From assembly GCF_900188025.1 (NCBI RefSeq), contig NZ_FZNO01000004.1, forward strand, positions 124,001 through 188,000: a DNA stretch of 64,000 nt, read 5' to 3'. Positions 1 to 64,000 of this stretch are shown here, in pieces. Both the position numbers and the translations under genes were made by a program. This DNA comes from Blastococcus mobilis (GTDB lineage Bacteria > Actinomycetota > Actinomycetes > Mycobacteriales > Geodermatophilaceae). Below the pieces are notes generated by a model. The model was given only the letters and a program-made list of their open reading frames with translations, was not told the origin of the DNA and did not search any database. The stretch's first letter is position 1. Every line of letters begins with the position of its first letter.

Positions 1-1
1 G

Positions 2-1114
2 GCCGATGGCGAGCTGTTCGGTGCTGCGTTCGTGATGGGAGCCATCGCCCTGGCCCTGTCGGCCTGGAACGCCGACTCGCTGACGCGCCGGCTCCGGTTG
101 GCCGGCGCCGCCGGCGTCGTCGCCGCTGCGGCACCACTCATCAAGCAGAACCTGCTGGAGGGCGCGCTCTTCCTCGCCGGCCTCGTCGTGTTCGGGTCCT
201 GGGGGCAGGATGCGACGACCCGCCGCCGCGCGGTCGTCATGGCGCCGGCGGCCCTGCTCGGCGGACTGCTCGTGTGTGCGTCGGTCTGGCTGTGGCTGAC
301 CTGGGCGCGGATCGAGCCGGGCCACGCATGGCGGGACCTCGTCGCCTTCCGCGGTGCGGCCCTGGAAACCATCTGGTCGAGCAGTCCGGACGCCTCCATC
401 CGCAGGGGGGCGCTGCTGGTGGTCCTGGGCCTCGTGACGGGGCTGATCCCCATCGCGATCGCGTGGTTCCTCCGGGTACGTCGCTGTGTGCCGTGCGGCT
501 CACCCGAAGGCAGGACGATCAGCACGCTGATGCTGTTCGGTCTCGCGGCCATCACGGCAGGTGGCAGCTACTGGCCCCCCTACCTGCTGCAACTGGCGCC
601 GGCGTCGGTACTCGCCGTCGGGGCGATGGCCCCCATGGCCTCCCGGGCCGGCTCCTGGATGAGAGGAGCCGGCACGATGGTCGTGTCGGCGGCGGCTCTG
701 GGGACCCTCGTGACGCTGGTGGTCCACGCGACCGTGCCGTCGATCTGGTACAGCCAGCGGATCGGCGAGTGGCTGGCCGGCTCCGAGGCGGTGGGCGACA
801 CGGCGTTCGTGGCGTACGGCCTCCCCTCCGTCCTGGAGACCGCGGACATGTCCTCGCCGTACCCGCACCTGTGGAGCGTGCCGATGCGCACGTTCGACCC
901 TGCGCAGGCCCGCCTCCGGGAAACGCTGGCCGGGCCTCGGGCACCGTCGTGGATCGTCCAGGTCACCGGACTGAACGCCTGGGACATCGACGCCGGGTCG
1001 AGGCTCCGGGAGCTGATCCACGACCGGTACCGGGTCGTGGCGGAGATCTGCGGCCACCGGGTGTGGCTGCGTCAGGACCTGACCCGGGAGCTGCCCGTCC
1101 CACCGCCCTGCTGA
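2..1114 (+). CDS. Membrane glycosyltransferase-like protein, 5' end outside window
   Basis: The reading frame is open to the left edge of the window, so the N-terminus is missing; 370 residues are visible. A GTG at 32 is an internal codon that could be mistaken for the start. The visible part has several hydrophobic segments (about residues 10-60, 80-100, 135-160, 180-220) followed by a soluble C-terminal region of about 110 residues. That layout fits polytopic glycosyltransferases of the GT39/GT87 type that use polyprenyl-phosphate sugars at the membrane. The assignment is by architecture and by neighbours, which are envelope genes; no catalytic motif is visible here. Its last 43 bases overlap, tail to tail, the end of the phosphatidyltransferase gene on the other strand. 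Confidence 0.6.
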   Translation, partial: ADGELFGAAFVMGAIALALSAWNADSLTRRLRLAGAAGVVAAAAPLIKQNLLEGALFLAGLVVFGSWGQDATTRRRAVVMAPAALLGGLLVCASVWLWLTWARIEPGHAWRDLVAFRGAALETIWSSSPDASIRRGALLVVLGLVTGLIPIAIAWFLRVRRCVPCGSPEGRTISTLMLFGLAAITAGGSYWPPYLLQLAPASVLAVGAMAPMASRAGSWMRGAGTMVVSAAALGTLVTLVVHATVPSIWYSQRIGEWLAGSEAVGDTAFVAYGLPSVLETADMSSPYPHLWSVPMRTFDPAQARLRETLAGPRAPSWIVQVTGLNAWDIDAGSRLRELIHDRYRVVAEICGHRVWLRQDLTRELPVPPPC

Positions 1115-1737
1115 CGACCGGAGTTCGGGAACAACGGTCCTCCACCGTCCACGTGGTCGCCGGCGACCCTCCTCTGCCACGGCCGACGAGGCGAGTCCAC
1201 GGCCCGCGTGAGCGCCGTCGCCTTCACGGCGTAGTCGAGGCCGGTGATCAGCGTCCAGGCGACGGTCACCACGACGACGACCATCAGCGCCTCGGTCCAC
1301 CCGGGCTGCGCGAGCGCGAGCAGGATCAGGGCCGTCTGCGTCACGGTCTTCACCTTGCCGCCGCGACTCGCCGGGATCACACCGTGCCGCAGAACGGTCA
1401 GCCGCAGACCTGTGACGGCCACCTCACGGGCCAGCACCACCAGGGTCGCCCACCACGGGACGACGTCGTGCCCGGACAGGCAGATGAGCGCGGTGCCGAC
1501 GAGGGCCTTGTCGGCGATCGGATCGACGAGAGCGCCCAGGTCGGTGCACTGGCCCCGGCGTCGGGCGACCCAGCCGTCGGCGAAGTCCGTCACCGATGCA
1601 GCCACGAACAGCGCAAGAGCCGCCATCCGGCCCCGGGGGCTGTCCCCCGCGACGGCGAGCGTCGCGCCGAGGAAGGGGACGGCGAGCAGGCGCAGGCCGG
1701 TGAGGACGTTCGGCAGCGTCCACATCGTCGCGCTCAT
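1072..1737 (-). CDS. pgsA: CDP-alcohol phosphatidyltransferase (PgsA-type)
   Basis: 221 residues, integral membrane. The CDP-alcohol phosphatidyltransferase signature D-x2-DG-x2-AR-x8-G-x3-D-x3-D is complete, starting at DFADG and ending in DPIAD (about residues 51-76). Enzymes of this family condense CDP-diacylglycerol with an alcohol; the closest match in layout is phosphatidylglycerophosphate synthase, the first step of phosphatidylglycerol and cardiolipin synthesis. About 30 C-terminal residues after the last membrane segment are polar and look like an extension. It ends inside the 3' end of the convergent glycosyltransferase-like gene. The family is certain; the exact alcohol substrate (glycerol-3-phosphate rather than inositol phosphate) is inferred. 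Confidence 0.8.
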   Translation of the reverse strand: MSATMWTLPNVLTGLRLLAVPFLGATLAVAGDSPRGRMAALALFVAASVTDFADGWVARRRGQCTDLGALVDPIADKALVGTALICLSGHDVVPWWATLVVLAREVAVTGLRLTVLRHGVIPASRGGKVKTVTQTALILLALAQPGWTEALMVVVVVTVAWTLITGLDYAVKATALTRAVDSPRRPWQRRVAGDHVDGGGPLFPNSGRQQGGGTGSSRVRS

Positions 1738-1756
1738 CGCCGGAACACCGTGCGGT

Positions 1757-3271
1757 TCATCGCTGGAACACCATCAGGTGGTAACCGCAGGTGGCTCCTC
1801 GCCCCTCGGCGACGTGCGCGAGGCGGTACTCGGACATGCCCCGATGGTCGTGGATCGCCTGCTCGGTCGGGTAGTAGCCGACGAACCGCCGGGCGTCCCG
1901 GCTCGACAGCACCAGGACGTCGGGGGCGCGGCGATGGACGAGGTCCGCGCGCTCGCGGGGCGACATCCGGCCGGTCTCCTGGATGAGCGGCTCGTTCAGG
2001 AAGAAGTTGTCGATGACGTATCGCCCCTCGGCGCGAGCCGGTACGAGCCCGGCGTCGGAGATGGCGAAGGAGGTCTCCGGTGGCGTCGTGCGCAACCAGT
2101 CCAGGGCAGACTCCCGAGCACCGACCCGGCAGTCCATGTACCGCTGCTGCGTGCCGTGCACGCTCCAGACGTCGCCGGGAGGGAGCGCGAGGACCACGAG
2201 TCCAGCGGCGGCCGCGAGACCGGCCCCCCACACCGCGCCGTGGCGCTGCCGGAGCATCCGGACGCCGTGTCCGACGACGACCGCCGCCAGCAGCGCGATC
2301 AGCGGCCAGACCGGCATGAAGAAGCGGCTGTAGGCGTTCGCGCTGTCCAGCGTGCCGATGGACCCCAGCGCGTAGACGACCGGTGGGACCGCGAGCAACC
2401 GGGCCCGGCCGGTCAGGATCACCGCGCCGACGACCGCCAGCATGATCGGGAACAGCGCCTGGTCGAGGAACTTGTCGAGCACGGTGAACCCGTCGCCGGC
2501 GCCGGACTTGTAGAGCACGGAGTTGGGCAGCAGGTGCCCGTACACACCGAACCGGACGGCCTCGAGCAGGATCTGGGAGCAGAGCGGGATACCCCCGAGC
2601 AGCACGGCACGGATCAGCGCGCGTCGGCGTGTCGCTGCTCGGAAGAGGCCCGGGATCTCGCCGGCTGCCACTACGGCCGCGGCGATGGCGAGCCCTTCCG
2701 GGCGCAGCCACGGCAGCACGGCGAACGCCGCGGCGGCGCGCAGAACCCTGCCTCCGTCACGTCGGGCGACTTCGAGCGTGCCGGCGGTGGCAGCCAGGGC
2801 GACCGGAAGGGTCTCGAGGCCGCCGACACCCCAGAGGGCGAAGGGTGCACTGCAGGCGGTCAGCACCGAGGCGATCCGCGCCGCGGATTCGCCCACGACG
2901 GCTCGCCCCTGGACGTAGACGAGGACCACGCACGCGAGGCCACTGGCCACACCGAGCAGGCGAGCGGCTCCCGGCGCGGACCAGCCGACCGCGTGGGCCA
3001 GGGCCTCGATCGCCACGAGCAACGGATTGCTGAAGCCCTCGACGCGAGGACCGTCGGGGTTCCAGACGAAGCCTTCCCCGACCGCGAGGTTCTCCGCGTA
3101 GCGAACCGAGATCCAGGCGTCGTCGGTCAGGAAGCCGCGCAACGACCAGCACAGCGCCAGGTGGATGAGGGCGGAGAACCCGACGACGGCCCAGCCGAGC
3201 GTCGCCGGCGACGGGCGGGAGAGCCCCCTCCGGGGTGGCGTCGCCGCGGCCGGTAGGGTGATCGTCCTCAC
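1757..3271 (-). CDS. AftB/ZomB-like polyprenyl-sugar glycosyltransferase
   Basis: 504 residues, polytopic. I place the start at GTG 3271 because GGAG lies 6 bases upstream; the frame is open further upstream but that part is a low-complexity arginine-rich translation. After the first membrane span comes an Asp-Asp pair (D50 D51) in the context TDDAWISVRYAENL, then VEGFSNPLL. This is the GT-C fold pattern seen in the actinobacterial AftB arabinofuranosyltransferase and the related ZomB group. Such enzymes move sugars from a polyprenyl phosphate donor onto envelope glycans on the outer face of the membrane. The adjacent PAP2, GtrA and UbiA-like genes recall the arabinan precursor neighbourhood of mycobacteria. 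The donor sugar is not determined. Confidence 0.6.
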   Translation of the reverse strand: MRTITLPAAATPPRRGLSRPSPATLGWAVVGFSALIHLALCWSLRGFLTDDAWISVRYAENLAVGEGFVWNPDGPRVEGFSNPLLVAIEALAHAVGWSAPGAARLLGVASGLACVVLVYVQGRAVVGESAARIASVLTACSAPFALWGVGGLETLPVALAATAGTLEVARRDGGRVLRAAAAFAVLPWLRPEGLAIAAAVVAAGEIPGLFRAATRRRALIRAVLLGGIPLCSQILLEAVRFGVYGHLLPNSVLYKSGAGDGFTVLDKFLDQALFPIMLAVVGAVILTGRARLLAVPPVVYALGSIGTLDSANAYSRFFMPVWPLIALLAAVVVGHGVRMLRQRHGAVWGAGLAAAAGLVVLALPPGDVWSVHGTQQRYMDCRVGARESALDWLRTTPPETSFAISDAGLVPARAEGRYVIDNFFLNEPLIQETGRMSPRERADLVHRRAPDVLVLSSRDARRFVGYYPTEQAIHDHRGMSEYRLAHVAEGRGATCGYHLMVFQR

Positions 3272-3354
3272 GGCGCTCCGTTTCCTGTAATTCGACGGCG
3301 GGTCGGGACGATGACGACGTGTGTTAGCCGACAGTTCAGAGAAACTAGCCGTAT

Positions 3355-4464
3355 ATGGATGTCCCTGCCGTTCGTGCTGTCCGCGATAGCGCCTACGGGA
3401 TGGCCGTGGCCGTCGCCCTCGCCACGGGCACCGTCGCCGTGGTCTGCGCCGTGTACCTCGGCCTTCCGCTCCGCGACCCGGACGGGTTCCTCGGGCCGAC
3501 CTACATCCGCCTGCCGCTGCTCGTGACACTGATGCTCGCGGCCGACGTGGCCCCCCGTGCCCTGATGGGGGTGCGCTCGGTCCGCGCCGTACCGAGGCAG
3601 ATGCTCCTCGTCGCCCGCGAACGCTGGCCCTGGCGGCGCCTTCGTCCGGCACTGATCGGGCTGGCCGCCTTCTACGGCACCTACGTGTCGTACCGCAATC
3701 TCAAGCACTTCCTCCCTCTGCTCCGGCCGGACCTGGTCGACGACGAGCTGCTGCAGCTCGACCGGTGGATGGCGGGCGGGGTCGCGCCCGCTCAGGTGGT
3801 CCACGACGTCCTCGGCACCGGCGCCGCTGCGCACGTGCTGTCCTGGGTCTACCTCGCGTTCCTCATGTTCGTCCCGGCATCCCTCGCCCTCGCCCTCGTG
3901 TCCAGAGGTCGGTCCCGCGAGGCCAGCTGGTACGTGACGGCCCTGTGCCTGAACTGGTCGCTGGGTACCGCCAGCTACTACGTCCTCCCGTCGCGGGGCC
4001 CGGTGTACGCCCAGCCCGAGCTGTTCTGGAGCCTTCCCGAGACCGGCACGTCCCAGCTCCAGAACAGCCTGCTCATCTCACGCTGGCTCGTCCTCACCGA
4101 TCCGCAGGGGACCGAGCGCATCCAGAGCATCGCCGCCTTCGCGTCGCTGCACGTGTCGATCATCTTCACCGCGGCGCTCATCGCGCAGCTCACGCTCCGG
4201 TCGATCGCGGTGCGCGCGCTGCTGTGGGCCTTCTTCGCCCTCACCGTGACGGCGACCATCTACTTCGGCTGGCACTACATCGTGGACGACATCGCCGGGC
4301 TGGCGATCGGTGGAGGAGCCGTCCTGCTCGCGGGGTGGGGAACGGGCCAGTTCCAGGGTCCGGAGGCATCCCGGCGAGAGGACCCCACGGATGGCCGTGC
4401 CTGGATCGGGCCGCCTGCCGAGGGCCCTCGGCGTCACCCTCAGGAGTCGCCGTCCGCTCCATGA
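3355..4464 (+). CDS. PAP2 superfamily membrane phosphatase
   Basis: 369 residues with about six membrane spans. The PAP2 active-site elements are visible: S264-L-H266 in ASLHVSII and H307 with D311 in GWHYIVDD, the usual catalytic histidines with the partnering aspartate. The form with long N-terminal spans matches the PAP2_3 (inositolphosphotransferase/AUR1-like) branch. It is divergent from the AftB-like gene with an 83-base shared upstream region. In mycobacteria a PAP2 phosphatase beside UbiA and AftB removes a phosphate from decaprenyl-phosphoribose phosphate; a similar role here is inference from context. The ATG at 3355 has no clear ribosome binding site; ATG 3400 is an alternative. 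Confidence 0.75.
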   Translation: MDVPAVRAVRDSAYGMAVAVALATGTVAVVCAVYLGLPLRDPDGFLGPTYIRLPLLVTLMLAADVAPRALMGVRSVRAVPRQMLLVARERWPWRRLRPALIGLAAFYGTYVSYRNLKHFLPLLRPDLVDDELLQLDRWMAGGVAPAQVVHDVLGTGAAAHVLSWVYLAFLMFVPASLALALVSRGRSREASWYVTALCLNWSLGTASYYVLPSRGPVYAQPELFWSLPETGTSQLQNSLLISRWLVLTDPQGTERIQSIAAFASLHVSIIFTAALIAQLTLRSIAVRALLWAFFALTVTATIYFGWHYIVDDIAGLAIGGGAVLLAGWGTGQFQGPEASRREDPTDGRAWIGPPAEGPRRHPQESPSAP

Positions 4465-4492
4465 CGTCTGTGGCGCTGCCACCGTGCCGAGG

Positions 4493-4954
4493 TCAGGGCG
4501 GCAGCTCCTCGCGGAAGACGAAGCGCCGGTAGGACATGAAGCGGAAGAGGCTGCCGAGCGCGAGGCCGACGCCGTTGGCCGCGACGTTGTCGGCCACCGG
4601 GCTCGTGAGACCCAGGACGTAGCGCGAGAACGCGAGGCAGCCGAGCGCGATCCCGAGGGCGACGCCGCTCAGGGCCAGGTACAGCGTGTACTCCCGGGCG
4701 AGGCGGCCACGTGGACGGTCCCGATAGGTCCAGAACCGGTTGCCGACGTAGGCGACGGTGGTTCCCGCGATGAGCGAGACCGTCTTGGCGACGAGCGGCT
4801 GCTCACCCAGCCAGCCGTCCCCGCCCAGGTGCACGAGCGCGTTGTAGCCCCCGATGTCGACGGCCAGGCCGAAGACGCCCACCGCCGCGAATCCCGAGGC
4901 CTCTCTCCCGAGGGCCCGACCGCGTTGCCGCTGCGCCACGGTCCGCGTGGTCAC
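4493..4954 (-). CDS. GtrA family membrane protein
   Basis: 153 residues with four predicted membrane helices, the typical size and shape of GtrA/DPMS-2 proteins, including the conserved NRFWTYR stretch between helices two and three and the closing FRFMSYRRFVF. GtrA proteins help move polyprenyl-phosphate sugars across the membrane or anchor partner transferases. The GTG start at 4954 overlaps (GTGA) the end of a 17-codon reading frame that itself overlaps (ATGA) the upstream UbiA-like remnant, so translation was probably coupled across all three. Neighbouring envelope genes support a role in lipid-linked sugar handling. Confidence 0.85.
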   Translation of the reverse strand: MTTRTVAQRQRGRALGREASGFAAVGVFGLAVDIGGYNALVHLGGDGWLGEQPLVAKTVSLIAGTTVAYVGNRFWTYRDRPRGRLAREYTLYLALSGVALGIALGCLAFSRYVLGLTSPVADNVAANGVGLALGSLFRFMSYRRFVFREELPP

Positions 4955-5000
4955 AGCGACAGGCGGCGGAAGACGGCCGCCACGGTCTGCCGCAGAGCGC

Positions 5001-5219
5001 TCATGACCAGCCGGGGAGCGGGCCGAACGCGGGAAGCCTCCGGACGGCGAGCGGCGCCGCGACCACGAGCCCGTTCCGGGGCAACTGCCGCACGCGGAGC
5101 GCCTCGACGAGGGCCCACGCCGCGGAACTCCGAGCCGAGATCTGCCTGTCCGCGGCAGCGCCCGACGCGCCGGACGTGGCCCTCATGTCACCGCCTCCCA
5201 TGGCTACCGGTGCCGTCAC
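5001..5219 (-). pseudogene. N-terminal remnant of a UbiA-type prenyltransferase gene
   Basis: A 72-codon frame whose last 35 residues read ALVEALRVRQLPRNGLVVAA followed by PLAVRRL. This resembles the start of actinobacterial decaprenyl-phosphate phosphoribosyltransferases (UbiA family), where a basic RPRQW-KN motif precedes the first membrane span. The frame stops at 5001, before any of the Asp-rich catalytic motifs, so the enzyme cannot be functional. The stop overlaps an ATG opening a 17-codon frame (4951-5004) that overlaps the GtrA start. I read this as a UbiA gene that lost its body by deletion, leaving start and junction. The similarity covers a short stretch only; it could instead be an unrelated short ORF. 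Confidence 0.35.
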
Positions 5220-5463
5220 CGGTCGCGACGGAGCCGGCCCACCCGATCATCCGTCAGTCACCAGCATGGCCGTGGACGGGGAAAACCGCTGGCTGAGACC
5301 GGCCCGTCACCGTCCGCCCGCGTGCTGCGGCCGCTTTCCATCGTCCCGCCCATCAGGCACGGGACCGTGGCGGCGCGCCACAGGGCACGGCACGGGGTGG
5401 CCGGATTCCGGCCGCTCCGAGCTCGGGCGGACGCCACGCCCCGAGAGCAGCGGCGCATCCAGA
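5220..5463. other. Intergenic, no gene seen
   Basis: Together with the remnant to its left this makes a stretch of about 460 bases without an intact gene. Reading frames extend through it, but their translations are Arg/Pro/Ser-rich without family resemblance. I see no terminator or RNA gene. It should hold the upstream regions of both the UbiA-like remnant (leftward) and the gene at 5464 (rightward). Confidence 0.4.
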
Positions 5464-6585
5464 ATGACGTCCATGGGTGCAGCACCGCGGTATGCACTGA
5501 CGGCGACGCGGCCTCGGTCGGGCCTCGTCGACCGGGTGAGCAGCAGGCTGCCGAGGGTGGCGCTCGACGGCGTCCTCGACGACCTCGACCGTGCCGCCGA
5601 GCGGTGCCTGGTGCCGGGGAAGGCCGCGGGTGAGGGCTACACCTGGGATCCCCTGGACCGCGACGACCCGGCGTGGTGGCCGCAGGGCGTGGCGAGCATC
5701 CGTTCGGGTCGCGTACTGCTCGTGAGCTGGTACGCCAGACGTCGCGGGCTCCTCCGCACGCCCGGGTCGCGGATCTCGGTGATCGACCGGACCGACCCGG
5801 AGCGCGCCCGCTACCGACACGTCCTGCTCGTCGCGCCACACCGCCGTCTCGGGGTCCTGACCATGGGCACCGTCCCGGTGCACGCGGGCGGCATCGCCGT
5901 CCACGGCGACGTCCTGCACGTCGCCGACACCCTCTTCGGGGTGCGCGTCTTCCACCTCGGAGACGTTCTGCGTGTCCCCCGGCGACCGTCCGGCGGGGAG
6001 GGAGCGACACTCCGCGGCCGGATCGACCGGCTCCGGCGACCCACCGGCCGCTCCGGCGCCCACGGGTACGACTACGTACTCCCTCAGCTCATGGCATACC
6101 GGGTTCCGCTGCGCTCGGGCGCACGTCGGTTGCGTTACTCGTTCCTGTCCACCGGACAGGTGGCGGGCCGGCCGAACCTGGTCGTGGGCGAGTACCGCCG
6201 CACGGGGAAGGGGGCTCCCCGACTCGCGCGCTACCCGCTCGATCCTCGGACGGGTCTCCCGGCTGCCGACGAGCACGGCCGGTGCACCCCGCTCGAGGTC
6301 TACGAGGGTCAGCCGAGCCGGATGCAGGGAGCGGCCGTGCACGAGTCCGCGTGGTTCGTCACGGCCAGCGCCGGCGAAGGATCGCCCGGAGACCTGTACG
6401 TCGGCGCGCCGGGGGCGCTGCACCGCCACCGGGGGGTGTTGCCGACCGGGCCGGAGGACCTCGGCTGGTCCCGCCCCGGGGATGAGCTCTGGTGCGTGTC
6501 CGAGTGGCCCGGTCGCCGATGGATCTTCCCCATCGCCGCGAGCCGCTGGCGGCCGCCGGACGAGGCAGGGCACGGGGGACCGTGA
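5464..6585 (+). CDS. Conserved actinobacterial protein, beta-propeller-like
   Basis: 373 residues from ATG 5464; an ATG nine bases later is equally possible. The frame is open upstream, but that part is low in coding character. The protein has no signal peptide or membrane span. It contains repeated short strands ending in phrases such as GRVLLVSWYARR, YRHVLLVAPHRR, VPVHAGGIAVHGDVLHVADT and GVRVFHLGDV, which suggests a propeller of six or so blades. Similar proteins of unknown function occur across Streptomyces and relatives. No catalytic motif is apparent. The gene ends 18 bases before the converging end of the GGDEF-EAL gene. Confidence 0.6.
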   Translation: MTSMGAAPRYALTATRPRSGLVDRVSSRLPRVALDGVLDDLDRAAERCLVPGKAAGEGYTWDPLDRDDPAWWPQGVASIRSGRVLLVSWYARRRGLLRTPGSRISVIDRTDPERARYRHVLLVAPHRRLGVLTMGTVPVHAGGIAVHGDVLHVADTLFGVRVFHLGDVLRVPRRPSGGEGATLRGRIDRLRRPTGRSGAHGYDYVLPQLMAYRVPLRSGARRLRYSFLSTGQVAGRPNLVVGEYRRTGKGAPRLARYPLDPRTGLPAADEHGRCTPLEVYEGQPSRMQGAAVHESAWFVTASAGEGSPGDLYVGAPGALHRHRGVLPTGPEDLGWSRPGDELWCVSEWPGRRWIFPIAASRWRPPDEAGHGGP

Positions 6586-6603
6586 CCGTCGGCACGCCGC
6601 GGG

Positions 6604-8658
6604 TCAGGACGCGGTGGCCGCCGAGCCGCGTGGGTCGTGGATGGTGCCGACACGATCGAGCAGCTCGCTCATCCGCTCGCCGCCCATCGGCCGGGCGTAG
6701 TGGTAGCCCTGCGCGATGTCGCAGCCCAGGGCGCGCAGCGCGGTGACGTGCTCCGTGCCCTCGACACCCTCTGCCACGACCGTGAGCCCCAGGTTGTGGC
6801 CGAGGTCGATCGCGGTGCGGACCAGGACGGCGTCGTGCTGCGTGGTGGTCATGCCCATCACGAACGAACGGTCGATCTTGAGTTCGTCGACCGGCAGCCG
6901 CCGCAAGTGCGACATGGAGCTGTAGCCGGTGCCGAAGTCGTCGATCGAGAGCCGGACACCGAGGACGTGCAGACGTTGCAGGACCTCCATGCAGCGGGCG
7001 GAGTCGCCCATGACCGCACTCTCGGTGACCTCCAGGCGCAGGAGCTCCGCCGGGACGCGACGCTCGGCCAGCAGCCGCTGGACGAGGTCGGGCAGGCCCG
7101 CGTCGAGCAGGCAGCGGGTGGAGAGGTTGACCGCGACCGGGACAGGATGTCCGGCGTCGATCCAGGCCCGCATCTGCACGAGCGCCATGTCGAGCACGCG
7201 CTCGGTGAGCCGCAGGATGATCCCGGTCCCCTCCGCGGCCGGGATGAAGTCGCCGGGTGGGATCAACCCCTCGGTGGGGTGCTGCCAACGCAGCAGCGCC
7301 TCGGCGCCCTCGATCCGCTCGCCGTCCAGGGTGTACTTGGGCTGGTAGTGCAGGAACAACTCGTCGGTGCCGTCCAGGGCGCGGCGGAGGTCGCCGAGAA
7401 CGGTCAGCCGCGCCGGCGCGGTGACGTGTTGCTCGGGCTGGAAGACCACGGCTCCCGCCTTGACCTCCTTCGCGGCGTACATCGCGATGTCCGCGTGGCG
7501 CAGGAGCGCCTCGGTGTCGGTCCCGTGCCACGGGGAGACGACGATGCCGATGCTGGCCTCGATGTCGAGGGCCACGCCGTCGACGTCGAAGGGGCGGTGC
7601 AGCGCCTCGCGCAGCCGGGCGGCGACGGCCTCGGCCTCGGCGATCCCCTCCACGGACGGCAGCAGGACGGCGAACTCGTCGCCACCGAGGCGCGCCACCG
7701 TGTCCCCCTCGCGGAGGACCGACCGCAGGCGGGGACCCACCTGGCGGAGCAGCTTGTCGCCGTGGGTGTGTCCCAGGGTGTCGTTGATCTCCTTGAAGCG
7801 GTCCAGGTCGATCAGCAGCATCGCGACCTCTCCGGCCGACCGGCTCGCCGCCGCCAGGGCCTGCTCGAGCCGGTCACGCAGCAGCTCCCAGTTCGGCAGG
7901 CCGGTGAGTGCGTCGTGGGTGGCCTGGTGACGGTCACGCTCGGCGGAGGCCTGCAGGGCCGCCCTCTGCCGGCGCAGCTTCCTCGATGCCGATGCGATGA
8001 GCCGGAAGACGACGACGTAGAAGACGGTCAGGCTGGCCACGAGCGCGACCGTCATCGTGCGCACGTCCTCGCGCACCGCGACGGCCACCGGCGCGTACGG
8101 CAGATACAGCTCGATGACGCCCTCCGGCCGGGTGGCACCGGCGTACTGCAGCGGCACGTAGACCTCGAGCAGCTGGTGCGCGCCGTCGTCGCTGTCGACG
8201 CTGTCGTCGGCGGAGTGCGTGAAGCTCGAGACGACGTGACCGTCGAGCGCGGTGCCGAGCTCTCCCGACTGCGAGGTCTGGCCGACGAGCTCGGGGTTCT
8301 CGGAGTGGTAGAGGATCGTCCGGTCGCGGTCGAAGATCTTCAGCTCGATCGGGTCGAAGGCGGCCAGCTCGTGGCCCGCCGTGCCGAACTGCTCGGCGGC
8401 GTCGTCGACGGCTTCCTCCACGTCCGCCAGGCGGTACGGGCGGAAACCGTCCGCCAGGTCCGCGGGGGTGAAGTGCGGCTGGAGACCGAGGCGCACCGCC
8501 ATCAGGGCCGCGTCCTCCGCCTGCTGGCGAGCGCGGTCCTCGATGGCCGAGCTGAGCACCGAGGAGAGCACCGCGCCCACCAGGAACGTGAGCACCAGGC
8601 TGGTCGCGCCGAAGCGGATCAGGAGACTGGTGCCCCGCAGCCGGCGGAGAAGACTCAT
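6604..8658 (-). CDS. Membrane GGDEF-EAL protein (c-di-GMP cyclase/phosphodiesterase)
   Basis: 684 residues. Two membrane spans (about 12-34 and 202-222) bracket an extracytoplasmic sensor region of about 165 residues. The GGDEF domain has an intact GGDEF at 325-329 and an RxxD inhibitory site (REGD, 316-319). The EAL domain has the EAL motif at 453-455, DDFGTGYSS and KIDRSF, so both activities look intact on paper. It makes or degrades cyclic di-GMP in response to an outside signal that is unknown. ATG start at 8658. It stands alone, divergent from the stress-protein gene, and shares with it a 266-base upstream region that holds a 20-bp near-palindrome at 8831. Confidence 0.9.
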   Translation of the reverse strand: MSLLRRLRGTSLLIRFGATSLVLTFLVGAVLSSVLSSAIEDRARQQAEDAALMAVRLGLQPHFTPADLADGFRPYRLADVEEAVDDAAEQFGTAGHELAAFDPIELKIFDRDRTILYHSENPELVGQTSQSGELGTALDGHVVSSFTHSADDSVDSDDGAHQLLEVYVPLQYAGATRPEGVIELYLPYAPVAVAVREDVRTMTVALVASLTVFYVVVFRLIASASRKLRRQRAALQASAERDRHQATHDALTGLPNWELLRDRLEQALAAASRSAGEVAMLLIDLDRFKEINDTLGHTHGDKLLRQVGPRLRSVLREGDTVARLGGDEFAVLLPSVEGIAEAEAVAARLREALHRPFDVDGVALDIEASIGIVVSPWHGTDTEALLRHADIAMYAAKEVKAGAVVFQPEQHVTAPARLTVLGDLRRALDGTDELFLHYQPKYTLDGERIEGAEALLRWQHPTEGLIPPGDFIPAAEGTGIILRLTERVLDMALVQMRAWIDAGHPVPVAVNLSTRCLLDAGLPDLVQRLLAERRVPAELLRLEVTESAVMGDSARCMEVLQRLHVLGVRLSIDDFGTGYSSMSHLRRLPVDELKIDRSFVMGMTTTQHDAVLVRTAIDLGHNLGLTVVAEGVEGTEHVTALRALGCDIAQGYHYARPMGGERMSELLDRVGTIHDPRGSAATAS

Positions 8659-8830
8659 GCCCTGACGATCGGGCCGCGCGCGACAGTTCTTGAACAGGGG
8701 CTGTCACACCCCCTCATCGGGGTGAGGGCGGCCGTGGCCATGGCCGACCGCTCCCGCCGGACGAGCCGCACGCGTCGATGCCGCTACCCGACAGCAGCGG
8801 GGGTTTCACCCAGGGTACGGACACGCACGA

Positions 8831-8850
8831 ACACCGTTCCGGAATGGTGT
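8831..8850. promoter_or_regulatory. 20-bp near-perfect palindrome, possible operator
   Basis: ACACCGTTCCGGAATGGTGT reads the same on both strands except at one symmetric pair. It lies between the divergent GGDEF-EAL and stress-protein genes, 173 bases from the first and 75 from the second. Its symmetry suits a dimeric regulator; the protein is unknown. Confidence 0.35.
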
Positions 8851-8875
8851 TGATCGCCTTCTCCGTGTGACGGTC

Positions 8876-8890
8876 GGGCCTTTGGTCCCT
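8876..8890 (+). promoter_or_regulatory. DosR/DevR-type box upstream of usp
   Basis: GGGCCTTTGGTCCCT matches the symmetrical GGG-n-C n4 G-n-CCC pattern recognised by DevR/DosR-type regulators in actinobacteria. CATAAC at 8910-8915 could serve as the -10 hexamer, putting the box over the -35 region and the transcript start a few bases before the ATG at 8925. A devR homologue lies 3 kb away, which makes autoregulation plausible. This is a match by eye, not a scored motif. Confidence 0.5.
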
Positions 8891-8924
8891 GGGAGACCGC
8901 TGGACGTGCCATAACGATCGCCCC

Positions 8925-11223
<2,299 letters not shown>

Positions 11224-11226
11224 GCC

Positions 11227-11883
11227 TCAGCCGCTCGCGCGGTCGCGGAGCTCCGTCGCGAGGATCGCCGCCTGGGTGCGCCGCTCGAGGCCGAGCTTGG
11301 CGAGCAGATGGCTGGTGTAGTTCTTGACCGTCTTCTCCGCCAGCCCCATCCGGGCGCCGATCTGGCGGTTGGTGAGCCCCTCGCCGATCAGCCGCAGGAC
11401 GGTGCGCTCCTGATCGGTGAGCAGCGCCAGCCGGTCGCTGCCCGCCGCTCCCACCCCCCGGGCACGGGACACCGCGGGCGCGACCTCGTCGAACAGCACG
11501 CCACCGCCGGCGACCGTGCGCACCGCCGACGCCAGGGCCGGACCGCGCACCTGCTTGAGCAGGAAGCCCGACGCGCCCGCCTGCACCGCGGCGTCGAGCG
11601 CCTCTTGCTCGGCATAGCTGGTCAGGACCAGGCACCGCAGGCCGGGCACCTGACCGTGCAGCCGCCGCCAGAGGGCCGCCCCGTCGCCATCGGGCAGCCG
11701 CATGTCGATGAGGACCACGTCCGGTCGGACGGCGGGCACCCGTACCAGCGCCTCCGCGACCGATCCGGCCTCACCGACGACGGAGATGCCCGGGTCGTCC
11801 TCGAGCACCTCGGCCACACCGCGTCGGACGACCTCGTGGTCGTCGACGAGGAAGACGCGGACCGGCGCCGACTGAGTCTGCAC
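11227..11883 (-). CDS. devR: DevR/DosR-like NarL-family response regulator
   Basis: 218 residues from GTG 11883, chosen because GGGAGGGGG lies just upstream; a GTG at 11907 would add eight residues. The receiver domain has the acidic pair D14 D15 ([12 protein letters not shown]) and phospho-acceptor D60 in [10 protein letters not shown]. The C-terminal LuxR-type helix-turn-helix contains [22 protein letters not shown] and [17 protein letters not shown], very close to mycobacterial DevR. It should bind boxes such as the one at 8876. It converges with the kinase gene (3 bases between stops), unlike mycobacteria where the two genes are in one operon. Confidence 0.88.
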
Positions 11884-11954
11884 CGAACCGCCCCCTCCCG
11901 ATGGCACCAGGCGGCGAGCCTAGGGCGTCGGGCGCGTCTCCGGAACGGATTCGG

Positions 11955-12983
11955 TCACGCTGGGAGAAGGAGTGCCGCATAGAGGGTGAGGCCCGGCCCG
12001 AAGGCCATGACGACGACCGGCCCGTCGACGTCGGCCATCTCCTCGAGCACCAGCAGGACCGTCGCCGAGGAGCAGTTGCCGTGTTCGGCGAGCACGCGGC
12101 GCGAGGCGGCGATCTCGTCCTCGGTGAGCCCGAGCTCGTCGCGGACGACGTCGAGGATCCGTGGGCCGCCCGGGTGCACCGCCCATCCGGCGACGTCCTC
12201 GATGCGCAGACCGGCACCGTCGAGGAGCTCCTCGACCACCCCGCCGACGTGGCGGGACAGCACGTCCGGGACCCGGGGGGACAGCCCCATGCGGAAGCCC
12301 AGATCGGTGACGTCCCAGGTCATGTGGTCGGCGGTGGAGGCGTCCGTGCGGGCCACGATCCCGGCCAGCCGGCGTCCGCGGAAGGCCCCGGGCTCCAGGA
12401 CGACGGCGGCCGCCGCGTCGGAGAACAGCGCGTGGGCCACCACCTGCTCGAGGTCCCGTTGCGCCGGCTGGACGTGCAGGCTGGTCAGCTCGCAGCAGAG
12501 CAGCACGGCCGGCCGGGCCCGGGCGGTCACGAAGTCGCTCACCGCGGCCAGGCCCGGGATCGCGGCGTAGCAGCCCATGTGCCCCACCAGGAGTCGCTCC
12601 AGGCCCGGGGGCATGCCGAGGTCACCGGCCAGCCGGATGTCCAGCCCCGGAGTGGCGTACCCGGTGCACGTGGCGACGGCGAACAGCCCCACCTCGTCCG
12701 CCGCCAGACCCGCCGCGTCCAGCGCACCGGCGACGGCCTGCTTGCCCAGCGGCAGCGCCTCCTGGACGTAGCGCTCCATGCGGGCGCCGGTCCCCCACCC
12801 GCTGATGTCCTCGTCCATGGGGCTGGCGACCGCGTGCCGTCGCCGGACCCCGGCGCTCGCGAAGATCCGCCCGGCCGCCCGCACGCCGTCGTAGTGCCGG
12901 GCGAAGAAGCCGTCCCAGACGGCGTCCTGGTCGAAGGTCGCCGGGAGCGCGGAGCCCAGACCGGTGACGACAGCGGCGGTCAC
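11955..12983 (-). CDS. Type III polyketide synthase
   Basis: 342 residues from GTG 12983, which has GGAG five bases upstream; GTG 13001 would add six. The chalcone synthase-type triad is present: C138 in HMGCYAAIPG, H270 in WAVHPGGPR and N303 in HGNCSSAT. These homodimeric enzymes extend an acyl-CoA starter with malonyl-CoA and cyclise it to a resorcinol, pyrone or related aromatic. The methyltransferase gene lies immediately upstream in the same direction, 81 bases away, so a methylated alkyl-resorcinol or pyrone is a reasonable guess. The flavin oxidoreductase often found in such actinobacterial clusters is absent. Starter and product are not predictable from sequence. Confidence 0.88.
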   Translation of the reverse strand: MTAAVVTGLGSALPATFDQDAVWDGFFARHYDGVRAAGRIFASAGVRRRHAVASPMDEDISGWGTGARMERYVQEALPLGKQAVAGALDAAGLAADEVGLFAVATCTGYATPGLDIRLAGDLGMPPGLERLLVGHMGCYAAIPGLAAVSDFVTARARPAVLLCCELTSLHVQPAQRDLEQVVAHALFSDAAAAVVLEPGAFRGRRLAGIVARTDASTADHMTWDVTDLGFRMGLSPRVPDVLSRHVGGVVEELLDGAGLRIEDVAGWAVHPGGPRILDVVRDELGLTEDEIAASRRVLAEHGNCSSATVLLVLEEMADVDGPVVVMAFGPGLTLYAALLLPA

Positions 12984-13064
12984 GGGCACTCCGGGGCGCA
13001 CGGGCCTGGCGTCATGTCCCGACGGTACGTCGCACCCAACACAACCGCCTTCTCGCCCGCTGCC

Positions 13065-13772
13065 TCACCTTTTGCGGCCGTACCCGGCGAAGAGGACCGC
13101 TGTGGTGGGCAGGGTCTTCATCCTGACTCCGGCCCGGCGCCCCAGTCGCCAGCGGACGATGTCCCGCACCGAGGGCCGCAGTCCGACCAGCTCCAGGTCG
13201 AGACCGAGGCCGGGCGCCGCGGCCAGCAGCCGCCGGCGGTCGACGAACAGCGCCGGGTCGTGGATGCCCGGTGGCGGCCCGCCGGGCACGCGTTCGAGGA
13301 TCCGCACCGCGATGAGATCGGCCAGCCAGGTGTCGGCGATCGCGTCGATGATGAGCGTGCCCCCGGGCCGGAGGAGCCGGGCGGCCTCGGCCAGCACCGC
13401 CACGTCGTCGTCGACGTGCTCCAGGATCTCCCCGGCGACGACGACGTCGGCACACTCGTCGGTCAAGGGCACCGCCAGCACCGAACCGCGCAGGGGCAGG
13501 ACTCCGTGGGCGCCAGCCAACCTCAGTCCGGGCAGGCCGAGATCGACGCCGACGTGCCGGTATCCCAGGCGGGCGGCGTGCGGGGCCATCAGGCCGCCGC
13601 CGCACGCCAGGTCGACGAGGAGCGCGTCCGCGGAGGAGGCCGGGGGGATGTGCTCCGCACGCGACGCGGCCAGCCAGTGGAGCATCGCGAACCCACCGGC
13701 ACCGTCCCACCACTGGTCGGCGAGCTGGTCGTACTGGGCCGGATCGTTGCGCCGCAACCCTTCCGACATCAT
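13065..13772 (-). CDS. SAM-dependent methyltransferase, type III PKS partner
   Basis: 235 residues starting at one of two adjacent ATGs (13772 or 13769). It is a class I methyltransferase: the SAM-binding loop LVDLACGGGLMAP, the acidic strand end HVGVDLG and the post-motif VVVAGEILEHVDDD are present. The N-terminal sequence with YDQLADQWWDGAGGFAMLHWL is UbiG/Coq3-like, which fits O- or C-methylation of an aromatic ring. It is transcribed ahead of the type III polyketide synthase and should methylate its product. The upstream 96 bases are shared with the divergent ribokinase gene. Confidence 0.8.
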   Translation of the reverse strand: MMSEGLRRNDPAQYDQLADQWWDGAGGFAMLHWLAASRAEHIPPASSADALLVDLACGGGLMAPHAARLGYRHVGVDLGLPGLRLAGAHGVLPLRGSVLAVPLTDECADVVVAGEILEHVDDDVAVLAEAARLLRPGGTLIIDAIADTWLADLIAVRILERVPGGPPPGIHDPALFVDRRRLLAAAPGLGLDLELVGLRPSVRDIVRWRLGRRAGVRMKTLPTTAVLFAGYGRKR

Positions 13773-13868
13773 GGCGCGATGACCACGGTCGAGGGCGGGA
13801 GCGTGGTCACCGGGCCATGATCGCCGGTCCCCGCCGCCCACCGCACCCCCACCACCGGAGGTACCCGC

Positions 13869-14792
13869 GTGTCCGTCACCGTCGTCGGCAGCCTCAACGA
13901 GGACGTGCTCGTCGCCGTCGGCCGGCTGCCGGGGCGGGGCGAGACCGTGATCGGCCGGTCCGCCGTGCTCGCGCCGGGGGGCAAGGGCGCCAACCAGGCC
14001 GCCGCCGCCGGGGAGCTGGGCCCGGGCGTGCACATGGTCGGGCGCGTGGGCCAGGACCCGGCCGGCGACCGGCAGCTGGCGGCGCTGGCGGGCTCCCGGG
14101 TGAACGTCAGCCGCGTGCACCGCACCCCCGGGGTCCCGACCGGCTCGGCGACCATCCCGGTGGAGGAGGGCAGCGGCGAGAACCTGATCGTCGTCGTACC
14201 GGGGGCCAACGCCGCACTGACGCCGGAGGACGCCGACGTCGAGTCCGTGCGCCGGGCGCGGGTCGTGCTGCTGCAGCTGGAGACCCCGCTGGAGACGGTG
14301 ACGGCCGCCGCCCGGGCCGCGAGCGGCACCGTCGTCCTGACCCCCGCTCCCCCGCAGCCGCTGCCCGCGGAGCTCCGGGAGCACGTCGACGTCCTGGTGC
14401 CCAACGAGCACGAGCTCGCCCACCTGGCCGGGGTCGAGCCGGGCGAGCGGGCACCGGCTGAGGTGGCCGCACTGGCCCGGTCGGTGGTCTCGTGCGCGGT
14501 CGTGGTGACGCTCGGGGCGCGCGGAGCGCTGATCGTGCCGCCGGAGGGACAGCCGCTGCTGCAGGCCCCACCGCCGGTGACGGCCGTGGACACCACCGGC
14601 GCGGGCGACTGCTTCTGCGGCGCCCTCGCGCAGGCCCTGGCCACCGACCCCGACCTGCCGGCCGCGGTGCGGTTCGCCGTGACCGCCGCGGCGCTGTCCA
14701 CCACCGGGCCCGGCGCCCGCGGCGCCCTTCCCGGCGTGGACGCCGTCCGGGGACTGCTGCCGCAGGTGCCCGAGGCGACCGGAGTGACCTGA
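13869..14792 (+). CDS. rbsK: Ribokinase (PfkB family)
   Basis: 307 residues from GTG 13869, with GGAGG placed well upstream. Both PfkB signatures are visible: the N-terminal GGKGANQAAAAG and the C-terminal DTTGAGDCFCGALA with catalytic Asp in GAGD. The length and the SLNEDVLVAVGRLPGRGET start match ribokinase, which makes ribose-5-phosphate with ATP. No ribose transporter or regulator is beside it, so it may serve nucleoside salvage. A substrate other than ribose within the PfkB family is possible. Confidence 0.8.
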   Translation: MSVTVVGSLNEDVLVAVGRLPGRGETVIGRSAVLAPGGKGANQAAAAGELGPGVHMVGRVGQDPAGDRQLAALAGSRVNVSRVHRTPGVPTGSATIPVEEGSGENLIVVVPGANAALTPEDADVESVRRARVVLLQLETPLETVTAAARAASGTVVLTPAPPQPLPAELREHVDVLVPNEHELAHLAGVEPGERAPAEVAALARSVVSCAVVVTLGARGALIVPPEGQPLLQAPPPVTAVDTTGAGDCFCGALAQALATDPDLPAAVRFAVTAAALSTTGPGARGALPGVDAVRGLLPQVPEATGVT

Positions 14793-14821
14793 GCTGCGGT
14801 CCCCCTTACGGTGACGGTGTG

Positions 14822-15100
14822 ATGGCGCTGTCGCTGATCGCCGAGGTAGAGGCGTTGCTGTACCGCCACGACCCGGTGGGCATCAACTTCGGCGACAACC
14901 CGGACGAGTACCGCCCCGAGGCGGAGAGCATCGTCGCGCGCCTCCCGCGAGCACGGTCCGTCGACGATGTCCTCGCGCTGGTGCACGAGGAGTTCGTGTA
15001 TTGGTTCGACGAGGACATCGCCGGCCCCGCAGACCGCTACGAGGACATCGCGCGAGACGTGTGGGCTGCCTGGCTCGCCAGGCCGTCCAGCGCCTCGTAG
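14822..15100 (+). CDS. Small conserved hypothetical (DUF1871-like)
   Basis: 92 residues from ATG 14822 (a GTG directly before it is an alternative). The sequence is a compact acidic helical protein: EVEALLYRHDPVGINFGDNP, DEYRPEAESIVARL, then VHEEFVYWFDEDIAG. The DP-GINFGDNPDEY stretch recalls DUF1871 and related small proteins sometimes found as immunity-like proteins, but the match is by eye. It follows the ribokinase by 29 bases and may be co-transcribed. Function unknown. Confidence 0.55.
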   Translation: MALSLIAEVEALLYRHDPVGINFGDNPDEYRPEAESIVARLPRARSVDDVLALVHEEFVYWFDEDIAGPADRYEDIARDVWAAWLARPSSAS

Positions 15101-15212
15101 CCCGACCCTGGCGAGGCCCTGCATCTCACTTCCACCGTCAGGGGGCTGCGGTTCAGCCGGCGGACGTGCGGGCACTGGGCGAGCGGACCCGACGGATCGA
15201 GGAGGACCCGCG

Positions 15213-15365
15213 ATGACCGACCCGGACCGCCCCGCGCACACCGCTGAGCCGGCCGAGGGCTCGGAGGAGCCCGGCGACCAGCCCGGCGGCCGGACCCCCC
15301 ACCCCGACCAGCCCGCCGAGGGTGCGGAGGGCGGCCCCGGCGGGGCGGACACCCCGGACGCCTGA
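15213..15365 (+). CDS. Short acidic, disordered protein
   Basis: 50 residues rich in Glu, Asp, Gly and Pro with no hydrophobic core. GAGGAGG seven bases ahead of the ATG is a strong ribosome binding site and is the main reason to believe it is translated. It resembles in composition four other short acidic frames in this window (27587, 29150, 31909, 32170). No function can be given. Confidence 0.5.
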   Translation: MTDPDRPAHTAEPAEGSEEPGDQPGGRTPHPDQPAEGAEGGPGGADTPDA

Positions 15366-15409
15366 GTCCGCGGGTGGGGCGGGACGGCGATCCCGGCCCC
15401 ACCGCGGCG

Positions 15410-16990
15410 TCAGTTCCCGGCGGTCGCCTTCTCCTTCACCCGGAGTTCGCGGCGCAGGATCTTGCCGCTGGCCGACTTCGGCACCGCCTCGATGAACTCG
15501 ACCTGGCGCACCCGCTTGTACGGGGCGGACCGCTCGGCGACGAACGCCAGGACGTCGTCCTCGGTCGCGCTGCTGCCCGGCGCGCGGACGACGAAGGCCT
15601 TGGGCACCTCGTCACCGCGATCGTCGTACACGCCGATCACCGCGGCGTCCGCGACGTCGGGTGAGGCCAGCAGCACGGCCTCGAGCTCGGCCGGCGCCAC
15701 CTGGTAGCCCTTGTACTTGATCAGCTCCTTGACCCGGTCGACGACGTGCCACCAGCCGTTCTCGTCGACGGTCCCGATGTCGCCGGTGTGCAGCCAGCCG
15801 TCGGCGTCGATGAGGGTGTCGGTCTCCTCCTGGCGGCCGAAGTGGCCCTTCATCCGCTGCGGGCCGCGGATCCAGATCTCGCCCTCCTCACCGAACCCCA
15901 CGTCCTCGCCGGTCTCGACCGACACCAGCCGCGCCTCGGTGGAGGGGAAGAGCTTGCCGATGGTGCCGGGCGGCGCGTCGTGCGCGGTGCCGTCGGGGAC
16001 GAGGTGGGTGCCGGGTGACAGCTCGGTCATCCCGTAGGCCTGGCCTAGTTCGGCGCCCATGCGGCGGGAGGCCAGCGCGCCGAGCTCGGCGTCCAGCGGC
16101 GCGGCGGCGGACAGGATGAACTCGAGCGCGGAGAAGTCGCGCCCCTCGAACGCGGGGTGCTTGGCCATCGCGAGCACCACCGGCGGCGCCACGTAGGCGC
16201 GGGTGATCCGGTGCTGCTCGAGGACGTCGATGAACCGGTCGAGCTCGAAGCGCGGCAGCACGACGACCGTCGCGCCCTTCCGCAGCGCGACGTTCATCAG
16301 CACGGTCATCCCGTAGATGTGGAAGAACGGCAGGACGGCGACGATGCGGTCCTCGCTGGTCATGGTGTGGACGGCGTCGATCTGCGCCAGGTTCACGCCG
16401 ATGCTCGCGTGGGTGAGCATCACGCCCTTCGGCAGGCTGGTGGTGCCCGAGGAGTAGGGCAGCACGGCGACGTCCTCGGCGGCGTCCACGGCCACCTCCG
16501 GTACCGGACCCGTTGAGGCGAGCAGCTCCTGCACGCTGCGGTGCCCCTCGACCGTGTCACAGGTCCACACCGGCCGGTCGCCGGCCGCCTCCACCGCGAC
16601 CGGCAGCAGCGCGCCGACCGTGATCACCATCGAGGCATTGCTGTCCTCGAGCTGGTTGGCCATGTCCTTCGCCGTGGCCAGGGCCGAGAGCGTGGTGACC
16701 GTGGCCCCGGCGCGGCTGGCCGCGTAGAAGACGACCGGATAGAGCACGGTGTTCGGGCTGTGCAGCGCGACGACGTCGCCGGGCCGCACCCCGATCTCGG
16801 CGAAGCCGGCCGCCATCCGCTCGACCATCCGGGCGAGCTGGGCGTAGGTGATCGTCTGGCCGCTGACGCCGTCGATCAGCGCGGGATGGTCCCCCCGGTC
16901 GGCGGCATCCGCCAGCACCGTCTGCCAGATCGGCGTCGTCGGGGTGTCCACCGGCGGGTACTCGCTGGTGTGGATACGCGGTGCGGACAT
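15410..16990 (-). CDS. Acyl-CoA synthetase, 4-coumarate-CoA ligase-like
   Basis: 526 residues, ATG 16990 with a GGAAGGA site upstream. All adenylate-forming motifs are present: the P-loop YSSGTTSLPKGVMLTH, YGMTELSP, GWLHTGDIG, KELIKYKGYQVAPAELE and the catalytic lysine in PKSASGKILRREL. It activates a carboxylic acid as CoA thioester via an acyl-AMP. It is the last gene of the carboxylase operon, 31 bases after an acyl-CoA dehydrogenase, so it probably supplies the CoA ester that the other enzymes degrade. Homology to 4-coumarate ligase does not fix the substrate; a branched or terpenoid acid is at least as likely in this context. Confidence 0.85.
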   Translation of the reverse strand: MSAPRIHTSEYPPVDTPTTPIWQTVLADAADRGDHPALIDGVSGQTITYAQLARMVERMAAGFAEIGVRPGDVVALHSPNTVLYPVVFYAASRAGATVTTLSALATAKDMANQLEDSNASMVITVGALLPVAVEAAGDRPVWTCDTVEGHRSVQELLASTGPVPEVAVDAAEDVAVLPYSSGTTSLPKGVMLTHASIGVNLAQIDAVHTMTSEDRIVAVLPFFHIYGMTVLMNVALRKGATVVVLPRFELDRFIDVLEQHRITRAYVAPPVVLAMAKHPAFEGRDFSALEFILSAAAPLDAELGALASRRMGAELGQAYGMTELSPGTHLVPDGTAHDAPPGTIGKLFPSTEARLVSVETGEDVGFGEEGEIWIRGPQRMKGHFGRQEETDTLIDADGWLHTGDIGTVDENGWWHVVDRVKELIKYKGYQVAPAELEAVLLASPDVADAAVIGVYDDRGDEVPKAFVVRAPGSSATEDDVLAFVAERSAPYKRVRQVEFIEAVPKSASGKILRRELRVKEKATAGN

Positions 16991-17021
16991 CGTCGTCCTT
17001 CCGTTCGGGGGGCCGAAGTGG

Positions 17022-18191
17022 TCAGTAGGAGCGGGGCAACTGCAGGTCGTGCTGGGCGACGAAGCTCAGGATCATCTCGCGGCTGACCGGCGCGATCCGG
17101 CTCACGCGGGAGATCGCGAGGAGGGCGGCGACGCCGTACTCCTGCGAGAGGCCGTTGCCGCCGTGGGTCTGGATCGCCTGGTCGACGGTGCGGGCGGCGG
17201 CCTCGGCGGCGGCGTACTTCGCGCTGTTGGCGGCCGTCCCCGCGTCCTGGCCGGAGTCGATGAGCCAGGCGGCCTTCTGGGTCATGAGCCGGGCCAGCTC
17301 GATCTCGATCTGGCAGGCGGCCAGCGGGTGCGCCAGGCCCTGGTGGGCGCCGATCGGCGTCCCCCAGACCTGCCGCTGCCGCGCGTACTCCGTCGCCTTG
17401 CGCATGGCCAGCCGGGCGACGCCGAGGGAGTAGGCCGCGGCCATCACCCGCTCGGGGTTGAGCCCGGCGAACAGCTGCGCGATGCCCTGGTCGGGGTGGC
17501 CCACGAGGGCGTCGCCGGGCAGCCGGACGTCGTCGAGGAAGACCTGGAACTGCCGTTCCGGGCTGACCAGCTCCATCGGGATCGGGTGCGCGGTCACGCC
17601 AGGGGCATCGGTGGGGACGACGAACAACGCCGGGCGCAGTCTCTTCCCGGAGGTTCCCGCCCGGCCGTCGGCCAGCCTGCCCACGACGAGCAGCGCGTCG
17701 GCCTGGTCGACGCCGCTGATCCACACCTTCCGGCCGGTGAGCACCCATTCGTCGCCGTCCCGGCGGGCGACGGTGCTGATCTCGTGCGAGTTGGACCCGG
17801 CGTCGGGCTCGGTGATCGCGAAACCCATGGTCTGCGAGCCGTCGGCGAGCGCCGGGAGCCAGCGCTCCTTCTGCTCCGGCGTGCCGAAGCGGCTGATCAC
17901 GGTGCCGCAGATCGCCGGCGAGACCACCATCATGAGCAGCGGACAGCCCGCGGCGCCGAGCTCCTCGAGGACGATCGACAGCTCGACCAGGCCACCGCCC
18001 CCGCCGCCGTACTCCTCGGGCAGGGTCACCCCGAGGAAGCCGGCCTTGCCCGCCTCCGCCCACAGCGCGTCGGTGCGGCCGCCGGAGCGGGCCTGTTCCA
18101 GGAAGTAGGACTGGCCGTAGCGGGAGCCGAGGTGGGCCACCGCTGCCCGCAGCGCCCGCAGCTCCTCGCCCTCGTCGAAGTCCAGGCTCAC
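17022..18191 (-). CDS. Acyl-CoA dehydrogenase
   Basis: 389 residues from GTG 18191, which overlaps (GTGA) the stop of the biotin carboxylase gene. FAD acyl-CoA dehydrogenase features are clear: FAITEPDAGSNSHEISTVARR, WVLTGRKVWISG, and the C-terminal IQTHGGNGLSQEYG. It introduces an alpha-beta double bond into an acyl-CoA and passes electrons to ETF. In the operon it is one of two dehydrogenases flanking the carboxylase, suggesting two oxidation steps on a branched acyl chain, such as citronellyl-CoA or isovaleryl-CoA. Substrate not determined. Confidence 0.88.
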   Translation of the reverse strand: MSLDFDEGEELRALRAAVAHLGSRYGQSYFLEQARSGGRTDALWAEAGKAGFLGVTLPEEYGGGGGGLVELSIVLEELGAAGCPLLMMVVSPAICGTVISRFGTPEQKERWLPALADGSQTMGFAITEPDAGSNSHEISTVARRDGDEWVLTGRKVWISGVDQADALLVVGRLADGRAGTSGKRLRPALFVVPTDAPGVTAHPIPMELVSPERQFQVFLDDVRLPGDALVGHPDQGIAQLFAGLNPERVMAAAYSLGVARLAMRKATEYARQRQVWGTPIGAHQGLAHPLAACQIEIELARLMTQKAAWLIDSGQDAGTAANSAKYAAAEAAARTVDQAIQTHGGNGLSQEYGVAALLAISRVSRIAPVSREMILSFVAQHDLQLPRSY

Positions 18192-20212
18192 CCTTCTCCT
18201 TCCGCCTCGATCACGGCGAGCACGGCGCCCGCGTCCACCTGAGCCCCCAGGACGACGTCCAGGGAGCGCACCACACCCGTGGCCGGTGCCACGACGGGGT
18301 GCTGCATCTTCATCGCCTCGAGCACGAGCAGCTGCTGCCCGGCCGTGACCGCGTCCCCGACCGCGACGCGGACGGCGGTGACGGTGCCGGGCATCGGCGC
18401 GACCAGCGACCCCTCGGCCACGGTCGCCGCGGCGTCGGGGAAGCGGGGCAGCGTCCGCAGCCGCAGGGACCAGCCGTCGCCGTCGACGTCCACGGCGTCG
18501 CCGACGGCATGCACCGCGAGCCGGCGCTCCACGCCGGCGACCTCGAGCACCACCTCGTCCGGCGTCGCGGAGATCAGGACGACGTCGTCGCGGCCCTCGA
18601 CGACCAGCCCGGCACGCGTGCGCCGGTAACCGACCTCGACGGTCGTGCCCGCGACCTCGAACGCGGCCGACTGCGGCTGTGACGGGACGTTCCGCCACCC
18701 GCTCGGCAGCTCCCCCAGCACCCGGGCGTCGCGTCGCCGGGCGGCGGCCGCGGCGAGCGGGGCGGCGAGGACGGCGAGGTCCACCTCGTCCGGCCCGGCC
18801 AGCGGGGCGGCGAGCGCGTCCAGCCCGATGCGGTCGAAGAACGCCGTGTCGATGCGGCCGGCCAGGAAGTCCGGGTGGCGGAGGGTGCGCACCAGCAGGT
18901 CCCTGTTGGTGGTGACGCCGTGCACCCGCGCCCCGGCGAGCGCGGCGGCGAGCCGCCCCGCGGCCTCCGCCCGCGTCGGCGCCCAGGACACGACCTTGGC
19001 CAGCATCGGGTCGTAGGCCACGCCGACCGGGGTGCCGTCGACGACGCCGGCGTCGAGCCGGATGCCCGGCCGGTCGGGGACGTCGAACTCCGTCCGCACG
19101 CCCGGCACGGCGAAGCGGCTGATCGTGCCGCTGGACGGGCGCCACCCCTGGGCCGGGTCCTCGGCATAGAGGCGGACCTCGATCGCGGCACCGTTGGACC
19201 GCGGCGGTTCGGCGGGCAGCCGCTCCCCTGCGGCGATCCGCAGCTGCCAGCCGACGAGGTCCAGCCCCGTGACGCACTCGGTGACGGGGTGCTCGACCTG
19301 CAACCGGGTGTTGGTCTCCAGGAACCAGAAGGCCGCCGGCTCGCCCGGTCGCGGAGTGCGCGCCAGGAACTCCACGGTGCCGGCCCCGACGTAGTCGATC
19401 GCCTTCGCGGCGGCCACGGCCGCGGCCGACAGCTCGGCGCGCAGGTCGTCGTCCACCATGGGGGACGGCGTCTCCTCCACGACCTTCTGGTGCCGGCGCT
19501 GCAGCGAGCACTCCCGCTCCCCGAGCGACCACACGGTGCCGTGGGCATCGGCGAGGACCTGGACCTCCAGGTGCCGGCCGGCCTCGACGTAGGGCTCGCA
19601 GAACACGGTGGGGTCGCCGAACGCCGACGCCGCCTCGGCGCGGGCGGTCGCGATCTCGTCGGGGAGATCGGGGAGCGCGCGCACCACCCGCATCCCCCGG
19701 CCCCCACCACCTGCCGACGCCTTGATCAGCACCGGCAGGTCGGCCTCGGTCACCTCGGCCGGGTCCAGTTCCGGCAGGACGGGCACACCGGCGCCCGCCA
19801 TCAGCTTCTTGGCCTCGACCTTCGAGCCCATCGCGGCGATGGCGGCCGGCGGGGGACCGATCCAGATGAGTCCGGCGTCGATCACCGCCTGCGCGAACCC
19901 GGCGTTCTCCGACAGGAAGCCGTAGCCGGGGTGGATTGCGTCGGCGCCGGAGCTGCGTGCGGCGTCGAGCAGCAGGTCGATGCGCAGATAGGTGTCGCCG
20001 GGAGCGGACCCGGGAAGCCGGACGGCGCGGTCGGCGTCGGCGCGGTGCGGGCTGTCGGCGTCCGCATCGGAGTACACCGCCACGGTGCCGATCCCCAGGT
20101 CACGGCAGGTGCGGAAGACCCGCCGGGCGATCTCGCCACGGTTGGCGACCAGGACTCTGGTGATCGGCTTCTCGGCAGACCGCTTCTCGGAGGACCGCTT
20201 CTCGGAGGGCAT
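18188..20212 (-). CDS. Acyl-CoA carboxylase alpha subunit (biotin carboxylase and carrier)
   Basis: 674 residues from ATG 20212. The biotin carboxylase part (about 15-460) has the ATP-grasp glycine loop KASAGGGGRGM and FLETNTRLQVEHPVTE. A linker domain follows, then the biotinyl domain with LEAMKMQHP, K635 being biotinylated. The layout is that of 3-methylcrotonyl-, geranyl- or propionyl-CoA carboxylase alpha chains. A short repeat near the N-terminus (SEKRS twice) comes from a small duplication in the DNA. It starts 8 bases after the carboxyltransferase gene, which is broken by an amber codon, so this subunit may lack its own partner. Confidence 0.92.
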   Translation of the reverse strand: MPSEKRSSEKRSAEKPITRVLVANRGEIARRVFRTCRDLGIGTVAVYSDADADSPHRADADRAVRLPGSAPGDTYLRIDLLLDAARSSGADAIHPGYGFLSENAGFAQAVIDAGLIWIGPPPAAIAAMGSKVEAKKLMAGAGVPVLPELDPAEVTEADLPVLIKASAGGGGRGMRVVRALPDLPDEIATARAEAASAFGDPTVFCEPYVEAGRHLEVQVLADAHGTVWSLGERECSLQRRHQKVVEETPSPMVDDDLRAELSAAAVAAAKAIDYVGAGTVEFLARTPRPGEPAAFWFLETNTRLQVEHPVTECVTGLDLVGWQLRIAAGERLPAEPPRSNGAAIEVRLYAEDPAQGWRPSSGTISRFAVPGVRTEFDVPDRPGIRLDAGVVDGTPVGVAYDPMLAKVVSWAPTRAEAAGRLAAALAGARVHGVTTNRDLLVRTLRHPDFLAGRIDTAFFDRIGLDALAAPLAGPDEVDLAVLAAPLAAAAARRRDARVLGELPSGWRNVPSQPQSAAFEVAGTTVEVGYRRTRAGLVVEGRDDVVLISATPDEVVLEVAGVERRLAVHAVGDAVDVDGDGWSLRLRTLPRFPDAAATVAEGSLVAPMPGTVTAVRVAVGDAVTAGQQLLVLEAMKMQHPVVAPATGVVRSLDVVLGAQVDAGAVLAVIEAEGEG

Positions 20213-20220
20213 TGCTCCAC

Positions 20221-21846
20221 TCACATCCGGAAGACGCCGAAACCGGCTGATTGCCGCAGACCGCCCGATCCCGACCCGATGCCCTCGACCTCGCCGCTGG
20301 CGATCGCCGAGAGGCACAGGCCCAGCACGGTCCGGGTGTCGCGGGGGTCGATGATCCCGTCGTCGTAGACCCGTCCGGAGAGGAAGGCCGGCAGCGACTC
20401 CGCCTCGATCTGCGCCTCGACCGCCGCGCGCATGGCGGCGTCGCCTTCCTCGTCGAACGCCGTCCCCCTGGCCTCCGCGGCGGCACGCGCCACGATGGAC
20501 AGAACGCCGGCGAGCTGGGCCGGGCCCATCACCGCGGACTTCGCCGACGGCCAGGCGAACAGGAAGCGGGGGTCGAACGCCCGGCCGCACATGCCGTAGT
20601 GGCCGGCGCCGTAGGAGGCGCCGAGCAGCACCGACAGGTGCGGCACCCGGCTGTTCGCGACGGCGTTGATCATCATCGCGCCGTGCTTGATGATCCCGGC
20701 CTGCTCGTACTCCCGGCCGACCATGTAGCCCGTCGTGTTGTGCAGGAAGACCAGCGGGGTGTCGGTCTGGTTGGCCAGCTAGATGAACTGGGCGGCCTTC
20801 TGCGCCTCCTGGCTGAACAGCACGCCCTGCGCGTTGGCGAGGATCCCGACCGGGCGGCCGTGGATGCGCGCCCAGGCGGTGACCAGGCTGGACCCGTACC
20901 GCGGCTTGACCTCGTCCAGATCGGAGTCGTCCACGATCCGGGCCAGCACCTCGCGGGGATCGAAGGGCTGGGCGAGATCGGCGCCGACGATGCCGAGCAG
21001 CTGGTCCTCGTCGTACCGGGGCGGCAGGGACGGGCTGGGCTCGGGACCCCGCTTGCGCCAGTTGAGCCGCGCGACGATCCGCCGGCCGATCCGGATCGCG
21101 TCCCTCTCGTCGACGGCCACGTGGTCGGCCAGACCGCTCACCCGGCCGTGCATCGCGGCACCGCCCAGCTCCTCCTCGTCGGCGATCTCGCCCGTGGCCA
21201 TCCGCACCAGCGGGGGTCCACCGAGGAAGACCTTCGCGCCGCCGTCGACCATCACGACGTGATCACTCATGCCGGGCACGTAGGCCCCGCCGGCGGTGGA
21301 GTTGCCGAACACCAGCGCGATCGTGGGGATGCCGGCGGCGGAGAGGCGGGTGAGGTCGCGGAAGATCTGCCCGCCGGGGATGAAGATCTCCTTCTGGGTG
21401 GGCAGGTCGGCGCCGCCGGACTCGACGAGGTTGATCAGGGGCAGCCGGTTCTCCCGGGCGATCTGCATCGCGCGGAGGGTCTTCTTGAGCGTCCAGGGGT
21501 TGCTGGCCCCGCCGCGGACCGTGGGGTCGTTGGCGATCAGCACGCACTCGACGTCCTCGACGACGCCCACGCCGGTCACGACGCTGGCGCCGACGGCGAA
21601 GTCGGAGCCCCACGCGGCCAGCGGGGAGAGCTCGAGGAAGGGGCTGTCCGGGTCGATCAGCAGCTCGATCCGCTCGCGGGGCAGCAGCTTGCCCCGCTTC
21701 CGGTGCCGGGCGATCGCCTTCTCGCCACCGCCTGCCAGGGCCCGTGCGTGCTCGCCGTCGAGCTCGGCCAGGGCCTGGAGCATGGCCGCGCGGTTGGCGG
21801 TGAACTGCGCGGAGGCCGGATCGAGGGTGCTCCGGTGGACGGTCAC
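20221..21846 (-). pseudogene. Acyl-CoA carboxylase beta subunit, broken by an in-frame amber codon
   Basis: The frame from GTG 21846 encodes 541 residues typical of MCC/GCC-type carboxyltransferases, with LINLVESGGADLPTQ, FGNSTAGGAYVPGMSDH, PLVFLHNTTGYMVG and GASYGAGHYGMCGRAF. Codon 356 (bases 20779-20781) is TAG, between AQFI and LANQTDTPL; nearly all relatives have glutamine (CAG) there, so a single C-to-T change explains it. Reading frame is kept on both sides. The product would stop before the C-terminal carboxyltransferase half. It may be a true null, a sequencing error, or read through. The start overlaps (GTGA) the upstream dehydrogenase gene. Confidence 0.85.
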
Positions 21847-23060
21847 CGAGCCGCCCGGGTCCGGCCGTCCCCGGCCCGCACGTCCACGGCTCGCACGTCC
21901 ACGGCATAGCCGAGCAGCCGGCCGGCCAGGTCGGCGAGCACCTCGGTCGCACCGCCGCCGATGCCCAGGATCCGCACGTCGCGGTAGTGCCGTTCCACTT
22001 CCGACTCCCTCAGGTAACCCATGCCGCCGTGCAGCTGGACGGCCTGGTCGACGACCCACTCGCCGGCCGCCACAGCTGCGTTCTTCGCCAGGCAGGCGTC
22101 GGCCGTGACGTCCTCCCCCGCGGCATGCCGGACGACGACCGACCGGGTGTACGTGCGGGCCAGTTCCACCCGTTGATGCGCCTCGACCAGCCGGTGGACG
22201 ACGGCCTGCCGCCCGGCCAGCGGGACACCGAACGTCGTCCGGTCCTGCGTCCATCGCCGGGTGAGCGCCAGCGCCCGGGCGGCGACGGCGTAGGCGTGCA
22301 CGGCCAGGGCCAGCCGCTCGGTCACGAACTGCCGCATGATCTGGCCGAACCCGCTGCCCTCGGGGCCGACCAGGTTGGCTGCCGGCACCCGCGCGCCGGC
22401 GTAGGAGAGCTCCGCGGTGTCGGAGCAGAGCCAGCCCATCTTGGCCAGCCGCCTGCTCACGGTGAACCCCGGTGTCCCGCGCTCCACGACCAGCAGGCTG
22501 ACCCCGCGGGTGCCCGGGCCACCGGTGCGCACGGCGGTGGTGACGAAGTCGGCACGCGTGCCGCTGGTGATGAAGGTCTTGGCGCCGTCGACGACGTACT
22601 CGTCCCCGTCACGGACGGCCCGGGTGCGCAGCGCGGCGACGTCCGAGCCGGCATCGGGCTCGGTCACCGCCAGCGACCCGATCAGCTCCCCGGCCCGGGT
22701 GGGCCGCACGAAGCGGTCGATGAGGTCGGCGTTCCCCGACGCGACGATGTGCGGCAGCGCGATCGCATGGGTGAACAGCGCTGCGAGCAGCCCGGACGAG
22801 GCACCGGCCTCGACCATCGCCTCCATCATCGTCACGACGTCGACCAGGTCGCCGCCCTGCCCGCCGACCTCCTCGGGCATCCCGATCCCGAGCAACCCGG
22901 CCGCCGCCGCCTCGCGGTGCAGCGAGCGGGGGATCTCGCCGGCCTCCTCCCACGCCGCCAGCCCCGGCACGACGTGCCGGCGGACGAAGCCGGCCGCCGA
23001 CTCGCGCAGCGCCGACCGTTCCGGCGTCGTCCAGGGATCCGCCAGCCGCCCGACCGTCAC
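21843..23060 (-). CDS. Acyl-CoA dehydrogenase
   Basis: 405 residues from GTG 23060, overlapping (GTGA) the AtuA-family gene. Family markers: [32 protein letters not shown], and VQLHGGMGYLRESEVERHYRD. The AtuD citronellyl-CoA dehydrogenase and the isovaleryl-CoA dehydrogenases share this form. Two copies of a 15-base unit near the 3' end give the tail AVDVRAVDVRAGDG, a recent-looking small duplication beyond the catalytic fold. It sits between AtuA-like and carboxyltransferase genes, which fits oxidation just before carboxylation. Confidence 0.88.
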   Translation of the reverse strand: MTVGRLADPWTTPERSALRESAAGFVRRHVVPGLAAWEEAGEIPRSLHREAAAAGLLGIGMPEEVGGQGGDLVDVVTMMEAMVEAGASSGLLAALFTHAIALPHIVASGNADLIDRFVRPTRAGELIGSLAVTEPDAGSDVAALRTRAVRDGDEYVVDGAKTFITSGTRADFVTTAVRTGGPGTRGVSLLVVERGTPGFTVSRRLAKMGWLCSDTAELSYAGARVPAANLVGPEGSGFGQIMRQFVTERLALAVHAYAVAARALALTRRWTQDRTTFGVPLAGRQAVVHRLVEAHQRVELARTYTRSVVVRHAAGEDVTADACLAKNAAVAAGEWVVDQAVQLHGGMGYLRESEVERHYRDVRILGIGGGATEVLADLAGRLLGYAVDVRAVDVRAGDGRTRAAR

Positions 23061-24778
23061 AGGAACTCCTCCGGGATCTCCAGCGTGCGGCTGAGCAACC
23101 ACTCACCGATCGCCTTCCCCTGCGGGTCGAAGCGGGTGCTGGCCGCCACGCCCCGGCCGAGCAGCCCATCGATCACGATGTTGACCGCGCGCAGGTTCGG
23201 CAGCGGATGCACGTCGACGGGCAGCCCGGCCGCCTCGGGGAGCAGCTCGCGCACACGGTCGGGCGTGAGCGTGGCCGCGAGCCAGGCGGCGGCCCCGTCC
23301 GTGCGCGCCCAGATCCCGATGTTCGCGGTGCCGCCCTTGTCGCCACTGCGCGCCCGCGCCACCGCGCCCAGCGGCGCCGACCGGGTGGGTCCGTCGACGG
23401 TCGTGCTCCGAGTGCCACTGCACTCAGCGCACGAGCTTCCGGAGGACACCTCCTGAATGGGTCGGGTTCCCTCCGGCGGGGCGACGTCCACCCGCGAGCC
23501 GTCGGGGAGGACGGCGACGTGCGGCACCTCGGTCTGCGGCACGTAGGCCGCGGTGTAGACGCCGTAGGGCGAGCCGTTGCCGGGTGGCGCGGTCAGGTGG
23601 AAGCCGGGGTAGCCGGCGAGCGCCATCTCGACGGCGGCCCCGCTGAAGGCCCGCCCGACGACGTCCGGCGAGGGGTCGAGCGCCTGGCAGCGGAGGAGCA
23701 CGCTGGCGCCGGCCTCGGTGTCGGCGTCCGCCCGCCCGTCCCCGAGCTGGGACCAAACCAGCTCCGCGGGCCGCGCCGGGAGCGCGGCCTCGAACTGGGC
23801 CCGGACGAAGGCGGGTTTCGCGTCGATGCGGTCACCGGTGAGCACGAACGTGACCTCGTTGCGGTGGCCGCCGAGGGAGTTGAGGCAGACCTTCGTGGTG
23901 GGCGGCGGGCGCTCGCCCCGGACACCGGAGATGCGCACGCGGTCGGGGCCGTCGTCGTGCAGCTCGATCGTGTCGAACCGGGCGACGACGTCGGGGCCGC
24001 CGTAGCGCGGGCCACCGATCTCGTACAGCAGCTGGGCGGTGACGGTGTCGCGGTCGACGACGCCGCCGGTGCCGGGGTGCTTGGTGAGGACGCACGACCC
24101 GTCGGCCGAGATCTCGGCCAGGGGGAAGCCGGGGTGCAGCAGCTTCTCCAGCGGGTGCTCGTCGAAGCACGACAGGTTGCCGCCGGTCGCCTGGGCGCCG
24201 CACTCGAGCACGTGCCCGGCGACCACCGCCCCCGCCAGTGCGTCGAGGTCGTCGCGGCCCCAGCCGAAGCGCGCGATCGCGGGGCCGACCACGAGCGAGG
24301 CGTCGGTGACCCGCCCCGTGACCACGACGTCGGCGCCGGCCCGCAGGCACTCGGCGATCCCGAAGGCGCCCAGGTAGGCGTTCGCCGTCAGCGGCGAGCC
24401 GAGGCCCAGCTCGGCGGCGCGCGGGAGCAGGTCGTCCCCCTCGATGTGCGCGACGGAGGCGCCGACCCCAAGCCGGCCGGCCAGCTCGCGCAGCGCGCCG
24501 GCGAGGCCGGCCGGGTTCAGCCCGCCGGCGTTGACCACGATCCGCACGCCACGGTCCACGGCCAGCCCGAGGCACTCCTCCATCTGGCCGAGGAAGGTGC
24601 GGGCGTATCCCCGGGAGGGGTCCTTGGCGCGGTCCCGCCCGAGGATCAGCAGGGTGAGCTCGGCCAGGTAGTCGCCGGTGAGAACGTCGAGCGGCCCGCC
24701 CTCGAGCATCTCCCGCACCGCGGCCCGCCGGTCGCCGTAGAAACCCGAGGCGTTGCCGATCCGCAGCGGCGCGGTCAC
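23057..24778 (-). CDS. AtuA family protein (DUF1446)
   Basis: 573 residues from GTG 24778, overlapping (GTGA) the gene before it. The N-terminal 450 residues match the acyclic terpene utilisation AtuA family ([62 protein letters not shown]), and the C-terminal 100 residues match the accompanying small domain ([17 protein letters not shown]). AtuA is needed for growth on citronellol and geraniol in Pseudomonas, but its reaction is not known. In actinobacteria it travels with acyl-CoA carboxylases. The combination suggests degradation of a branched or terpenoid acid; this is inference. Confidence 0.85.
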
Positions 24779-25587
24779 GCCTCCGCCCCCGAGGCCGGCC
24801 GACCCGGACCGGGTGGTCCGGCGAACGCCTGCGCGAGGTCCAGCCAGCGGTCGGCGTCCGGCCCCGCGGCACGCAGCGCCAGGTCGGCGCGGTGCCGGCG
24901 CTGGGTGACCCGCAGGCAGAAGTCCAGCGCCGGGCCGGTGACCCGCTGGGCGGCGTCCTCGGGCCCCCAGCTCCAGGTGGACCCGTCCGGCGCGGCCAGT
25001 TCCACCCGGAGCGGCTCGGCGGGAGCGGGCAGGCGGTGCTGGATGAAGGCGAAGTCGCGCGTGCGGACGCCGAGGTGGGCGATGTGCCGCAGCCGGGCGG
25101 TTGCCGACGGCGGCAGGCGGAGCGCGTCGGTGATGTCGAGACCGTGCGCCCAGGTCTCCATCAGGCGTGCGGTGGCCATCGAGGCGGCGCTCATCGGCGG
25201 ACCGAACCAGGGCAGCTTCGTTCCGTGCGGCAGGGCGGCCAGCCGGTCCGCCAGCTCTGCGCGGCCGGACCGCCAGCGGGCGAGCAGGCGCTCCGGTCGG
25301 TCGGCGGCACCCGCCGCGGCCGCGTCGTCGACGAGCGCGGTCAGCTGCGGACCCGCGGCTGCGACGGCTGCGGAGAAGCCTTCCGGATCGGTCGCCGCGC
25401 ACAGGGCCTGGTCGTCGGTCCAGGCGAGGTGGGCGATCTGGTGGGCGACGGTCCAGCCGTCGGCCGGCGTCGGCTCGAGCCAGGCGGTGTCCCCGAGGCC
25501 GGCCACGACGTCGTCGAGAGCGGCGCCCTCGGCGGCGAGATCGGCGAGCAGCTCGTACAGCAGCGCCGAGGGGTCTGGCACGGCCAC
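24775..25587 (-). CDS. TIGR03084-type metal-binding protein (DinB/maleylpyruvate isomerase fold)
   Basis: 270 residues from GTG 25587, chosen because GGAG lies seven bases upstream; GTG 25593 is the alternative. The N-terminal four-helix bundle has the metal ligands of the DinB/mycothiol-dependent family: H in [13 protein letters not shown] and the [10 protein letters not shown] motif. TIGR03084 proteins are actinobacterial and accompany AtuA-type operons. A mycothiol-dependent reaction is possible but unproven. It is the first gene of the operon; a TetR operator lies 22 bases upstream. Confidence 0.8.
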
Positions 25588-25608
25588 CTCCACGCTCCGA
25601 CGATCCCA

Positions 25609-25628
25609 CTGACCGCCCGTACGGTCAG
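25609..25628. promoter_or_regulatory. Inverted repeat, likely TetR operator of the carboxylase operon
   Basis: Perfect arms CTGACCG and CGGTCAG separated by six bases that contain the palindromic CCGTACGG core. It overlaps the last codon of the tetR gene and lies just upstream of the first operon gene (start 25587). A related element precedes tetR at 26360. Confidence 0.6.
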
Positions 25629-26356
25629 CTTGGGGTGTGATCCACGTCGCAGTCAAGACCCGGAGCGCGAGCCGCACGGACGACCTCCGCCACGACCCTC
25701 GCGACCTCGCCGTCCGGATGACCGAGGACTTGGGCCGCACCCGGATCGGTCAGCACGCCACCGAGGAAGGTGTCGACGAACGAGGCGGCCACCTCGGATG
25801 CGCTGCGGGGACCTTCGGGGTCGAACCAGGTCCACATCCAGTGCACGGCTCCGAAGAGCTGGAGCGTGCGCAGCCGGTCGTCGCCCGGCCGGAACTCGCC
25901 GCCCGCCGTCCCCTCGGCCAGGACGCCGACGACCAGTTCCCGGTACTCGTGACGCAGCGCCTGCGACGTCTCCATCCCTGGAGCGGAGGCGAAGCGGACC
26001 ACCTCGCGCTGGAACGCGATCGTCGCGGTCCGGTCGACCACCTGGTAGTGGACGCCCAACTGCACGAAGGCCGCCAGGCGCTCGGCCGGCCGCGTCAGCC
26101 GCTCCCAGATGAGCTGCACCTCGGCCAGCCGGCGGCGCATGTAGCCCTCGTGCAGCTCGCGCAGCATCCGGTCCTTGGTGCCGAAGTGGTGGACGATCGT
26201 GCCCTTGCTGATGCCGAGCTCCACGGCGAGGTCACCGAAGTTGGTGCCGTCGTAGCCGCGTTCGGCCACCGCCCGGGTGAAGGCCGCGAGGATCTCCGCG
26301 CGGCGGCTGTCACGGCGCGGGGCGGGGCCGTCGGGGACGACGGGGCGGGCGACCAC
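25625..26356 (-). CDS. TetR family regulator of the carboxylase operon
   Basis: 243 residues from GTG 26356. Helix-turn-helix at about 20-65: [20 protein letters not shown], then [20 protein letters not shown]. The C-terminal ligand domain is of the usual size. It is the first gene in the same direction as the AtuA/carboxylase operon, separated from it by 37 bases with an operator in between, and has a second related operator immediately upstream of its start. The ligand is probably an acyl-CoA of the pathway, as for other TetR regulators of acyl-CoA catabolism. No good ribosome binding site is visible, so the message may be leaderless. Confidence 0.88.
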
Positions 26357-26359
26357 CCC

Positions 26360-26382
26360 CTGACCGTACGGACGGACGGTCC
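26360..26382. promoter_or_regulatory. Inverted repeat, likely TetR operator at the tetR/LLM divergent promoter
   Basis: GACCGT and ACGGTC form perfect arms around eight bases, and CCGTACGG is repeated from the operator at 25609. It lies between the tetR start (26356) and the LLM oxidoreductase start (26425), so it could govern both. Confidence 0.55.
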
Positions 26383-26424
26383 CCTCTGGCCAGCGCCGGG
26401 TCGCGTGGTGCAGGCTCCCGTACC

Positions 26425-27441
26425 GTGCTCCTCGACGCCGCGCTGCTGTCCACCGGGATCGACGACGTCGCGGCCACCGCGCGCGACCTGGAGGCCCGCG
26501 GCTACGCCGGCGTCTGGGCCTCGGAGGCCGACCACGACCCGTTCCTCCCGCTGCTCTCCGCTGGCCAGGCGACCAGCCGGCTCCAGGTGGGCACGGCCAT
26601 CGCGGTCGCGTTCGCCCGGTCGCCGATGACCCTGGCCATGACCGCGCACGATCTGCAGCGCTACACGCGCGGCCGCTTCGTCCTGGGGCTGGGCAGCCAG
26701 GTGAAGCCGCACGTGGAGCGCCGGTTCTCCATGCCGTGGAGCCCGCCGGTCGAGCGCATGCGGGAGTACGTGGCCGCACTACGGGCCATCTGGAGCGCCT
26801 GGCAGGACGGCACCCGGCTGCGGTTCGAGGGCGAGCACTACCGCCACACGTTGATGACGCCGATGTTCTCGCCGCCCGCCCACCCGTGGGGCGCGCCGCC
26901 GGTGCACCTGGCCGCCGTCGGGCCGGGGATGACCCGGCTCGCCGGCGAGGTGGCCGACGGACTGCTCGCCCACGGCTTCACCACCGCCCGCTACCTGCGC
27001 GAGCGCACCCTGCCCGCCCTCCAGGAGGGGCTCGCCGCGTCCGGTCGCGCGCGGGATGAGGTGACGATCAGCCTGCCCGGGTTCGTGGTCACCGGGCGCA
27101 CCGAGCCGGAGCGCGCCGCGGCCGCCGCGGCCGTGAAGGCGACCGTCGCCTTCTACGGCAGCACGCCCGCCTACCGGCCCGTGCTCGAACTGCACGGCTG
27201 GGACGCCCTGGCCGACGAGCTGCACGCGCTGTCGGTGGGCCGCCGCGAGGACAAGTGGACGGCGATGCGTGACCTGGTCGACGACGAGGTGCTGGAGACG
27301 TTCGCGGTCGTCGGCGACCCCGACGAGATCGGCCCGCTCGCGCGGAAGCGGTTCGACGGTCTGGTCGACAGGTTCAGCGTCTACGCGTCCTACCCCGCAC
27401 CGATCGAGCTCTGGGACCCCCTGATGGCAGCGTTCCGCTGA
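26425..27441 (+). CDS. F420-dependent LLM-class oxidoreductase (TIGR03617-type)
   Basis: 338 residues forming the luciferase-like TIM barrel: GYAGVWASEADHDPFLPL, LQVGTAIAVAFARSPM, RGRFVLGLGSQVKPH, and the C-terminal FAVVGDPDEIGPLARKRF. Such enzymes in actinobacteria use the deazaflavin F420, often to reduce or oxidise a substrate in lipid or xenobiotic metabolism. It is divergent from tetR and shares the operator region, so it may belong to the same regulon as the AtuA/carboxylase operon. The exact reaction is unknown. Confidence 0.85.
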   Translation: MLLDAALLSTGIDDVAATARDLEARGYAGVWASEADHDPFLPLLSAGQATSRLQVGTAIAVAFARSPMTLAMTAHDLQRYTRGRFVLGLGSQVKPHVERRFSMPWSPPVERMREYVAALRAIWSAWQDGTRLRFEGEHYRHTLMTPMFSPPAHPWGAPPVHLAAVGPGMTRLAGEVADGLLAHGFTTARYLRERTLPALQEGLAASGRARDEVTISLPGFVVTGRTEPERAAAAAAVKATVAFYGSTPAYRPVLELHGWDALADELHALSVGRREDKWTAMRDLVDDEVLETFAVVGDPDEIGPLARKRFDGLVDRFSVYASYPAPIELWDPLMAAFR

Positions 27442-27586
27442 CGAACGCTCCGCTGGGAGCCGCGCCTCGCAGCAGAGGAGCACCCGCCCCCACCAGCGGG
27501 GACGTGACTCACCTCTCATCCCTCGTGGGGAGGATCACCACCCCCAGGCTGTTTCTCCGGCGCGGGGTGAGGGCAGGCTGGTCGGC

Positions 27587-27724
27587 ATGGAGGACACCCA
27601 GCGCGACGCACGAGTATCCGACGACTCCACCGAGGTCCACACCGAGGAGTCCCGCACGCCGGAGCCGGCGGCCGTGACGGTCGCCCGCATGCTGGCCAAC
27701 CCGCGCCGCATCCGCCGGAGCTGA
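27587..27724 (+). CDS. Small hypothetical protein, 45 residues
   Basis: An ATG-started frame with an acidic first half (many Asp, Glu, Ser, Thr) and a basic C-terminus VARMLANPRRIRRS. A weak purine-rich stretch lies upstream. Codon third positions are GC-rich as in neighbouring genes. It could be a small regulatory or DNA-binding protein, but nothing identifies it. Confidence 0.35.
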   Translation: MEDTQRDARVSDDSTEVHTEESRTPEPAAVTVARMLANPRRIRRS

Positions 27725-27872
27725 CCCCCGCGCCGGGGGTGCCGCCCAGCGGCGACCCGGCGTTGGTCACCGTCCGTGGCCACACCGGCCCCACCGGCCC
27801 CCGGCGTCTCGCGGAACACGCATGCCCCTCATCACTCAGAGCGATCAACCCCGGCGCGCCGCGAACTGATCC

Positions 27873-27904
27873 GTCACGCATGTGATGCACCATCGCTGCG
27901 TGAC
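27873..27904. promoter_or_regulatory. Nested inverted repeat over the start of the second tetR
   Basis: Outer arms GTCACGCA and TGCGTGAC are perfect and 16 bases apart; inside them GATG and CATC pair around CAC. The element covers all candidate start codons of the TetR gene (27882, 27885, 27900), which suits autorepression. Confidence 0.4.
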
Positions 27905-28541
27905 CGCCGCCCTGCCCCTCGCCGCCGACGACGCCTTCGCTGCCGCCGACGGCGGCGCCCCGGTTCGCCGCAGCCGCGCGGAGCGGCAGGCGATCGTGCT
28001 GGACACCGCCGAGCGGCTCTTCGCCGGCCGGAGTTCGCGCAGTGTCGGCATGGACGAGCTCGTCCGCGAGACCGGCCTGGGCAAGATGACGGTGTACCGG
28101 CTCTTCAAGAGCAAGGACGACCTGGTCGGGGCCTACCTCTCCCGCAAGGCGGCCACGGTCCTCGCCTTCATCGACGCCGAGCTGGTCCGGCTGGAGGGTG
28201 ACCCCCGCGCCGCCCTGCTCTCGGTGGTGGACGCCGTCGAGCGCGACGTGACGCGCACCGGCTTCCGCGGCTGCCCCTTCACCAACGTCAGCAGCGAGTA
28301 CGACGACCCGCAGCACCCTGCGCGGTCGGCCGCCGCGGACTACAAGTTCGAGTTGCACACGCGCCTGGAGCGGCTGGCCGAGGAGGTCGCCCCGGGCAAC
28401 GGCGAGGACCTCGCCGCCCAGATGCACCTGATCATCGACGGCATGTACCTCTCCGGGGGCCTGCTCGGGCCCGACGGCCCGGCCGCGCACGGCCGCCGGC
28501 TCGCCGAGCGCCTGATCGCCATCGCCGTCGGCGCCGTCTGA
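27882..28541 (+). CDS. TetR family transcriptional regulator
   Basis: Up to 219 residues; GTG 27882, ATG 27885 and GTG 27900 are all possible starts and none has a clear ribosome binding site. The helix-turn-helix is at about 28-75 (RAERQAIVLDTAERLFAGR, MDELVRETGLGKMTVYRLFKSKDDL). The C-terminal domain carries GFRGCPFTNVSSEY, a motif frequent in a subset of TetR proteins that regulate small oxidoreductases. No clear target lies next to it; the following genes are small proteins of unknown function. Autoregulation is suggested by the palindrome over its start. Confidence 0.85.
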   Translation: MMHHRCVTAALPLAADDAFAAADGGAPVRRSRAERQAIVLDTAERLFAGRSSRSVGMDELVRETGLGKMTVYRLFKSKDDLVGAYLSRKAATVLAFIDAELVRLEGDPRAALLSVVDAVERDVTRTGFRGCPFTNVSSEYDDPQHPARSAAADYKFELHTRLERLAEEVAPGNGEDLAAQMHLIIDGMYLSGGLLGPDGPAAHGRRLAERLIAIAVGAV

Positions 28542-28623
28542 TCCAGCCGTCGGCGCCGTCCGACCGAGCCGTCGGTGCGGGCCTGACGCGTGGCCGTTCC
28601 CGCTCCTCCGGCACCATGAGCCG

Positions 28624-29049
28624 GTGACGACCGACCGGACCCGGCCCGACCTCGACGACACCACCGTCGAGGGCCTCGGCAAGCTCTCCGAGGCGCTCGA
28701 GACCGTCGAGCAGGCACGCGGCATGCTCTACGGCTTCCACCAGCTGACCGGCAAGGCCGACCTGCTGCTCCAGGACGCCGTCGATCTGCTCCGGCAGGCC
28801 GGGCACACCGCCCTCGCTGACGACCTGGACCGCGATCTGGTGGGCCGCAACGTCGTCGCCGACCGGTGGACCTTCCAGATCGTCGAGGACTACGACGCGA
28901 ACTACTGGGCCACGTTCCGGGACCTCGACGGACGGGCCCGGACCGAGCTGGCCGACGGCGACCGGCACGTGTACGAGGCCCGCATGAAGCAGCGGGAACG
29001 GAGCACCGGGCACCCCCGCCACGAGGCGGGCCCCGCCCTCGCCGACTGA
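28624..29049 (+). CDS. Conserved actinobacterial hypothetical protein
   Basis: 141 residues, GTG start at 28624. The protein is soluble and mostly helical: TVEGLGKLSEALETVEQARG, LYGFHQLTGKADLLLQDAVD, then VADRWTFQIVEDYDANYW and a basic, disordered tail MKQRERSTGHPRHEAG. Similar proteins of about 140 residues occur in many actinobacteria without assigned function. It stands alone between the TetR gene and a short acidic frame. Confidence 0.65.
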   Translation: MTTDRTRPDLDDTTVEGLGKLSEALETVEQARGMLYGFHQLTGKADLLLQDAVDLLRQAGHTALADDLDRDLVGRNVVADRWTFQIVEDYDANYWATFRDLDGRARTELADGDRHVYEARMKQRERSTGHPRHEAGPALAD

Positions 29050-29149
29050 GGGTCCGCCCGGCCGGCAGCGACGCGGGCAACGGCTCTCGCGGCTCGGGGC
29101 GGGCGAATTGGCGACGGTCTCGCCCGAGGGCGACGATGTCCACGTGACC

Positions 29150-29314
29150 ATGCCTGATGAGGACAACGCCGGATCCGACCGCCACGCGCGCCCCATCGGC
29201 AGCGAGGTCGCCCCTCCCGCGGACCCGGAGTCGCAGGGCGGGGAGCCCGGCCCCGCCAGCGGAGTCGCCGGACCGAGCTACCCGCCGGCCGAGACCGAGC
29301 CCGACGCACAGTGA
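29150..29314 (+). CDS. Short acidic, disordered protein
   Basis: 54 residues from ATG 29150; GTG 29144 or TTG 29108 are other possible starts. It is rich in Asp, Glu, Pro, Ser and Gly and has no hydrophobic stretch. No strong ribosome binding site is seen. It is grouped with the similar frames at 15213, 27587, 31909 and 32170 by composition only. Confidence 0.35.
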   Translation: MPDEDNAGSDRHARPIGSEVAPPADPESQGGEPGPASGVAGPSYPPAETEPDAQ

Positions 29315-29362
29315 GCGCGGAGTGCTCTGCGCCCACCCGGTCAGGGCACCACACTTGAGGGC

Positions 29363-29740
29363 GTGACGACTCCCGATCCACGCCCCCCCGGCACCCCCGG
29401 CACCGACCCCACCCTCGGCTCGCGTGGGAATGAGCCGGCGGGCCCGCCGCCGGCCACGTCCACCGGTCCGGCCACTCCTGCCCCGGCGCCCCAGCAGCCG
29501 GCGCGGGGCACCGGTCGCACGATCCGTCGCACGCTCGCACTCTCGCTGCTCATCTTCGTGACGGTCGTCCTGGTGCTGTTCGTCGTCTTCAACACCCAGA
29601 CCGTCGACATCAGCCTGGTCTTCACCGACGTGCGCGCCCCCCTGGTCGTGGCGCTGCTGGTGGCGGCCGCGCTGGGCGGGGCCATCGTCGGGTTGTTCGA
29701 CGCCGTCATGGTGGCGCGCGGGCGCCGGAAGAGGCGCTGA
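29363..29740 (+). CDS. LapA-domain membrane protein
   Basis: 125 residues from GTG 29363. A Pro/Thr-rich N-terminus of about 48 residues precedes two membrane helices (about 52-72 and 85-108) with FNTQTVDISLVFTDVRAPL between them and a basic end RGRRKRR. This is the LapA (DUF1049) arrangement. In Gram-negatives LapA helps assemble lipopolysaccharide; in actinobacteria, which lack it, the role is unknown. A hairpin terminator follows immediately. Confidence 0.75.
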   Translation: MTTPDPRPPGTPGTDPTLGSRGNEPAGPPPATSTGPATPAPAPQQPARGTGRTIRRTLALSLLIFVTVVLVLFVVFNTQTVDISLVFTDVRAPLVVALLVAAALGGAIVGLFDAVMVARGRRKRR

Positions 29741-29745
29741 TCGGT

Positions 29746-29776
29746 GAGTGACACACCCCGTCGGGGCGTGTCACTC
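29746..29776 (+). terminator. Hairpin terminator after the LapA-like gene
   Basis: A stem of about 14 bp (GAGTGACACACCCCG against CGGGGCGTGTCACTC, one mismatch) with a very small loop, five bases after the stop. No T-run follows, as is usual in GC-rich actinobacteria. Confidence 0.65.
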
Positions 29777-29796
29777 ATGGAGCACTTGCTCGTTGC

Positions 29797-29831
29797 TACC
29801 CGTGGGTAATACCGTTTGTTACTGGCGAGTA
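29797..29831. promoter_or_regulatory. Two small inverted repeats upstream of the FadE5-like gene
   Basis: TACCCGTGGGTA (29797-29808) and TACTGGCGAGTA (29820-29831) each have perfect five- and four-base arms and lie 44-78 bases before the ATG at 29875, in the least GC-rich part of this region. TAATAC at 29807 could act as a -10 element. They look like operators for a regulator of fatty acid degradation; the protein is not identified. Confidence 0.4.
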
Positions 29832-29874
29832 GGAGATCGCCGTCCACCGCACGGAGCACGGGAGCGCAACGCAC

Positions 29875-31719
29875 ATGAGCCACTACACGGCCAACCTCCG
29901 GGACCTCGAGTTCAACCTCTTCGAGTTCCTGGACACCAAGGACCGCTTCGGCACCGGGCCGTTCGAGCAGATGGACGCCGACACCGCCCGCGGGATCCTC
30001 TCCGAGATCCGCAAGCTGGCGGAGGGCCCGATCGCCGCGTCGTTCGTCGACGCCGACCGCAATCCGCCCGTCTTCGACCCGGCGACGAACTCGGTGACGC
30101 TCCCTGAATCCTTCAAGAAGTCGGTCAAGGCCATCGAGGACGGCGAGTGGTACCGGCTCGACCTGCCCGAGCACCTCGGCGGCTTCGGCGCCCCGCACGT
30201 GCTCACCTGGGCCGCCTTCGAGATGATCCTCGGTGCCAACCCGGCGGTCTTCATGTACGGCTCCGGGGCCGCCTTCGCCGCGATCCTCGACGAGCTGGGC
30301 ACCCCCGACCAGAAGCGCCTGGCCGAGCTCATGCTCGAGCACAAGTGGGGCGCCACGATGGTCCTCACCGAGCCCGACGCCGGCTCGGACGTCGGCGCCG
30401 GCACCACCAAGGCCGTGCAGCAGCCCGACGGCTCGTGGCACATCACCGGCGTGAAGCGGTTCATCACCTCGGCCGAGCACGACCTGTCGGACAACATCAT
30501 CCACCTGGTGCTGGCCCGCCCCGAGGGTGCGAAGGCCGGCACCAAGGGGCTGTCACTCTTCGTCGTTCCCAAGTTCCACGTCGACCTGGAGACCGGTGCT
30601 CTCGGCGAGCGCAACGGTGCCTACGTCACCAACGTCGAGAAGAAGATGGGGCTCAAGGTCTCCACGACCTGCGAGTTGACCTTCGGCGACGGCCCGGTGC
30701 CGGCGAAGGGCTGGCTGGTCGGCGAGGTGCACGACGGCATCGCGCAGATGTTCAAGGTCATCGAGCACGCCCGCATGTTCGTGGGCGCCAAGGCCATCGC
30801 GACCCTCTCGGCCGGCTACCAGGTCGCGCTCGACTACGCGAAGACCCGTGTCCAGGGTGCCGACCTCACCGCGACGTCGAAGGACGCCCCGCGGGTGACC
30901 ATCACCCACCACCCGGACGTGCGCCGGTCGCTCATGCTGCAGAAGGCCTACGCCGAGGGCATGCGCGCGCTGTACCTCTACGCCGCGAGCTTCCGCGACC
31001 AGGTGACCGAGGCCGAGGCCGCCGGCGAAGGCGACGGCGAGAAGGCCGAGCTCGCCGGGCGGGTCAACGACCTGCTGCTGCCGATCGTGAAGGGGTTCGG
31101 CTCCGAGCGGGCCACGCAGCTGCTCACCGCCGAGTCCCTGCAGACCCTCGGGGGCTCCGGGTACCTGCAGGACTACCCGATCGAGCAGTACATCCGTGAC
31201 TCCAAGATCGACACCCTCTACGAGGGCACGACGGCGATCCAGGGCCAGGACTTCTTCTTCCGGAAGATCGTGAAGGACGGCGGCGTCGCTCTGACCTGGG
31301 TGGCCGAGCAGATCCAGGCCACGATCGACGGCGAGGCGGGCAACGGCCGGCTCAAGGAGGAGCGCGCTCTGCTGGCGACCGCGCTCTCCGACGTCCAGGG
31401 CATGCTCACCGCGATGTTCGGTCACCTGACCGCCGCGCAGGAGGACATGACCTCGCTGTACAAGGTCGCCCAGAACACCAGCCGGCTGCTGCTGGCCACC
31501 GGTGACCTGATCACGGGCTGGCTGCTCGTCCGCCAGTCGGAGGTGGCCCTGGCCGCGCTCGGCGGCGAGGTCAGCGAGAGGGACCGCCACTTCTACGAGG
31601 GCAAGCTCGCCGCCACCCGCTTCTTCGCCACCCAGGTGCTGCCGCGGCTGTCGTCGGAGCGGGTCATCGTCGAGAACACCGACAACGCGCTCATGGAGGT
31701 CGACGAGGCCGCGTTCTGA
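29875..31719 (+). CDS. Acyl-CoA dehydrogenase, FadE5-like, with C-terminal domain
   Basis: 614 residues, longer than the usual 380-400 because of the extra C-terminal domain found in mycobacterial FadE5 and related enzymes. Family features: [50 protein letters not shown], and [20 protein letters not shown] with the catalytic glutamate in [14 protein letters not shown]. It begins beta-oxidation of fatty acyl-CoAs with broad chain length. ATG 29875 follows GGAGCGCAACGCAC. It is monocistronic; a 3' hairpin of the family described in the findings lies 21 bases past the stop. Confidence 0.92.
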
Positions 31720-31780
31720 GAAAGGACCACCCTTCCCCCCACGCCTCGCAGGCTCGGCGTCGGTCCCTGACGGGTGGCCG
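31720..31780 (+). ncRNA. 3'-end structured element, copy A
   Basis: Starts directly at the stop codon of the dehydrogenase gene with GAAAGGACC. The core hairpin (31741-31760) has stem ACGCC/GGCGT and loop TCGCAGGCTC. GGACC (31724) and GGTCC (31762) form an outer stem, and GGGTGGCC ends the element. Three other copies share loop and layout. It may be a terminator or a 3' UTR signal. Confidence 0.55.
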
Positions 31781-31908
31781 TTCCAGCAGCTCACGTCGAG
31801 GGCCGCCGTTCCCACCGGGGACGGCGGCCGGGCTGAGGTGCCGTCGCCGTTTCCGGCCGCGGACGACGGGCATGCCCCCGGGACCACCGCGGAACTGGAG
31901 GAGGAGCC

Positions 31909-32124
31909 ATGACCGACCCGGCGGGCAGTGACCGGATCCAGCAGGACGTGCCGACCGCATCAGGCACCGGCGACAACAGCGACACCGGGTCCTCGTTCGA
32001 GGACGTGCCGCTGACCCGGGAGGACGCGGTGGCCCGGGACGCCGCCACCCCCGACGACCTGCCCGCGAAGGTCGACGGTGCCGTGGCTCGCGCCGAGCGT
32101 GCCGACCCACCCGGCGGGGCATGA
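31909..32124 (+). CDS. Short acidic, disordered protein
   Basis: 71 residues. GGAGGAGGAGCC directly ahead of the ATG is one of the strongest ribosome binding sites in the window, so it is very likely translated. The product is rich in Asp, Thr, Ala and Gly with no hydrophobic core (ends in DPPGGA). It is followed 45 bases later by a similar acidic frame. No function known. Confidence 0.6.
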   Translation: MTDPAGSDRIQQDVPTASGTGDNSDTGSSFEDVPLTREDAVARDAATPDDLPAKVDGAVARAERADPPGGA

Positions 32125-32169
32125 CCGCGCCCCGTCTCTCCCGACAGCCCGAGGAGCCCGAGGAGCCCC

Positions 32170-32337
32170 ATGAGCGAGTCAGACCCCACCGGCTACCGCG
32201 AGTCGCCCGACACCACCGACGGGCCCGTCGCGGACGACCAGACCGACGACGCACCGGAGGGCGACGCCACCCTCACCACCGACGACGAGGCACAGGAGGA
32301 CGACGGCATCGTCCGTCCGGGCAACGCGCCCGACTGA
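32170..32337 (+). CDS. Short acidic, disordered protein
   Basis: 55 residues starting MSESDPTGYRESPD, with runs of Asp and Glu in the middle and ending VRPGNAPD. GAGGAGCCCC precedes the ATG. It lies in tandem with the acidic protein at 31909 and is closed by a long palindromic terminator. The N-terminal phrase and the run of Asp suggest a conserved small protein of this bacterial group; no function known. Confidence 0.6.
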   Translation: MSESDPTGYRESPDTTDGPVADDQTDDAPEGDATLTTDDEAQEDDGIVRPGNAPD

Positions 32338-32343
32338 GACGCA

Positions 32344-32379
32344 ACGGGCTCCCCGCGACGATCGTCGCGGGGAGCCCGT
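32344..32379. terminator. Perfect 36-bp palindrome, bidirectional terminator
   Basis: ACGGGCTCCCCGCGACG is mirrored exactly on the other side of its centre. It separates the rightward short acidic gene from the leftward transporter gene and can stop transcription from both sides. Confidence 0.7.
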
Positions 32380-32385
32380 GAGGAG

Positions 32386-32445
32386 GGCCCCGCTGCAGGG
32401 TCCCGCGCCGAGCCTGCGAGGCGCGGGGGGCAGAGGGGTCCTTCT
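32386..32445 (-). ncRNA. 3'-end structured element, copy B
   Basis: On the minus strand it starts right after the transporter stop codon with GAAGGACC. The core hairpin (32404-32425) has stem CGCGCC/GGCGCG and loop TCGCAGGCTC, followed by GGGACC and GGGGCC. The loop is identical to copies A and C, the stem is not. Confidence 0.55.
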
Positions 32446-33816
32446 TCAGACCCGCTCGGCCGGGTGGTCCTCCACCTTCGGCACGACGGCGTGGTCGGCA
32501 GCGAGGTCGCGGGAGCGGGTCTCGCGGTACGAGAGGACGGCGACGACCGTCACGACCGCGCAGGCGAGCAGGTACAGCGAGACCCGAGTGGGGTGGGGAT
32601 CCTCGAAGCTGCCCAGCAGCGCCAGCGCGATGAGCGGGGCCGGCGCACCGGCCACCAGTGAGGCCAGCTGCGAGCCGATCCCGACACCCGTGTAGCGGGA
32701 TTTCGTCCCGAACAGCTCGGCGAAGAACGCGGCCTGGGGGCCGTACATCGCCCCGTGGAAGAGCAGGCCCACGGTGATGGCGAAGACGCTGAGCCCGAAG
32801 CTGTCGGCGTCGAGCAGTCCGAAGAGCACGAAGGCCCAGACTCCGATGCCGACGGCGCCGAACAGGTAGACCGGCTTGCGGCCGACCCGGTCGGACAGCG
32901 CCCCCCACAGCGGGATGGTCACCAGGTGGACGGCCGAGGCGATGACCAGGGCGTTCAGGGTGAACGAGGGGTCCGCCCCCTGGGCGTTGATCAAGTAGGA
33001 GAGGCTGAAGGCGGTGAGCACGTAGAAGGAGACGTTCTCGGCGATCCGCGCGCCCATCGCGACGAGGACCTCGCGCTTGTAGTGCCCGAGCACGGTCACG
33101 ATCGGGGCCTTCTCGGCCACGCCGGTCGTGGCCGCCTTCTCGGCCGCGACCCGCTGCGCCTCGAGGAACACCGGCGACTCGCTGACGGCCAGCCGGACGA
33201 ACAGCCCGACGACGATCAGCACCGCCGACAGCAGGAACGGGATGCGCCAGCCCCAGCTCTCGAACGCCGCGTCGGACTGGAAGGCCGCCAGCAGCGCGAG
33301 GACGCCGGTCGCCAGGAGGTTGCCCGCAGGGGCTCCGGCCTGCGGCCAGGACGACCAGAAGCCCCGGTTCTCGGGCTTGCCGTGCTCGGAGACCAGCAGC
33401 ACCGCACCGCCCCACTCGCCACCGAGCGCGAAGCCCTGGACGAGGCGGAGGGTGACCAGGAGGAGCGGGGCCAGCACGCCGACGGTCCCGAACGTGGGCA
33501 GCAGGCCGATGGCGAACGTCGCGCCACCCATCATCAGCAGCGAGATGACCAGCAGCTTCTTGCGGCCGATCCGGTCACCGAAGTGGCCGAAGACCAGGGC
33601 CCCGATCGGCCGGGCCGCGAAACCGACGGCGTAGGTGCCGAAGGACAGCAGCGTGCCGGCGAACTGCGACTGCTCGGGGAAGAACAGCGCGGGGAAGATC
33701 AGCGCCGCCGCGGAGCCGTAGAGGAAGAAGTCGTACCACTCGACGGTGGTGCCGATGACGCTGGCGCCGACGACGCTGCCGAAGCGCGTCGAGGACTGCT
33801 CCGGGGGTGCGGACAT
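32446..33816 (-). CDS. MHS family MFS transporter (metabolite:H+ symporter)
   Basis: 456 residues, twelve membrane spans. Family motifs: GTTVEWYDFFLYGSAAAL at the start of span one, the loop GHFGDRIGRKKLLVISLLMMG and RLVQGFALGGEWGGAVLL. MHS proteins take up organic acids, shikimate, proline or betaine with protons. GAGGAG precedes the ATG at 33816. It is divergent from 3-hydroxybutyrate dehydrogenase with a GAF-PucR regulator after it, so a hydroxy- or ketoacid substrate is a reasonable guess. Confidence 0.9.
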   Translation of the reverse strand: MSAPPEQSSTRFGSVVGASVIGTTVEWYDFFLYGSAAALIFPALFFPEQSQFAGTLLSFGTYAVGFAARPIGALVFGHFGDRIGRKKLLVISLLMMGGATFAIGLLPTFGTVGVLAPLLLVTLRLVQGFALGGEWGGAVLLVSEHGKPENRGFWSSWPQAGAPAGNLLATGVLALLAAFQSDAAFESWGWRIPFLLSAVLIVVGLFVRLAVSESPVFLEAQRVAAEKAATTGVAEKAPIVTVLGHYKREVLVAMGARIAENVSFYVLTAFSLSYLINAQGADPSFTLNALVIASAVHLVTIPLWGALSDRVGRKPVYLFGAVGIGVWAFVLFGLLDADSFGLSVFAITVGLLFHGAMYGPQAAFFAELFGTKSRYTGVGIGSQLASLVAGAPAPLIALALLGSFEDPHPTRVSLYLLACAVVTVVAVLSYRETRSRDLAADHAVVPKVEDHPAERV

Positions 33817-33912
33817 GCAGATCTCCTCGTCGAGGGGCGGTACCTGTCGACGACGACGCTAGGAAGACGACCGCGACCGGGCCATGTGCCGGACCGACCC
33901 GAATGTGACGCC

Positions 33913-33924
33913 CACCATGTGGTG
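33913..33924. promoter_or_regulatory. Small palindrome in the transporter/dehydrogenase divergent region
   Basis: CACCA-TG-TGGTG, 97 bases upstream of the transporter start and about 145 upstream of the dehydrogenase. It could be a site for the GAF-PucR regulator encoded nearby; weak evidence. Confidence 0.25.
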
Positions 33925-34069
33925 TCCGCCCATGCCGAGCGCTCGGTCGCCACGACCGGAGACTCGCCACCGTCCCACCGGAGGGTGTGGCGATGCACCA
34001 TGCCGACGGCGAGCGGAGTGTGCGTCGCGGCCGTGGGGCAGGTCGCACCGGCCGCCTAGCGTTCCGGCC

Positions 34070-34825
34070 ATGGCGGTCAACGGTTCCCTGGTCGGACGGC
34101 GCGCGTTCATCACCGGCGGCGCGTCGGGCATCGGACGCGCCTGCGCCGTCCGCCTCGCGGAGGCCGGTGCCGACGTCGTCGTCGTGGACCGCGATGCGGA
34201 CGCGGCGCTGGCGGCCGCCGCCGAGGTGGGCGGCACCGCTGTGGCGGCCGACCTCTCCGACCTCGATGCCGTGGACCGCCTGGACCTGGCCGTCGACATC
34301 CTGGTCAACAACGCCGGCCTGCAGCACGTCGCGCCGCTGCACGAGTTCCCGGCCGACCGGTTCTCCTACATCCTCCGGCTGATGCTGGAGGCGCCCTTCC
34401 GGCTCGTCCGCGGGGCACTGCCGCACATGTACGAGCGGGGCTGGGGCCGGGTGGTCAACATCAGCTCGATCCACGGGTTGCGGGCCTCGGCGTACAAGTC
34501 CGCCTACGTGACGGCGAAGCACGGCCTGGAAGGCCTGTCGAAGGTGATCGCCCTCGAGGGGGCCGAGCACGGGGTCACCTCGAACTGCGTGAACCCCGCC
34601 TACGTCCGGACGCCGCTCGTCGAAGGCCAGATCGCCGACCAGGCGAAGGCTCACGGACTGTCCGAGGACCAGGTCGTCGAGCAGGTGATGCTCGCGCCGG
34701 CGGCGATCAAGCGGTTGATCGAGCCCGACGAGGTCGCGGAGACGGTGGCCTGGCTGTGCTCGCCGTCCGCGGCCTCGGTCACCGGCACCTCGCTGGTCAT
34801 GGACGGCGGGTGGAGCGCGCATTGA
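34070..34825 (+). CDS. bdhA: 3-hydroxybutyrate dehydrogenase (SDR family)
   Basis: 251 residues from ATG 34070. Rossmann loop TGGASGIGR (15-23), NNAG at 80-83, Ser in NISSIHG and Y146-xxx-K150. The stretch SAYVTAKHGLEGLSKVIALE and the C-terminal QVMLAPAAIKRLIEPDEVAE with TGTSLVMDGGWSAH match D-3-hydroxybutyrate dehydrogenases, which interconvert 3-hydroxybutyrate and acetoacetate with NAD. Its neighbours are a divergent MHS transporter and a downstream regulator, suggesting uptake and use of 3-hydroxybutyrate. Confidence 0.88.
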   Translation: MAVNGSLVGRRAFITGGASGIGRACAVRLAEAGADVVVVDRDADAALAAAAEVGGTAVAADLSDLDAVDRLDLAVDILVNNAGLQHVAPLHEFPADRFSYILRLMLEAPFRLVRGALPHMYERGWGRVVNISSIHGLRASAYKSAYVTAKHGLEGLSKVIALEGAEHGVTSNCVNPAYVRTPLVEGQIADQAKAHGLSEDQVVEQVMLAPAAIKRLIEPDEVAETVAWLCSPSAASVTGTSLVMDGGWSAH

Positions 34826-34830
34826 GCGCG

Positions 34831-34852
34831 CGACCGGCGAGAATGCCGGTCG
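34831..34852 (+). promoter_or_regulatory. Hairpin over the start of the regulator gene
   Basis: CGACCGGC and GCCGGTCG form a perfect 8-bp stem with loop GAGAAT. It begins 6 bases after the dehydrogenase stop and contains the candidate ATG (34843) of the next gene at the loop edge. It may act as a terminator or may limit translation of the regulator. A similar hairpin is at 60857. Confidence 0.4.
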
Positions 34853-36786
34853 TGACCCGGTCCCCGGCCCCACCTCCCGCCGGCGACGGTGCGCGGCCGG
34901 GCGCAGGACGGGCGGCTGAGTTCTTCGAGCTGCTGCTGGAGGACGCCGGGGCGATCGAGTACGAGCGGCCGCTGGTCCGTGCCCGCGCGGCCGGGGCGGA
35001 CGGGGACGAGCTGGCCGAGCTCGAACGGGTGAAGCTGCTGGCCCTGGAGGTGCGGGAGGCCTTCGCCGCCCGCCGCCGTCGGGAATCGGAGCTCTCCGCG
35101 CTCTTCGACACCGCCAACGATCTCGCGGCCCTGCGCGGCGTGGATTCCGTCCTCACCGCCATCGTCCGGCGCGCCCGCCAGCTGCTCGGCACCGACGTCT
35201 CCTACCTGACGCTCAACGACCCCGCCGAGGGCGACACCTACATGCGGGTCACCGACGGCTCGGTCTCCGCCCGCTTCCAGGCGCTGCGGCTGCCGATGGG
35301 AGCCGGGCTGGGCGGGCTGGTGGCGCAGACCGCGGCGCCCTACGCGACGGCCAGCTACTTCACCGACGCGCGCTTCCGGCACACCGACCAAATCAACGAC
35401 GGCGTGCACGACGAGGGGCTGGTCGCCATCCTCGGCGTGCCCCTGATCCGCGGCTCCCAGGTGATCGGCGTGCTGTTCGCCGCCGATCGCACCGAGCGGA
35501 CCTTCGACCGGTCGCAGGTGTCCCTGCTGGGCTCCCTGGCCGCGCACGCCGCGATCGCCCTGGACAACGCCCGGCTCCTCGAGGAGACACGGGCGGCCCT
35601 CGATGAGCTCTCGGCGGCCAGCCGGGAACTGCGCGCCCACACGACCTCGGTGGAGCGTGCGGCCGGGGCGCACGACCGGTTCATCGACGTCGTCCTGCGC
35701 GGGGGCGGTGTCGAGGGCGTCGCGGCCGCGGTGACCGAGGCGCTGGGCGGCAGCATCATCGTGCTGGACGAGGAGGGCCGGATCGTCCCGGCGGACCCCT
35801 CCCCCGCCGCCGAGCTGCCCCCGGACCCCGCCGGGGCGCTCACCCTCGCCCGCTCGACCGGCCGCACGGTGCGCGACGGCAGCTGGTGGACCGCCGCGGT
35901 GACCGTGGACAGCGAGCTGCTCGGCGGTCTGGTGCTGCACCGGGACGACGAGCTCTCCGACGCCGACCAGCGGATCCTCGAGCGGGCCGCGCTGGTCACC
36001 GCGCTGCTCCTGCTCATCCGCCGGACGGCCGGCGAGGCGGAGAACCGCGTGCGGGGCGAGCTGCTGGAGGAGCTCCTCCGCTCACCCCTGCGCGATCCCG
36101 ACGGCGTCCGGGAGCGGGCGCGGCGGCTCGGGGCCGACCTCGACCGGCCGCACGCGATCGTCGTGGTGCGGGCCGAGGAGCGCTGCCGGCCGCGCGCACT
36201 CGCGGCGGCGACCCACCTGGCGGCGACCCGGGGCGGGCTGGCCGGGACGCAGGACGGCTGCGTCGTCCTCTGCCTGCCCGATCTCGCGCCGGGCGCGGCG
36301 GCGAGCACGGTGTGCCGCGACCTGACCAGCGCCGGAGCGGGCCCGGTGACCGTCGGTGGCGCCGGCCCGGTGCGCGGCCCCGCTGCCGTGGCGGCGGCCC
36401 ACGCGGAGGCGGCCCGCTGTGCGGCGACCCTGGTGGCGCTCGGCCGGGCGGGTGGGTCGGCCAGCGCGGAGGAGCTGGGGTTCTTCGGCCTGCTCGTGGG
36501 CGAGGGGCGGAACGTGCAGGGGTTCGTCGACGCGACCCTCGCCCCCGTACTGGAGTACGACGCCAAGCGCGGCACCGACCTGCTGGGCACCCTGCAGGCC
36601 TTCTTCGACGCCGGCAACTCGCCCGCGCGGGCTGCCGAGGCCCTGCGCGTGCACGTCAACACGGTCACCCAGCGGCTGGACCGGGTGGGCCGGCTGCTCG
36701 GCAGGGAGTGGTCCTCGCCCGAGCGGGCGTTGGAGGTCCAGCTGGCGCTGCGGCTGCACCGGCTGACCGGGACCGTCCCGGACTGA
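34843..36786 (+). CDS. GAF domain regulator with PucR-type helix-turn-helix
   Basis: 647 residues from ATG 34843; GTG 34852 is the alternative. A short helical N-terminus is followed by a GAF domain (about 85-250), a helical linker, a second sensory-like region and the C-terminal PucR helix-turn-helix (LLGTLQAFFDAGNSPARAAE, ALRVHVNTVTQRLDRVGRLLG). Proteins of this build control catabolic genes in response to small ligands. It lies 17 bases after 3-hydroxybutyrate dehydrogenase in the same direction and likely controls that gene and the divergent transporter. Confidence 0.85.
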   Translation: MPVVTRSPAPPPAGDGARPGAGRAAEFFELLLEDAGAIEYERPLVRARAAGADGDELAELERVKLLALEVREAFAARRRRESELSALFDTANDLAALRGVDSVLTAIVRRARQLLGTDVSYLTLNDPAEGDTYMRVTDGSVSARFQALRLPMGAGLGGLVAQTAAPYATASYFTDARFRHTDQINDGVHDEGLVAILGVPLIRGSQVIGVLFAADRTERTFDRSQVSLLGSLAAHAAIALDNARLLEETRAALDELSAASRELRAHTTSVERAAGAHDRFIDVVLRGGGVEGVAAAVTEALGGSIIVLDEEGRIVPADPSPAAELPPDPAGALTLARSTGRTVRDGSWWTAAVTVDSELLGGLVLHRDDELSDADQRILERAALVTALLLLIRRTAGEAENRVRGELLEELLRSPLRDPDGVRERARRLGADLDRPHAIVVVRAEERCRPRALAAATHLAATRGGLAGTQDGCVVLCLPDLAPGAAASTVCRDLTSAGAGPVTVGGAGPVRGPAAVAAAHAEAARCAATLVALGRAGGSASAEELGFFGLLVGEGRNVQGFVDATLAPVLEYDAKRGTDLLGTLQAFFDAGNSPARAAEALRVHVNTVTQRLDRVGRLLGREWSSPERALEVQLALRLHRLTGTVPD

Positions 36787-36806
36787 GCACCTCCTACCCT
36801 GGGGCG

Positions 36807-37694
36807 GTGCGTCCGTCCTCGGCTCCCCCGGTGCAGGTCCTGGCGGGGGACGAGTGGACGGCGCTGGCCGCCGCGCACGAGGTCCGGATCGACCGGTGGA
36901 CGGCCCCGCACCAGGAGCGCCGCCGCCGCGGCCAGGCGCACCCGGTGCTGGACTTCCTCTTCACCTACTACTCCGAGACGCCCGGCCGGCTGCGCCGCTG
37001 GCATCCGGGCCCGGGGGTGGCGCTGGCCGCCCCCGCCCCGCACGCTGCCTGGCGGTGGTACGCCCTCGAGGACGGGGCCGTGCGCCTGGACGTCGATGCC
37101 TTCGTGGCCGACCGGGGGGACACCGTCCGCTTCGTCCACCGGCTGCTGGCTGCGACGGCCTCCCGGCCGGCGTTCAGCGGCTGCTTCGGCCTGCACGAGT
37201 GGGCGATGGTCTACCGCGACCGCGACACCCGGCACTCCGTTCCCCTGCGGCTCGGCCCCGAGGGCACTGACTCGGTCGTCGAGGCCCACCAGATCCGGTG
37301 CACGCACTTCGACGCGTTCCGGTTCTTCACGCCCCCGGCCGTGACTCGCAACCGCCTGCGGCCCACCCGCGAGACACAGCCCGACCTCGAGCAGCCGGGC
37401 TGCCTGCACGCCGGGATGGACCTCTACAAGTGGGCCTACAAGCTCAGCCCTGCCGCACCCGGTGAGCTGGTCGCCGACTGCTTCGAGCTGGCCGTCGAGA
37501 TCCGCGAGCTGGACATGCGCGCCTCCCCGTACGACCTGCGGGAGCACGGCTACGAGCCGGTCGCCATCGAGACACCCGAGGGCAAGGCGGAGTACGTGGC
37601 CGCCCAGCGCGGGTTCGCCGAGCGCGGCGCCGTCCTCCGACAGCGACTACTCGACGTCTGCGAGCAACTCACCGGCGGAGCCTTGCATCGCTGA
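36807..37694 (+). CDS. 3-methyladenine DNA glycosylase-like protein (actinobacterial)
   Basis: 295 residues from GTG 36807. The sequence matches an actinobacterial family annotated as 3-methyladenine DNA glycosylase: DRWTAPHQERRRRGQAHPVL, DFLFTYYSETPGRLRRWHPGPG, CFGLHEWAMVYR, and GMDLYKWAYKLSP. I see no helix-hairpin-helix of the AlkA or Tag type, so the enzymatic name rests on database convention and not on a visible active site. It begins 20 bases after the regulator and may be co-transcribed with it. Confidence 0.7.
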   Translation: MRPSSAPPVQVLAGDEWTALAAAHEVRIDRWTAPHQERRRRGQAHPVLDFLFTYYSETPGRLRRWHPGPGVALAAPAPHAAWRWYALEDGAVRLDVDAFVADRGDTVRFVHRLLAATASRPAFSGCFGLHEWAMVYRDRDTRHSVPLRLGPEGTDSVVEAHQIRCTHFDAFRFFTPPAVTRNRLRPTRETQPDLEQPGCLHAGMDLYKWAYKLSPAAPGELVADCFELAVEIRELDMRASPYDLREHGYEPVAIETPEGKAEYVAAQRGFAERGAVLRQRLLDVCEQLTGGALHR

Positions 37695-38018
37695 GGAAAG
37701 GTGCGCGGACCGGCGCGTCGGGATGCTCCACCCGCACCCAGGAGGAGTTCGGGGCTCCCTGGAGCTCGCCGGGTCGCCACGATGCCCGGGACAGCGACGT
37801 CGAGCCTGAGGGGACGGCGCCGCCTGACCAGCTGGCCTCCGCACACACCGGGGATGCCGCTGCGGGGCGAGTGAGTGTCCCGGAGATCGATGCGCGAGGA
37901 CGGCGGTACCTCCGGAACGTTCGCCCGGAGTACCGCGGGCCAGCACTGGCTAGAACGTGCAGGGCACGGCTACCACCGGTGTGCCGCGGCCATCGTGCAC
38001 CCGGTGATGCTCAGCGGG
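37695..38018. other. Intergenic, no gene seen
   Basis: 324 bases between the glycosylase-like gene and the converging His-rich pseudogene. Frames here are low in coding character. I see no clear stem-loop terminator, although one is expected for two convergent genes. Confidence 0.4.
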
Positions 38019-38749
38019 TCAGCCATGGTCGTGACCCGTGCCGTGGCCGTGGCCGTGGCCGTGGCCGTGGCCGTGGCCGTGGTCGGCCCCGTGGTCGCCG
38101 TTCAGCTCACCACAGGCCACCGGAAGCTCGGCCTCCAACGGCGCGCCGAGCGCGGTGATCGGCTCTGGGTCGTACATCCCGTCGTCGTCCAGGTCCTCGC
38201 CGTGGATCACGATGTGCAGGTCGTCGAGTTCGTCGACGACGTCCTCCGGAACGTCGAGGAGGATGCGCTGGTAGGTCAAGGTTCCGTCCTGGCCGGCCAC
38301 GGGCGCCGTGTCGAGATTCAGGCCGGCGGCCGCGCTCGTGTCGCCCTCCGTGCTGAAGGTGACCTGGATCGGGCCGTAAGCGGGCAGCCCATCGGCGGTT
38401 TCGATCAACTGCTCACTGACCCCACCGGCCCGGAACCGTGGGCCCGGGCACTCGTTCTCTGCCTCGAGTTCGCCGTGAATGTGCATGAGGTGGGGCAGCA
38501 GCGGACTGAGCCCGTACGCCGTCACCTGCACCTTCAGGTCGCGGTCGACTTCGACCAGCTGCGCGAAGCCATGCACATCGGACCCGCTGTCGGCCGCGGG
38601 TGATGCGGCACGGGGTCGAGGCGGGCGTGGTAGGTCTCGGCGTCCCACCGATCGTCGTACTGGCCGTCCGATCCGAACGCCGGGGTGACCAGGGCCGGCA
38701 GCAGTGCTGCGCCGGCCAGAACGGTGAACAGTGCTCGATTGCGCATCAT
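38019..38749 (-). pseudogene. Secreted CHRD-like protein with His-rich tail, frameshifted
   Basis: A good start (ATG 38749 or 38746 after ACAGGAGC) opens a signal peptide MMRNRALFTVLAGAALLPAL ending at TPAFGS, then DDRWDAETYHARLDPVPHH. Here the family sequence continues in another frame: AADSGSDVHGFAQL, LPHLMHIHGE, GLPAYGPIQVTFSTEGDTS and VIHGEDLDDDGMYD. One missing base near 38595-38605 would join them. The C-terminus is GDHGADHG followed by His-Gly pairs, encoded by seven exact CCGTGG units (38041-38082). The family is secreted and of unknown function; the tail should bind metal. A sequencing error is possible. Confidence 0.7.
38041..38082 (-). repeat. Hexanucleotide tandem repeat, 7 units
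   Basis: CCGTGG repeated seven times without change, encoding alternating Gly-His on the minus strand. Gain or loss of units keeps the frame and changes only tail length. Confidence 0.85.
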
Positions 38750-39192
38750 GATGCTCCTGTCGAGAGGGTGTCGGCCGAGTCACCACGACTCGACGACGCT
38801 TCCCGTTCGAGCCCAGCCGCCCCCGGTTCGGCCTTACGGGTCCCCGCCCCGGATCAGTCGAGCACCAAGGCGCGTCGCACACGAAGTGTTGTCCACGCCA
38901 CACCTCGGCGTAGGCTCACCGGCCGCACCGGTAGACGCGGCAAGGGTCGCGACAGTCCGTGAACGTCGCGACTTCTCCAGTTCTCGTCGATCACAGCGAA
39001 ATCTCGGGCGGCTTCGCCCAGCGCAGCCAGGTCCCACCGCCGGCAGCGGTGCGCGGTCAGGCGACGAACAGCAGCCGAGCCCGGTCACGTGTCCGCCACG
39101 GTCTCGGCGGGCCCTGCGCGGCACGTCTCACCAGCCACCTCCAGGACGATCCCGGCCCGCCGCTTCGATCAATGGCGGACGCGAGCCGACGG
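38750..39192. other. Intergenic, no gene seen
   Basis: 443 bases upstream of the His-rich gene and downstream of the Liv transporter operon. Frames on both strands give Arg/Pro-rich translations without family resemblance. I see no tRNA, repeat or strong hairpin. It should contain the promoter of the His-rich gene and the end of the liv transcript. Confidence 0.4.
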
Positions 39193-40341
39193 TCAGACGC
39201 CGTCGCGGGGCTGACCGCCCCCCATGCCCGCACCCACCTGGTCGCGCAACTGCTCGACGACACGGCCCGGCGTGGGCCCGCCGTCGCCGGACCGGCGTCC
39301 CGCCCGGCGTTCCCGGAGCCGGCAGACCAGGCCGGCGATGCCGCCGGGCACGAAGAAGACGACCAGGATGAACAGCGTCCCGAGCAGGAACAGCGGCTCG
39401 GACAGGGGGATCCGCAGCCAGGCCGGGAGGTCCTGCACGGCCGGTGAGTTGGCCAGATCGGTGAGCCGGCTGTCCAGGTAGGTGTAGAGGACACCGCCGA
39501 GCACCGCACCCCAGCGGCTGCCCGCCCCACCCAGCACCACCATGACGAGCAGGCCGAGCGTGAAGTCCGCCGTCGTCGTCCGGGGAGTGGACCCGCCGAG
39601 CAGCAGCAGGTGGACGACGCCGCCGAGGGCCGCGAGCAGTCCGGCCAGGACGAAGACCAGCAGCTTGAAGCCGTACGGCTGCAGGCCGAGCACCTCGACG
39701 CGGCGCTCGTTCTCCCGGATGGCCTGCCAGACCCGGCCGGCCCGCGAGCCGGTCACCCAGCTGACGACGGCGTAGACCAGCACCAGGTACGCCACCGCCA
39801 GCCAGTAGACGTTCACCGTGTTGAGCACGCCGACGAACGCATCGGGCACCTGATCGCGGTCCAGCGCCAGGCCCTCCTCGCCGCCGGTCAGACCGCCCGG
39901 ATCCTGGAGCACGATGATCGAGCCGACCTGCGCCGTCGCCAGCGTGACCATCGAGAACGCGATCCCCGAGACCCGCAGTGCCACCCCGCCGACGAGCAGG
40001 GGCAGCACGATGCCCACGACCGTGGTGAGCGCGAGCGCCGGCGCGAGCCCCCAACCGAGCTCGGTCAGCGCCAGGTTCGCGACGTAGGTGCCGGCGGCGA
40101 AGTAGAGCGCGTGACCGAAGGAGAGCAGTCCGGTGAAGCCGAACAGCAGGTCGTAGGAGAGCGCGACCCCGCCGAAGATGAGGCACAGGGCGAGGAGCTG
40201 CAGCGTGCCGGGGCTGTTCAGCACCCCGTCGAAGAGCCCCGGCAGCTGCAGCGTGGAGTACGGCAGCACCGCGAGCACGACGAACACGACCAGCGGCAGC
40301 AGCCGCCGCAGAGCTGTTCCGTTCAACCCGCCCGTCCTCAT
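39193..40341 (-). CDS. livM: Branched-chain amino acid-type ABC permease LivM
   Basis: 382 residues, about ten membrane spans, ATG 40341 overlapping (ATGA) the livH stop. Typical LivM features: LLFGFTGLLSFGHALYFAAG, the cytoplasmic coupling loop GRVWQAIRENERRVEVLGLQ and VMVVLGGAGSRWGAVLGGV. The last 45 residues are polar and extend past the final span. It forms the membrane channel with LivH. The operon lacks other amino acid genes, so the true substrate could be branched-chain amino acids, urea or amides. Confidence 0.9.
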   Translation of the reverse strand: MRTGGLNGTALRRLLPLVVFVVLAVLPYSTLQLPGLFDGVLNSPGTLQLLALCLIFGGVALSYDLLFGFTGLLSFGHALYFAAGTYVANLALTELGWGLAPALALTTVVGIVLPLLVGGVALRVSGIAFSMVTLATAQVGSIIVLQDPGGLTGGEEGLALDRDQVPDAFVGVLNTVNVYWLAVAYLVLVYAVVSWVTGSRAGRVWQAIRENERRVEVLGLQPYGFKLLVFVLAGLLAALGGVVHLLLLGGSTPRTTTADFTLGLLVMVVLGGAGSRWGAVLGGVLYTYLDSRLTDLANSPAVQDLPAWLRIPLSEPLFLLGTLFILVVFFVPGGIAGLVCRLRERRAGRRSGDGGPTPGRVVEQLRDQVGAGMGGGQPRDGV

Positions 40342-41222
40342 GCCACCCTCGCCGTCAGCCCGCTCGGGCGGGTCAGCAGGACCACGGCCAGCAGCAGGAC
40401 GACCGACAGGTCGCCCACCCCGCTCGCCGCGTAGTAGTTCGCGAACTGCTGCACGAGGCCGACCAGCACCGCGGCGACGGCCGCGCCGGTGATCGAGCTC
40501 ATCCCGCCGATGACGACGACGATGAACGCGAAGATCAGCAGGGAGGTGCCCTGCCCCGGCGAGATCGAGCCCAGGTAGATCCCGCCCAGCGCGCCCGCCA
40601 GCGCAGCGAACGCGCCGCCGATGGCGAAGACCAGCGTGAACGCCTTGCGGACGTCGATGCCCAGCGCCGTCACCATCGCCCGGTTCTCGACGCCGGCCCG
40701 GATGATCAGCCCGAAGCGGGTGAACCGCAGGAACGCCAGCACGGCGACCAGGACGACGAGCGCACTCCCGATCAGCAGGAACCGGTCGTTGGGCACGTTG
40801 GCGCCGAGGACCGAGGTGGTCCGCTGGGTCCATTCCGGCCGGGGGAACGGGTGCGGGTCCGCACCCCAGACGGCGCGCACCAGGGCCACCAGGGCCAGGC
40901 TGAGCCCGACCGTGACCAGCACCTGCTCGATGTGCCGTTCGTAGAGGGGCCGGATGAGCGCCAGCTCGATCAGCGCCGCGACCAGCGTGCCCACCGCCAC
41001 GCCGAAGGCCACCGCGGAGACGAAGCCCCAGCCGGTCGACCCGGCGCCGGGCAGGTGGTCCGACGCCCACCAGGTGCCGTAGGCCCCGATGGTGAGGAAG
41101 GCGCCGTGGGCGAAGTTCAGCACGCCCATCAGGCCGAAGATCAGCGAGAGGCCGGACGCGACCAGGAAGTACAGGGCTGCCAGACCCAGACCGGTGATCG
41201 CGAGCAGGACGACGGTGTCCAT
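40338..41222 (-). CDS. livH: Branched-chain amino acid-type ABC permease LivH
   Basis: 294 residues with about eight spans. LivH marks: FGLMGVLNFAHGAFLTIGAY, the coupling loop FGLIIRAGVENRAMVTALGI, and FVVVIGGMSSITGAAVAAVLV. It starts at ATG 41222 overlapping the livF stop and ends overlapping the livM start, so the four genes livG-livF-livH-livM form one coupled unit. Confidence 0.92.
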   Translation of the reverse strand: MDTVVLLAITGLGLAALYFLVASGLSLIFGLMGVLNFAHGAFLTIGAYGTWWASDHLPGAGSTGWGFVSAVAFGVAVGTLVAALIELALIRPLYERHIEQVLVTVGLSLALVALVRAVWGADPHPFPRPEWTQRTTSVLGANVPNDRFLLIGSALVVLVAVLAFLRFTRFGLIIRAGVENRAMVTALGIDVRKAFTLVFAIGGAFAALAGALGGIYLGSISPGQGTSLLIFAFIVVVIGGMSSITGAAVAAVLVGLVQQFANYYAASGVGDLSVVLLLAVVLLTRPSGLTARVA

Positions 41223-41953
41223 CAGGCGTGTCCCCCGCTCGTCGCGACCCCGAGCAGCTCCCGGGTGCGGTCGGCGTCGGCCAGCAGGTCCGGAGCGGAC
41301 CCGCTCCAGGCCACCCGTCCCTGGTCGACCACGACGGCGTCGGTCGCCATCCGGCGGACGACGGTCAGGTTCTGCTCGACGAGCAGGATCGTCACCTCCT
41401 CGGCCGCGCGGGCCAGCACGTCGGCCACCTCGGCGACGAGGAGGGGGGCCAGCCCCTTCGTCGGCTCGTCGATCAGCAGCAGCTGGTTGTCGTTGAGCAG
41501 CAGACGCGCGATGGCCACCATCTGCTGCTGCCCGCCCGACAGCGTCCCGGCCAGCTGGCGGCTGCGCTGCTTGAGCTCGGGGAACAGCTCGTAGACCCGG
41601 TCGTGGTGGGCTGGTGCGTCCCGGCGCTCGGCCAGGGTGAGGTTCTCGGCGACGGTCAGCCCGCCGAAGACCTCACGGTCCTCCGGGGCGTAGCCGATCC
41701 CGCGGCGGACGATCTCGTGGGTCCGGCGACCGGAGAGGCGCTGGGTCCGTCCGTCGTCGCCGGTGAACTCGACGACGCCGGTCGACGGCACCAGGCCGAG
41801 CACGGCCTTGACCGTGGTGGTCTTGCCCGCACCGTTGCGGCCCAGCAGGGCGGTGACCCCGCCGCGGCGGACGGTGAGGTCCACGCCCTGCAGGATGTGG
41901 CTGCCCGACAGCCGGACGTGGACGTCGGTCATCCGGAGGAGGGGCGCGCTCAC
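41222..41953 (-). CDS. livF: ABC transporter ATP-binding protein LivF
   Basis: 243 residues. Walker A GRNGAGKTT, signature LSGGQQQMVAIARLLL, Walker B LLLIDEPTKGLAP and the H-loop region. Length and the TKGLAP ending of Walker B point to LivF and not LivG. It starts four bases inside the end of livG and ends overlapping livH. Supplies ATP hydrolysis to the LivHM channel. Confidence 0.92.
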   Translation of the reverse strand: MSAPLLRMTDVHVRLSGSHILQGVDLTVRRGGVTALLGRNGAGKTTTVKAVLGLVPSTGVVEFTGDDGRTQRLSGRRTHEIVRRGIGYAPEDREVFGGLTVAENLTLAERRDAPAHHDRVYELFPELKQRSRQLAGTLSGGQQQMVAIARLLLNDNQLLLIDEPTKGLAPLLVAEVADVLARAAEEVTILLVEQNLTVVRRMATDAVVVDQGRVAWSGSAPDLLADADRTRELLGVATSGGHA

Positions 41954-42747
41954 AGCTCCTCCCCCAGGTAGGCCTGCTGGACGGCGGGGTCGCTGGTGAC
42001 CCGCGACGGGGTGTCCAGCGCCAGGAGCCGGCCGTGGTGCATGACGGCGACCCGGTCGGCCAGACCCAGCAGCACGTCCATGTGGTGCTCGACCATCAGC
42101 ACCGTCTTGCCCTCCTCGCGGTGCACGTCGGCGATCACCTCGGTCAGCCCCGCGACGTCCTCGATGCTCACCCCGGCCATCGGCTCGTCCAGCAGCACGA
42201 CGGCCGGGTCGGTGGCCAGCAGGATCGCCAGCTCGAGCTTGCGCTTGTCGCCGTGGGAGAGCGCCCCGGCCAGGCCCTCGGCGCGCCGCGCGAGGCCGAC
42301 ACGCTCCAGGGACCGGGTCGCGACGTCGTGCGCGGCGTCGTCCGGGCGCACCCGCTGCCAGGGCCGCATGCTGCCGCCCAGCTTGGCCTGCGCGGCGAGC
42401 CGGACGTTCTCCCGCACGGTCAGCCCGGCGAACACCGAGGACGCCTGGAACGTGCGCCCCAGCCCCCGGCGGGCGCGTGCCGAGGGGCTGGCACCGGTGA
42501 TGTCGGTGCCGTCCAGGGTCACCGTCCCCCCGGTCACGGGCAGCAGGCCCGACAGCAGGTTGAACAGCGAGGTCTTGCCGGCGCCGTTGGGCCCGATGAC
42601 GGCGACGAACTCACCGGGCGCGACGTCGAAGCTGACGTCGTCCACGATGACCGCCCCGCCGATGGCGCAGGTCAGTCCGGCGACCTGCAGCACCGGCGCG
42701 CCCGCGGCGGGGCGGGCGCCCGGTGCTGCATCAGTCCGGGTGGACAC
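41950..42747 (-). CDS. livG: ABC transporter ATP-binding protein LivG
   Basis: 265 residues. Walker A GPNGAGKTS, signature LSHGDKRKLELAILLATDP, where the usual GGQQ is replaced by HGDKR as in LivG and urea transporter UrtD, and Walker B VVLLDEPMAGVS. A short Ala/Pro-rich N-terminus precedes the domain. It follows the binding protein by 24 bases. The HGDKR signature keeps a urea or amide substrate open. Confidence 0.9.
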   Translation of the reverse strand: MSTRTDAAPGARPAAGAPVLQVAGLTCAIGGAVIVDDVSFDVAPGEFVAVIGPNGAGKTSLFNLLSGLLPVTGGTVTLDGTDITGASPSARARRGLGRTFQASSVFAGLTVRENVRLAAQAKLGGSMRPWQRVRPDDAAHDVATRSLERVGLARRAEGLAGALSHGDKRKLELAILLATDPAVVLLDEPMAGVSIEDVAGLTEVIADVHREEGKTVLMVEHHMDVLLGLADRVAVMHHGRLLALDTPSRVTSDPAVQQAYLGEEL

Positions 42748-42771
42748 GGTGCGGGCTCCCGATCGGCGCGG

Positions 42772-43989
42772 TCAGGAGCCGGCGGTGGGCGGAGCGGTGT
42801 CCTCAGCGTCGAGCGTCTCGACGAGGACCGGGACCAGCTCGCCGTTCTTCTCCTCCAGGCGGGCCTGGAACATCGGCTGCAGGAGGGCGTGGTCCTCCTC
42901 GCGGATGGTGAGCTCGCCCTTGACGCCGTCGAACGTCCAGCCCTCGAGCGCGTCGATCATGGCCGCCACGTCGTCGCCGCCCTCCTGGATGGCGCGGACG
43001 ATCATCTGTGCCGCGGTGAAGCCGTCGGGCGTGAAGAGATCGACCTCGCCGCCGTCGGCCTCGACCCGCTCGGCCATGGCCTTGCTGACGTCGTTGTCCA
43101 CGGCCTCGGCGAAGAAGTGCGAGAGGTAGTCGATGCCCGTCGCCGAGGCGCCGTAGGTGGCGTAGGAGGCGCGGATGTCGAGGCCGGTGACGACGGTCGA
43201 GGACTCGAGCACGCCCTGCTGGCCCATCGCCTGCCACATGGCCGGCGCGGTCTCCCCGGCCCAGGCGACGAAGACGAGATCGGCGCCCGCGTCCCGCGCC
43301 TGGGAGGCGAACGGCGTGAAGTCGGTGGCCGTGGCCGGCACCAGGAGCGGGTTCACGGTGGCTCCGCCCTCGGTGCCGAGGACGGCGGTGACGGCCGCGA
43401 CGTTGGCCTGCCCGAAGGCGCTGTCCTGGGCCACGACGAGCACCTGCTTGCCCGCGGGGTCCCCGATGAAGGACTGCGCGGTGAGGATGTCCTGGTAGGT
43501 CTGGCGCCCCGACCGGAAGGTGTTGGCGTTCACCCCGGTCAGCGCGTCGGTGGCGGCAGGGCCGGAGATGAACAGCACGTCGTTCTGCTCCGCGAGGGGC
43601 GCGACCTGGGTGCCGACGCCGGACGCGGTGGAACCGGCCAGGATCTTGACTCCCTGCCCGATCAGGTCGGTGGCCTCCGCGACGGCCTTGGCGGGGTCGC
43701 CGGCGTCGTCGCGCTCGATGACCTCGATCTTCCGGCCGTCGACCTCGCCGGTGCCGTCGGTGGCGTAGTCCAGGCCCGCCTCGAAGCCCTGGAGGTACTG
43801 GGCGCCGTAGGTGGCCAGCGGGCCGGACTTCGAGTAGACCAGGCCGACCTGCACCGGCGCGCCGCCCTCGGAATCGCCCCCACCGCCGGAGGGTGCGGCG
43901 TTCGGACTGCCGCAGGCGCCGAGTGCGAGGGCGCCGGCCGCCGCCACCGCGAGGGTGAGGGTCCGGGACCGGGAACGGGTGCGGGGCAT
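42772..43989 (-). CDS. Substrate-binding lipoprotein of the Liv-type transporter
   Basis: 405 residues from ATG 43989 with GAGGAG seven bases upstream. The signal peptide ends in a lipobox LALGAC with Cys26 as the lipidated residue, followed by a Gly/Ser linker. The mature part is a periplasmic-binding type 1 fold: VGLVYSKSGPLATYGAQYLQ, ILAGSTASGVGTQVAPLAEQ, and DAGADLVFVAWAGETAP. It captures the substrate outside the membrane and delivers it to LivHM. First gene of the operon, so its promoter lies in 43990-44171. Confidence 0.9.
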   Translation of the reverse strand: MPRTRSRSRTLTLAVAAAGALALGACGSPNAAPSGGGGDSEGGAPVQVGLVYSKSGPLATYGAQYLQGFEAGLDYATDGTGEVDGRKIEVIERDDAGDPAKAVAEATDLIGQGVKILAGSTASGVGTQVAPLAEQNDVLFISGPAATDALTGVNANTFRSGRQTYQDILTAQSFIGDPAGKQVLVVAQDSAFGQANVAAVTAVLGTEGGATVNPLLVPATATDFTPFASQARDAGADLVFVAWAGETAPAMWQAMGQQGVLESSTVVTGLDIRASYATYGASATGIDYLSHFFAEAVDNDVSKAMAERVEADGGEVDLFTPDGFTAAQMIVRAIQEGGDDVAAMIDALEGWTFDGVKGELTIREEDHALLQPMFQARLEEKNGELVPVLVETLDAEDTAPPTAGS

Positions 43990-44065
43990 GGCGATCTCCT
44001 CGGGGTGCGCGTCGCTGCACAAGTGGCCTGGCCCACACCGTAGGGAGGTGATGATCTTCTGCCCA

Positions 44066-44111
44066 TGTGGGCGTGTCCCACACCCTCGCCGCGTGATGTG
44101 GTGCACACCAC
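44066..44111. promoter_or_regulatory. Two inverted repeats in the liv/phosphatase divergent region
   Basis: TGTGGG/CCCACA (44066-44082, 5-base spacer) and GTGGTG-CA-CACCAC (44098-44111). Both are perfect in their arms and lie 77-122 bases upstream of the binding-protein gene. They could be regulator sites for the transporter. Confidence 0.35.
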
Positions 44112-44171
44112 CACTCACCAGGCCCGTTGTCCCGGCGGCGCACCGATCCGGCACGCCGTACCGTCGCAGGG

Positions 44172-45005
44172 GTGACCTCGACCCGCACCGGCCGCTGGGT
44201 GCGGCTCGACGGAACCACCAACACCCGCGACCTGGGCGGGCTGCCCACGACCGACGGCGGCCGCACGGTCCCCGGCCGGATCCTCCGCAGCGACAACCTG
44301 CAGACCCTCACCGCGAACGACGTCCGGCGGCTGGTCGGCGAGATCGGTCTCCGTTCGGTGATCGACCTGCGCACGACCGCGGAGATCCTGCTCGAGGGGC
44401 GGGGGCCGCTGCGCGACGTCCCGGAGGTCACCCACCGGCACTTCAGCCTGCTGCCCGAGCGCGGCCACCACACCGACGTCTTCGCGGTGGAGGAGGACGA
44501 CCCCCAGATCGACCTCCCGGCCGGCTGGGCGGAATCCCTGCTCCCTCGGCAGGTCGCGGACCACGACGCGGGCGAGTCGCCGGCCGTGCGCTCCTACCTC
44601 GGATATCTCGGTCAGCGCGCCGACAACGTCGTCGGCGCCCTGCGTGCGATCACCGTGGCCGGGGACGGGGCCGCGGTCGTGCACTGCGCGGCGGGCAAGG
44701 ACCGCACCGGTGTCGTCTGTGCGCTGGCCCTGGCCGTCGCCGGGGTGCCGCACGAGGAGATCGTGGCCGACTACGCGATGACCGCCGACGTCATCGACGC
44801 CCTGGTGGCCAAGCTGGCCACCTCACCGACCTACGCCGACGACATGGTCACCCGGGACGTCGCGAGCCACACGCCGCGGGCGGAGACCATGGACCGGGTG
44901 CTGACCCTGCTCGAGGAGCGGCACGGCGGCCCGGCCGGGTGGCTGGACACGCACGGCTTCGGCGCGGACGAACAGGCCGCGCTGCGCGCCCGGCTGCGGG
45001 ACTGA
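44172..45005 (+). CDS. Tyrosine-protein phosphatase (PtpB-like)
   Basis: 277 residues from GTG 44172. The catalytic loop C172-AAGKD-R178-TG (HCAAGKDRTG) is the CX5R signature of the PtpB/Tyr phosphatase 3 family. TTNTRDLGGLPTTDGG at the N-terminus and DLRTTAE are also typical. These enzymes act on phosphotyrosine, phosphoserine or phosphoinositides; in mycobacteria the relative is a secreted virulence factor, while in soil actinobacteria the substrate is unknown. A 3'-end hairpin of the repeated family lies 13 bases past the stop. Confidence 0.88.
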   Translation: MTSTRTGRWVRLDGTTNTRDLGGLPTTDGGRTVPGRILRSDNLQTLTANDVRRLVGEIGLRSVIDLRTTAEILLEGRGPLRDVPEVTHRHFSLLPERGHHTDVFAVEEDDPQIDLPAGWAESLLPRQVADHDAGESPAVRSYLGYLGQRADNVVGALRAITVAGDGAAVVHCAAGKDRTGVVCALALAVAGVPHEEIVADYAMTADVIDALVAKLATSPTYADDMVTRDVASHTPRAETMDRVLTLLEERHGGPAGWLDTHGFGADEQAALRARLRD

Positions 45006-45017
45006 CGAACACCCCCG

Positions 45018-45076
45018 AAGGACCCTGTCCTCCGCACCGCTCGCAGGCTCGCGGCGGGACCCCGCAAGGGGGCCGG
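45018..45076 (+). ncRNA. 3'-end structured element, copy C
   Basis: Begins with GAAGGACC 13 bases after the phosphatase stop codon. The core hairpin (45038-45055) has stem CCGC/GCGG and loop TCGCAGGCTC, then GGGACC and GGGGGCC. The loop is identical to copies A and B while the stem is different but paired. Confidence 0.55.
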
Positions 45077-45077
45077 C

Positions 45078-47195
45078 TCAGCGGACGGTGCGAGCTCCGC
45101 GGCGGTCGCGCTGCTTGTGCCGGTACATCGCCGCGTCGGCCTCGCGGAGCAACTGCCCCGCCGTCCGTTCCCCGTCACCGCCCCGGTGCACCGCGACCCC
45201 GACGCTGGTGCCGACCGTGACGTCGGCCCCCTCCAGCCGGAAGGACTCGGTGAAGCATCCGGCGACCCGTTCGGCCAGGCGGTGCGCGTCGTCGGGGTCT
45301 GCCAGACCCGGCGCGATGATCGCGAACTCGTCGCCGCTGAGCCGGCCGACGGTGTCCCCGGGGCGCACGACGGCGCGCAGCCGGGCAGCCACCTGACGCA
45401 GCAGCTCGTCGCCGGCGGCATGGCCGAGGGTGTCGTTGACCTCCTTGAACCGGTCGAGGTCGCTGAAGAGGACGCCGAGGTGAGCGCCCGGCCGTGCCTC
45501 GGGCAGTGCGGCGCCGAGCCGATCGAGGAAGAGCACGCGGTTCGGCAGCCCCGTGAGCCCGTCGTGCGTCGCCTGGTGGCTCACCGTCTCCAGCAGCCGC
45601 GCCTTCTGCAGCGCCGTGGATGCCTGGTCCCCGACACCCCGGAGGCGCACGAGGACGTCCCCCACGAGCGAGGACGGTGCCGCACCGGCCTCCCAGCCTG
45701 CTGTCGCCACGCCCAGGAAGGTCGTGCCCGCCAGCAGCGGGACCGCCACGACGTCGGCACTGCTGATGCCCCGCAGCAGGCCGCGCAGGACGGGACTGCT
45801 CGTCGCGTCGTCGACGATCAGCGGTGTGCGGTCGGTGAGCATCCCGACCAGCTCCGGGGTGTCCTCGGGGCGGATCTCCGCCCCCTGGAGCAGAGCGCGC
45901 TGCTCGTCGGACATCCCGTAGGCCGCCGACGCCCGGAGGACGCCGGCCCCGGGATCCCACAGCAACAGGCTGGACCGGGTGCATCCCACGATGCGCGGCA
46001 GCGCCTCGGCGACGACCTCGGTCACCGCTGCGGCGTCGGACGCCGCAGCGAGTTCGTGAGCCAGCTCGAGCAGCGCGCCGGCCCGGTCCGCCTCCTGGCG
46101 CGCGCCCTCCAGGGCGATGAGGAGGTCCAGCGCTCCGGCCGCGTGCCCCGCGTACGCCGTGAGCATCGACCGCTCGTCGCCCAGGGCGCCCTCGCCGGGC
46201 GGATAGATCGCCGCGAGCCGCCCGTGCCGGCGCCGGAAGGAAGCCACCTCGACCGCGACCGCGCCTGGCCCGAGGTCACCACCGGCCAGCAGGGTGGCAG
46301 CCATCGCGGGCACCTCGTCGACGGGCAACCCAGCACTGTGCACCAGCGGCGCACCACCGCTGGGCGCCTCCACGGCGAGCAGATAGGCGGGCGCCAGCAC
46401 CGCCTCGGCAGCCCTGGCCACGATGCGCTCCAGGGCCGTGTCGACGTCGCCGCTGGCGACGAGGTCCGTGGCCGCGGACTGCAGGGTGCGCAGTTGCCCG
46501 CGCAGCGCCTGCAGCTCCGGCTCGAGGGCCCGCGTGTCCCGCCCACGCCCGCGTGAGCCGCGCCTGCGCCGGTCCCACGTGACGCGGTAGAGGCAGGCCG
46601 GGTGCCCGTCGGATTCGCACTCGCCGTGCTCGATCTGCGCCGGGGCGAGCCCGAAGATCACCGGCACGGTGCTCAGCAGGCCCTGCGCGTAGATGCAGTC
46701 CAGCCGGGAGTGCTCGTAGCCAGGATGGAGCGTGTACCGGATCGTCGCCGACGTCCCACCGACCTGCAGCATCTCCATGGTCGAGGTGGTGCTGAACTTC
46801 GCGACCGCCCGCGGCAGCGCCCGGAACACCTGCCGGGGCGTGCCCATGGCGCGCAGCAGGATGACGATCGAGTGGGCGAGCCCGCTCTGCAGGGCGGAGG
46901 CGCCGACCCGGTACATCAGCCGGCTGTCGCCGAGCACGTCGGTGGCCGCACGGAACAGGCGGATCCGCGTGTCGTAGCTCCACCAGCGGGACTGGTCCTC
47001 CAGCTGTTCGGCGTCGTACGGAACGCCCGCCGCCTCGAGGACCCGGGTGACGGCGTCCTCACCGCCGGCCGCGCGGACGTAACGGAGCAGCCCGCCGGTC
47101 GTCGCCCCGGATGTCTCCCGCGCCTCGGCGGACGCCACCCCGGTCATGGCCGGCGCCGGGCGGGGGGAAGGACTGCGGGCGTCGCCGGGCGCCAC
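45078..47195 (-). CDS. Diguanylate cyclase with N-terminal V4R-like and two GAF regions
   Basis: Up to 705 residues (GTG 47195; ATG 47147 is an alternative). The N-terminal 210 residues end in ECESDGHPACLYRVTW with C193 and C201, a pattern resembling V4R/XylR-type ligand domains. Two GAF-like regions follow (about 235-370 and 385-530). The cyclase domain has SGDEF at 620-624 in place of GGDEF and an RxxD inhibitory site (RPGD, 611-614). SGDEF variants can be active. Cytoplasmic. Makes cyclic di-GMP in response to a small molecule not identifiable from sequence. Arg/Pro-rich first 16 residues favour the later start. Confidence 0.8.
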   Translation of the reverse strand: MAPGDARSPSPRPAPAMTGVASAEARETSGATTGGLLRYVRAAGGEDAVTRVLEAAGVPYDAEQLEDQSRWWSYDTRIRLFRAATDVLGDSRLMYRVGASALQSGLAHSIVILLRAMGTPRQVFRALPRAVAKFSTTSTMEMLQVGGTSATIRYTLHPGYEHSRLDCIYAQGLLSTVPVIFGLAPAQIEHGECESDGHPACLYRVTWDRRRRGSRGRGRDTRALEPELQALRGQLRTLQSAATDLVASGDVDTALERIVARAAEAVLAPAYLLAVEAPSGGAPLVHSAGLPVDEVPAMAATLLAGGDLGPGAVAVEVASFRRRHGRLAAIYPPGEGALGDERSMLTAYAGHAAGALDLLIALEGARQEADRAGALLELAHELAAASDAAAVTEVVAEALPRIVGCTRSSLLLWDPGAGVLRASAAYGMSDEQRALLQGAEIRPEDTPELVGMLTDRTPLIVDDATSSPVLRGLLRGISSADVVAVPLLAGTTFLGVATAGWEAGAAPSSLVGDVLVRLRGVGDQASTALQKARLLETVSHQATHDGLTGLPNRVLFLDRLGAALPEARPGAHLGVLFSDLDRFKEVNDTLGHAAGDELLRQVAARLRAVVRPGDTVGRLSGDEFAIIAPGLADPDDAHRLAERVAGCFTESFRLEGADVTVGTSVGVAVHRGGDGERTAGQLLREADAAMYRHKQRDRRGARTVR

Positions 47196-47439
47196 CGCCG
47201 GCCGGCGGTCCCACCGGCGGCGACCGACGTCCCTGAGAGGTCCACGAGGAGACGAACGGCAGGTCAGGCCTCCGACTGGAGCCCGATGACCCGTTCGGGG
47301 GATCCCGGGAGCCGGTGCGGGACCGCGCCGCCGGGGCGGGCCGCCGAGCGGCTCATCGAACCCGGACAGCAGACGACCCCGGCCTCCACAGGAGGTCGGG
47401 GTCGCGCTCGGAGGGCGCCGCGGTGCCGGCGCCGCCGCG

Positions 47440-47574
47440 TCAGCGGCTGTTGGCGAGGGTCAGGAGCTCGTCGCGCATCGCCGGGCTGCTCGTACGGGCG
47501 AGGGCCTGGTTGAGCGCTCGCCGGGTACGCGCGGCCTGCCGACGCTGCTGCCAACGGGTCGTCACGCTGCTCAT
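47440..47574 (-). CDS. Small basic protein, 44 residues
   Basis: Starts MSSVTTRWQQRRQAARTRRA and ends MRDELLTLANSR. AGAGG lies eight bases upstream of the ATG at 47574, and the upstream 100 bases are AT-richer than elsewhere, as for a promoter. Short basic helical proteins ending in a DELLTLA-type motif occur throughout actinobacteria without known function. Its short length keeps it out of many gene lists. Confidence 0.55.
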   Translation of the reverse strand: MSSVTTRWQQRRQAARTRRALNQALARTSSPAMRDELLTLANSR

Positions 47575-47680
47575 CTGTGGTGCCTCTCATCGGGATCGAT
47601 CGCCTACACCCTTAGCAATGCAGGCATACGCCACTCTATTCCGACGAATCCTAGGTAGATCTGTAATATGACCGACGTTG

Positions 47681-47700
47681 TCTCACTCTTCGGGGTGAGA
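47681..47700 (-). terminator. Weak hairpin after ptsI
   Basis: TCTCAC and GTGAGA pair around an 8-base loop five bases after the ptsI stop. Short stem, no T-run. Confidence 0.35.
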
Positions 47701-47704
47701 ATGG

Positions 47705-49402
47705 TCACCTCGCCAGGAGGGCCCGCGCCGCCGCCCGGGCCGCCTGCGGTTCGTCCGCGGCCACAGCGGCCTCGGCGGCCCGCTCGCAGGTGTCCAGGTC
47801 GACCGTGGAGAGACGGCCACCGACCCGGGCGACGGCCGGAGTGGCGCACGACAGCGAGGTGATCCCGAGGCCGACGAGCACGCAGCCCAGCAGGGGGTCG
47901 GCGGCGGCCTCGCCGCAGACTCCCACCGGCTTGCCGGCCCGCCGGCCGGCCGCGGCGGTCAGTGCCACGAGCTCGAGCAGGGCCGGCTGCCACGGGTCGG
48001 TGAGGTCGGCCAGGTCCGCGGAGAGCCGGTCGGCGGCGAGGGCGTACTGGGAGAGGTCGTTGGTGCCGATCGACAGGAAGTCCACGTGCGCGAGGAGTCG
48101 CTCGGCGTGCAGCGCGGCCGACGGCACCTCGACCATCACGCCGGGCACGAGCCCGCGCGAGCGGACGGCGGCCGCGAAGCCGGCCGCCTCGGGGACGGTG
48201 GCCACCATCGGCGCCATGACCCAGGGGGTGGAGCCGGTGCGCGACGCGGCCTCGGCGACGGCATCGAGCTGGCGCTCGAGGAGCCCGGGGTCCCGGCGGG
48301 CGACCCGCAGGCCGCGGACGCCCAGCGCCGGATTGGCCTCGTCGGGAGCGGTGGCGAAGGCCAGCGGCTTGTCCGAGCCGGCGTCCAGTGTCCGGATGAC
48401 GACCTTCCGTCCGGGGAAGGCCGCCAGCACCTCGGCATAGCCGACCGCCTGCTCCTCGACGGACGGCTCCTGCGCACGTCCCAGGAACGCCAGCTCGGTG
48501 CGGAAGAGACCGACCCCTTCGGCATGGGCATCGGCCGCAGCGCGGGCTCCCGCACCGTCCTGGACGTTGGCCAGGATCTGGACGACCTGCCCGTCGCGGG
48601 TACGCCCGGGACCGGCGTAGCCGGCGAGCGCCTCGGCGGCCAGCCGGGCATCCTCCACCCGCGAGCGCGCCTCCTCGGGTTCGGGATCCACGGTGACCGT
48701 CCCCTGCTCCCCGTCGATCAGCACCGTCGCCCCTGCGGGCACGTCGTCGAGCCCGCCCACGCCGACGACACAGGGCAGCCCGAGCTGGCGGGCGATGATC
48801 GCCGTGTGGCTGGTCGTGCCGCCCAGGCGGGTGGCCAGCCCGAGGATGCGGGCGGGGTCGAGGCCGGCGGTGTCCGCAGGCGCCAGGTCGTCGGCGAGCA
48901 GCACGGACGGCACGTCCGGCGCCGGGACGCCGGGCTCGCCCTGGCCGGTCAGCTCGGCGACGATGCGGTCGCGCACGTCGCGGACGTCCGGAACGCGCTC
49001 GGCCATCAGGCCGCCGAGCGAGGCGAACATGTCCATGAACTGCTGAGCCGCCTCCACGGCAGCCACCGGTGCCGGCGACCCCTGGTCGATGCGCTGCTCG
49101 GCGGACGTGCGCAGGGCCCGGTCCACCGCGATACCCGCCGTGGTGCTGAGCACCTCCGCGCTGACTCCCGTGGCGGCCGCCGCGCGCGCCGTCAGCCGCG
49201 CCGCGACCAGCTCGGCCGCGGCCCGGTAGCGCTCCTTCTCCGCCTCACGCTCGCCCTCGGGCACGGCGGCACCGGGCTGGGCCGGCAGCTGCACGGCCCC
49301 GGCCGGACGCACGACAGGGCCGACGGCGGCGCCGGGGACCACGGGCGTCCCGGTGAGGACGGCGGGACCGGTGGTCGCGGGCGAGGACAGGGTGCTCGAC
49401 AT
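47705..49402 (-). CDS. ptsI: Phosphoenolpyruvate-protein phosphotransferase (PTS enzyme I)
   Basis: 565 residues from ATG 49402. The phospho-acceptor H199 lies in GGTTSHTAIIARQLG. The PEP-binding barrel has EGVGLFRTELAFLGR, LDAGSDKPL, GTNDLSQYALAADR and the acid-base cysteine in GVCGEAAADP. It takes phosphate from PEP and passes it to HPr (53702). The gene is divergent from the fructose regulator and PTS genes and shares their 160-base control region, so one regulator may coordinate both. Confidence 0.94.
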   Translation of the reverse strand: MSSTLSSPATTGPAVLTGTPVVPGAAVGPVVRPAGAVQLPAQPGAAVPEGEREAEKERYRAAAELVAARLTARAAAATGVSAEVLSTTAGIAVDRALRTSAEQRIDQGSPAPVAAVEAAQQFMDMFASLGGLMAERVPDVRDVRDRIVAELTGQGEPGVPAPDVPSVLLADDLAPADTAGLDPARILGLATRLGGTTSHTAIIARQLGLPCVVGVGGLDDVPAGATVLIDGEQGTVTVDPEPEEARSRVEDARLAAEALAGYAGPGRTRDGQVVQILANVQDGAGARAAADAHAEGVGLFRTELAFLGRAQEPSVEEQAVGYAEVLAAFPGRKVVIRTLDAGSDKPLAFATAPDEANPALGVRGLRVARRDPGLLERQLDAVAEAASRTGSTPWVMAPMVATVPEAAGFAAAVRSRGLVPGVMVEVPSAALHAERLLAHVDFLSIGTNDLSQYALAADRLSADLADLTDPWQPALLELVALTAAAGRRAGKPVGVCGEAAADPLLGCVLVGLGITSLSCATPAVARVGGRLSTVDLDTCERAAEAAVAADEPQAARAAARALLAR

Positions 49403-49473
49403 GGGTACCTCGCTGCAGGAGGAGGGCGGACGATGGGAGCGGGTCGGCGTAGTGACCAGCCTCACGAATAGGT

Positions 49474-49503
49474 GTTGACTTGTCAACGGATCGGACGTAA
49501 AAC
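49474..49503 (+). promoter_or_regulatory. Promoter and palindrome between ptsI and fruR
   Basis: TTGACT (49475-49480) and TAAAAC (49498-49503) are 17 bases apart, a good sigma-70-type promoter reading toward fruR. The -35 lies within the palindrome GTTGAC-TT-GTCAAC (49474-49487), which would let a bound protein block it. The DNA after it, up to about 49530, has repeated CAAC or CAACA motifs and is the most AT-rich patch of this region. Confidence 0.6.
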
Positions 49504-49562
49504 AACAGAGACACAAACCTAAAGCAACACAGTCGGACACAGCCCAGCCACCGGAGGTCCGC

Positions 49563-50333
49563 GTGCTCTACCCCGAGGAGCGCCAGCAGGCGATGGCCGC
49601 GATGGTGGCCGACCGCGGCCGGATCGCCGTCGCGGCCCTGTCCGAGGAGTTCGGGGTCACGACCGAGACGGTGCGCCGCGACCTGGCCGTGCTGGAACGG
49701 GCCGGGATGCTGCGCCGGGTGCACGGCGGCGCGGTTCCGGCCGGCGCGCTGACCCTGGTCGAGCCGGGTCTCAGCGAACGCCACCGCTCGCGCAGCGAGC
49801 AGAAGCGGGCGATCGCCGCGGCGGCCCTCCAGCTCCTCCCCGGGGCGGACGGGAGCATCGCCCTGGACGGCGGGACCACGACGGCCGCCCTCGCGGAGAT
49901 CCTGCCGGCCGACCGTCGGCTGCTCGCCGTCACCTCCTCGGTCCCGATCGCTTCCCGCCTGTCCCTGACCCCCGCCATCACCCTGCACGTGCTCGGCGGG
50001 CGGGTTCGGGGAGTGACGCAGTGCGCGGTCGGCGAGACCACGGTGCGCTCACTGGCCGAGCTCCGGTTCGACGTCGCCTTCCTGGGCGCCAACGGCATCG
50101 CTCCCGGGCACGGTTTCACCACGCCGGACGACGCCGAGGCCGCGGTCAAGCGGGCCATGGTGCGGGCCGGTCAGCGCACGGTCGTGCTCGCCGACAGCAG
50201 CAAGCTGGGGCGGGAGCACCTGGTCCGCTACGCGGCGATCGAGGAGGTGGACGTGCTGGTCACCGATGACGGCGCCGATCCGGAGATGGTCGCGGAGCTG
50301 GAGAAGGCCGGCGTCGAGGTCGTGCTCGCGTGA
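49563..50333 (+). CDS. fruR: DeoR family regulator of fructose PTS
   Basis: 256 residues from GTG 49563 with GGAGG ahead of it. The helix-turn-helix is RGRIAVAALSEEFGVTTETV with RRDLAVLERAGMLRRVHGGA. The effector domain has DGGTTTAALAEIL, FDVAFLGANGI and VVLADSSKLG, as in FruR/GlpR proteins that sense sugar phosphates. It leads the operon fruR-fruK-fruA-ptsH and probably responds to fructose-1-phosphate. The next gene starts beyond a tandem repeat that begins at its stop codon. Confidence 0.9.
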   Translation: MLYPEERQQAMAAMVADRGRIAVAALSEEFGVTTETVRRDLAVLERAGMLRRVHGGAVPAGALTLVEPGLSERHRSRSEQKRAIAAAALQLLPGADGSIALDGGTTTAALAEILPADRRLLAVTSSVPIASRLSLTPAITLHVLGGRVRGVTQCAVGETTVRSLAELRFDVAFLGANGIAPGHGFTTPDDAEAAVKRAMVRAGQRTVVLADSSKLGREHLVRYAAIEEVDVLVTDDGADPEMVAELEKAGVEVVLA

Positions 50334-50479
50334 GCATCGCAGCGAGCGCCAGCGAGCGAGGAGCGGAACGAGACCGGAGTCGAGGCATGAGCACCGCGAG
50401 GACGACGGGCGAGCGAGCATCGCAGCGAGCGCCAGCGAGCGAGGAGCGGAACGAGCCCGGAGTCGAGGCATGAGCACCG
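50332..50479 (+). repeat. Tandem 65-bp repeat between fruR and fruK
   Basis: Copies 50332-50396 and 50415-50479 are identical except for one base (CGAGACCGG against CGAGCCCGG) with a period of 83. Each copy begins GAGCATCGCAGCGAGCGCC and ends with GGCATGAGCACCG. The ATG of the second copy is the fruK start; that of the first opens a 28-codon frame ending in ATGA overlap with fruK. Confidence 0.95.
50387..50473 (+). CDS. 28-codon frame created by the repeat, coupled to fruK
   Basis: Starts at the ATG of the first repeat copy (MSTARTTGERASQRAPASEE) and stops at TGA overlapping the fruK ATG. The sequence is simply the repeat translated and is unlikely to have a function as a protein. Its value may be to bring ribosomes to fruK by coupling. 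Whether it is translated is unknown; the first copy has the same upstream bases as the real fruK start. Confidence 0.25.
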   Translation: MSTARTTGERASQRAPASEERNEPGVEA

Positions 50480-51510
50480 GCCGCGTCGTCACTCTCACGG
50501 CCAACCCCAGCCTGGACCGGACCCTCTCCCTCCCGGGCCCGCTCCGGGAGGGCGGGGTCGTGCGCCTCCTGGACGCCGTGACCGAACCCGGCGGCAAGGG
50601 CGTGAACGTCGCCCGGGCCGTCGCCGCTGCCGGCGGCGAGGCCGTCCCGGTGCTGCCCGCTGCCGAGCACGACCCGATCGTCGCGGCGCTGGCCGAGCGC
50701 GGCCTGCCGCCGGTGACGGTCCCCGTGGACGCCCCGGTGCGCACCAACTACACGCTCACCGCCCCCGACGGGACGACCACCAAGCTGAACGAGCCGGGCA
50801 TCCCGCTGACCGCGCAGACGCGCGCGGCGCTCGCCCGGGCCGTGCGGCTGCACGCCTCCGGCTCCCGCTGGGTGGTGCTCTCGGGCTCGCTGCCGCCCGG
50901 CACGCCGGCCGACTGGTACGCCGAGTTGGTCGCCCTCCTGCGGGACACCGGCGTCCGGATCGCCGTCGACACCTCCGACGACCCGTTGCGGGCGCTGCTC
51001 GCAGGTGGTCGCTCCGGTGCCCCGGACCTCCTCAAGCCCAACTCCGAGGAGCTGGCGTCGCTGGCCGGCGTCCCCGAGGCCGAGCTGCTGGGCGACCCTG
51101 CGGTCGCCCTCGCGGCCGTCCGGGTGCTGCACGAGCAGGGGGTGTCCGAGGTGCTCCTCACGCTGGGCGGCGACGGCGCGGTCCTCTCCACCGCCGACGG
51201 CGGCCTCTGGTCCGCGCGTCCCCCGGAGATCACCGTCCGGAGCACCGTCGGCGCCGGCGACTGCAGCCTCGCCGGCTACCTGCTCGCCGACCTCGCCGGC
51301 GCGCCGCCGGCGGAGCGACTGCGCACCGCCGTCGCCTACGGATCGGCGAGCGCGTCGCTCCCCGGCTCCGCCGTTCCCACCCCGGCCCAGGTGGACGGCT
51401 CCGCAGTACGGGTCCTCGCCGGGATGCCCGGCAGCGAAGCAACGAGCACCAGCGCCGTCCCACCCGCCGGCCCGAACACCGACCCGGCCGCCGGCCGGGT
51501 CGCCCGCTGA
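50470..51510 (+). CDS. fruK: 1-phosphofructokinase
   Basis: 346 residues from ATG 50470 inside the second repeat copy. PfkB family: TANPSLDRTLSLPG, GGKGVNVARAVAAAG, DLLKPNSEELASLAG, and the catalytic STVGAGDCSLAGYL. The opening T-x-NPS-D is characteristic of 1-phosphofructokinase and tagatose-6-phosphate kinase; the neighbouring FruA decides for fructose. It makes fructose-1,6-bisphosphate from the fructose-1-phosphate imported by FruA. About 30 residues at the C-terminus are Ala/Pro-rich and beyond the fold. Confidence 0.92.
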   Translation: MSTGRVVTLTANPSLDRTLSLPGPLREGGVVRLLDAVTEPGGKGVNVARAVAAAGGEAVPVLPAAEHDPIVAALAERGLPPVTVPVDAPVRTNYTLTAPDGTTTKLNEPGIPLTAQTRAALARAVRLHASGSRWVVLSGSLPPGTPADWYAELVALLRDTGVRIAVDTSDDPLRALLAGGRSGAPDLLKPNSEELASLAGVPEAELLGDPAVALAAVRVLHEQGVSEVLLTLGGDGAVLSTADGGLWSARPPEITVRSTVGAGDCSLAGYLLADLAGAPPAERLRTAVAYGSASASLPGSAVPTPAQVDGSAVRVLAGMPGSEATSTSAVPPAGPNTDPAAGRVAR

Positions 51511-51527
51511 CCCCCGGGAGAGGTCCC

Positions 51528-53654
51528 ATGCCCGCACTGATCACCACCGATCTGGTCGCGCTCGACGCCGACCTCGGTGCCGACAAGGGCACGGTCGTGC
51601 GCCGGCTGGCCGACATGGTCGCCGCCGACGGCCGGGCCACCGACGCCGACGCCCTGCACGCCGATGTCCTCGCCCGCGAGGCACAGGCGGCGACGGGCCT
51701 GCCCGGCGGCATCGCCATCCCGCACTGCCGCTCCGAGGCGGTGACCGAGGCCTCGCTCGCCTTCGCCCGCCTCTCGCCGAAGGTGGACTTCGGCGCACCG
51801 GACGGCCCGGCCGACCTCGCGTTCCTGATCGCCGCGCCGGCCCACGGGGACGCCGACCACCTCACCCTGCTCACCGCGCTGGCCCGCGCGCTCGTCCGGC
51901 CGGAGTTCGTGGCCTCGCTGCGCTCGGCGACCTCCGAGGAGGAGGTCGTCCGGCTGGTGGACGAGGTCGTCTCGCCCGCGCCGGTGGCCGCCGCGGCCGC
52001 TCCGGCAGGTGCCCCCGCCACGGGTGCCACTGCTGCCGGTGCCAGCGCAGCCGGCGCTGACGGAGCCGCTGCGGGACGGAAGAGCATCGTCGTCGTCAGC
52101 GCCTGCCCGACCGGCATCGCGCACACGTACATGGCAGCGGACAAGCTGGCCGCCGCCGGCAAGGCGGCGGGTGTCGACGTCCACGTGGAGACGCAGGGCT
52201 CCTCGGGTGCGACGCCGCTCGAGCCGGGCCTCATCCGGTCGGCCGACGCGGTGATCTTCGCCGTCGACGTGGGGGTGCGGGACCAGGGCCGGTTCGCCGG
52301 CAAGCCGGTCGTCCAGAGCGGGACGAAGCGCGCCATCAACGAGCCCGACGTGATGATCCGCGAGGCCCTCGCCGCCGCCGACGACCCGAACGCCCGCCGC
52401 GTGACCGGCGGCGCCGAGGCCGAGACCACCGCCTCCTCCGCAGGCCGGCCCGGCACCGCCACGGAGATCCGCCGCTGGCTGCTCACCGGCGTCAGCTACA
52501 TGATCCCGTTCGTCGCGGCGGGCGGTCTGCTCATCGCGCTGGGCTTCCTCTTCGGCGGTTACCAGATCGTCAACGACAACCCCGACGTCGAGGGACAGAG
52601 CTACGCACTGAGCTGGGTGCTGAACAACTCGTTCCTCGACCTCCCCAGCGCCCCGGGCGTCGAGGGCCTCAACGACGGCTTCCTCGGCTACCTCGGAGCG
52701 GTGTGCACCGTCCTCGGGCAGGCGGCCTTCAGCTTCCTGGTGCCTGCGCTCGCGGGGTACATCGCCTTCGCCATCGCCGACCGCCCGGGCATCGTCCCCG
52801 GCTTCGTCGTCGGCGCGGTGTCCGTCACCGTCGGCGCCGGCTTCATCGGCGGTCTCGTCGGCGGCATCATCGCCGGCTTCGCCGCGCTGTGGATCAGCCG
52901 CTGGAAGCTCCCCGTCGGCGTCCGCGGGCTTCAGCCGGTCGTGATCATCCCGCTGCTGGCCACGCTCATCGCCAGCGGCATCATGGCCGTCCTGCTCGGC
53001 CGTCCGCTCGCCGCCGCCCTGGAGGGGCTGGGCAACTGGCTCAACGGCCTCACCGGCACGTCGGCGATCCTGCTCGGGATCATCCTCGGCCTGATGATGT
53101 GCTTCGACCTGGGCGGCCCGGTCAACAAGGCGGCCTACGTCTTCGCCACCACCGGCCTGACCGCCGCGGCCACCGGCGCGCCGCTCGTCATCATGGCGAC
53201 CGTCATGGCCGCGGGCATGGTGCCGCCGCTGGCGATGGCGCTGAGCACGGCCGTCCGCCCCAAGCTCTACACACCCGCCGAGCGGGACAACGGCAAGGCC
53301 GCCTGGCTGCTGGGTCTGTCCTTCATCTCCGAGGGCGCCATCCCGTTCGCCGCGGCCGACCCGCTCCGGGTCATCCCGTCGATGATGCTCGGCGGCGCCA
53401 CCACCGGCGCGATCGTGGCGGCCAGCGGCGTGGAGCTGCGGGCCCCGCACGGCGGCATCTTCGTGTTCTTCGCGATGCAGGGAGTGCTGATGTTCGTGCT
53501 CGCGCTGGTCGCGGGGGCGGTCGTCGGTGCCGTCGCGGTGACCGTCGCGAAGAGCATCGGCCGCACCGACGCCGACGACGCCCCGGAGGACGCCGTCGAC
53601 CTGGAGCACGCGCACGCCCCGGCCCACGCCCCGGCGCGCGCGGCGACCGCCTGA
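51528..53654 (+). CDS. fruA: PTS fructose transporter, EIIABC fusion
   Basis: 708 residues in order IIA (1-150), Ala-rich linker, IIB (about 185-285), IIC with about nine spans (about 310-690). IIA phospho-His is H66 (GGIAIPHCRSE); IIB phospho-Cys is C193 (VVVSACPTGIAHTYMAADKL). IIC carries GGPVNKAAYVF and PLRVIPSMMLGG. It takes phosphate from HPr and imports fructose as fructose-1-phosphate. Starts 18 bases after fruK with a GGGAGAGG site. The tail contains repeated His-Ala-Pro. Confidence 0.94.
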   Translation: MPALITTDLVALDADLGADKGTVVRRLADMVAADGRATDADALHADVLAREAQAATGLPGGIAIPHCRSEAVTEASLAFARLSPKVDFGAPDGPADLAFLIAAPAHGDADHLTLLTALARALVRPEFVASLRSATSEEEVVRLVDEVVSPAPVAAAAAPAGAPATGATAAGASAAGADGAAAGRKSIVVVSACPTGIAHTYMAADKLAAAGKAAGVDVHVETQGSSGATPLEPGLIRSADAVIFAVDVGVRDQGRFAGKPVVQSGTKRAINEPDVMIREALAAADDPNARRVTGGAEAETTASSAGRPGTATEIRRWLLTGVSYMIPFVAAGGLLIALGFLFGGYQIVNDNPDVEGQSYALSWVLNNSFLDLPSAPGVEGLNDGFLGYLGAVCTVLGQAAFSFLVPALAGYIAFAIADRPGIVPGFVVGAVSVTVGAGFIGGLVGGIIAGFAALWISRWKLPVGVRGLQPVVIIPLLATLIASGIMAVLLGRPLAAALEGLGNWLNGLTGTSAILLGIILGLMMCFDLGGPVNKAAYVFATTGLTAAATGAPLVIMATVMAAGMVPPLAMALSTAVRPKLYTPAERDNGKAAWLLGLSFISEGAIPFAAADPLRVIPSMMLGGATTGAIVAASGVELRAPHGGIFVFFAMQGVLMFVLALVAGAVVGAVAVTVAKSIGRTDADDAPEDAVDLEHAHAPAHAPARAATA

Positions 53655-53701
53655 GCGGCAAGCTCACCACCACCCGTCCCCAGCAGCGAGGAAGACGCCA
53701 G

Positions 53702-53962
53702 ATGCCCAGTCAGACCGTCACCGTCGGCTCCCGGGTCGGGCTGCACGCCCGGCCGGCAGCGCTCATCGCCGAGGCCGTCGGAAAGGCCGGCGTGCCGGTC
53801 ACCCTCGCCACGCCGGGGGGCGCACCGGTGGACGCCGGCTCGCCACTGATGATCATGACGCTCGGCGCCAAGCAGGGCGCCGAGGTCGTGGTCAGCAGCG
53901 ACGACCAGGCCGTGCTCGACCAGATTGCCGGACTCGTCGCCCAGGACCTCGACGCCGAGTAG
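53702..53962 (+). CDS. ptsH: HPr phosphocarrier protein
   Basis: 86 residues. H15 in VGLHARPAA is the phosphorylation site. S47 in DAGSPLMIMTLG stands where the HPr regulatory serine is found, but the usual K-S-I/L-M is altered to GSPLM. It carries phosphate from enzyme I to FruA. Last gene of the fructose operon and followed by a strong terminator. CAGCGAGGAAG upstream serves as ribosome binding site. Confidence 0.94.
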   Translation: MPSQTVTVGSRVGLHARPAALIAEAVGKAGVPVTLATPGGAPVDAGSPLMIMTLGAKQGAEVVVSSDDQAVLDQIAGLVAQDLDAE

Positions 53963-53972
53963 CCGCACACGC

Positions 53973-54011
53973 GACGGCGCCCGCCCCCCCGTCACGGGGG
54001 CGGGCGCCGTC
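53973..54011. terminator. Strong hairpin terminator after ptsH
   Basis: GACGGCGCCCGCCCCC and its complement form a 16-bp stem with a short loop, 10 bases past the ptsH stop. It also faces the end of the leftward SRPBCC gene (54045), so it may serve both. Confidence 0.8.
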
Positions 54012-54044
54012 GTCGTCTCCGGGAGTCGGCCGACTCCCGCGACC

Positions 54045-54512
54045 TCACTGCTGGTCGGGCCTCGGGACGTCCCCGCGCCAGGCGCCGGTCTCGGTGCCGC
54101 GGCTCTCGATGAACTCCTTGAACTTCTTGGCGTCGGCCTTCACCCGGCGGTCGTCGAAGCCCAGGGCGGCGCCGGCCTTCTCGACCAGGCCCTCGGGCTC
54201 CCAGTCGATCTGGATCATCACCCGGGTCCTGGCGTCGTCCAGGCGGTGGAACGTGACCACCCCGGCGTGCTTGGCCTCACCGCTGGTGCTGGTCCAGGCG
54301 ATGCGCTCCTCGGGGTGCTGCTCGGTGATCTCCGCGTCGAACTCGCGCTTCACACCATCGATGTTGGTCACCCAGTGGGTGCGGGTGGCGTCGAGCTGCG
54401 TGATGCGCTCCACGCCGCCCATGAACTGCGGGAACGACTCGAACTGCGTCCACTGGTCGTAGGCGACGCGGATCGGGACGTCGACGTCGACGGCTTCCTG
54501 CACGCTGGCCAT
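54045..54512 (-). CDS. SRPBCC family protein (cyclase/dehydrase-like)
   Basis: 155 residues from ATG 54512. The START-like fold pattern is VQEAVDVDVPIRVAYDQWTQ, FESFPQFMGGVERI, and VTFHRLDDARTRVMIQIDWE. The first 140 residues match polyketide cyclase/dehydrase domain proteins common in actinobacteria, which bind hydrophobic ligands or help stress responses; function here is unknown. It lies 79 bases downstream of the AGE epimerase gene and may share its transcript. Confidence 0.78.
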   Translation of the reverse strand: MASVQEAVDVDVPIRVAYDQWTQFESFPQFMGGVERITQLDATRTHWVTNIDGVKREFDAEITEQHPEERIAWTSTSGEAKHAGVVTFHRLDDARTRVMIQIDWEPEGLVEKAGAALGFDDRRVKADAKKFKEFIESRGTETGAWRGDVPRPDQQ

Positions 54513-54591
54513 GGTGAACCTCCTCGTTCTCTCGGTGGCGTCTGGCCCCGCCCCTACCCCGGTGGCGGTCGTCGGACACCTGTACGAGCAC

Positions 54592-55779
54592 TCAGCGCAG
54601 CGCGGCGGCGACGCTGCCGCGCACCGGGCGGCCGTCGAGCAGCAGCATCTGCGCCAGGTGGTAGGCGTCCGGCTGCCCTGACCAGGTGCCCGTGCCCACG
54701 TCACCGGTGGGGGTCAGCTCGTGGTGCCAGCTGCCGGTGGCGGGATCGGCGAACCGCTGCTCACCGTGCTCGCGCCACCGGCGGGCCAGCTCGCCGTAGT
54801 GCGGTTCGCCGGTGACCTCGCCGAGCACGCACGCGGCCGCGATCGCCTCGCACAGCACCCAGTGCATGCGAGCCTGCACGACCGGGCGGTCGTCCCAGTC
54901 CAGCGTGTACGGGAAGCCGTCGTGCCCGTCCGCTGCCCAGCCGCGCTCCGCCGCCGCCCCGAACAGCGCGACGGCGTCGTCGAGCAACCAGTCCCGGCCG
55001 ACGTGGCCACTTCGGCCCTGGAGGGCCGCGCGGAGGTGCAGCGCGAGCCGCGCCCACTCGAACTGGTGGCCGACGGTCACGCCGTAGGGGCGGAACGGGT
55101 CGGCGGGGCGATCACGGTTGTACTCGGGCAGCGGTGTCCAGTCCGCGGTGAAGTGCTCGGGCAGCCGCCAGTCGCGCTCGCGCGCCCAGCCGTGCACGAC
55201 CCGCTCGGTGGTGCGCAGCGCCTGGGCGCGCAGCCGGTCCGACGTCGCCGGATCGGTCCCGGCCACCGCGTCGGCCGCCGCCAGGGACGCCTCGACGCCG
55301 TGCATGTTCGCGTTGACCCCCCGGTAGGCCTCCAGCGTCGTCCAGCCCCGGTCCCACTCCTCGACCGCGAGCCCGGCGTCGTCGTCCCAGAAGCGGGTCT
55401 GCCAGACGGCCAGCGCCTCGTCGAGCAGCGCCCGCCCGCCGGGTACGCCGGCCGACGTCGACGTGGCACCGGCGAGGACGACGAACGCGTGCACGTACGC
55501 CGCCTTGCGGTCGTCGGCGGTGCTCGACCGCCACCCGCCGTGCTCGCGGTCGTGCAGCGGCCCGTCGGTGAGCGCGGCGACGCCGTGCCGGGCCAGCTCG
55601 TCCGCCCCCGGCCGGCCCGGGAGCGAGGCCAGCCCGAAGACGTGCGTCATCCGCGCCACGATCCACGTCTCGACCGGCCGGCCCCGCACCACTCGCCCGT
55701 CGGCGCCCAGATAGCCGAAGCCACCCTCGGGCAGCCGTGACCGGGCGGCGAAGTCCAGCAGCCGGTCGAGGTCCGTCAT
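54592..55779 (-). CDS. AGE family epimerase/isomerase
   Basis: 395 residues forming the (alpha/alpha)6 barrel of N-acylglucosamine 2-epimerase relatives: GGFGYLGADGRVV, YVHAFVVLAGA, EEWDRGWTTLEAYRGVNANMH, PYGVTVGHQFEWARLALHLR and RMHWVLCEAIAAACV. The histidines in NANMH, GHQFEW and MHWVL are at the positions used by aldose-ketose isomerases such as YihS and mannose isomerase. The likely reaction is between mannose and fructose or related sugars, which would link to the fructose PTS nearby; inferred. Confidence 0.85.
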   Translation of the reverse strand: MTDLDRLLDFAARSRLPEGGFGYLGADGRVVRGRPVETWIVARMTHVFGLASLPGRPGADELARHGVAALTDGPLHDREHGGWRSSTADDRKAAYVHAFVVLAGATSTSAGVPGGRALLDEALAVWQTRFWDDDAGLAVEEWDRGWTTLEAYRGVNANMHGVEASLAAADAVAGTDPATSDRLRAQALRTTERVVHGWARERDWRLPEHFTADWTPLPEYNRDRPADPFRPYGVTVGHQFEWARLALHLRAALQGRSGHVGRDWLLDDAVALFGAAAERGWAADGHDGFPYTLDWDDRPVVQARMHWVLCEAIAAACVLGEVTGEPHYGELARRWREHGEQRFADPATGSWHHELTPTGDVGTGTWSGQPDAYHLAQMLLLDGRPVRGSVAAALR

Positions 55780-55823
55780 GTGCGCCTCCTCGCTGGCCTC
55801 GCGCAGGGTCCCACCGCCCGCCC

Positions 55824-55878
55824 CGTCCCGAGGCTCACCCCGAGCATGCGAGGGGTGAGGAGGACGGGGTCCTCACAT
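55824..55878 (-). ncRNA. 3'-end structured element, copy D
   Basis: On the minus strand it lies 22 bases past the stop of the E2 gene. The core hairpin (55836-55861) has an 8-bp stem CTCACCCC/GGGGTGAG and loop TCGCATGCTC, one base different from copies A-C. A GGACCCC stretch precedes it and itself folds (GAGGAC/GTCCTC). Most divergent of the four. Confidence 0.45.
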
Positions 55879-55899
55879 GGTGGGGGCAGGACGGCCCGC

Positions 55900-57405
55900 T
55901 CAGAAGGCCAGCGCCGCCCCCGGGTCGTGCAGCAGCGCTCCGATGTCGGCGAGGAAGCGCGACCCCAGCTCCCCGTCGATGATCCGGTGGTCGAAGGACA
56001 GCGCCAGCTGGGTCACCTGCCGGGGCACGACCTTGCCCTTGTGCACCCACGGCATCTCCCGGACCGCACCGAAGGCCAGGATCGCCGACTCCCCCGGGTT
56101 GAGGATCGGTGTCCCGGTGTCGACGCCGAAGACGCCCACGTTGGTGATCGTGATCGTTCCGCCCGTCATGTCCGCCGGTGTCGTCCGCCCCGCGCGGGCG
56201 GTGGCCGTCAACTCGGTGAGCGCCCCGGCCAGCTCGGTCAGGGAGAGCCGCCCGGCGTCCTTGATGTTGGGGACGACCAGCCCGCGGGGGGTGGCCGCCG
56301 CGATACCGAGGTTGACGTAGTCCTTGACCACGATCTCCTGGGCCGCGTCGTCCCAGGAACTGTTCACCATCGGGTGCCGGCGGACGGCGAGCAGCAGCGC
56401 CTTGGCCACGAAGAGCAAGGGGCTGACCTTGACGCCGGCCAGCTCCGGGCGCGCGGCGAGCCGGTTCCGCAGCTTCATGGTCCGGGTGACGTCGACGGTG
56501 AGGAACTCGGTGACGTGCGGCGCGGTGAACGCGCTGGCCACCATCGCCGCCGCGGTGTGCTTGCGAACGCCCTTGATCGGGATCCGCTGCTCGCGGCCCT
56601 CCGCGGGCAGCGCGCCGCCGAAGGCGCCCTGGACGACGGTGTCGTCCGACGCGGCCCGGGCGACCGCGGCGTCGACGTCGGCCCGGGTGATGATGCCGCC
56701 GGCGCCGCTCCCGGAGACGGTGGCCAGGTCGACGCCGAGGTCCTTGGCGTACTTGCGCACCGGCGGCTTGGCCAGCGGGCGGAGCCGGCCCCGGCCCGGG
56801 GTAGCCCCGGCCGCCGTGGCGGCCTCGCCGCGCAGGGCGGCCGCCTCGGCCTGGCGGCCGACCTCCAGGCCACCGTGCCGGACGGGCTTGGTGTCGGCGT
56901 CGGGGGCGGTGGTGAGCAGCGGCGGGTGGTCCGTGCCGCCGGTGGCGTGGTCGGCGCCGGGCCGTGCCGTGGCTCGCTCGGCGACGGCGGCGCCCGTCCG
57001 CCTCGGGCGGCGTCGGGCGTCGGTGGTGCGTGGCCCGTAGCCGACCAGGACCGACGTCCGCCCACCCGGCGCGGGCCCGCCGATCAGGCCCGCGGCCGGC
57101 TCGGCGTCGGCCGCTGGAGCGGTGGGAGCCGCATCGCCGGCAGGTGCGGCCCCACCCTCCCCGCCGGTGTCGATGGTGATGATCGGGGTGCCGACGTCGA
57201 CCATCGTGCCCGCGTCGAACAGCAGCTCGGTGACCGTGCCGGCGTAGGGCGAGGGCAGCTCGACGGCGGCCTTCGCCGTCTCCACCTCGCACAGCGGCTG
57301 GTTCACCGTGACCGTGTCTCCGACGGCGACCAGCCACTGCAGGATCTCGCCCTCGGTGAGGCCCTCACCGACATCGGGCAGCTTGAACTGGCGCAGCGCG
57401 GTCAT
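55900..57405 (-). CDS. bkdC: Branched-chain 2-oxoacid dehydrogenase E2 (dihydrolipoamide acyltransferase)
   Basis: 501 residues: lipoyl domain (1-80) with lipoylated K45 in VETAKAAVELPSP, a long Ala/Pro linker, an E1/E3-binding domain (about 220-255, PPVRKYAKDLGVDLATVSGS) and a catalytic domain with the active-site SFDHRIIDG near the C-terminus. It takes the acyl group from E1 and passes it to CoA. Third gene of the operon, two bases after E1 beta. E3 is not in the window. The 3' hairpin D follows. Confidence 0.93.
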   Translation of the reverse strand: MTALRQFKLPDVGEGLTEGEILQWLVAVGDTVTVNQPLCEVETAKAAVELPSPYAGTVTELLFDAGTMVDVGTPIITIDTGGEGGAAPAGDAAPTAPAADAEPAAGLIGGPAPGGRTSVLVGYGPRTTDARRRPRRTGAAVAERATARPGADHATGGTDHPPLLTTAPDADTKPVRHGGLEVGRQAEAAALRGEAATAAGATPGRGRLRPLAKPPVRKYAKDLGVDLATVSGSGAGGIITRADVDAAVARAASDDTVVQGAFGGALPAEGREQRIPIKGVRKHTAAAMVASAFTAPHVTEFLTVDVTRTMKLRNRLAARPELAGVKVSPLLFVAKALLLAVRRHPMVNSSWDDAAQEIVVKDYVNLGIAAATPRGLVVPNIKDAGRLSLTELAGALTELTATARAGRTTPADMTGGTITITNVGVFGVDTGTPILNPGESAILAFGAVREMPWVHKGKVVPRQVTQLALSFDHRIIDGELGSRFLADIGALLHDPGAALAF

Positions 57406-57407
57406 CC

Positions 57408-58388
57408 TCAGAACTCCATGGAACGGTCGACGGCGTCGAGCACCCGGTCCAGGTCGGGCAGGTACTCCTCTTCCAGCTTCGACGGCGGGTACGGGGTGTC
57501 GTAGCCGCCGACGCGCAGCACCGGCGCCTCGAGGGAGTGGAAGCAGGTCTCGGTCACGCGGGCGGCGATCTCCGCGCCCAGGCCCAGCGTGGTCGGCGCC
57601 TCGTGGGCGACGACGCAGCGGCCGGTGCGGCGAACGGACTCGTAGACCGGCTCGAGATCCAGCGGGGACACCGTCCGCAGGTCGACGACCTCCAGAGAGC
57701 GGCCCTCCTCCGCGGCGGCCTCCGCGGCCTGCAGGGCGGTCTTCACCATCGGGCCGTAGGCGAGCACGGTGACGTCGTCGCCGCCGCGGACCACCCGGGA
57801 CCGGAACAGCGGCTCGGGCGTCGCGGACGTGTCCACCTCCGCCTTCTCCCAGTACCGCCGCTTGGGCTCCAGGAAGATGATCGGGTCGGGGTGGGCGATG
57901 GCCTGCTGGATGCCCCAGTAGGCGTCGACGGGGTTGCTGACGGCGACCACTTTGAGCCCGGCGGTGTGCGCGAAGTAGGCCTCGGGGCTCTCGCTGTGGT
58001 GCTCGACCGCGCCGATGCCGCCGCCCATGGGGATGCGGATGACGATGGGCATCGCGACCCTGCCCTGCGAGCGGGCATGGATCTTGGCGACCTGGGTGAC
58101 GATCTGGTTGTAGGCGGGGAAGACGAACCCGTCGAACTGGATCTCGCAGACCGGCCGGTAGCCGCGCATGGCCAGGCCGACGGCGGTCCCCAGGATGCCG
58201 GCCTCGGCGAGCGGGGTGTCGACGACGCGGTCCTCCCCGAAGTCCTTCTGGAGTCCGTCGGTGATCCGGAAGACACCGCCGAGCTTGCCGATGTCCTCGC
58301 CCATGAGCACGACCTTGGCGTCGTCCTCCATCGCCCGGCGCAGCCCGAGGTTGAGCGCCTTGCCGATGGTCAGGGTCTGAGTGCTCAT
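57408..58388 (-). CDS. bkdB: Branched-chain 2-oxoacid dehydrogenase E1 beta
   Basis: 326 residues, ATG 58388 overlapping the E1 alpha stop by one base (TGATG). Matches E1 beta chains throughout: VVLMGEDIGKLGGVFRITDG, EAGILGTAVGLAMRGYRPVC, PMGGGIGAVEHHSESPEAYF and LEVVDLRTVSPLD. With E1 alpha it decarboxylates branched 2-oxoacids using thiamine diphosphate. Context with an Lrp regulator supports branched-chain amino acid breakdown over pyruvate. Confidence 0.93.
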   Translation of the reverse strand: MSTQTLTIGKALNLGLRRAMEDDAKVVLMGEDIGKLGGVFRITDGLQKDFGEDRVVDTPLAEAGILGTAVGLAMRGYRPVCEIQFDGFVFPAYNQIVTQVAKIHARSQGRVAMPIVIRIPMGGGIGAVEHHSESPEAYFAHTAGLKVVAVSNPVDAYWGIQQAIAHPDPIIFLEPKRRYWEKAEVDTSATPEPLFRSRVVRGGDDVTVLAYGPMVKTALQAAEAAAEEGRSLEVVDLRTVSPLDLEPVYESVRRTGRCVVAHEAPTTLGLGAEIAARVTETCFHSLEAPVLRVGGYDTPYPPSKLEEEYLPDLDRVLDAVDRSMEF

Positions 58389-59527
58389 CAGTGCTCGCCC
58401 CCCTCGAACGAGGCGTGGTACTCGACGAACTCGGCCCGCTGGGCGGCCAGCGGTGGCGTCTGCTCGGCGTAGACGTGGTCGAACATCACCGTGGGGTCCG
58501 GATCGGGCATGTCCACCGTGCCGCTGCGGATCCGCGCGGCGAGCTCGTCGGCCTCGGCCTCGACGGAGTCGAAGAAGGCGGCGTCGGCGACGCCGCTGCG
58601 CGAGAGGTAGGCCTTCAGCCGGGCGATCGGGTCGCGCAGCTTCCACTCCTCGAGCTCGCTGGCCAGCCGGTAGCGCGTCGGGTCGTCGGAGGTCGTGTGC
58701 GCGCCCATCCGGTAGGTGAACGCCTCGATGAACGTGGGGCCCTGACCCTCACGGGCGGCGGCGAGCGCGGCCCGGGTGACGGCCAGTACGGCGAGCACGT
58801 CGTTGCCGTCCACCCGCACGCCGGGGAACCCGAAGCCGGCGGCCCGCTGGAACAGCGGCACGCGGGACTGCCGCTCCAGCGGCACGCTGATCGCGTACTG
58901 GTTGTTCTGGCAGAAGAAGACGACCGGGGCGGAGAAGCTGGCGGCGAAGATCATCGCCTCGTTGACCTCGCCCTGGCTGGTGGCGCCGTCGCCGAGGAAC
59001 GCCAGTACCGCGCTCTCCGCGCCGTCGCGCTGCACGCCCATGGCGTAGCCGGTGGCGTGCAGGCACTGCGCGCCGATGACGATCGTGTACAGGTTGAAGC
59101 CCAGCGCGGCCGGGTCCCAGCCGCCGTTGTCCACGCCGCGGAACAGGCCCATGACCTGCAGCGGGTCGACCCCCCGGGTCCACGCGACGCCGTGCTCGCG
59201 GTACGTCGGGAAGGCCATGTCGTCGGGCTGCAGCGCGCGGCCGGCGCCGACCTGCGCGGCCTCCTGACCCAGGAGCGAGGCCCAGATGCCCAGCTCGCCC
59301 TGGCGCTGCAGGGCCGTCGCCTCGACGTCCCACCGGCGGACCAGCGCGAGATCGCGGTACAGGCCGCGCAGCTCGTCGTCGGAGATGTCGAGGGAGTAGT
59401 CCGGGTGCTCGACCCGCTCGCCCTCCGGCGTGAGCAGCTGGACGAGGTCGGGCTGCTCCGGCAGATGCGGGGACGCTGCCCCGGGTACGGGGTCGACCAC
59501 CTCGGTGGCCTGGCGCAACGCTGTCAC
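58388..59527 (-). CDS. bkdA: Branched-chain 2-oxoacid dehydrogenase E1 alpha
   Basis: 379 residues from GTG 59527 with GAGGAG upstream. The thiamine diphosphate motif runs from GDGATSQGE to QNNQYAIS. Also RMGAHTTSDDPTRYR, with the phosphorylation-loop region seen in E1 alpha chains. First gene of the bkdABC operon; the promoter lies in the 214-base region shared with the divergent Lrp-type gene. Confidence 0.93.
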   Translation of the reverse strand: MTALRQATEVVDPVPGAASPHLPEQPDLVQLLTPEGERVEHPDYSLDISDDELRGLYRDLALVRRWDVEATALQRQGELGIWASLLGQEAAQVGAGRALQPDDMAFPTYREHGVAWTRGVDPLQVMGLFRGVDNGGWDPAALGFNLYTIVIGAQCLHATGYAMGVQRDGAESAVLAFLGDGATSQGEVNEAMIFAASFSAPVVFFCQNNQYAISVPLERQSRVPLFQRAAGFGFPGVRVDGNDVLAVLAVTRAALAAAREGQGPTFIEAFTYRMGAHTTSDDPTRYRLASELEEWKLRDPIARLKAYLSRSGVADAAFFDSVEAEADELAARIRSGTVDMPDPDPTVMFDHVYAEQTPPLAAQRAEFVEYHASFEGGEH

Positions 59528-59668
59528 GGGGCTCTCCTCGCCGTCTGCCGCCGGTGCCGGGGTCACCGGCCCGCGGTCGTGGACGTGTCCGGGACGCCCG
59601 GGTGTGGCGCCCTTCACACATCCTGACACGACATCCCGGCAGGTGAGCAACCCCACGCCTGTAACGAT

Positions 59669-59700
59669 CTGCGCAACATCGCCCGAACTGAGTGCGCAGA
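59669..59700. promoter_or_regulatory. Inverted repeat between bkd operon and Lrp-type gene
   Basis: TCTGCGCA and TGCGCAGA are perfect complements 16 bases apart, and ACGATC flanks the left arm while ACGATCG follows the right arm. Placed 42 bases upstream of the Lrp-type start and about 140 from bkdA, it suits an Lrp/AsnC protein acting on both genes. Confidence 0.5.
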
Positions 59701-59741
59701 ACGATCGTGCACGACGCGGTGACAATGTCAGACTGAGCAAC

Positions 59742-60227
59742 GTGCCCGAGGTCGACGCCACCGACGCCCGGTTGCTCCTGGCCCTGGGCGAGGACCCCCG
59801 AGCGAGTGTGATGGCGCTGTCGCACCGCCTGGGGCTGGCCCGCAACACCGTGCAGGCCCGGCTCGCCCGGCTGGAGAGCAACGGCGTGCTCGCCCCCCTG
59901 GACCGGCGGGTGCGCCCGGAGGCCCTCGGCTACCGGCTGAGCGCGTACGTGACCGTGCAGGTGGCGCAGCGCGGCCTCGCCGACGTCAGCGCCGCACTCG
60001 CACAGATTCCCGAGGTGCTCGAGGTGACCGGCCTGTCCGGTGTGGCCGACCTGCTCGTGCAGGTCGCCGCGAAGGACGCCGACGACCTGTGGCGCCTCAC
60101 CGAGCAGGTCCTGGCCATTCCCGGCGTCCAGCGGATCGACACCGCCCTGGCGATGCGGCGGTTCGTCGACCACCGGCTCGGGCCGCTGCTCGAGCGGGCC
60201 GCGGGGGAAGGGCGCGGCACGGACTGA
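59742..60227 (+). CDS. bkdR: Lrp/AsnC family regulator (BkdR-type)
   Basis: 161 residues from GTG 59742. Helix-turn-helix DARLLLALGEDPRASVMALS with HRLGLARNTVQARLARLE, then the RAM ligand domain with VTVQVAQRGLADVSAALA and LEVTGLSGVADLLVQVAAKD. Regulators of this type in the divergent position control bkd operons in response to branched-chain amino acids. The inverted repeat at 59669 is a likely site. Confidence 0.88.
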   Translation: MPEVDATDARLLLALGEDPRASVMALSHRLGLARNTVQARLARLESNGVLAPLDRRVRPEALGYRLSAYVTVQVAQRGLADVSAALAQIPEVLEVTGLSGVADLLVQVAAKDADDLWRLTEQVLAIPGVQRIDTALAMRRFVDHRLGPLLERAAGEGRGTD

Positions 60228-60338
60228 GCGATCGGCGCGGCCGCTACACCCGGGACGCCCGGGTCCGATACCGCTGCCCCGTGCCGAGCCGCGTGGGCCA
60301 CCGTTCCGCTGGTCGTCCGCCCGGGTAGGGCGGGAGTC

Positions 60339-60857
60339 ATGGCGAGGACGACCCCGATGGGCACGTTGGGCAAGGGCACACGCGGCATCAGCACGGCCGG
60401 CTGGATGCTGCGCGGAGCCGCGGCGGGGGCGGCGGGCAGCACCGCGCTGAACGCCGTCACCTACCTGGACATGGCCCTCCGGGGCCGGGGTACCAGCTCC
60501 ACGCCGGAGGACACCGTCGAGAAGCTGGCCGAGACCGCGCACCTGACCATCCCGGGCGAGGGGGACACGCGGCGGAACCGGGTGCAGGGGCTCGGTCCGC
60601 TGCTGGGGCTCGTCGCCGGGGTGGGGGTCGGCGTCCTGGGCGGCCTCGCTCGGGCGGCGGGGTACCGCTCGAGCACGCCGGTCGGGACGGTGGTGACGAC
60701 GCTGGGTGTGCTGGTGGCCGCCAACGGACCCATGACCGCACTGGGGATCACCGACCCCCGCACCTGGTCGGGCACCGACTGGCTCAGCGACCTGGTCCCG
60801 CACCTGGCCTACGGCGTCGTCGTCACGACGACGATGGACGCCTTCGATCGGCCCTGA
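60339..60857 (+). CDS. Actinobacterial membrane protein of unknown function
   Basis: 172 residues from ATG 60339. Hydrophobic segments at about 22-45, 85-108, 118-135 and near the C-terminus. Glycine-rich spans (GLVAGVGVGVLGGLARAAGY) and the loop RGRGTSSTPEDTVEKLAE are conserved in a family annotated only as hypothetical in actinobacteria. It is alone, with a hairpin and a PPOX-type gene following 40 bases later. Confidence 0.65.
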   Translation: MARTTPMGTLGKGTRGISTAGWMLRGAAAGAAGSTALNAVTYLDMALRGRGTSSTPEDTVEKLAETAHLTIPGEGDTRRNRVQGLGPLLGLVAGVGVGVLGGLARAAGYRSSTPVGTVVTTLGVLVAANGPMTALGITDPRTWSGTDWLSDLVPHLAYGVVVTTTMDAFDRP

Positions 60858-60875
60858 CCGGCGAGAACGGCCGGT
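60857..60875 (+). terminator. Hairpin between membrane protein and PPOX genes
   Basis: ACCGGC and GCCGGT pair around GAGAACG, starting at the stop codon of the membrane protein. It resembles the hairpin at 34831 (same ACCGGCGAGAA). Confidence 0.4.
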
Positions 60876-60897
60876 TCCGTAGGGCACACTGCCCGGC

Positions 60898-61518
60898 GTG
60901 GACGAGATCACGACCGAGGCGGAGCTCCGGGAGCTGCTGGGCGAGCCGACCCCGCGGATCGCGAACAAGGACCTGCCCGCCCTCGATGAGATCGGCCGTC
61001 AGTGGCTGGCCTCCTCGCCGTTCTGCCTGGTGGCCACCAGCGCCGCCGACGGCAGCTGCGACGTCTCCCCGAAGGGCGACCCGCCCGGTTTCACGCTCGT
61101 CCTGGACGACGCGACGATCGCCCTGCCCGAGCGGGCGGGGAACCGCCGGGCGGACGGCTTCCGCAACATCCTGAGCAACCCTCACGTGGGGTTGGTCTAC
61201 CTCCTGCCCGGCCGGGGCGACACGCTGCGGATCAACGGCCGGGCGCGCCTGGCGCGCGACGCCGACCTGCTCGACCGGATGGTCGTCACGGGGCATCGTC
61301 CGCTGCTCGCGATGGTCGTGGAGATCGAGCAGGTGTACTTCCCCTGCGCCAAGGCCTTCCTGCGTTCCGCGCTGTGGGACCCGACGACCTGGCAGCCGGA
61401 CGCGATCGCCCCGCGGCCGGTCATCGCGCAGCGCGAGCGGCCGGAGGAGTCGCTGGCCGACCTGGAGCGCTACTACGGCGAGCAGTACTCGGCCGGGCTC
61501 TATCCGACGGCCGGCTGA
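60898..61518 (+). CDS. PPOX-class FMN-dependent flavoprotein (MSMEG_1061/DR_2398-type)
   Basis: 206 residues from GTG 60898. The split-barrel flavin fold shows SPFCLVATSAADGSCDVSPK, FTLVLDDATIALPERAGNRR and NPHVGLVYLLPGRGDTLRIN. This belongs to the pyridoxamine 5'-phosphate oxidase superfamily subgroup TIGR04025 (also known as MSMEG_1061-type), probably reducing or oxidising small molecules with FMN. Reaction unknown. Confidence 0.8.
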   Translation: MDEITTEAELRELLGEPTPRIANKDLPALDEIGRQWLASSPFCLVATSAADGSCDVSPKGDPPGFTLVLDDATIALPERAGNRRADGFRNILSNPHVGLVYLLPGRGDTLRINGRARLARDADLLDRMVVTGHRPLLAMVVEIEQVYFPCAKAFLRSALWDPTTWQPDAIAPRPVIAQRERPEESLADLERYYGEQYSAGLYPTAG

Positions 61519-61585
61519 GTGGTGCACGACATCGGCGATCTCGGCCCCGTCAGCGCCTGGTGGGCTGTGCGGATCACGCCGCGGA

Positions 61586-62908
61586 TCAGCGCCAGCCGGC
61601 CTCGTCGACCCCGCCGGGCACCGGGGCATCGGTGTCGTACGGCGTCCGGGTGAAGACGAACGTGTCCAGGTCCAGGTGGTCCTCGGCGATGCGCAGCGTC
61701 TCGCCGGCGAAGTAGCCGTCCAGCCCGACCCACATGCCGTCGTCCTGGGCGGTGAACCGGCTGGCGCGACCGCTGCGGCCGGGCAGCGGCATGAGGTGCA
61801 GCATCCCTGCGCCCACCGCGCGCAGGACGTACGGCGAGGGCCCCCAGAACCAGACGCCCAGCAGCTCCAGGGGGACCGGCGACGGCGAGGGGCGCCACGG
61901 CTCCACGACCCGCGGCTCGGCTGCCCGCAGGTCGCTCAGCAGGCCGAACACCACCGCGTCGAGGCCGGCGGTCGTGTTGGCCAGAGACACCGCGCCGGTC
62001 GCCTCCTCCCGGTCGACGAAGACGCCGGCGAGGAAACCCGGCATCGACCCGCCGTGGCCGACCAGCGTCCGCCCGTCCATCCGGACCACCTGGACGCCGA
62101 GCCCGTAGGCCGACCAGCCCGGCGCCGAGGAGTCCACGCCGGCCGGCACGGTCATCTCCTCGAGCGTCGCCGGGTCCAGGACGTCGCCGGTGTCGCCGAT
62201 CAGGAACGCGGCGAAGCGGGCGAGGTCCTCGAGGGTCGCCCAGAGCTGCCCGGCGGCGGCCATCACGCCCGCGTGGTGTTCCGGCTCGGGCAGGACGACG
62301 TCGGCCCACGGGTGGACGGCGGTGCCCTGGGCGGCCGGGGCGACGGGGCGGGGCGTCGTCCGGTCCATGCCCAGGGGCGCCAGGACCTCCGCGGTGACGG
62401 CGTCCTCCCACGAGGCGCCGCGTAGGCGTGCCACCAGCTCGCCGAGCAGGCCGAAGCCCAGGTTGGAGTAGTGGAAGCGGCGGGCCGCGCCGAGGACGAC
62501 GTCCTCGGGGGCCAGGCCGAGGTCCTCCAGCGAGCCGCCCGGCGTCCGCTCCCACCAGCCACCGGGGCTCTCCGCGGAGGCGCCGGCGAGGTGCGACAGG
62601 AGCTGCCCGACCGTGCGGTTCCCGAACGGCGTGCCGGGCAGGTGCCCGTCGAGGTGGTCGTCGAGGTGCAGCCGGCCCTCGTCACGCAGCCGCATCACGG
62701 CCACCGCGGTGACGGTTTTGCTGATCGAGCCGAGCCGGTACTGGACGTCGCTGTGCGGCTCGGCCACGTCGCCCCGGCCGGCCGACCAGGCCAGGTCCCC
62801 GTCGCGGACCACCCCGGCCACCAGGCTGGGCGACCGGCCCTCCCGCTGCGCACGGGCCGTCCGCGCCAGGAGGAGACGGGCGGTCGTCGGCAGCACGGGT
62901 TCGGGCAT
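61586..62908 (-). CDS. Serine hydrolase of the beta-lactamase (class C-like) family
   Basis: 440 residues from ATG 62908. Catalytic elements are S61-x-x-K64 (GSISKTVTAVAVM) and Y147-S-N149 (HYSNLG), with a third HGG (GHGGSMPG). No signal peptide is visible, so the enzyme is likely cytoplasmic and more probably an esterase or peptidase than a drug-resistance lactamase. A C-terminal domain of about 110 residues (from PWRPSPSPVPLELLGVW) is beta-rich, as in many such proteins. Confidence 0.88.
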   Translation of the reverse strand: MPEPVLPTTARLLLARTARAQREGRSPSLVAGVVRDGDLAWSAGRGDVAEPHSDVQYRLGSISKTVTAVAVMRLRDEGRLHLDDHLDGHLPGTPFGNRTVGQLLSHLAGASAESPGGWWERTPGGSLEDLGLAPEDVVLGAARRFHYSNLGFGLLGELVARLRGASWEDAVTAEVLAPLGMDRTTPRPVAPAAQGTAVHPWADVVLPEPEHHAGVMAAAGQLWATLEDLARFAAFLIGDTGDVLDPATLEEMTVPAGVDSSAPGWSAYGLGVQVVRMDGRTLVGHGGSMPGFLAGVFVDREEATGAVSLANTTAGLDAVVFGLLSDLRAAEPRVVEPWRPSPSPVPLELLGVWFWGPSPYVLRAVGAGMLHLMPLPGRSGRASRFTAQDDGMWVGLDGYFAGETLRIAEDHLDLDTFVFTRTPYDTDAPVPGGVDEAGWR

Positions 62909-62946
62909 GTCGGCGACCGTAGCGAGCCGCGGCCGGGGACCGCAGG

Positions 62947-63270
62947 TCAGGCGGCGACGGCCGCGTCCTGCGGCAGCCGCCCGGACCGCGTCGCCCACCG
63001 CTCGAACAGGATGCTGGTGAGGGGTGGGATGGAGGCGACGAGAGCGAGCATCGTCGTCCCGATCGACCAGCGCAGCACCCGGGCGGCCACCAGCGCGACG
63101 ACGACGTAGGCGATGAAGATCCCACCGTGGATCGGCCCGAAGATCTTCACGCCGAGCTCCGTGGTCTCCGGGACGTACTTGACGTACATGCCGATCAGGA
63201 GGCCGATCCAGGAGAGGGCCTCGGCGACGGCGACGATGCGGAACGTGGTGGCGGCGGTGCGGCGGGTCAC
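62947..63270 (-). CDS. DUF3817 membrane protein
   Basis: 107 residues from GTG 63270; the frame is open further upstream but those residues are Pro/Gly-rich. Three hydrophobic segments with FRIVAVAEALSWIGLLIGMY, GPIHGGIFIAYVVVALV and LVASIPPLTSILFERWA match the DUF3817 family, which often lies at the edge of MFS or energy-related genes. Function unknown. Confidence 0.75.
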   Translation of the reverse strand: MTRRTAATTFRIVAVAEALSWIGLLIGMYVKYVPETTELGVKIFGPIHGGIFIAYVVVALVAARVLRWSIGTTMLALVASIPPLTSILFERWATRSGRLPQDAAVAA

Positions 63271-63872
63271 GTCCCGATCCTCCCCGAGCCCTCCCCCCGG
63301 TCGGCCCGCCTGCGGGGGTGACATTCCCTACCCGGCGGGCAGGCCGTGGGTCGGCCCGAGGGCCTCGAGGGCGCATGCGCGGTCGGTCCCGGCGACGGAA
63401 GCCGAGCGTGACGGACCCGTCCACCCTCCCTGCGGCGGTGGCCGGACCGATCGGCACGAGCGCGAGGGTGACAGGGTCGGGCGCGTGCGGGACTGGCTCG
63501 GCGGGAGTTCTGCCTGGTGCTGCTGCGCCGGATGGCCGACGTCCGCCCCGATCTCGTCGCAGACGCGGTCCCCCGCCTGGGTGCGACGCCAGTACGGCAA
63601 CACGTGGGGGGAAATGTGACACTTCGTCGCCGCCTTGACCGGCGGAATCGCGAGCGTCGGATGGAGGCCGCCCGGCGCGGTGAGTTCTGAGGCTGGCGCT
63701 GTGCAGCCGCCGGGCGCCGCAGCGACACGCGGCCGCACGTATCCGCGGGAGAGGTGAGCCGGCGCTACGGCAGATCGGCGGCCGGCGCGTCCGTGCAGTG
63801 CTGCGGCGCGGGCGCCCGGCATCCTCCTGGCATGACGACGGCAAACCGTCTCTGGCTCATCGGCTTCTCGAG
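63271..63872. other. Mostly intergenic
   Basis: About 600 bases upstream of the DUF3817 gene. The only frame with credible codon use is the possible small one listed at 63517. I see no tRNA, repeat or strong hairpin. Confidence 0.35.
63517..63690 (+). CDS. Possible small basic protein, 57 residues
   Basis: From GTG 63517 (GGGAG nine bases upstream): [20 protein letters not shown], then a basic tail rich in Arg. The frame is closed upstream by TGA before any earlier start. The first half has GC-rich third codon positions, the second half does not. It could be a remnant of a DNA-binding protein or a chance frame. Confidence 0.2.
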
Positions 63873-64000
63873 ATGAAGGAACCCCACCCGGGTCGGCTCC
63901 GTCTGCCGCCTGGTCCCGGCGTAGTGCTCCTGCTGTTGGCGGTCGTGATGGCCGTCGGCACCCTGGCGGTCGCGTGGGCGCCGGCGCTCGGGGATAACCG
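63873..64000 (+). CDS. Start of a membrane or secreted protein, cut by the window end
   Basis: ATG 63873 opens MKEPHPGRLRLPPGPG followed by a hydrophobic stretch VVLLLLAVVMAVGTLAVAWA, as in a signal anchor or signal peptide. Only 42 codons are visible. No family can be assigned. Confidence 0.4.
   Translation, partial: MKEPHPGRLRLPPGPGVVLLLLAVVMAVGTLAVAWAPALGDN

Follow-up and report, generated by a model that had tools for sequence, protein, structure and literature searches.

The window, by which we mean the whole 64,000-nt stretch of Blastococcus mobilis DNA that was analysed, holds four short hairpins (E1 to E4), each lying 3' of a stop codon and in the sense orientation of the gene that ends there. 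The genes upstream, as judged from their predicted products (an acyl-CoA dehydrogenase, a sugar/MFS transporter, a tyrosine phosphatase and a 2-oxoacid dehydrogenase acyltransferase), are unrelated. Both points had been made in an earlier, sequence-only reading and are borne out here: a covariance model recovers the same four copies at 58 to 71 bits, with the next match in the window at 19.5 bits, and its matches to E1 through E4 start 3, 3, 12 and 25 nt, respectively, past the stop of a predicted gene on the same strand (Table 1). With 0.61 occurrences expected, the window contains four of the loop pattern TCGCAKGCTC, and none of 100 shuffles reached four.

Table 1. Hairpin copies and neighboring features in the window
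Feature	Positions	Strand	Context or basis
Copy E1, core AAGGACC...GGCC	31722-31779	+	2 nt past TGA 31717-31719 of the acyl-CoA dehydrogenase gene
Separate GC hairpin 3' of E1, GGCCGCCGTTCCC..GGGGACGGCGGCC	31799-31830	Not assigned	Sequence, relatives compared
Copy E2, core AAGGACC...GGCC	32386-32443	-	2 nt past TGA of the MFS transporter gene at 32446-33816 (minus)
Copy E3, core	45018-45074	+	12 nt past TGA 45003-45005 of the tyrosine phosphatase gene
Copy E4, core of class 1 nested in a decayed copy of class 2	55819-55874	-	Covariance model, sequence
Probable decayed outer copy around E4	55795-55896	-	Left arm GGCCGTCCTGCCCCCACC, right arm GGTGGGACCCTGCGCGAGGCC; read from the sequence

The E1 core is followed by part of a long-form tail (GTTCCAGCAG...). 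The separate GC hairpin beyond it stands after the acyl-CoA dehydrogenase gene in most relatives, with or without the element, and is perhaps that gene's own terminator-like hairpin. E3 and E4 appear to have inserted into older copies, themselves adjacent to the stop, and this would account for the offsets of 12 and 25 nt. Between the tyrosine phosphatase stop and E3 lies GAACACCCCCG, which may be the remains of such an older copy; the 3' end of E3 adjoins the stop of a convergent gene, and orthologous copies in two relatives carry a second right arm there. The outer copy around E4 begins 3 nt past the TGA of the acyltransferase gene.

The unit is 55 to 58 nt long (AAGG-A-CC...GGCC) and forms a single two-stem hairpin with a fixed loop, laid out as a GGaCC foot, an outer stem of 8 to 9 bp, an inner stem of 7 bp, the 10-nt loop TCGCANGCTC and a ...GGCC foot. 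Its AAGG end is tightly positioned, and the opposite end varies, being GGCC or a longer tail, with GTTCCAGCACGTCACC as a further tail on some copies. The closing stems described in the sequence-only reading form the top of the inner stem; since the outer stem GGaCC...GGCC encloses the inner one, GAAGGACC before the hairpin and GGGGCC after it belong to one structure as its two feet. The shared loop holds over 117 copies, except that one base varies freely. Compensatory change in the stems is likewise strong, but they do not always pair: the inner stem usually has an A.C mismatch, seen in 82 of the 123 rows where neither side is a gap.

In the alignment of copies, 91.2% of stem cells are paired and the covariation score is 0.356 against 0.128 in shuffled alignments (none of 500 shuffles reaches 0.356), falling to 0.076 or less when the alignment is slid, with the reservation that the copies are related and the shuffles therefore overstate its significance. 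The number of further pair types in the first alignment was equalled by 47 of 500 shuffles. That selection acts on the folded strand is supported by this covariation. Of 19 copies, 16 have a lower strand that folds more stably than the upper one, in one case by merely 0.2 kcal/mol, and the conserved A.C mismatch becomes G.U on that strand. Outside this mismatch, A.C outnumbers G.T by 50 to 26 (p = 0.008), a count that bears on the strand of a possible functional RNA, although 15 of the 50 A.C sit at one further pair and the copies are related. Of the earlier proposal of selection on an RNA structure, the folded strand stands, and DNA is taken as the likelier recognised form.

Hairpins are common at high GC, and in a 73% GC genome they could be chance products or palindromes that template switching during replication has perfected. 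The counts refute such an origin, which we regard as almost certainly wrong: the genome has 171 occurrences of the decamer TCGCADGCTC but 27 of the pattern reversed, and palindrome correction would remove both the A.C mismatch and the unpaired A in the GGaCC of most copies inspected.

A covariance-model search, which the sequence-only reading had proposed, finds at least 151 copies in the B. mobilis genome (G000), with 150 candidates scored. The element is present in 101 of 112 Geodermatophilaceae genomes; outside the family it is rare. At least 50 copies are present in 67 of the 112, while G007 has four, G017 two, and G028 and G001 none detected, and within one genus the number ranges from none detected (G028) to at least 151 (G000). 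Some copies form head-to-tail tandem arrays and some sit within other copies. Where class 1 lies inside class 2, the right junction is identical in five of six nestings, so the nested arrangement may have been dispersed as a composite unit instead of arising by repeated insertion. The decamer is also held by tandem arrays of 75 to 77 bp, a different repeat near gene starts, and the loop TCGCANGCTC occurs in a second hairpin family, which lies mostly near gene starts. Spread on phages or plasmids was rejected, as the class 1 pattern has 0 exact matches in viral contigs and one copy compared by blastn to plasmids and phages gave no match. Replication-linked insertion on the lagging strand was also rejected: in the single-contig genome G087, taking coordinate 0 as the origin and mid-genome as the terminus, both by assumption, 80 of 139 copies point along replication (p = 0.09).

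Copies abut stop codons much more often than chance would give. Predicted genes contain 6 of 117 copies, and between co-directional genes sense copies outnumber antisense copies by 42 to 16 in this genome and by 83 to 10 in a second set, for which a pattern scan of genome contigs gave 164 copies in 116 loci. The outcome that the sequence-only reading had named as its refutation, a lack of further copies or an equal frequency within genes and in antisense, did not occur. Among the tandem-sense copies, a stop lies at most 4 nt away in 22 of 42, against 2.8 expected and a largest value of 10 in 20,000 simulations, and in 55 of 83 of the second set against 5.8 expected; stop abutment is absent in the other 20 of 42 in this genome, and on the far side none of the 42 abuts a start codon. 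Reversed copies are found at stops too, with 7 of 16 tandem-antisense copies having their other end there (1.0 expected) and 3 of 10 in the second set (0.7 expected; simulations reached 5). Gaps between convergent genes hold 42 of the 107 placed intergenic copies and make up 75 of 417 intergenic regions; 28 of these 42 copies abut a stop by their 5' end (16.1 expected), and 3' abutment considered by itself does not exceed chance (17 of 42, with 16.1 expected). A TGA ends exactly 4 nt before the GG in 94 of 296 copies, with a background of 1.0% per position. The commonest junction is CTGA-NN^AAGGACC, the 5' flank consensus is (C)TGA-RR-AAGG or NRG-AAGG, and the 3' end reads GGCC-G.

The position past stops, the sense bias, the enrichment between convergent genes and the strong covariation are also what one would see if the hairpin were a host 3'-end signal, that is, a terminator or an mRNA-stabilising or protein-binding hairpin under selection, whose copies recombination spreads and function keeps. 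The sequence-only reading had offered a terminator, processing or stability signal of this kind, which as the reason for the element's existence is not supported and which we judge improbable. The T-run that marks an intrinsic terminator is absent directly 3' of the hairpin (T at 0.06 to 0.24 at each of 14 3'-flank positions, in copies not abutting a stop at that flank), and stops are abutted by reversed copies as well. The E1 site, at the same stop, is filled in 3 of 16 same-genus genomes and lacks the element in 13, with the separate conserved hairpin present there, and one genome of the genus has no detected copies. A terminating ribosome covers the first few nucleotides past the stop, and the foot of the hairpin falls inside this footprint.

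Past movement is suggested by orthologous sites, which among the 16 same-genus genomes compared are filled in some and empty in others, and at which no target duplication is seen. In one example, CCTGATC^GCCG is empty and CCTGATC-[element]-GCTC is filled; in another, a TGATCA site, apparently two adjacent convergent stops, is filled in one relative. The compared flanks differ by 5% to more than 20%, so the insertion points are exact to a few nucleotides only. Filled and empty sites, nested and tandem copies, the range in copy number and the stop abutment together give strong support to one option of the sequence-only reading, a dispersed element that inserts 3' of genes.

Inverted-repeat ends (AAGGaCCCC/GGGGCC), high copy number and the absence of coding capacity recall a conventional MITE, whose double-stranded inverted repeats are cut by the DDE transposase of a resident IS. 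However, 120 copies give no consistent signal of target-site duplication at lengths of 3 to 6 (the best excess among all offsets tried being 8 observed against 3.25 expected), the arms vary and yet stay complementary, a constraint that recognition of double-stranded DNA would not impose, and the loop sequence is conserved; we hold a MITE to be about as improbable as the host signal. Less probable still is RNA-templated, SINE-like spread, in which a lower-strand RNA (5' GGCC...GGUCCUU 3') would be copied into DNA from a nick past the stop. It would predict that the AAGG end is precise and the GGCC end variable, as observed, and the greater stability of the lower strand, with G.U in place of A.C, agrees with it. 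Against it, neither an A-tail nor a target duplication is seen, and the reverse transcriptase domain RVT_1 has matches in just 49 of the 112 family genomes, does not track copy number and has no match in the copy-rich G027, G029, G030 and G031. Dependence on a reverse transcriptase was rejected on these grounds, with a past or other enzyme source possible. Mobilisation of the RAYT/IS200 type was rejected too, as PF01797 (Y1/RAYT transposase) has no match in any of the 112 family genomes, B. mobilis included, and does match in 5 of 14 control genomes. Our enzyme-domain searches covered the Y1 and reverse transcriptase domains.

The best reading is a dispersing element rather than a terminator that evolved in place. 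We think it probable that the hairpins are a non-autonomous, dispersing, REP-like element of Geodermatophilaceae directed to gene ends, and are slightly more confident in dispersal by insertion directed to stop codons. On this reading a factor supplied in trans would recognise the hairpin as a folded single strand, most probably of DNA, by its loop, A.C mismatch and bulged A, and would insert it both at the ends of genes and within copies already in place; that the recognised form is folded single-stranded DNA has a little less than an even chance. Survival would also be favoured at gene ends because promoters and reading frames are spared there. A fuller scheme, which we put forward tentatively and consider rather unlikely in its entirety, has mobile hairpins aimed at TGA, TAG and TAA stops in either orientation, with CTGANN^AAGG preferred, by an enzyme other than a Y1 transposase or a reverse transcriptase; the same factor may recognise the loop, and so scatter hairpins to both gene ends throughout the family. 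As a side effect, a hairpin in the sense RNA a few nucleotides past the stop could get in the way of ribosomes at termination or shield the 3' ends of mRNA; an effect on host gene expression is conceivable, with the balance of our judgment against it.

An abundant, family-wide repeat with a conserved fold and an unusually exact preferred position raises the question of what guides so small a non-coding element to the ends of genes, and of whether a hairpin a few bases past the stop affects how many genes at once are translated or read through and how their mRNA decays. Strain typing is a possible use of the element, and in Geodermatophilaceae genomes a hairpin after a gene calls for a test before it is annotated as a terminator.

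We found no earlier description of the element in Rfam or the literature searched. Within the passages covered, PMC3733652 and PMC12306157 do not contain Geodermatophil- or Blastococcus as words, the "repeat" passages of PMC9686282 concern CRISPR and chemistry, and PMC2817692 lacks "Actinobacteria". Rfam gave 0 matches at gathering score in the window and nothing convincing at E up to 10 in 31600-32600, which covers E1 and E2 only.

Mycobacterial interspersed repetitive units (MIRU) are small actinobacterial repeats, with tandem copies, described as inserted at the TGA of gene junctions, where stop and start overlap (DTGA) in operons. By that description our element resembles them in size, host phylum, tandem copies and TGA adjacency. 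By the same description it differs in lying also between convergent genes and in its conserved two-stem hairpin and loop; at the downstream start codon, 0 of 42 tandem-sense copies abut.

The element is also REP-like. Passages of PMC3733652 describe GTAG- and CGTC-tagged REPs as short, abundant, intergenic imperfect hairpins, the GTAG kind being hypothesised to be miniature mobile DNA and the CGTC families apparently lacking a dedicated transposase. Our copies share with them, on that account, the short length, abundance, intergenic and extragenic position, imperfect palindrome, maintained stem pairing and frequent clustering. They differ in their two-stem unit, against REP stems of 5 to 13 bp, and in ending in RRAAGG/GGCC, where REPs have a stem base tagged with GTAG or CGTC (passages of PMC3733652). 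Such a tetranucleotide is not general among our copies; TAGAAGG precedes 29 of 202, and the tail that long copies carry includes CACGTCACC some 10 nt past the stem. Head-to-tail arrays, precise stop-codon placement and the lack of a Y1 match in 112 family genomes set them further apart. Passages of PMC12306157 place 446 of the 4,072 REPs predicted in E. coli at 15 nt or less from a stop, a position for which ribosome stalling and lower translation have been reported (its ref. 17), and a hairpin a few nucleotides past the stop could have the same effect here. Unlike the E. coli REPs, 22 of 42 and 55 of 83 tandem-sense copies of our element lie no more than 4 nt from the stop, often at a fixed spacing.

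The sequence-only reading had placed four hairpins with a shared loop after stop codons, and all four (E1 to E4) are present at the positions claimed; in the window, G000:C73:124001-188000 of a 5.09-Mb draft genome, the loop pattern occurs 4 times against 0.61 expected. Across 19 copies and an 18-row alignment, one structure recurs: AAGG-A-CC, then an outer stem (8-9 bp), 3 nt, an inner stem (7 bp) and the 10-nt loop TCGCANGCTC, followed by the return of the inner stem, 5-6 nt, the return of the outer stem and a ...GGCC end, which in some copies is extended by the tail GTTCCAGCACGTCACC. Two main classes are distinguished by the outer stem, about CCCCGTCC/GGACGGGG versus CCCCCTGC/GCAGGGGG. All loop bases except two are identical in 113-117 of 117 copies; the loop A is present in 100 of the 117, and the base after it varies freely.

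In 126 distinct rows taken from this genome, 91.2% of cells are paired, changes occur on both sides at 13 of 16 pairs, and covariation scores 0.356, against 0.128 shuffled and at most 0.076 slid, in an alignment that was fitted to the model and thus leans towards structure. The first, MAFFT-made alignment scored 0.391 against 0.137, with the number of further pair types equalled or exceeded in 47 of 500 shuffles, and the shuffle controls take no account of kinship among copies. The arms are not simply perfected, since 82 of 123 rows have an A.C mismatch at one inner-stem pair and the A of GGaCC is unpaired in most copies printed.

The source genome contains 171 matches to the loop decamer TCGCADGCTC, versus 27 to the reversed control, and 151 to the covariance model of the element (R1) with 150 candidates scored, the latter probably a lower bound. 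Matches (E <= 1e-6) occur in 101 of 112 family genomes, with at least 50 in 67 of the 112 and as few as 2 in G017 and 4 in G007; the 11 without a match are G028 (same genus), G001 (same family) and nine from three other genera (g5-g7). When 14 candidates per genome were scored across the order, 76 of 397 genomes matched, 73 from the same family and 3 from other families with 1-2 matches each. A pattern scan of named genomes gave at least 116 stretches, and 79 of the 80 matches listed bear the names Geodermatophilus, Blastococcus, Modestobacter or Geodermatophilaceae. The remaining one, locus L257 (SPQJ01000025.1, 'UNVERIFIED_ORG: Bacillus sp. AZ43'), holds a class 1 consensus copy, and the record may be a mislabelled Geodermatophilaceae genome. 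The viral contigs, plasmids and phages searched gave no match.

Placement was surveyed over 532 kb (the window, twenty 20-kb stretches and smaller loci) with a simple purpose-made gene finder based on codon usage, so gene ends are predictions. Leaving out one partial match and 10 surplus members of two tandem arrays reduced 128 distinct matches to 117 copies. Co-directional genes flank 42 of these in sense and 16 in antisense orientation, convergent genes flank 42 and divergent genes 7; a further 6 are inside predicted genes and 4 are at edges. Under a null model of uniform placement within each copy's own gap, 2.8 of the 42 tandem-sense copies should begin no more than 4 nt from the stop; 22 do (20,000 simulations reach 10 at most), and none abuts the downstream start codon. 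The other end lies within 4 nt of a stop in 7 of 16 tandem-antisense copies (1.0 expected). Convergent copies have their 5' end at a stop in 28 of 42 cases versus 16.1 expected, and their 3' end in 17 of 42, which is chance (16.1). In a second set, 164 copies at 116 loci of the named-genome scan, the stop is abutted by 55 of 83 tandem-sense copies (5.8 expected; 10,000 simulations reach 14 at most), 31 of 48 convergent copies (15.5 expected, simulation maximum 25) and 3 of 10 antisense copies (0.7 expected, though simulations reached 5); 7 others lie inside predicted genes, 6 are divergent and 10 at edges.

Spacing was counted in 296 of the 321 unique copies, those whose GGNCC is clear. In 94 of them TGA ends exactly 4 nt 5' of the GG (background 1.0% per position), and C precedes TGA in 89% of these. 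Among TGA stops, 39 of 44 next to copies are CTGA versus 236 of 367 (p = 0.0002). TAG and TAA stops adjoin copies too (10 of 54), so more than the TGA sequence is targeted. Part of the reason why the other copies lie farther from stops is nesting inside other copies.

Orthologous sites are found both filled and empty. At the E1 site, behind the acyl-CoA dehydrogenase gene, the element is present in 3 of 16 same-genus genomes and absent from the others; where present, it lies between the stop codon and a distinct hairpin, GGCCGCCGTCCC..GGGACGGCGGCC, that most of the 16 have. At the E3 site one copy is common to related genomes G024 and G038, G036 has an outer stem but lacks the inner hairpin, and G035 has a partial right arm. 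One convergent gap of locus L146 is occupied differently among genomes: the source genome has a copy in one orientation, G027, G031 and G035 have copies facing the opposite way next to the stop of the other gene, and the rest of the genomes compared have none. The cleanest pair sets CCTGATC-[AAGGACC...GGCC]-GCTCCGTCCACTCC (G027) against the empty CCTGATC-GCCGCCCCCACTCC (G026) and CCTGATC-GCCGCCCTTACTTC (G032), with neither duplication nor loss over the adjoining 14 nt. At a different locus, G034 and G030 have TGATCA, apparently two convergent stops side by side, and in G031 a copy splits this site. Because flanks at the sites compared are 5% to >20% different, junctions can be placed only to within a few nt. 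A motif GGTCCTTATAGGGTC (reverse, CCCTATAAGGACC) occurs at L146 site 1034 and in relatives in L162, L164, L167, L170, L178 and L179, and in G027 and G032 the element starts exactly at its AAGGACC. Either a remnant copy has turned into part of a promoter-like site or insertion was guided by homology.

Copies also nest and form arrays (see the table). The right junction is identical in 5 of the 6 class 1 copies in class 2 loops; other nested copies lie after the TCG of the loop or within the 5' arm. Judging from sequence, E4 appears to lie inside a decayed class 2 copy, and the stretch before E3 may represent an older copy's 5' arm.

Coordinates of nested copies, arrays and related repeats (C, contig; L, locus)
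Feature	Location	Strand	Detail
Class 1 in class 2 loop	C85:46486		
Class 1 in class 2 loop	C38:89382		
Class 1 in class 2 loop	C63:136013		
Class 1 in class 2 loop	C44:21565		
Class 1 in class 2 loop	C45:35251		
Class 1 in class 2 loop	C42:148858		
Head-to-tail array	C48:66401-66759		six copies, period about 60 bp
Head-to-tail array	C57:257053-257372		six copies, period about 53 bp
Second hairpin family	L148 19863	minus	same place as L011 minus 1495
Second hairpin family	L015 1495	plus	
Second hairpin family	L143 14321	minus	
Second hairpin family	L147 14691	minus	
Second hairpin family	L156 1658, 1883	plus	
Second hairpin family	L160 3565	plus	
Second hairpin family	L033 1587, 1741	plus	
Second hairpin family	L071 2701, 2779	minus	
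Tandem array, same decamer	L031 1350-1960 (C51:4938-5409)		75-77 bp units
Tandem array, same decamer	L032 (C51:165663-165822)		75-77 bp units
Tandem array, same decamer	L033 (C51:194092-194255)		75-77 bp units

Since the two arms vary in concert and loop, bulge and mismatch are conserved, we infer that a folded single strand, DNA or RNA, would be recognised in mobilisation; the lower strand gives the more stable fold in 16 of 19 copies. An RNA-templated route of spread would fit the long and short 3' ends of copies, but no enzyme supports it, and reverse transcriptase matches, in 49 of 112 family genomes, do not track copy number. Y1 transposase had no match in the 112, copies have no consistent target duplication, and a replication-strand bias is not clear (80 of 139 copies, p = 0.09, in one complete genome with origin and terminus assumed). 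In G028 (4.6 Mb) no copies were detected despite conserved synteny at the two blocks compared; it offers a natural comparison in the search for the mobilising gene.

The loop decamer also recurs outside the element. In this genome 12 of 30 such decamers have stems of at least 4 bp, about five of them divergent copies of the element, compared with 0 of 29 reversed decamers. A second hairpin family, TGA.C-TCGC..GCTC-G.TCA, has the same or nearly the same loop, and its stems co-vary too (GC, CC and AC variants); at 7 of its 11 places a predicted gene start on the opposite strand is no more than 60 nt away, and several are near a predicted stop as well. The arrays of 75-77 bp units lie near gene starts, have an open reading frame on one strand or the other, and possibly add a repeated N-terminal peptide to a gene.

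With no T-run 3' of the element, there is no support for a classical terminator. A GC hairpin at window positions 32344-32379 (GGCTCCCCGCGACGATCGTCGCGGGGAGCC), between the convergent gene end and E2, is a stronger candidate terminator than the element. The hairpin foot starts a few nt 3' of the stop, and E. coli REPs at such positions are reported to stall ribosomes (PMC12306157). Upstream genes may plausibly be affected, as a consequence of the elements and not as a demonstrated reason for their presence. Rfam gave no match, and no earlier description turned up in the part of the literature that was searched. The GTAG/CGTC tag was sought and is lacking, as is the RAYT of GTAG REPs, and we therefore do not class the element as a REP, although it resembles REPs in being an abundant, extragenic and probably non-autonomous hairpin.
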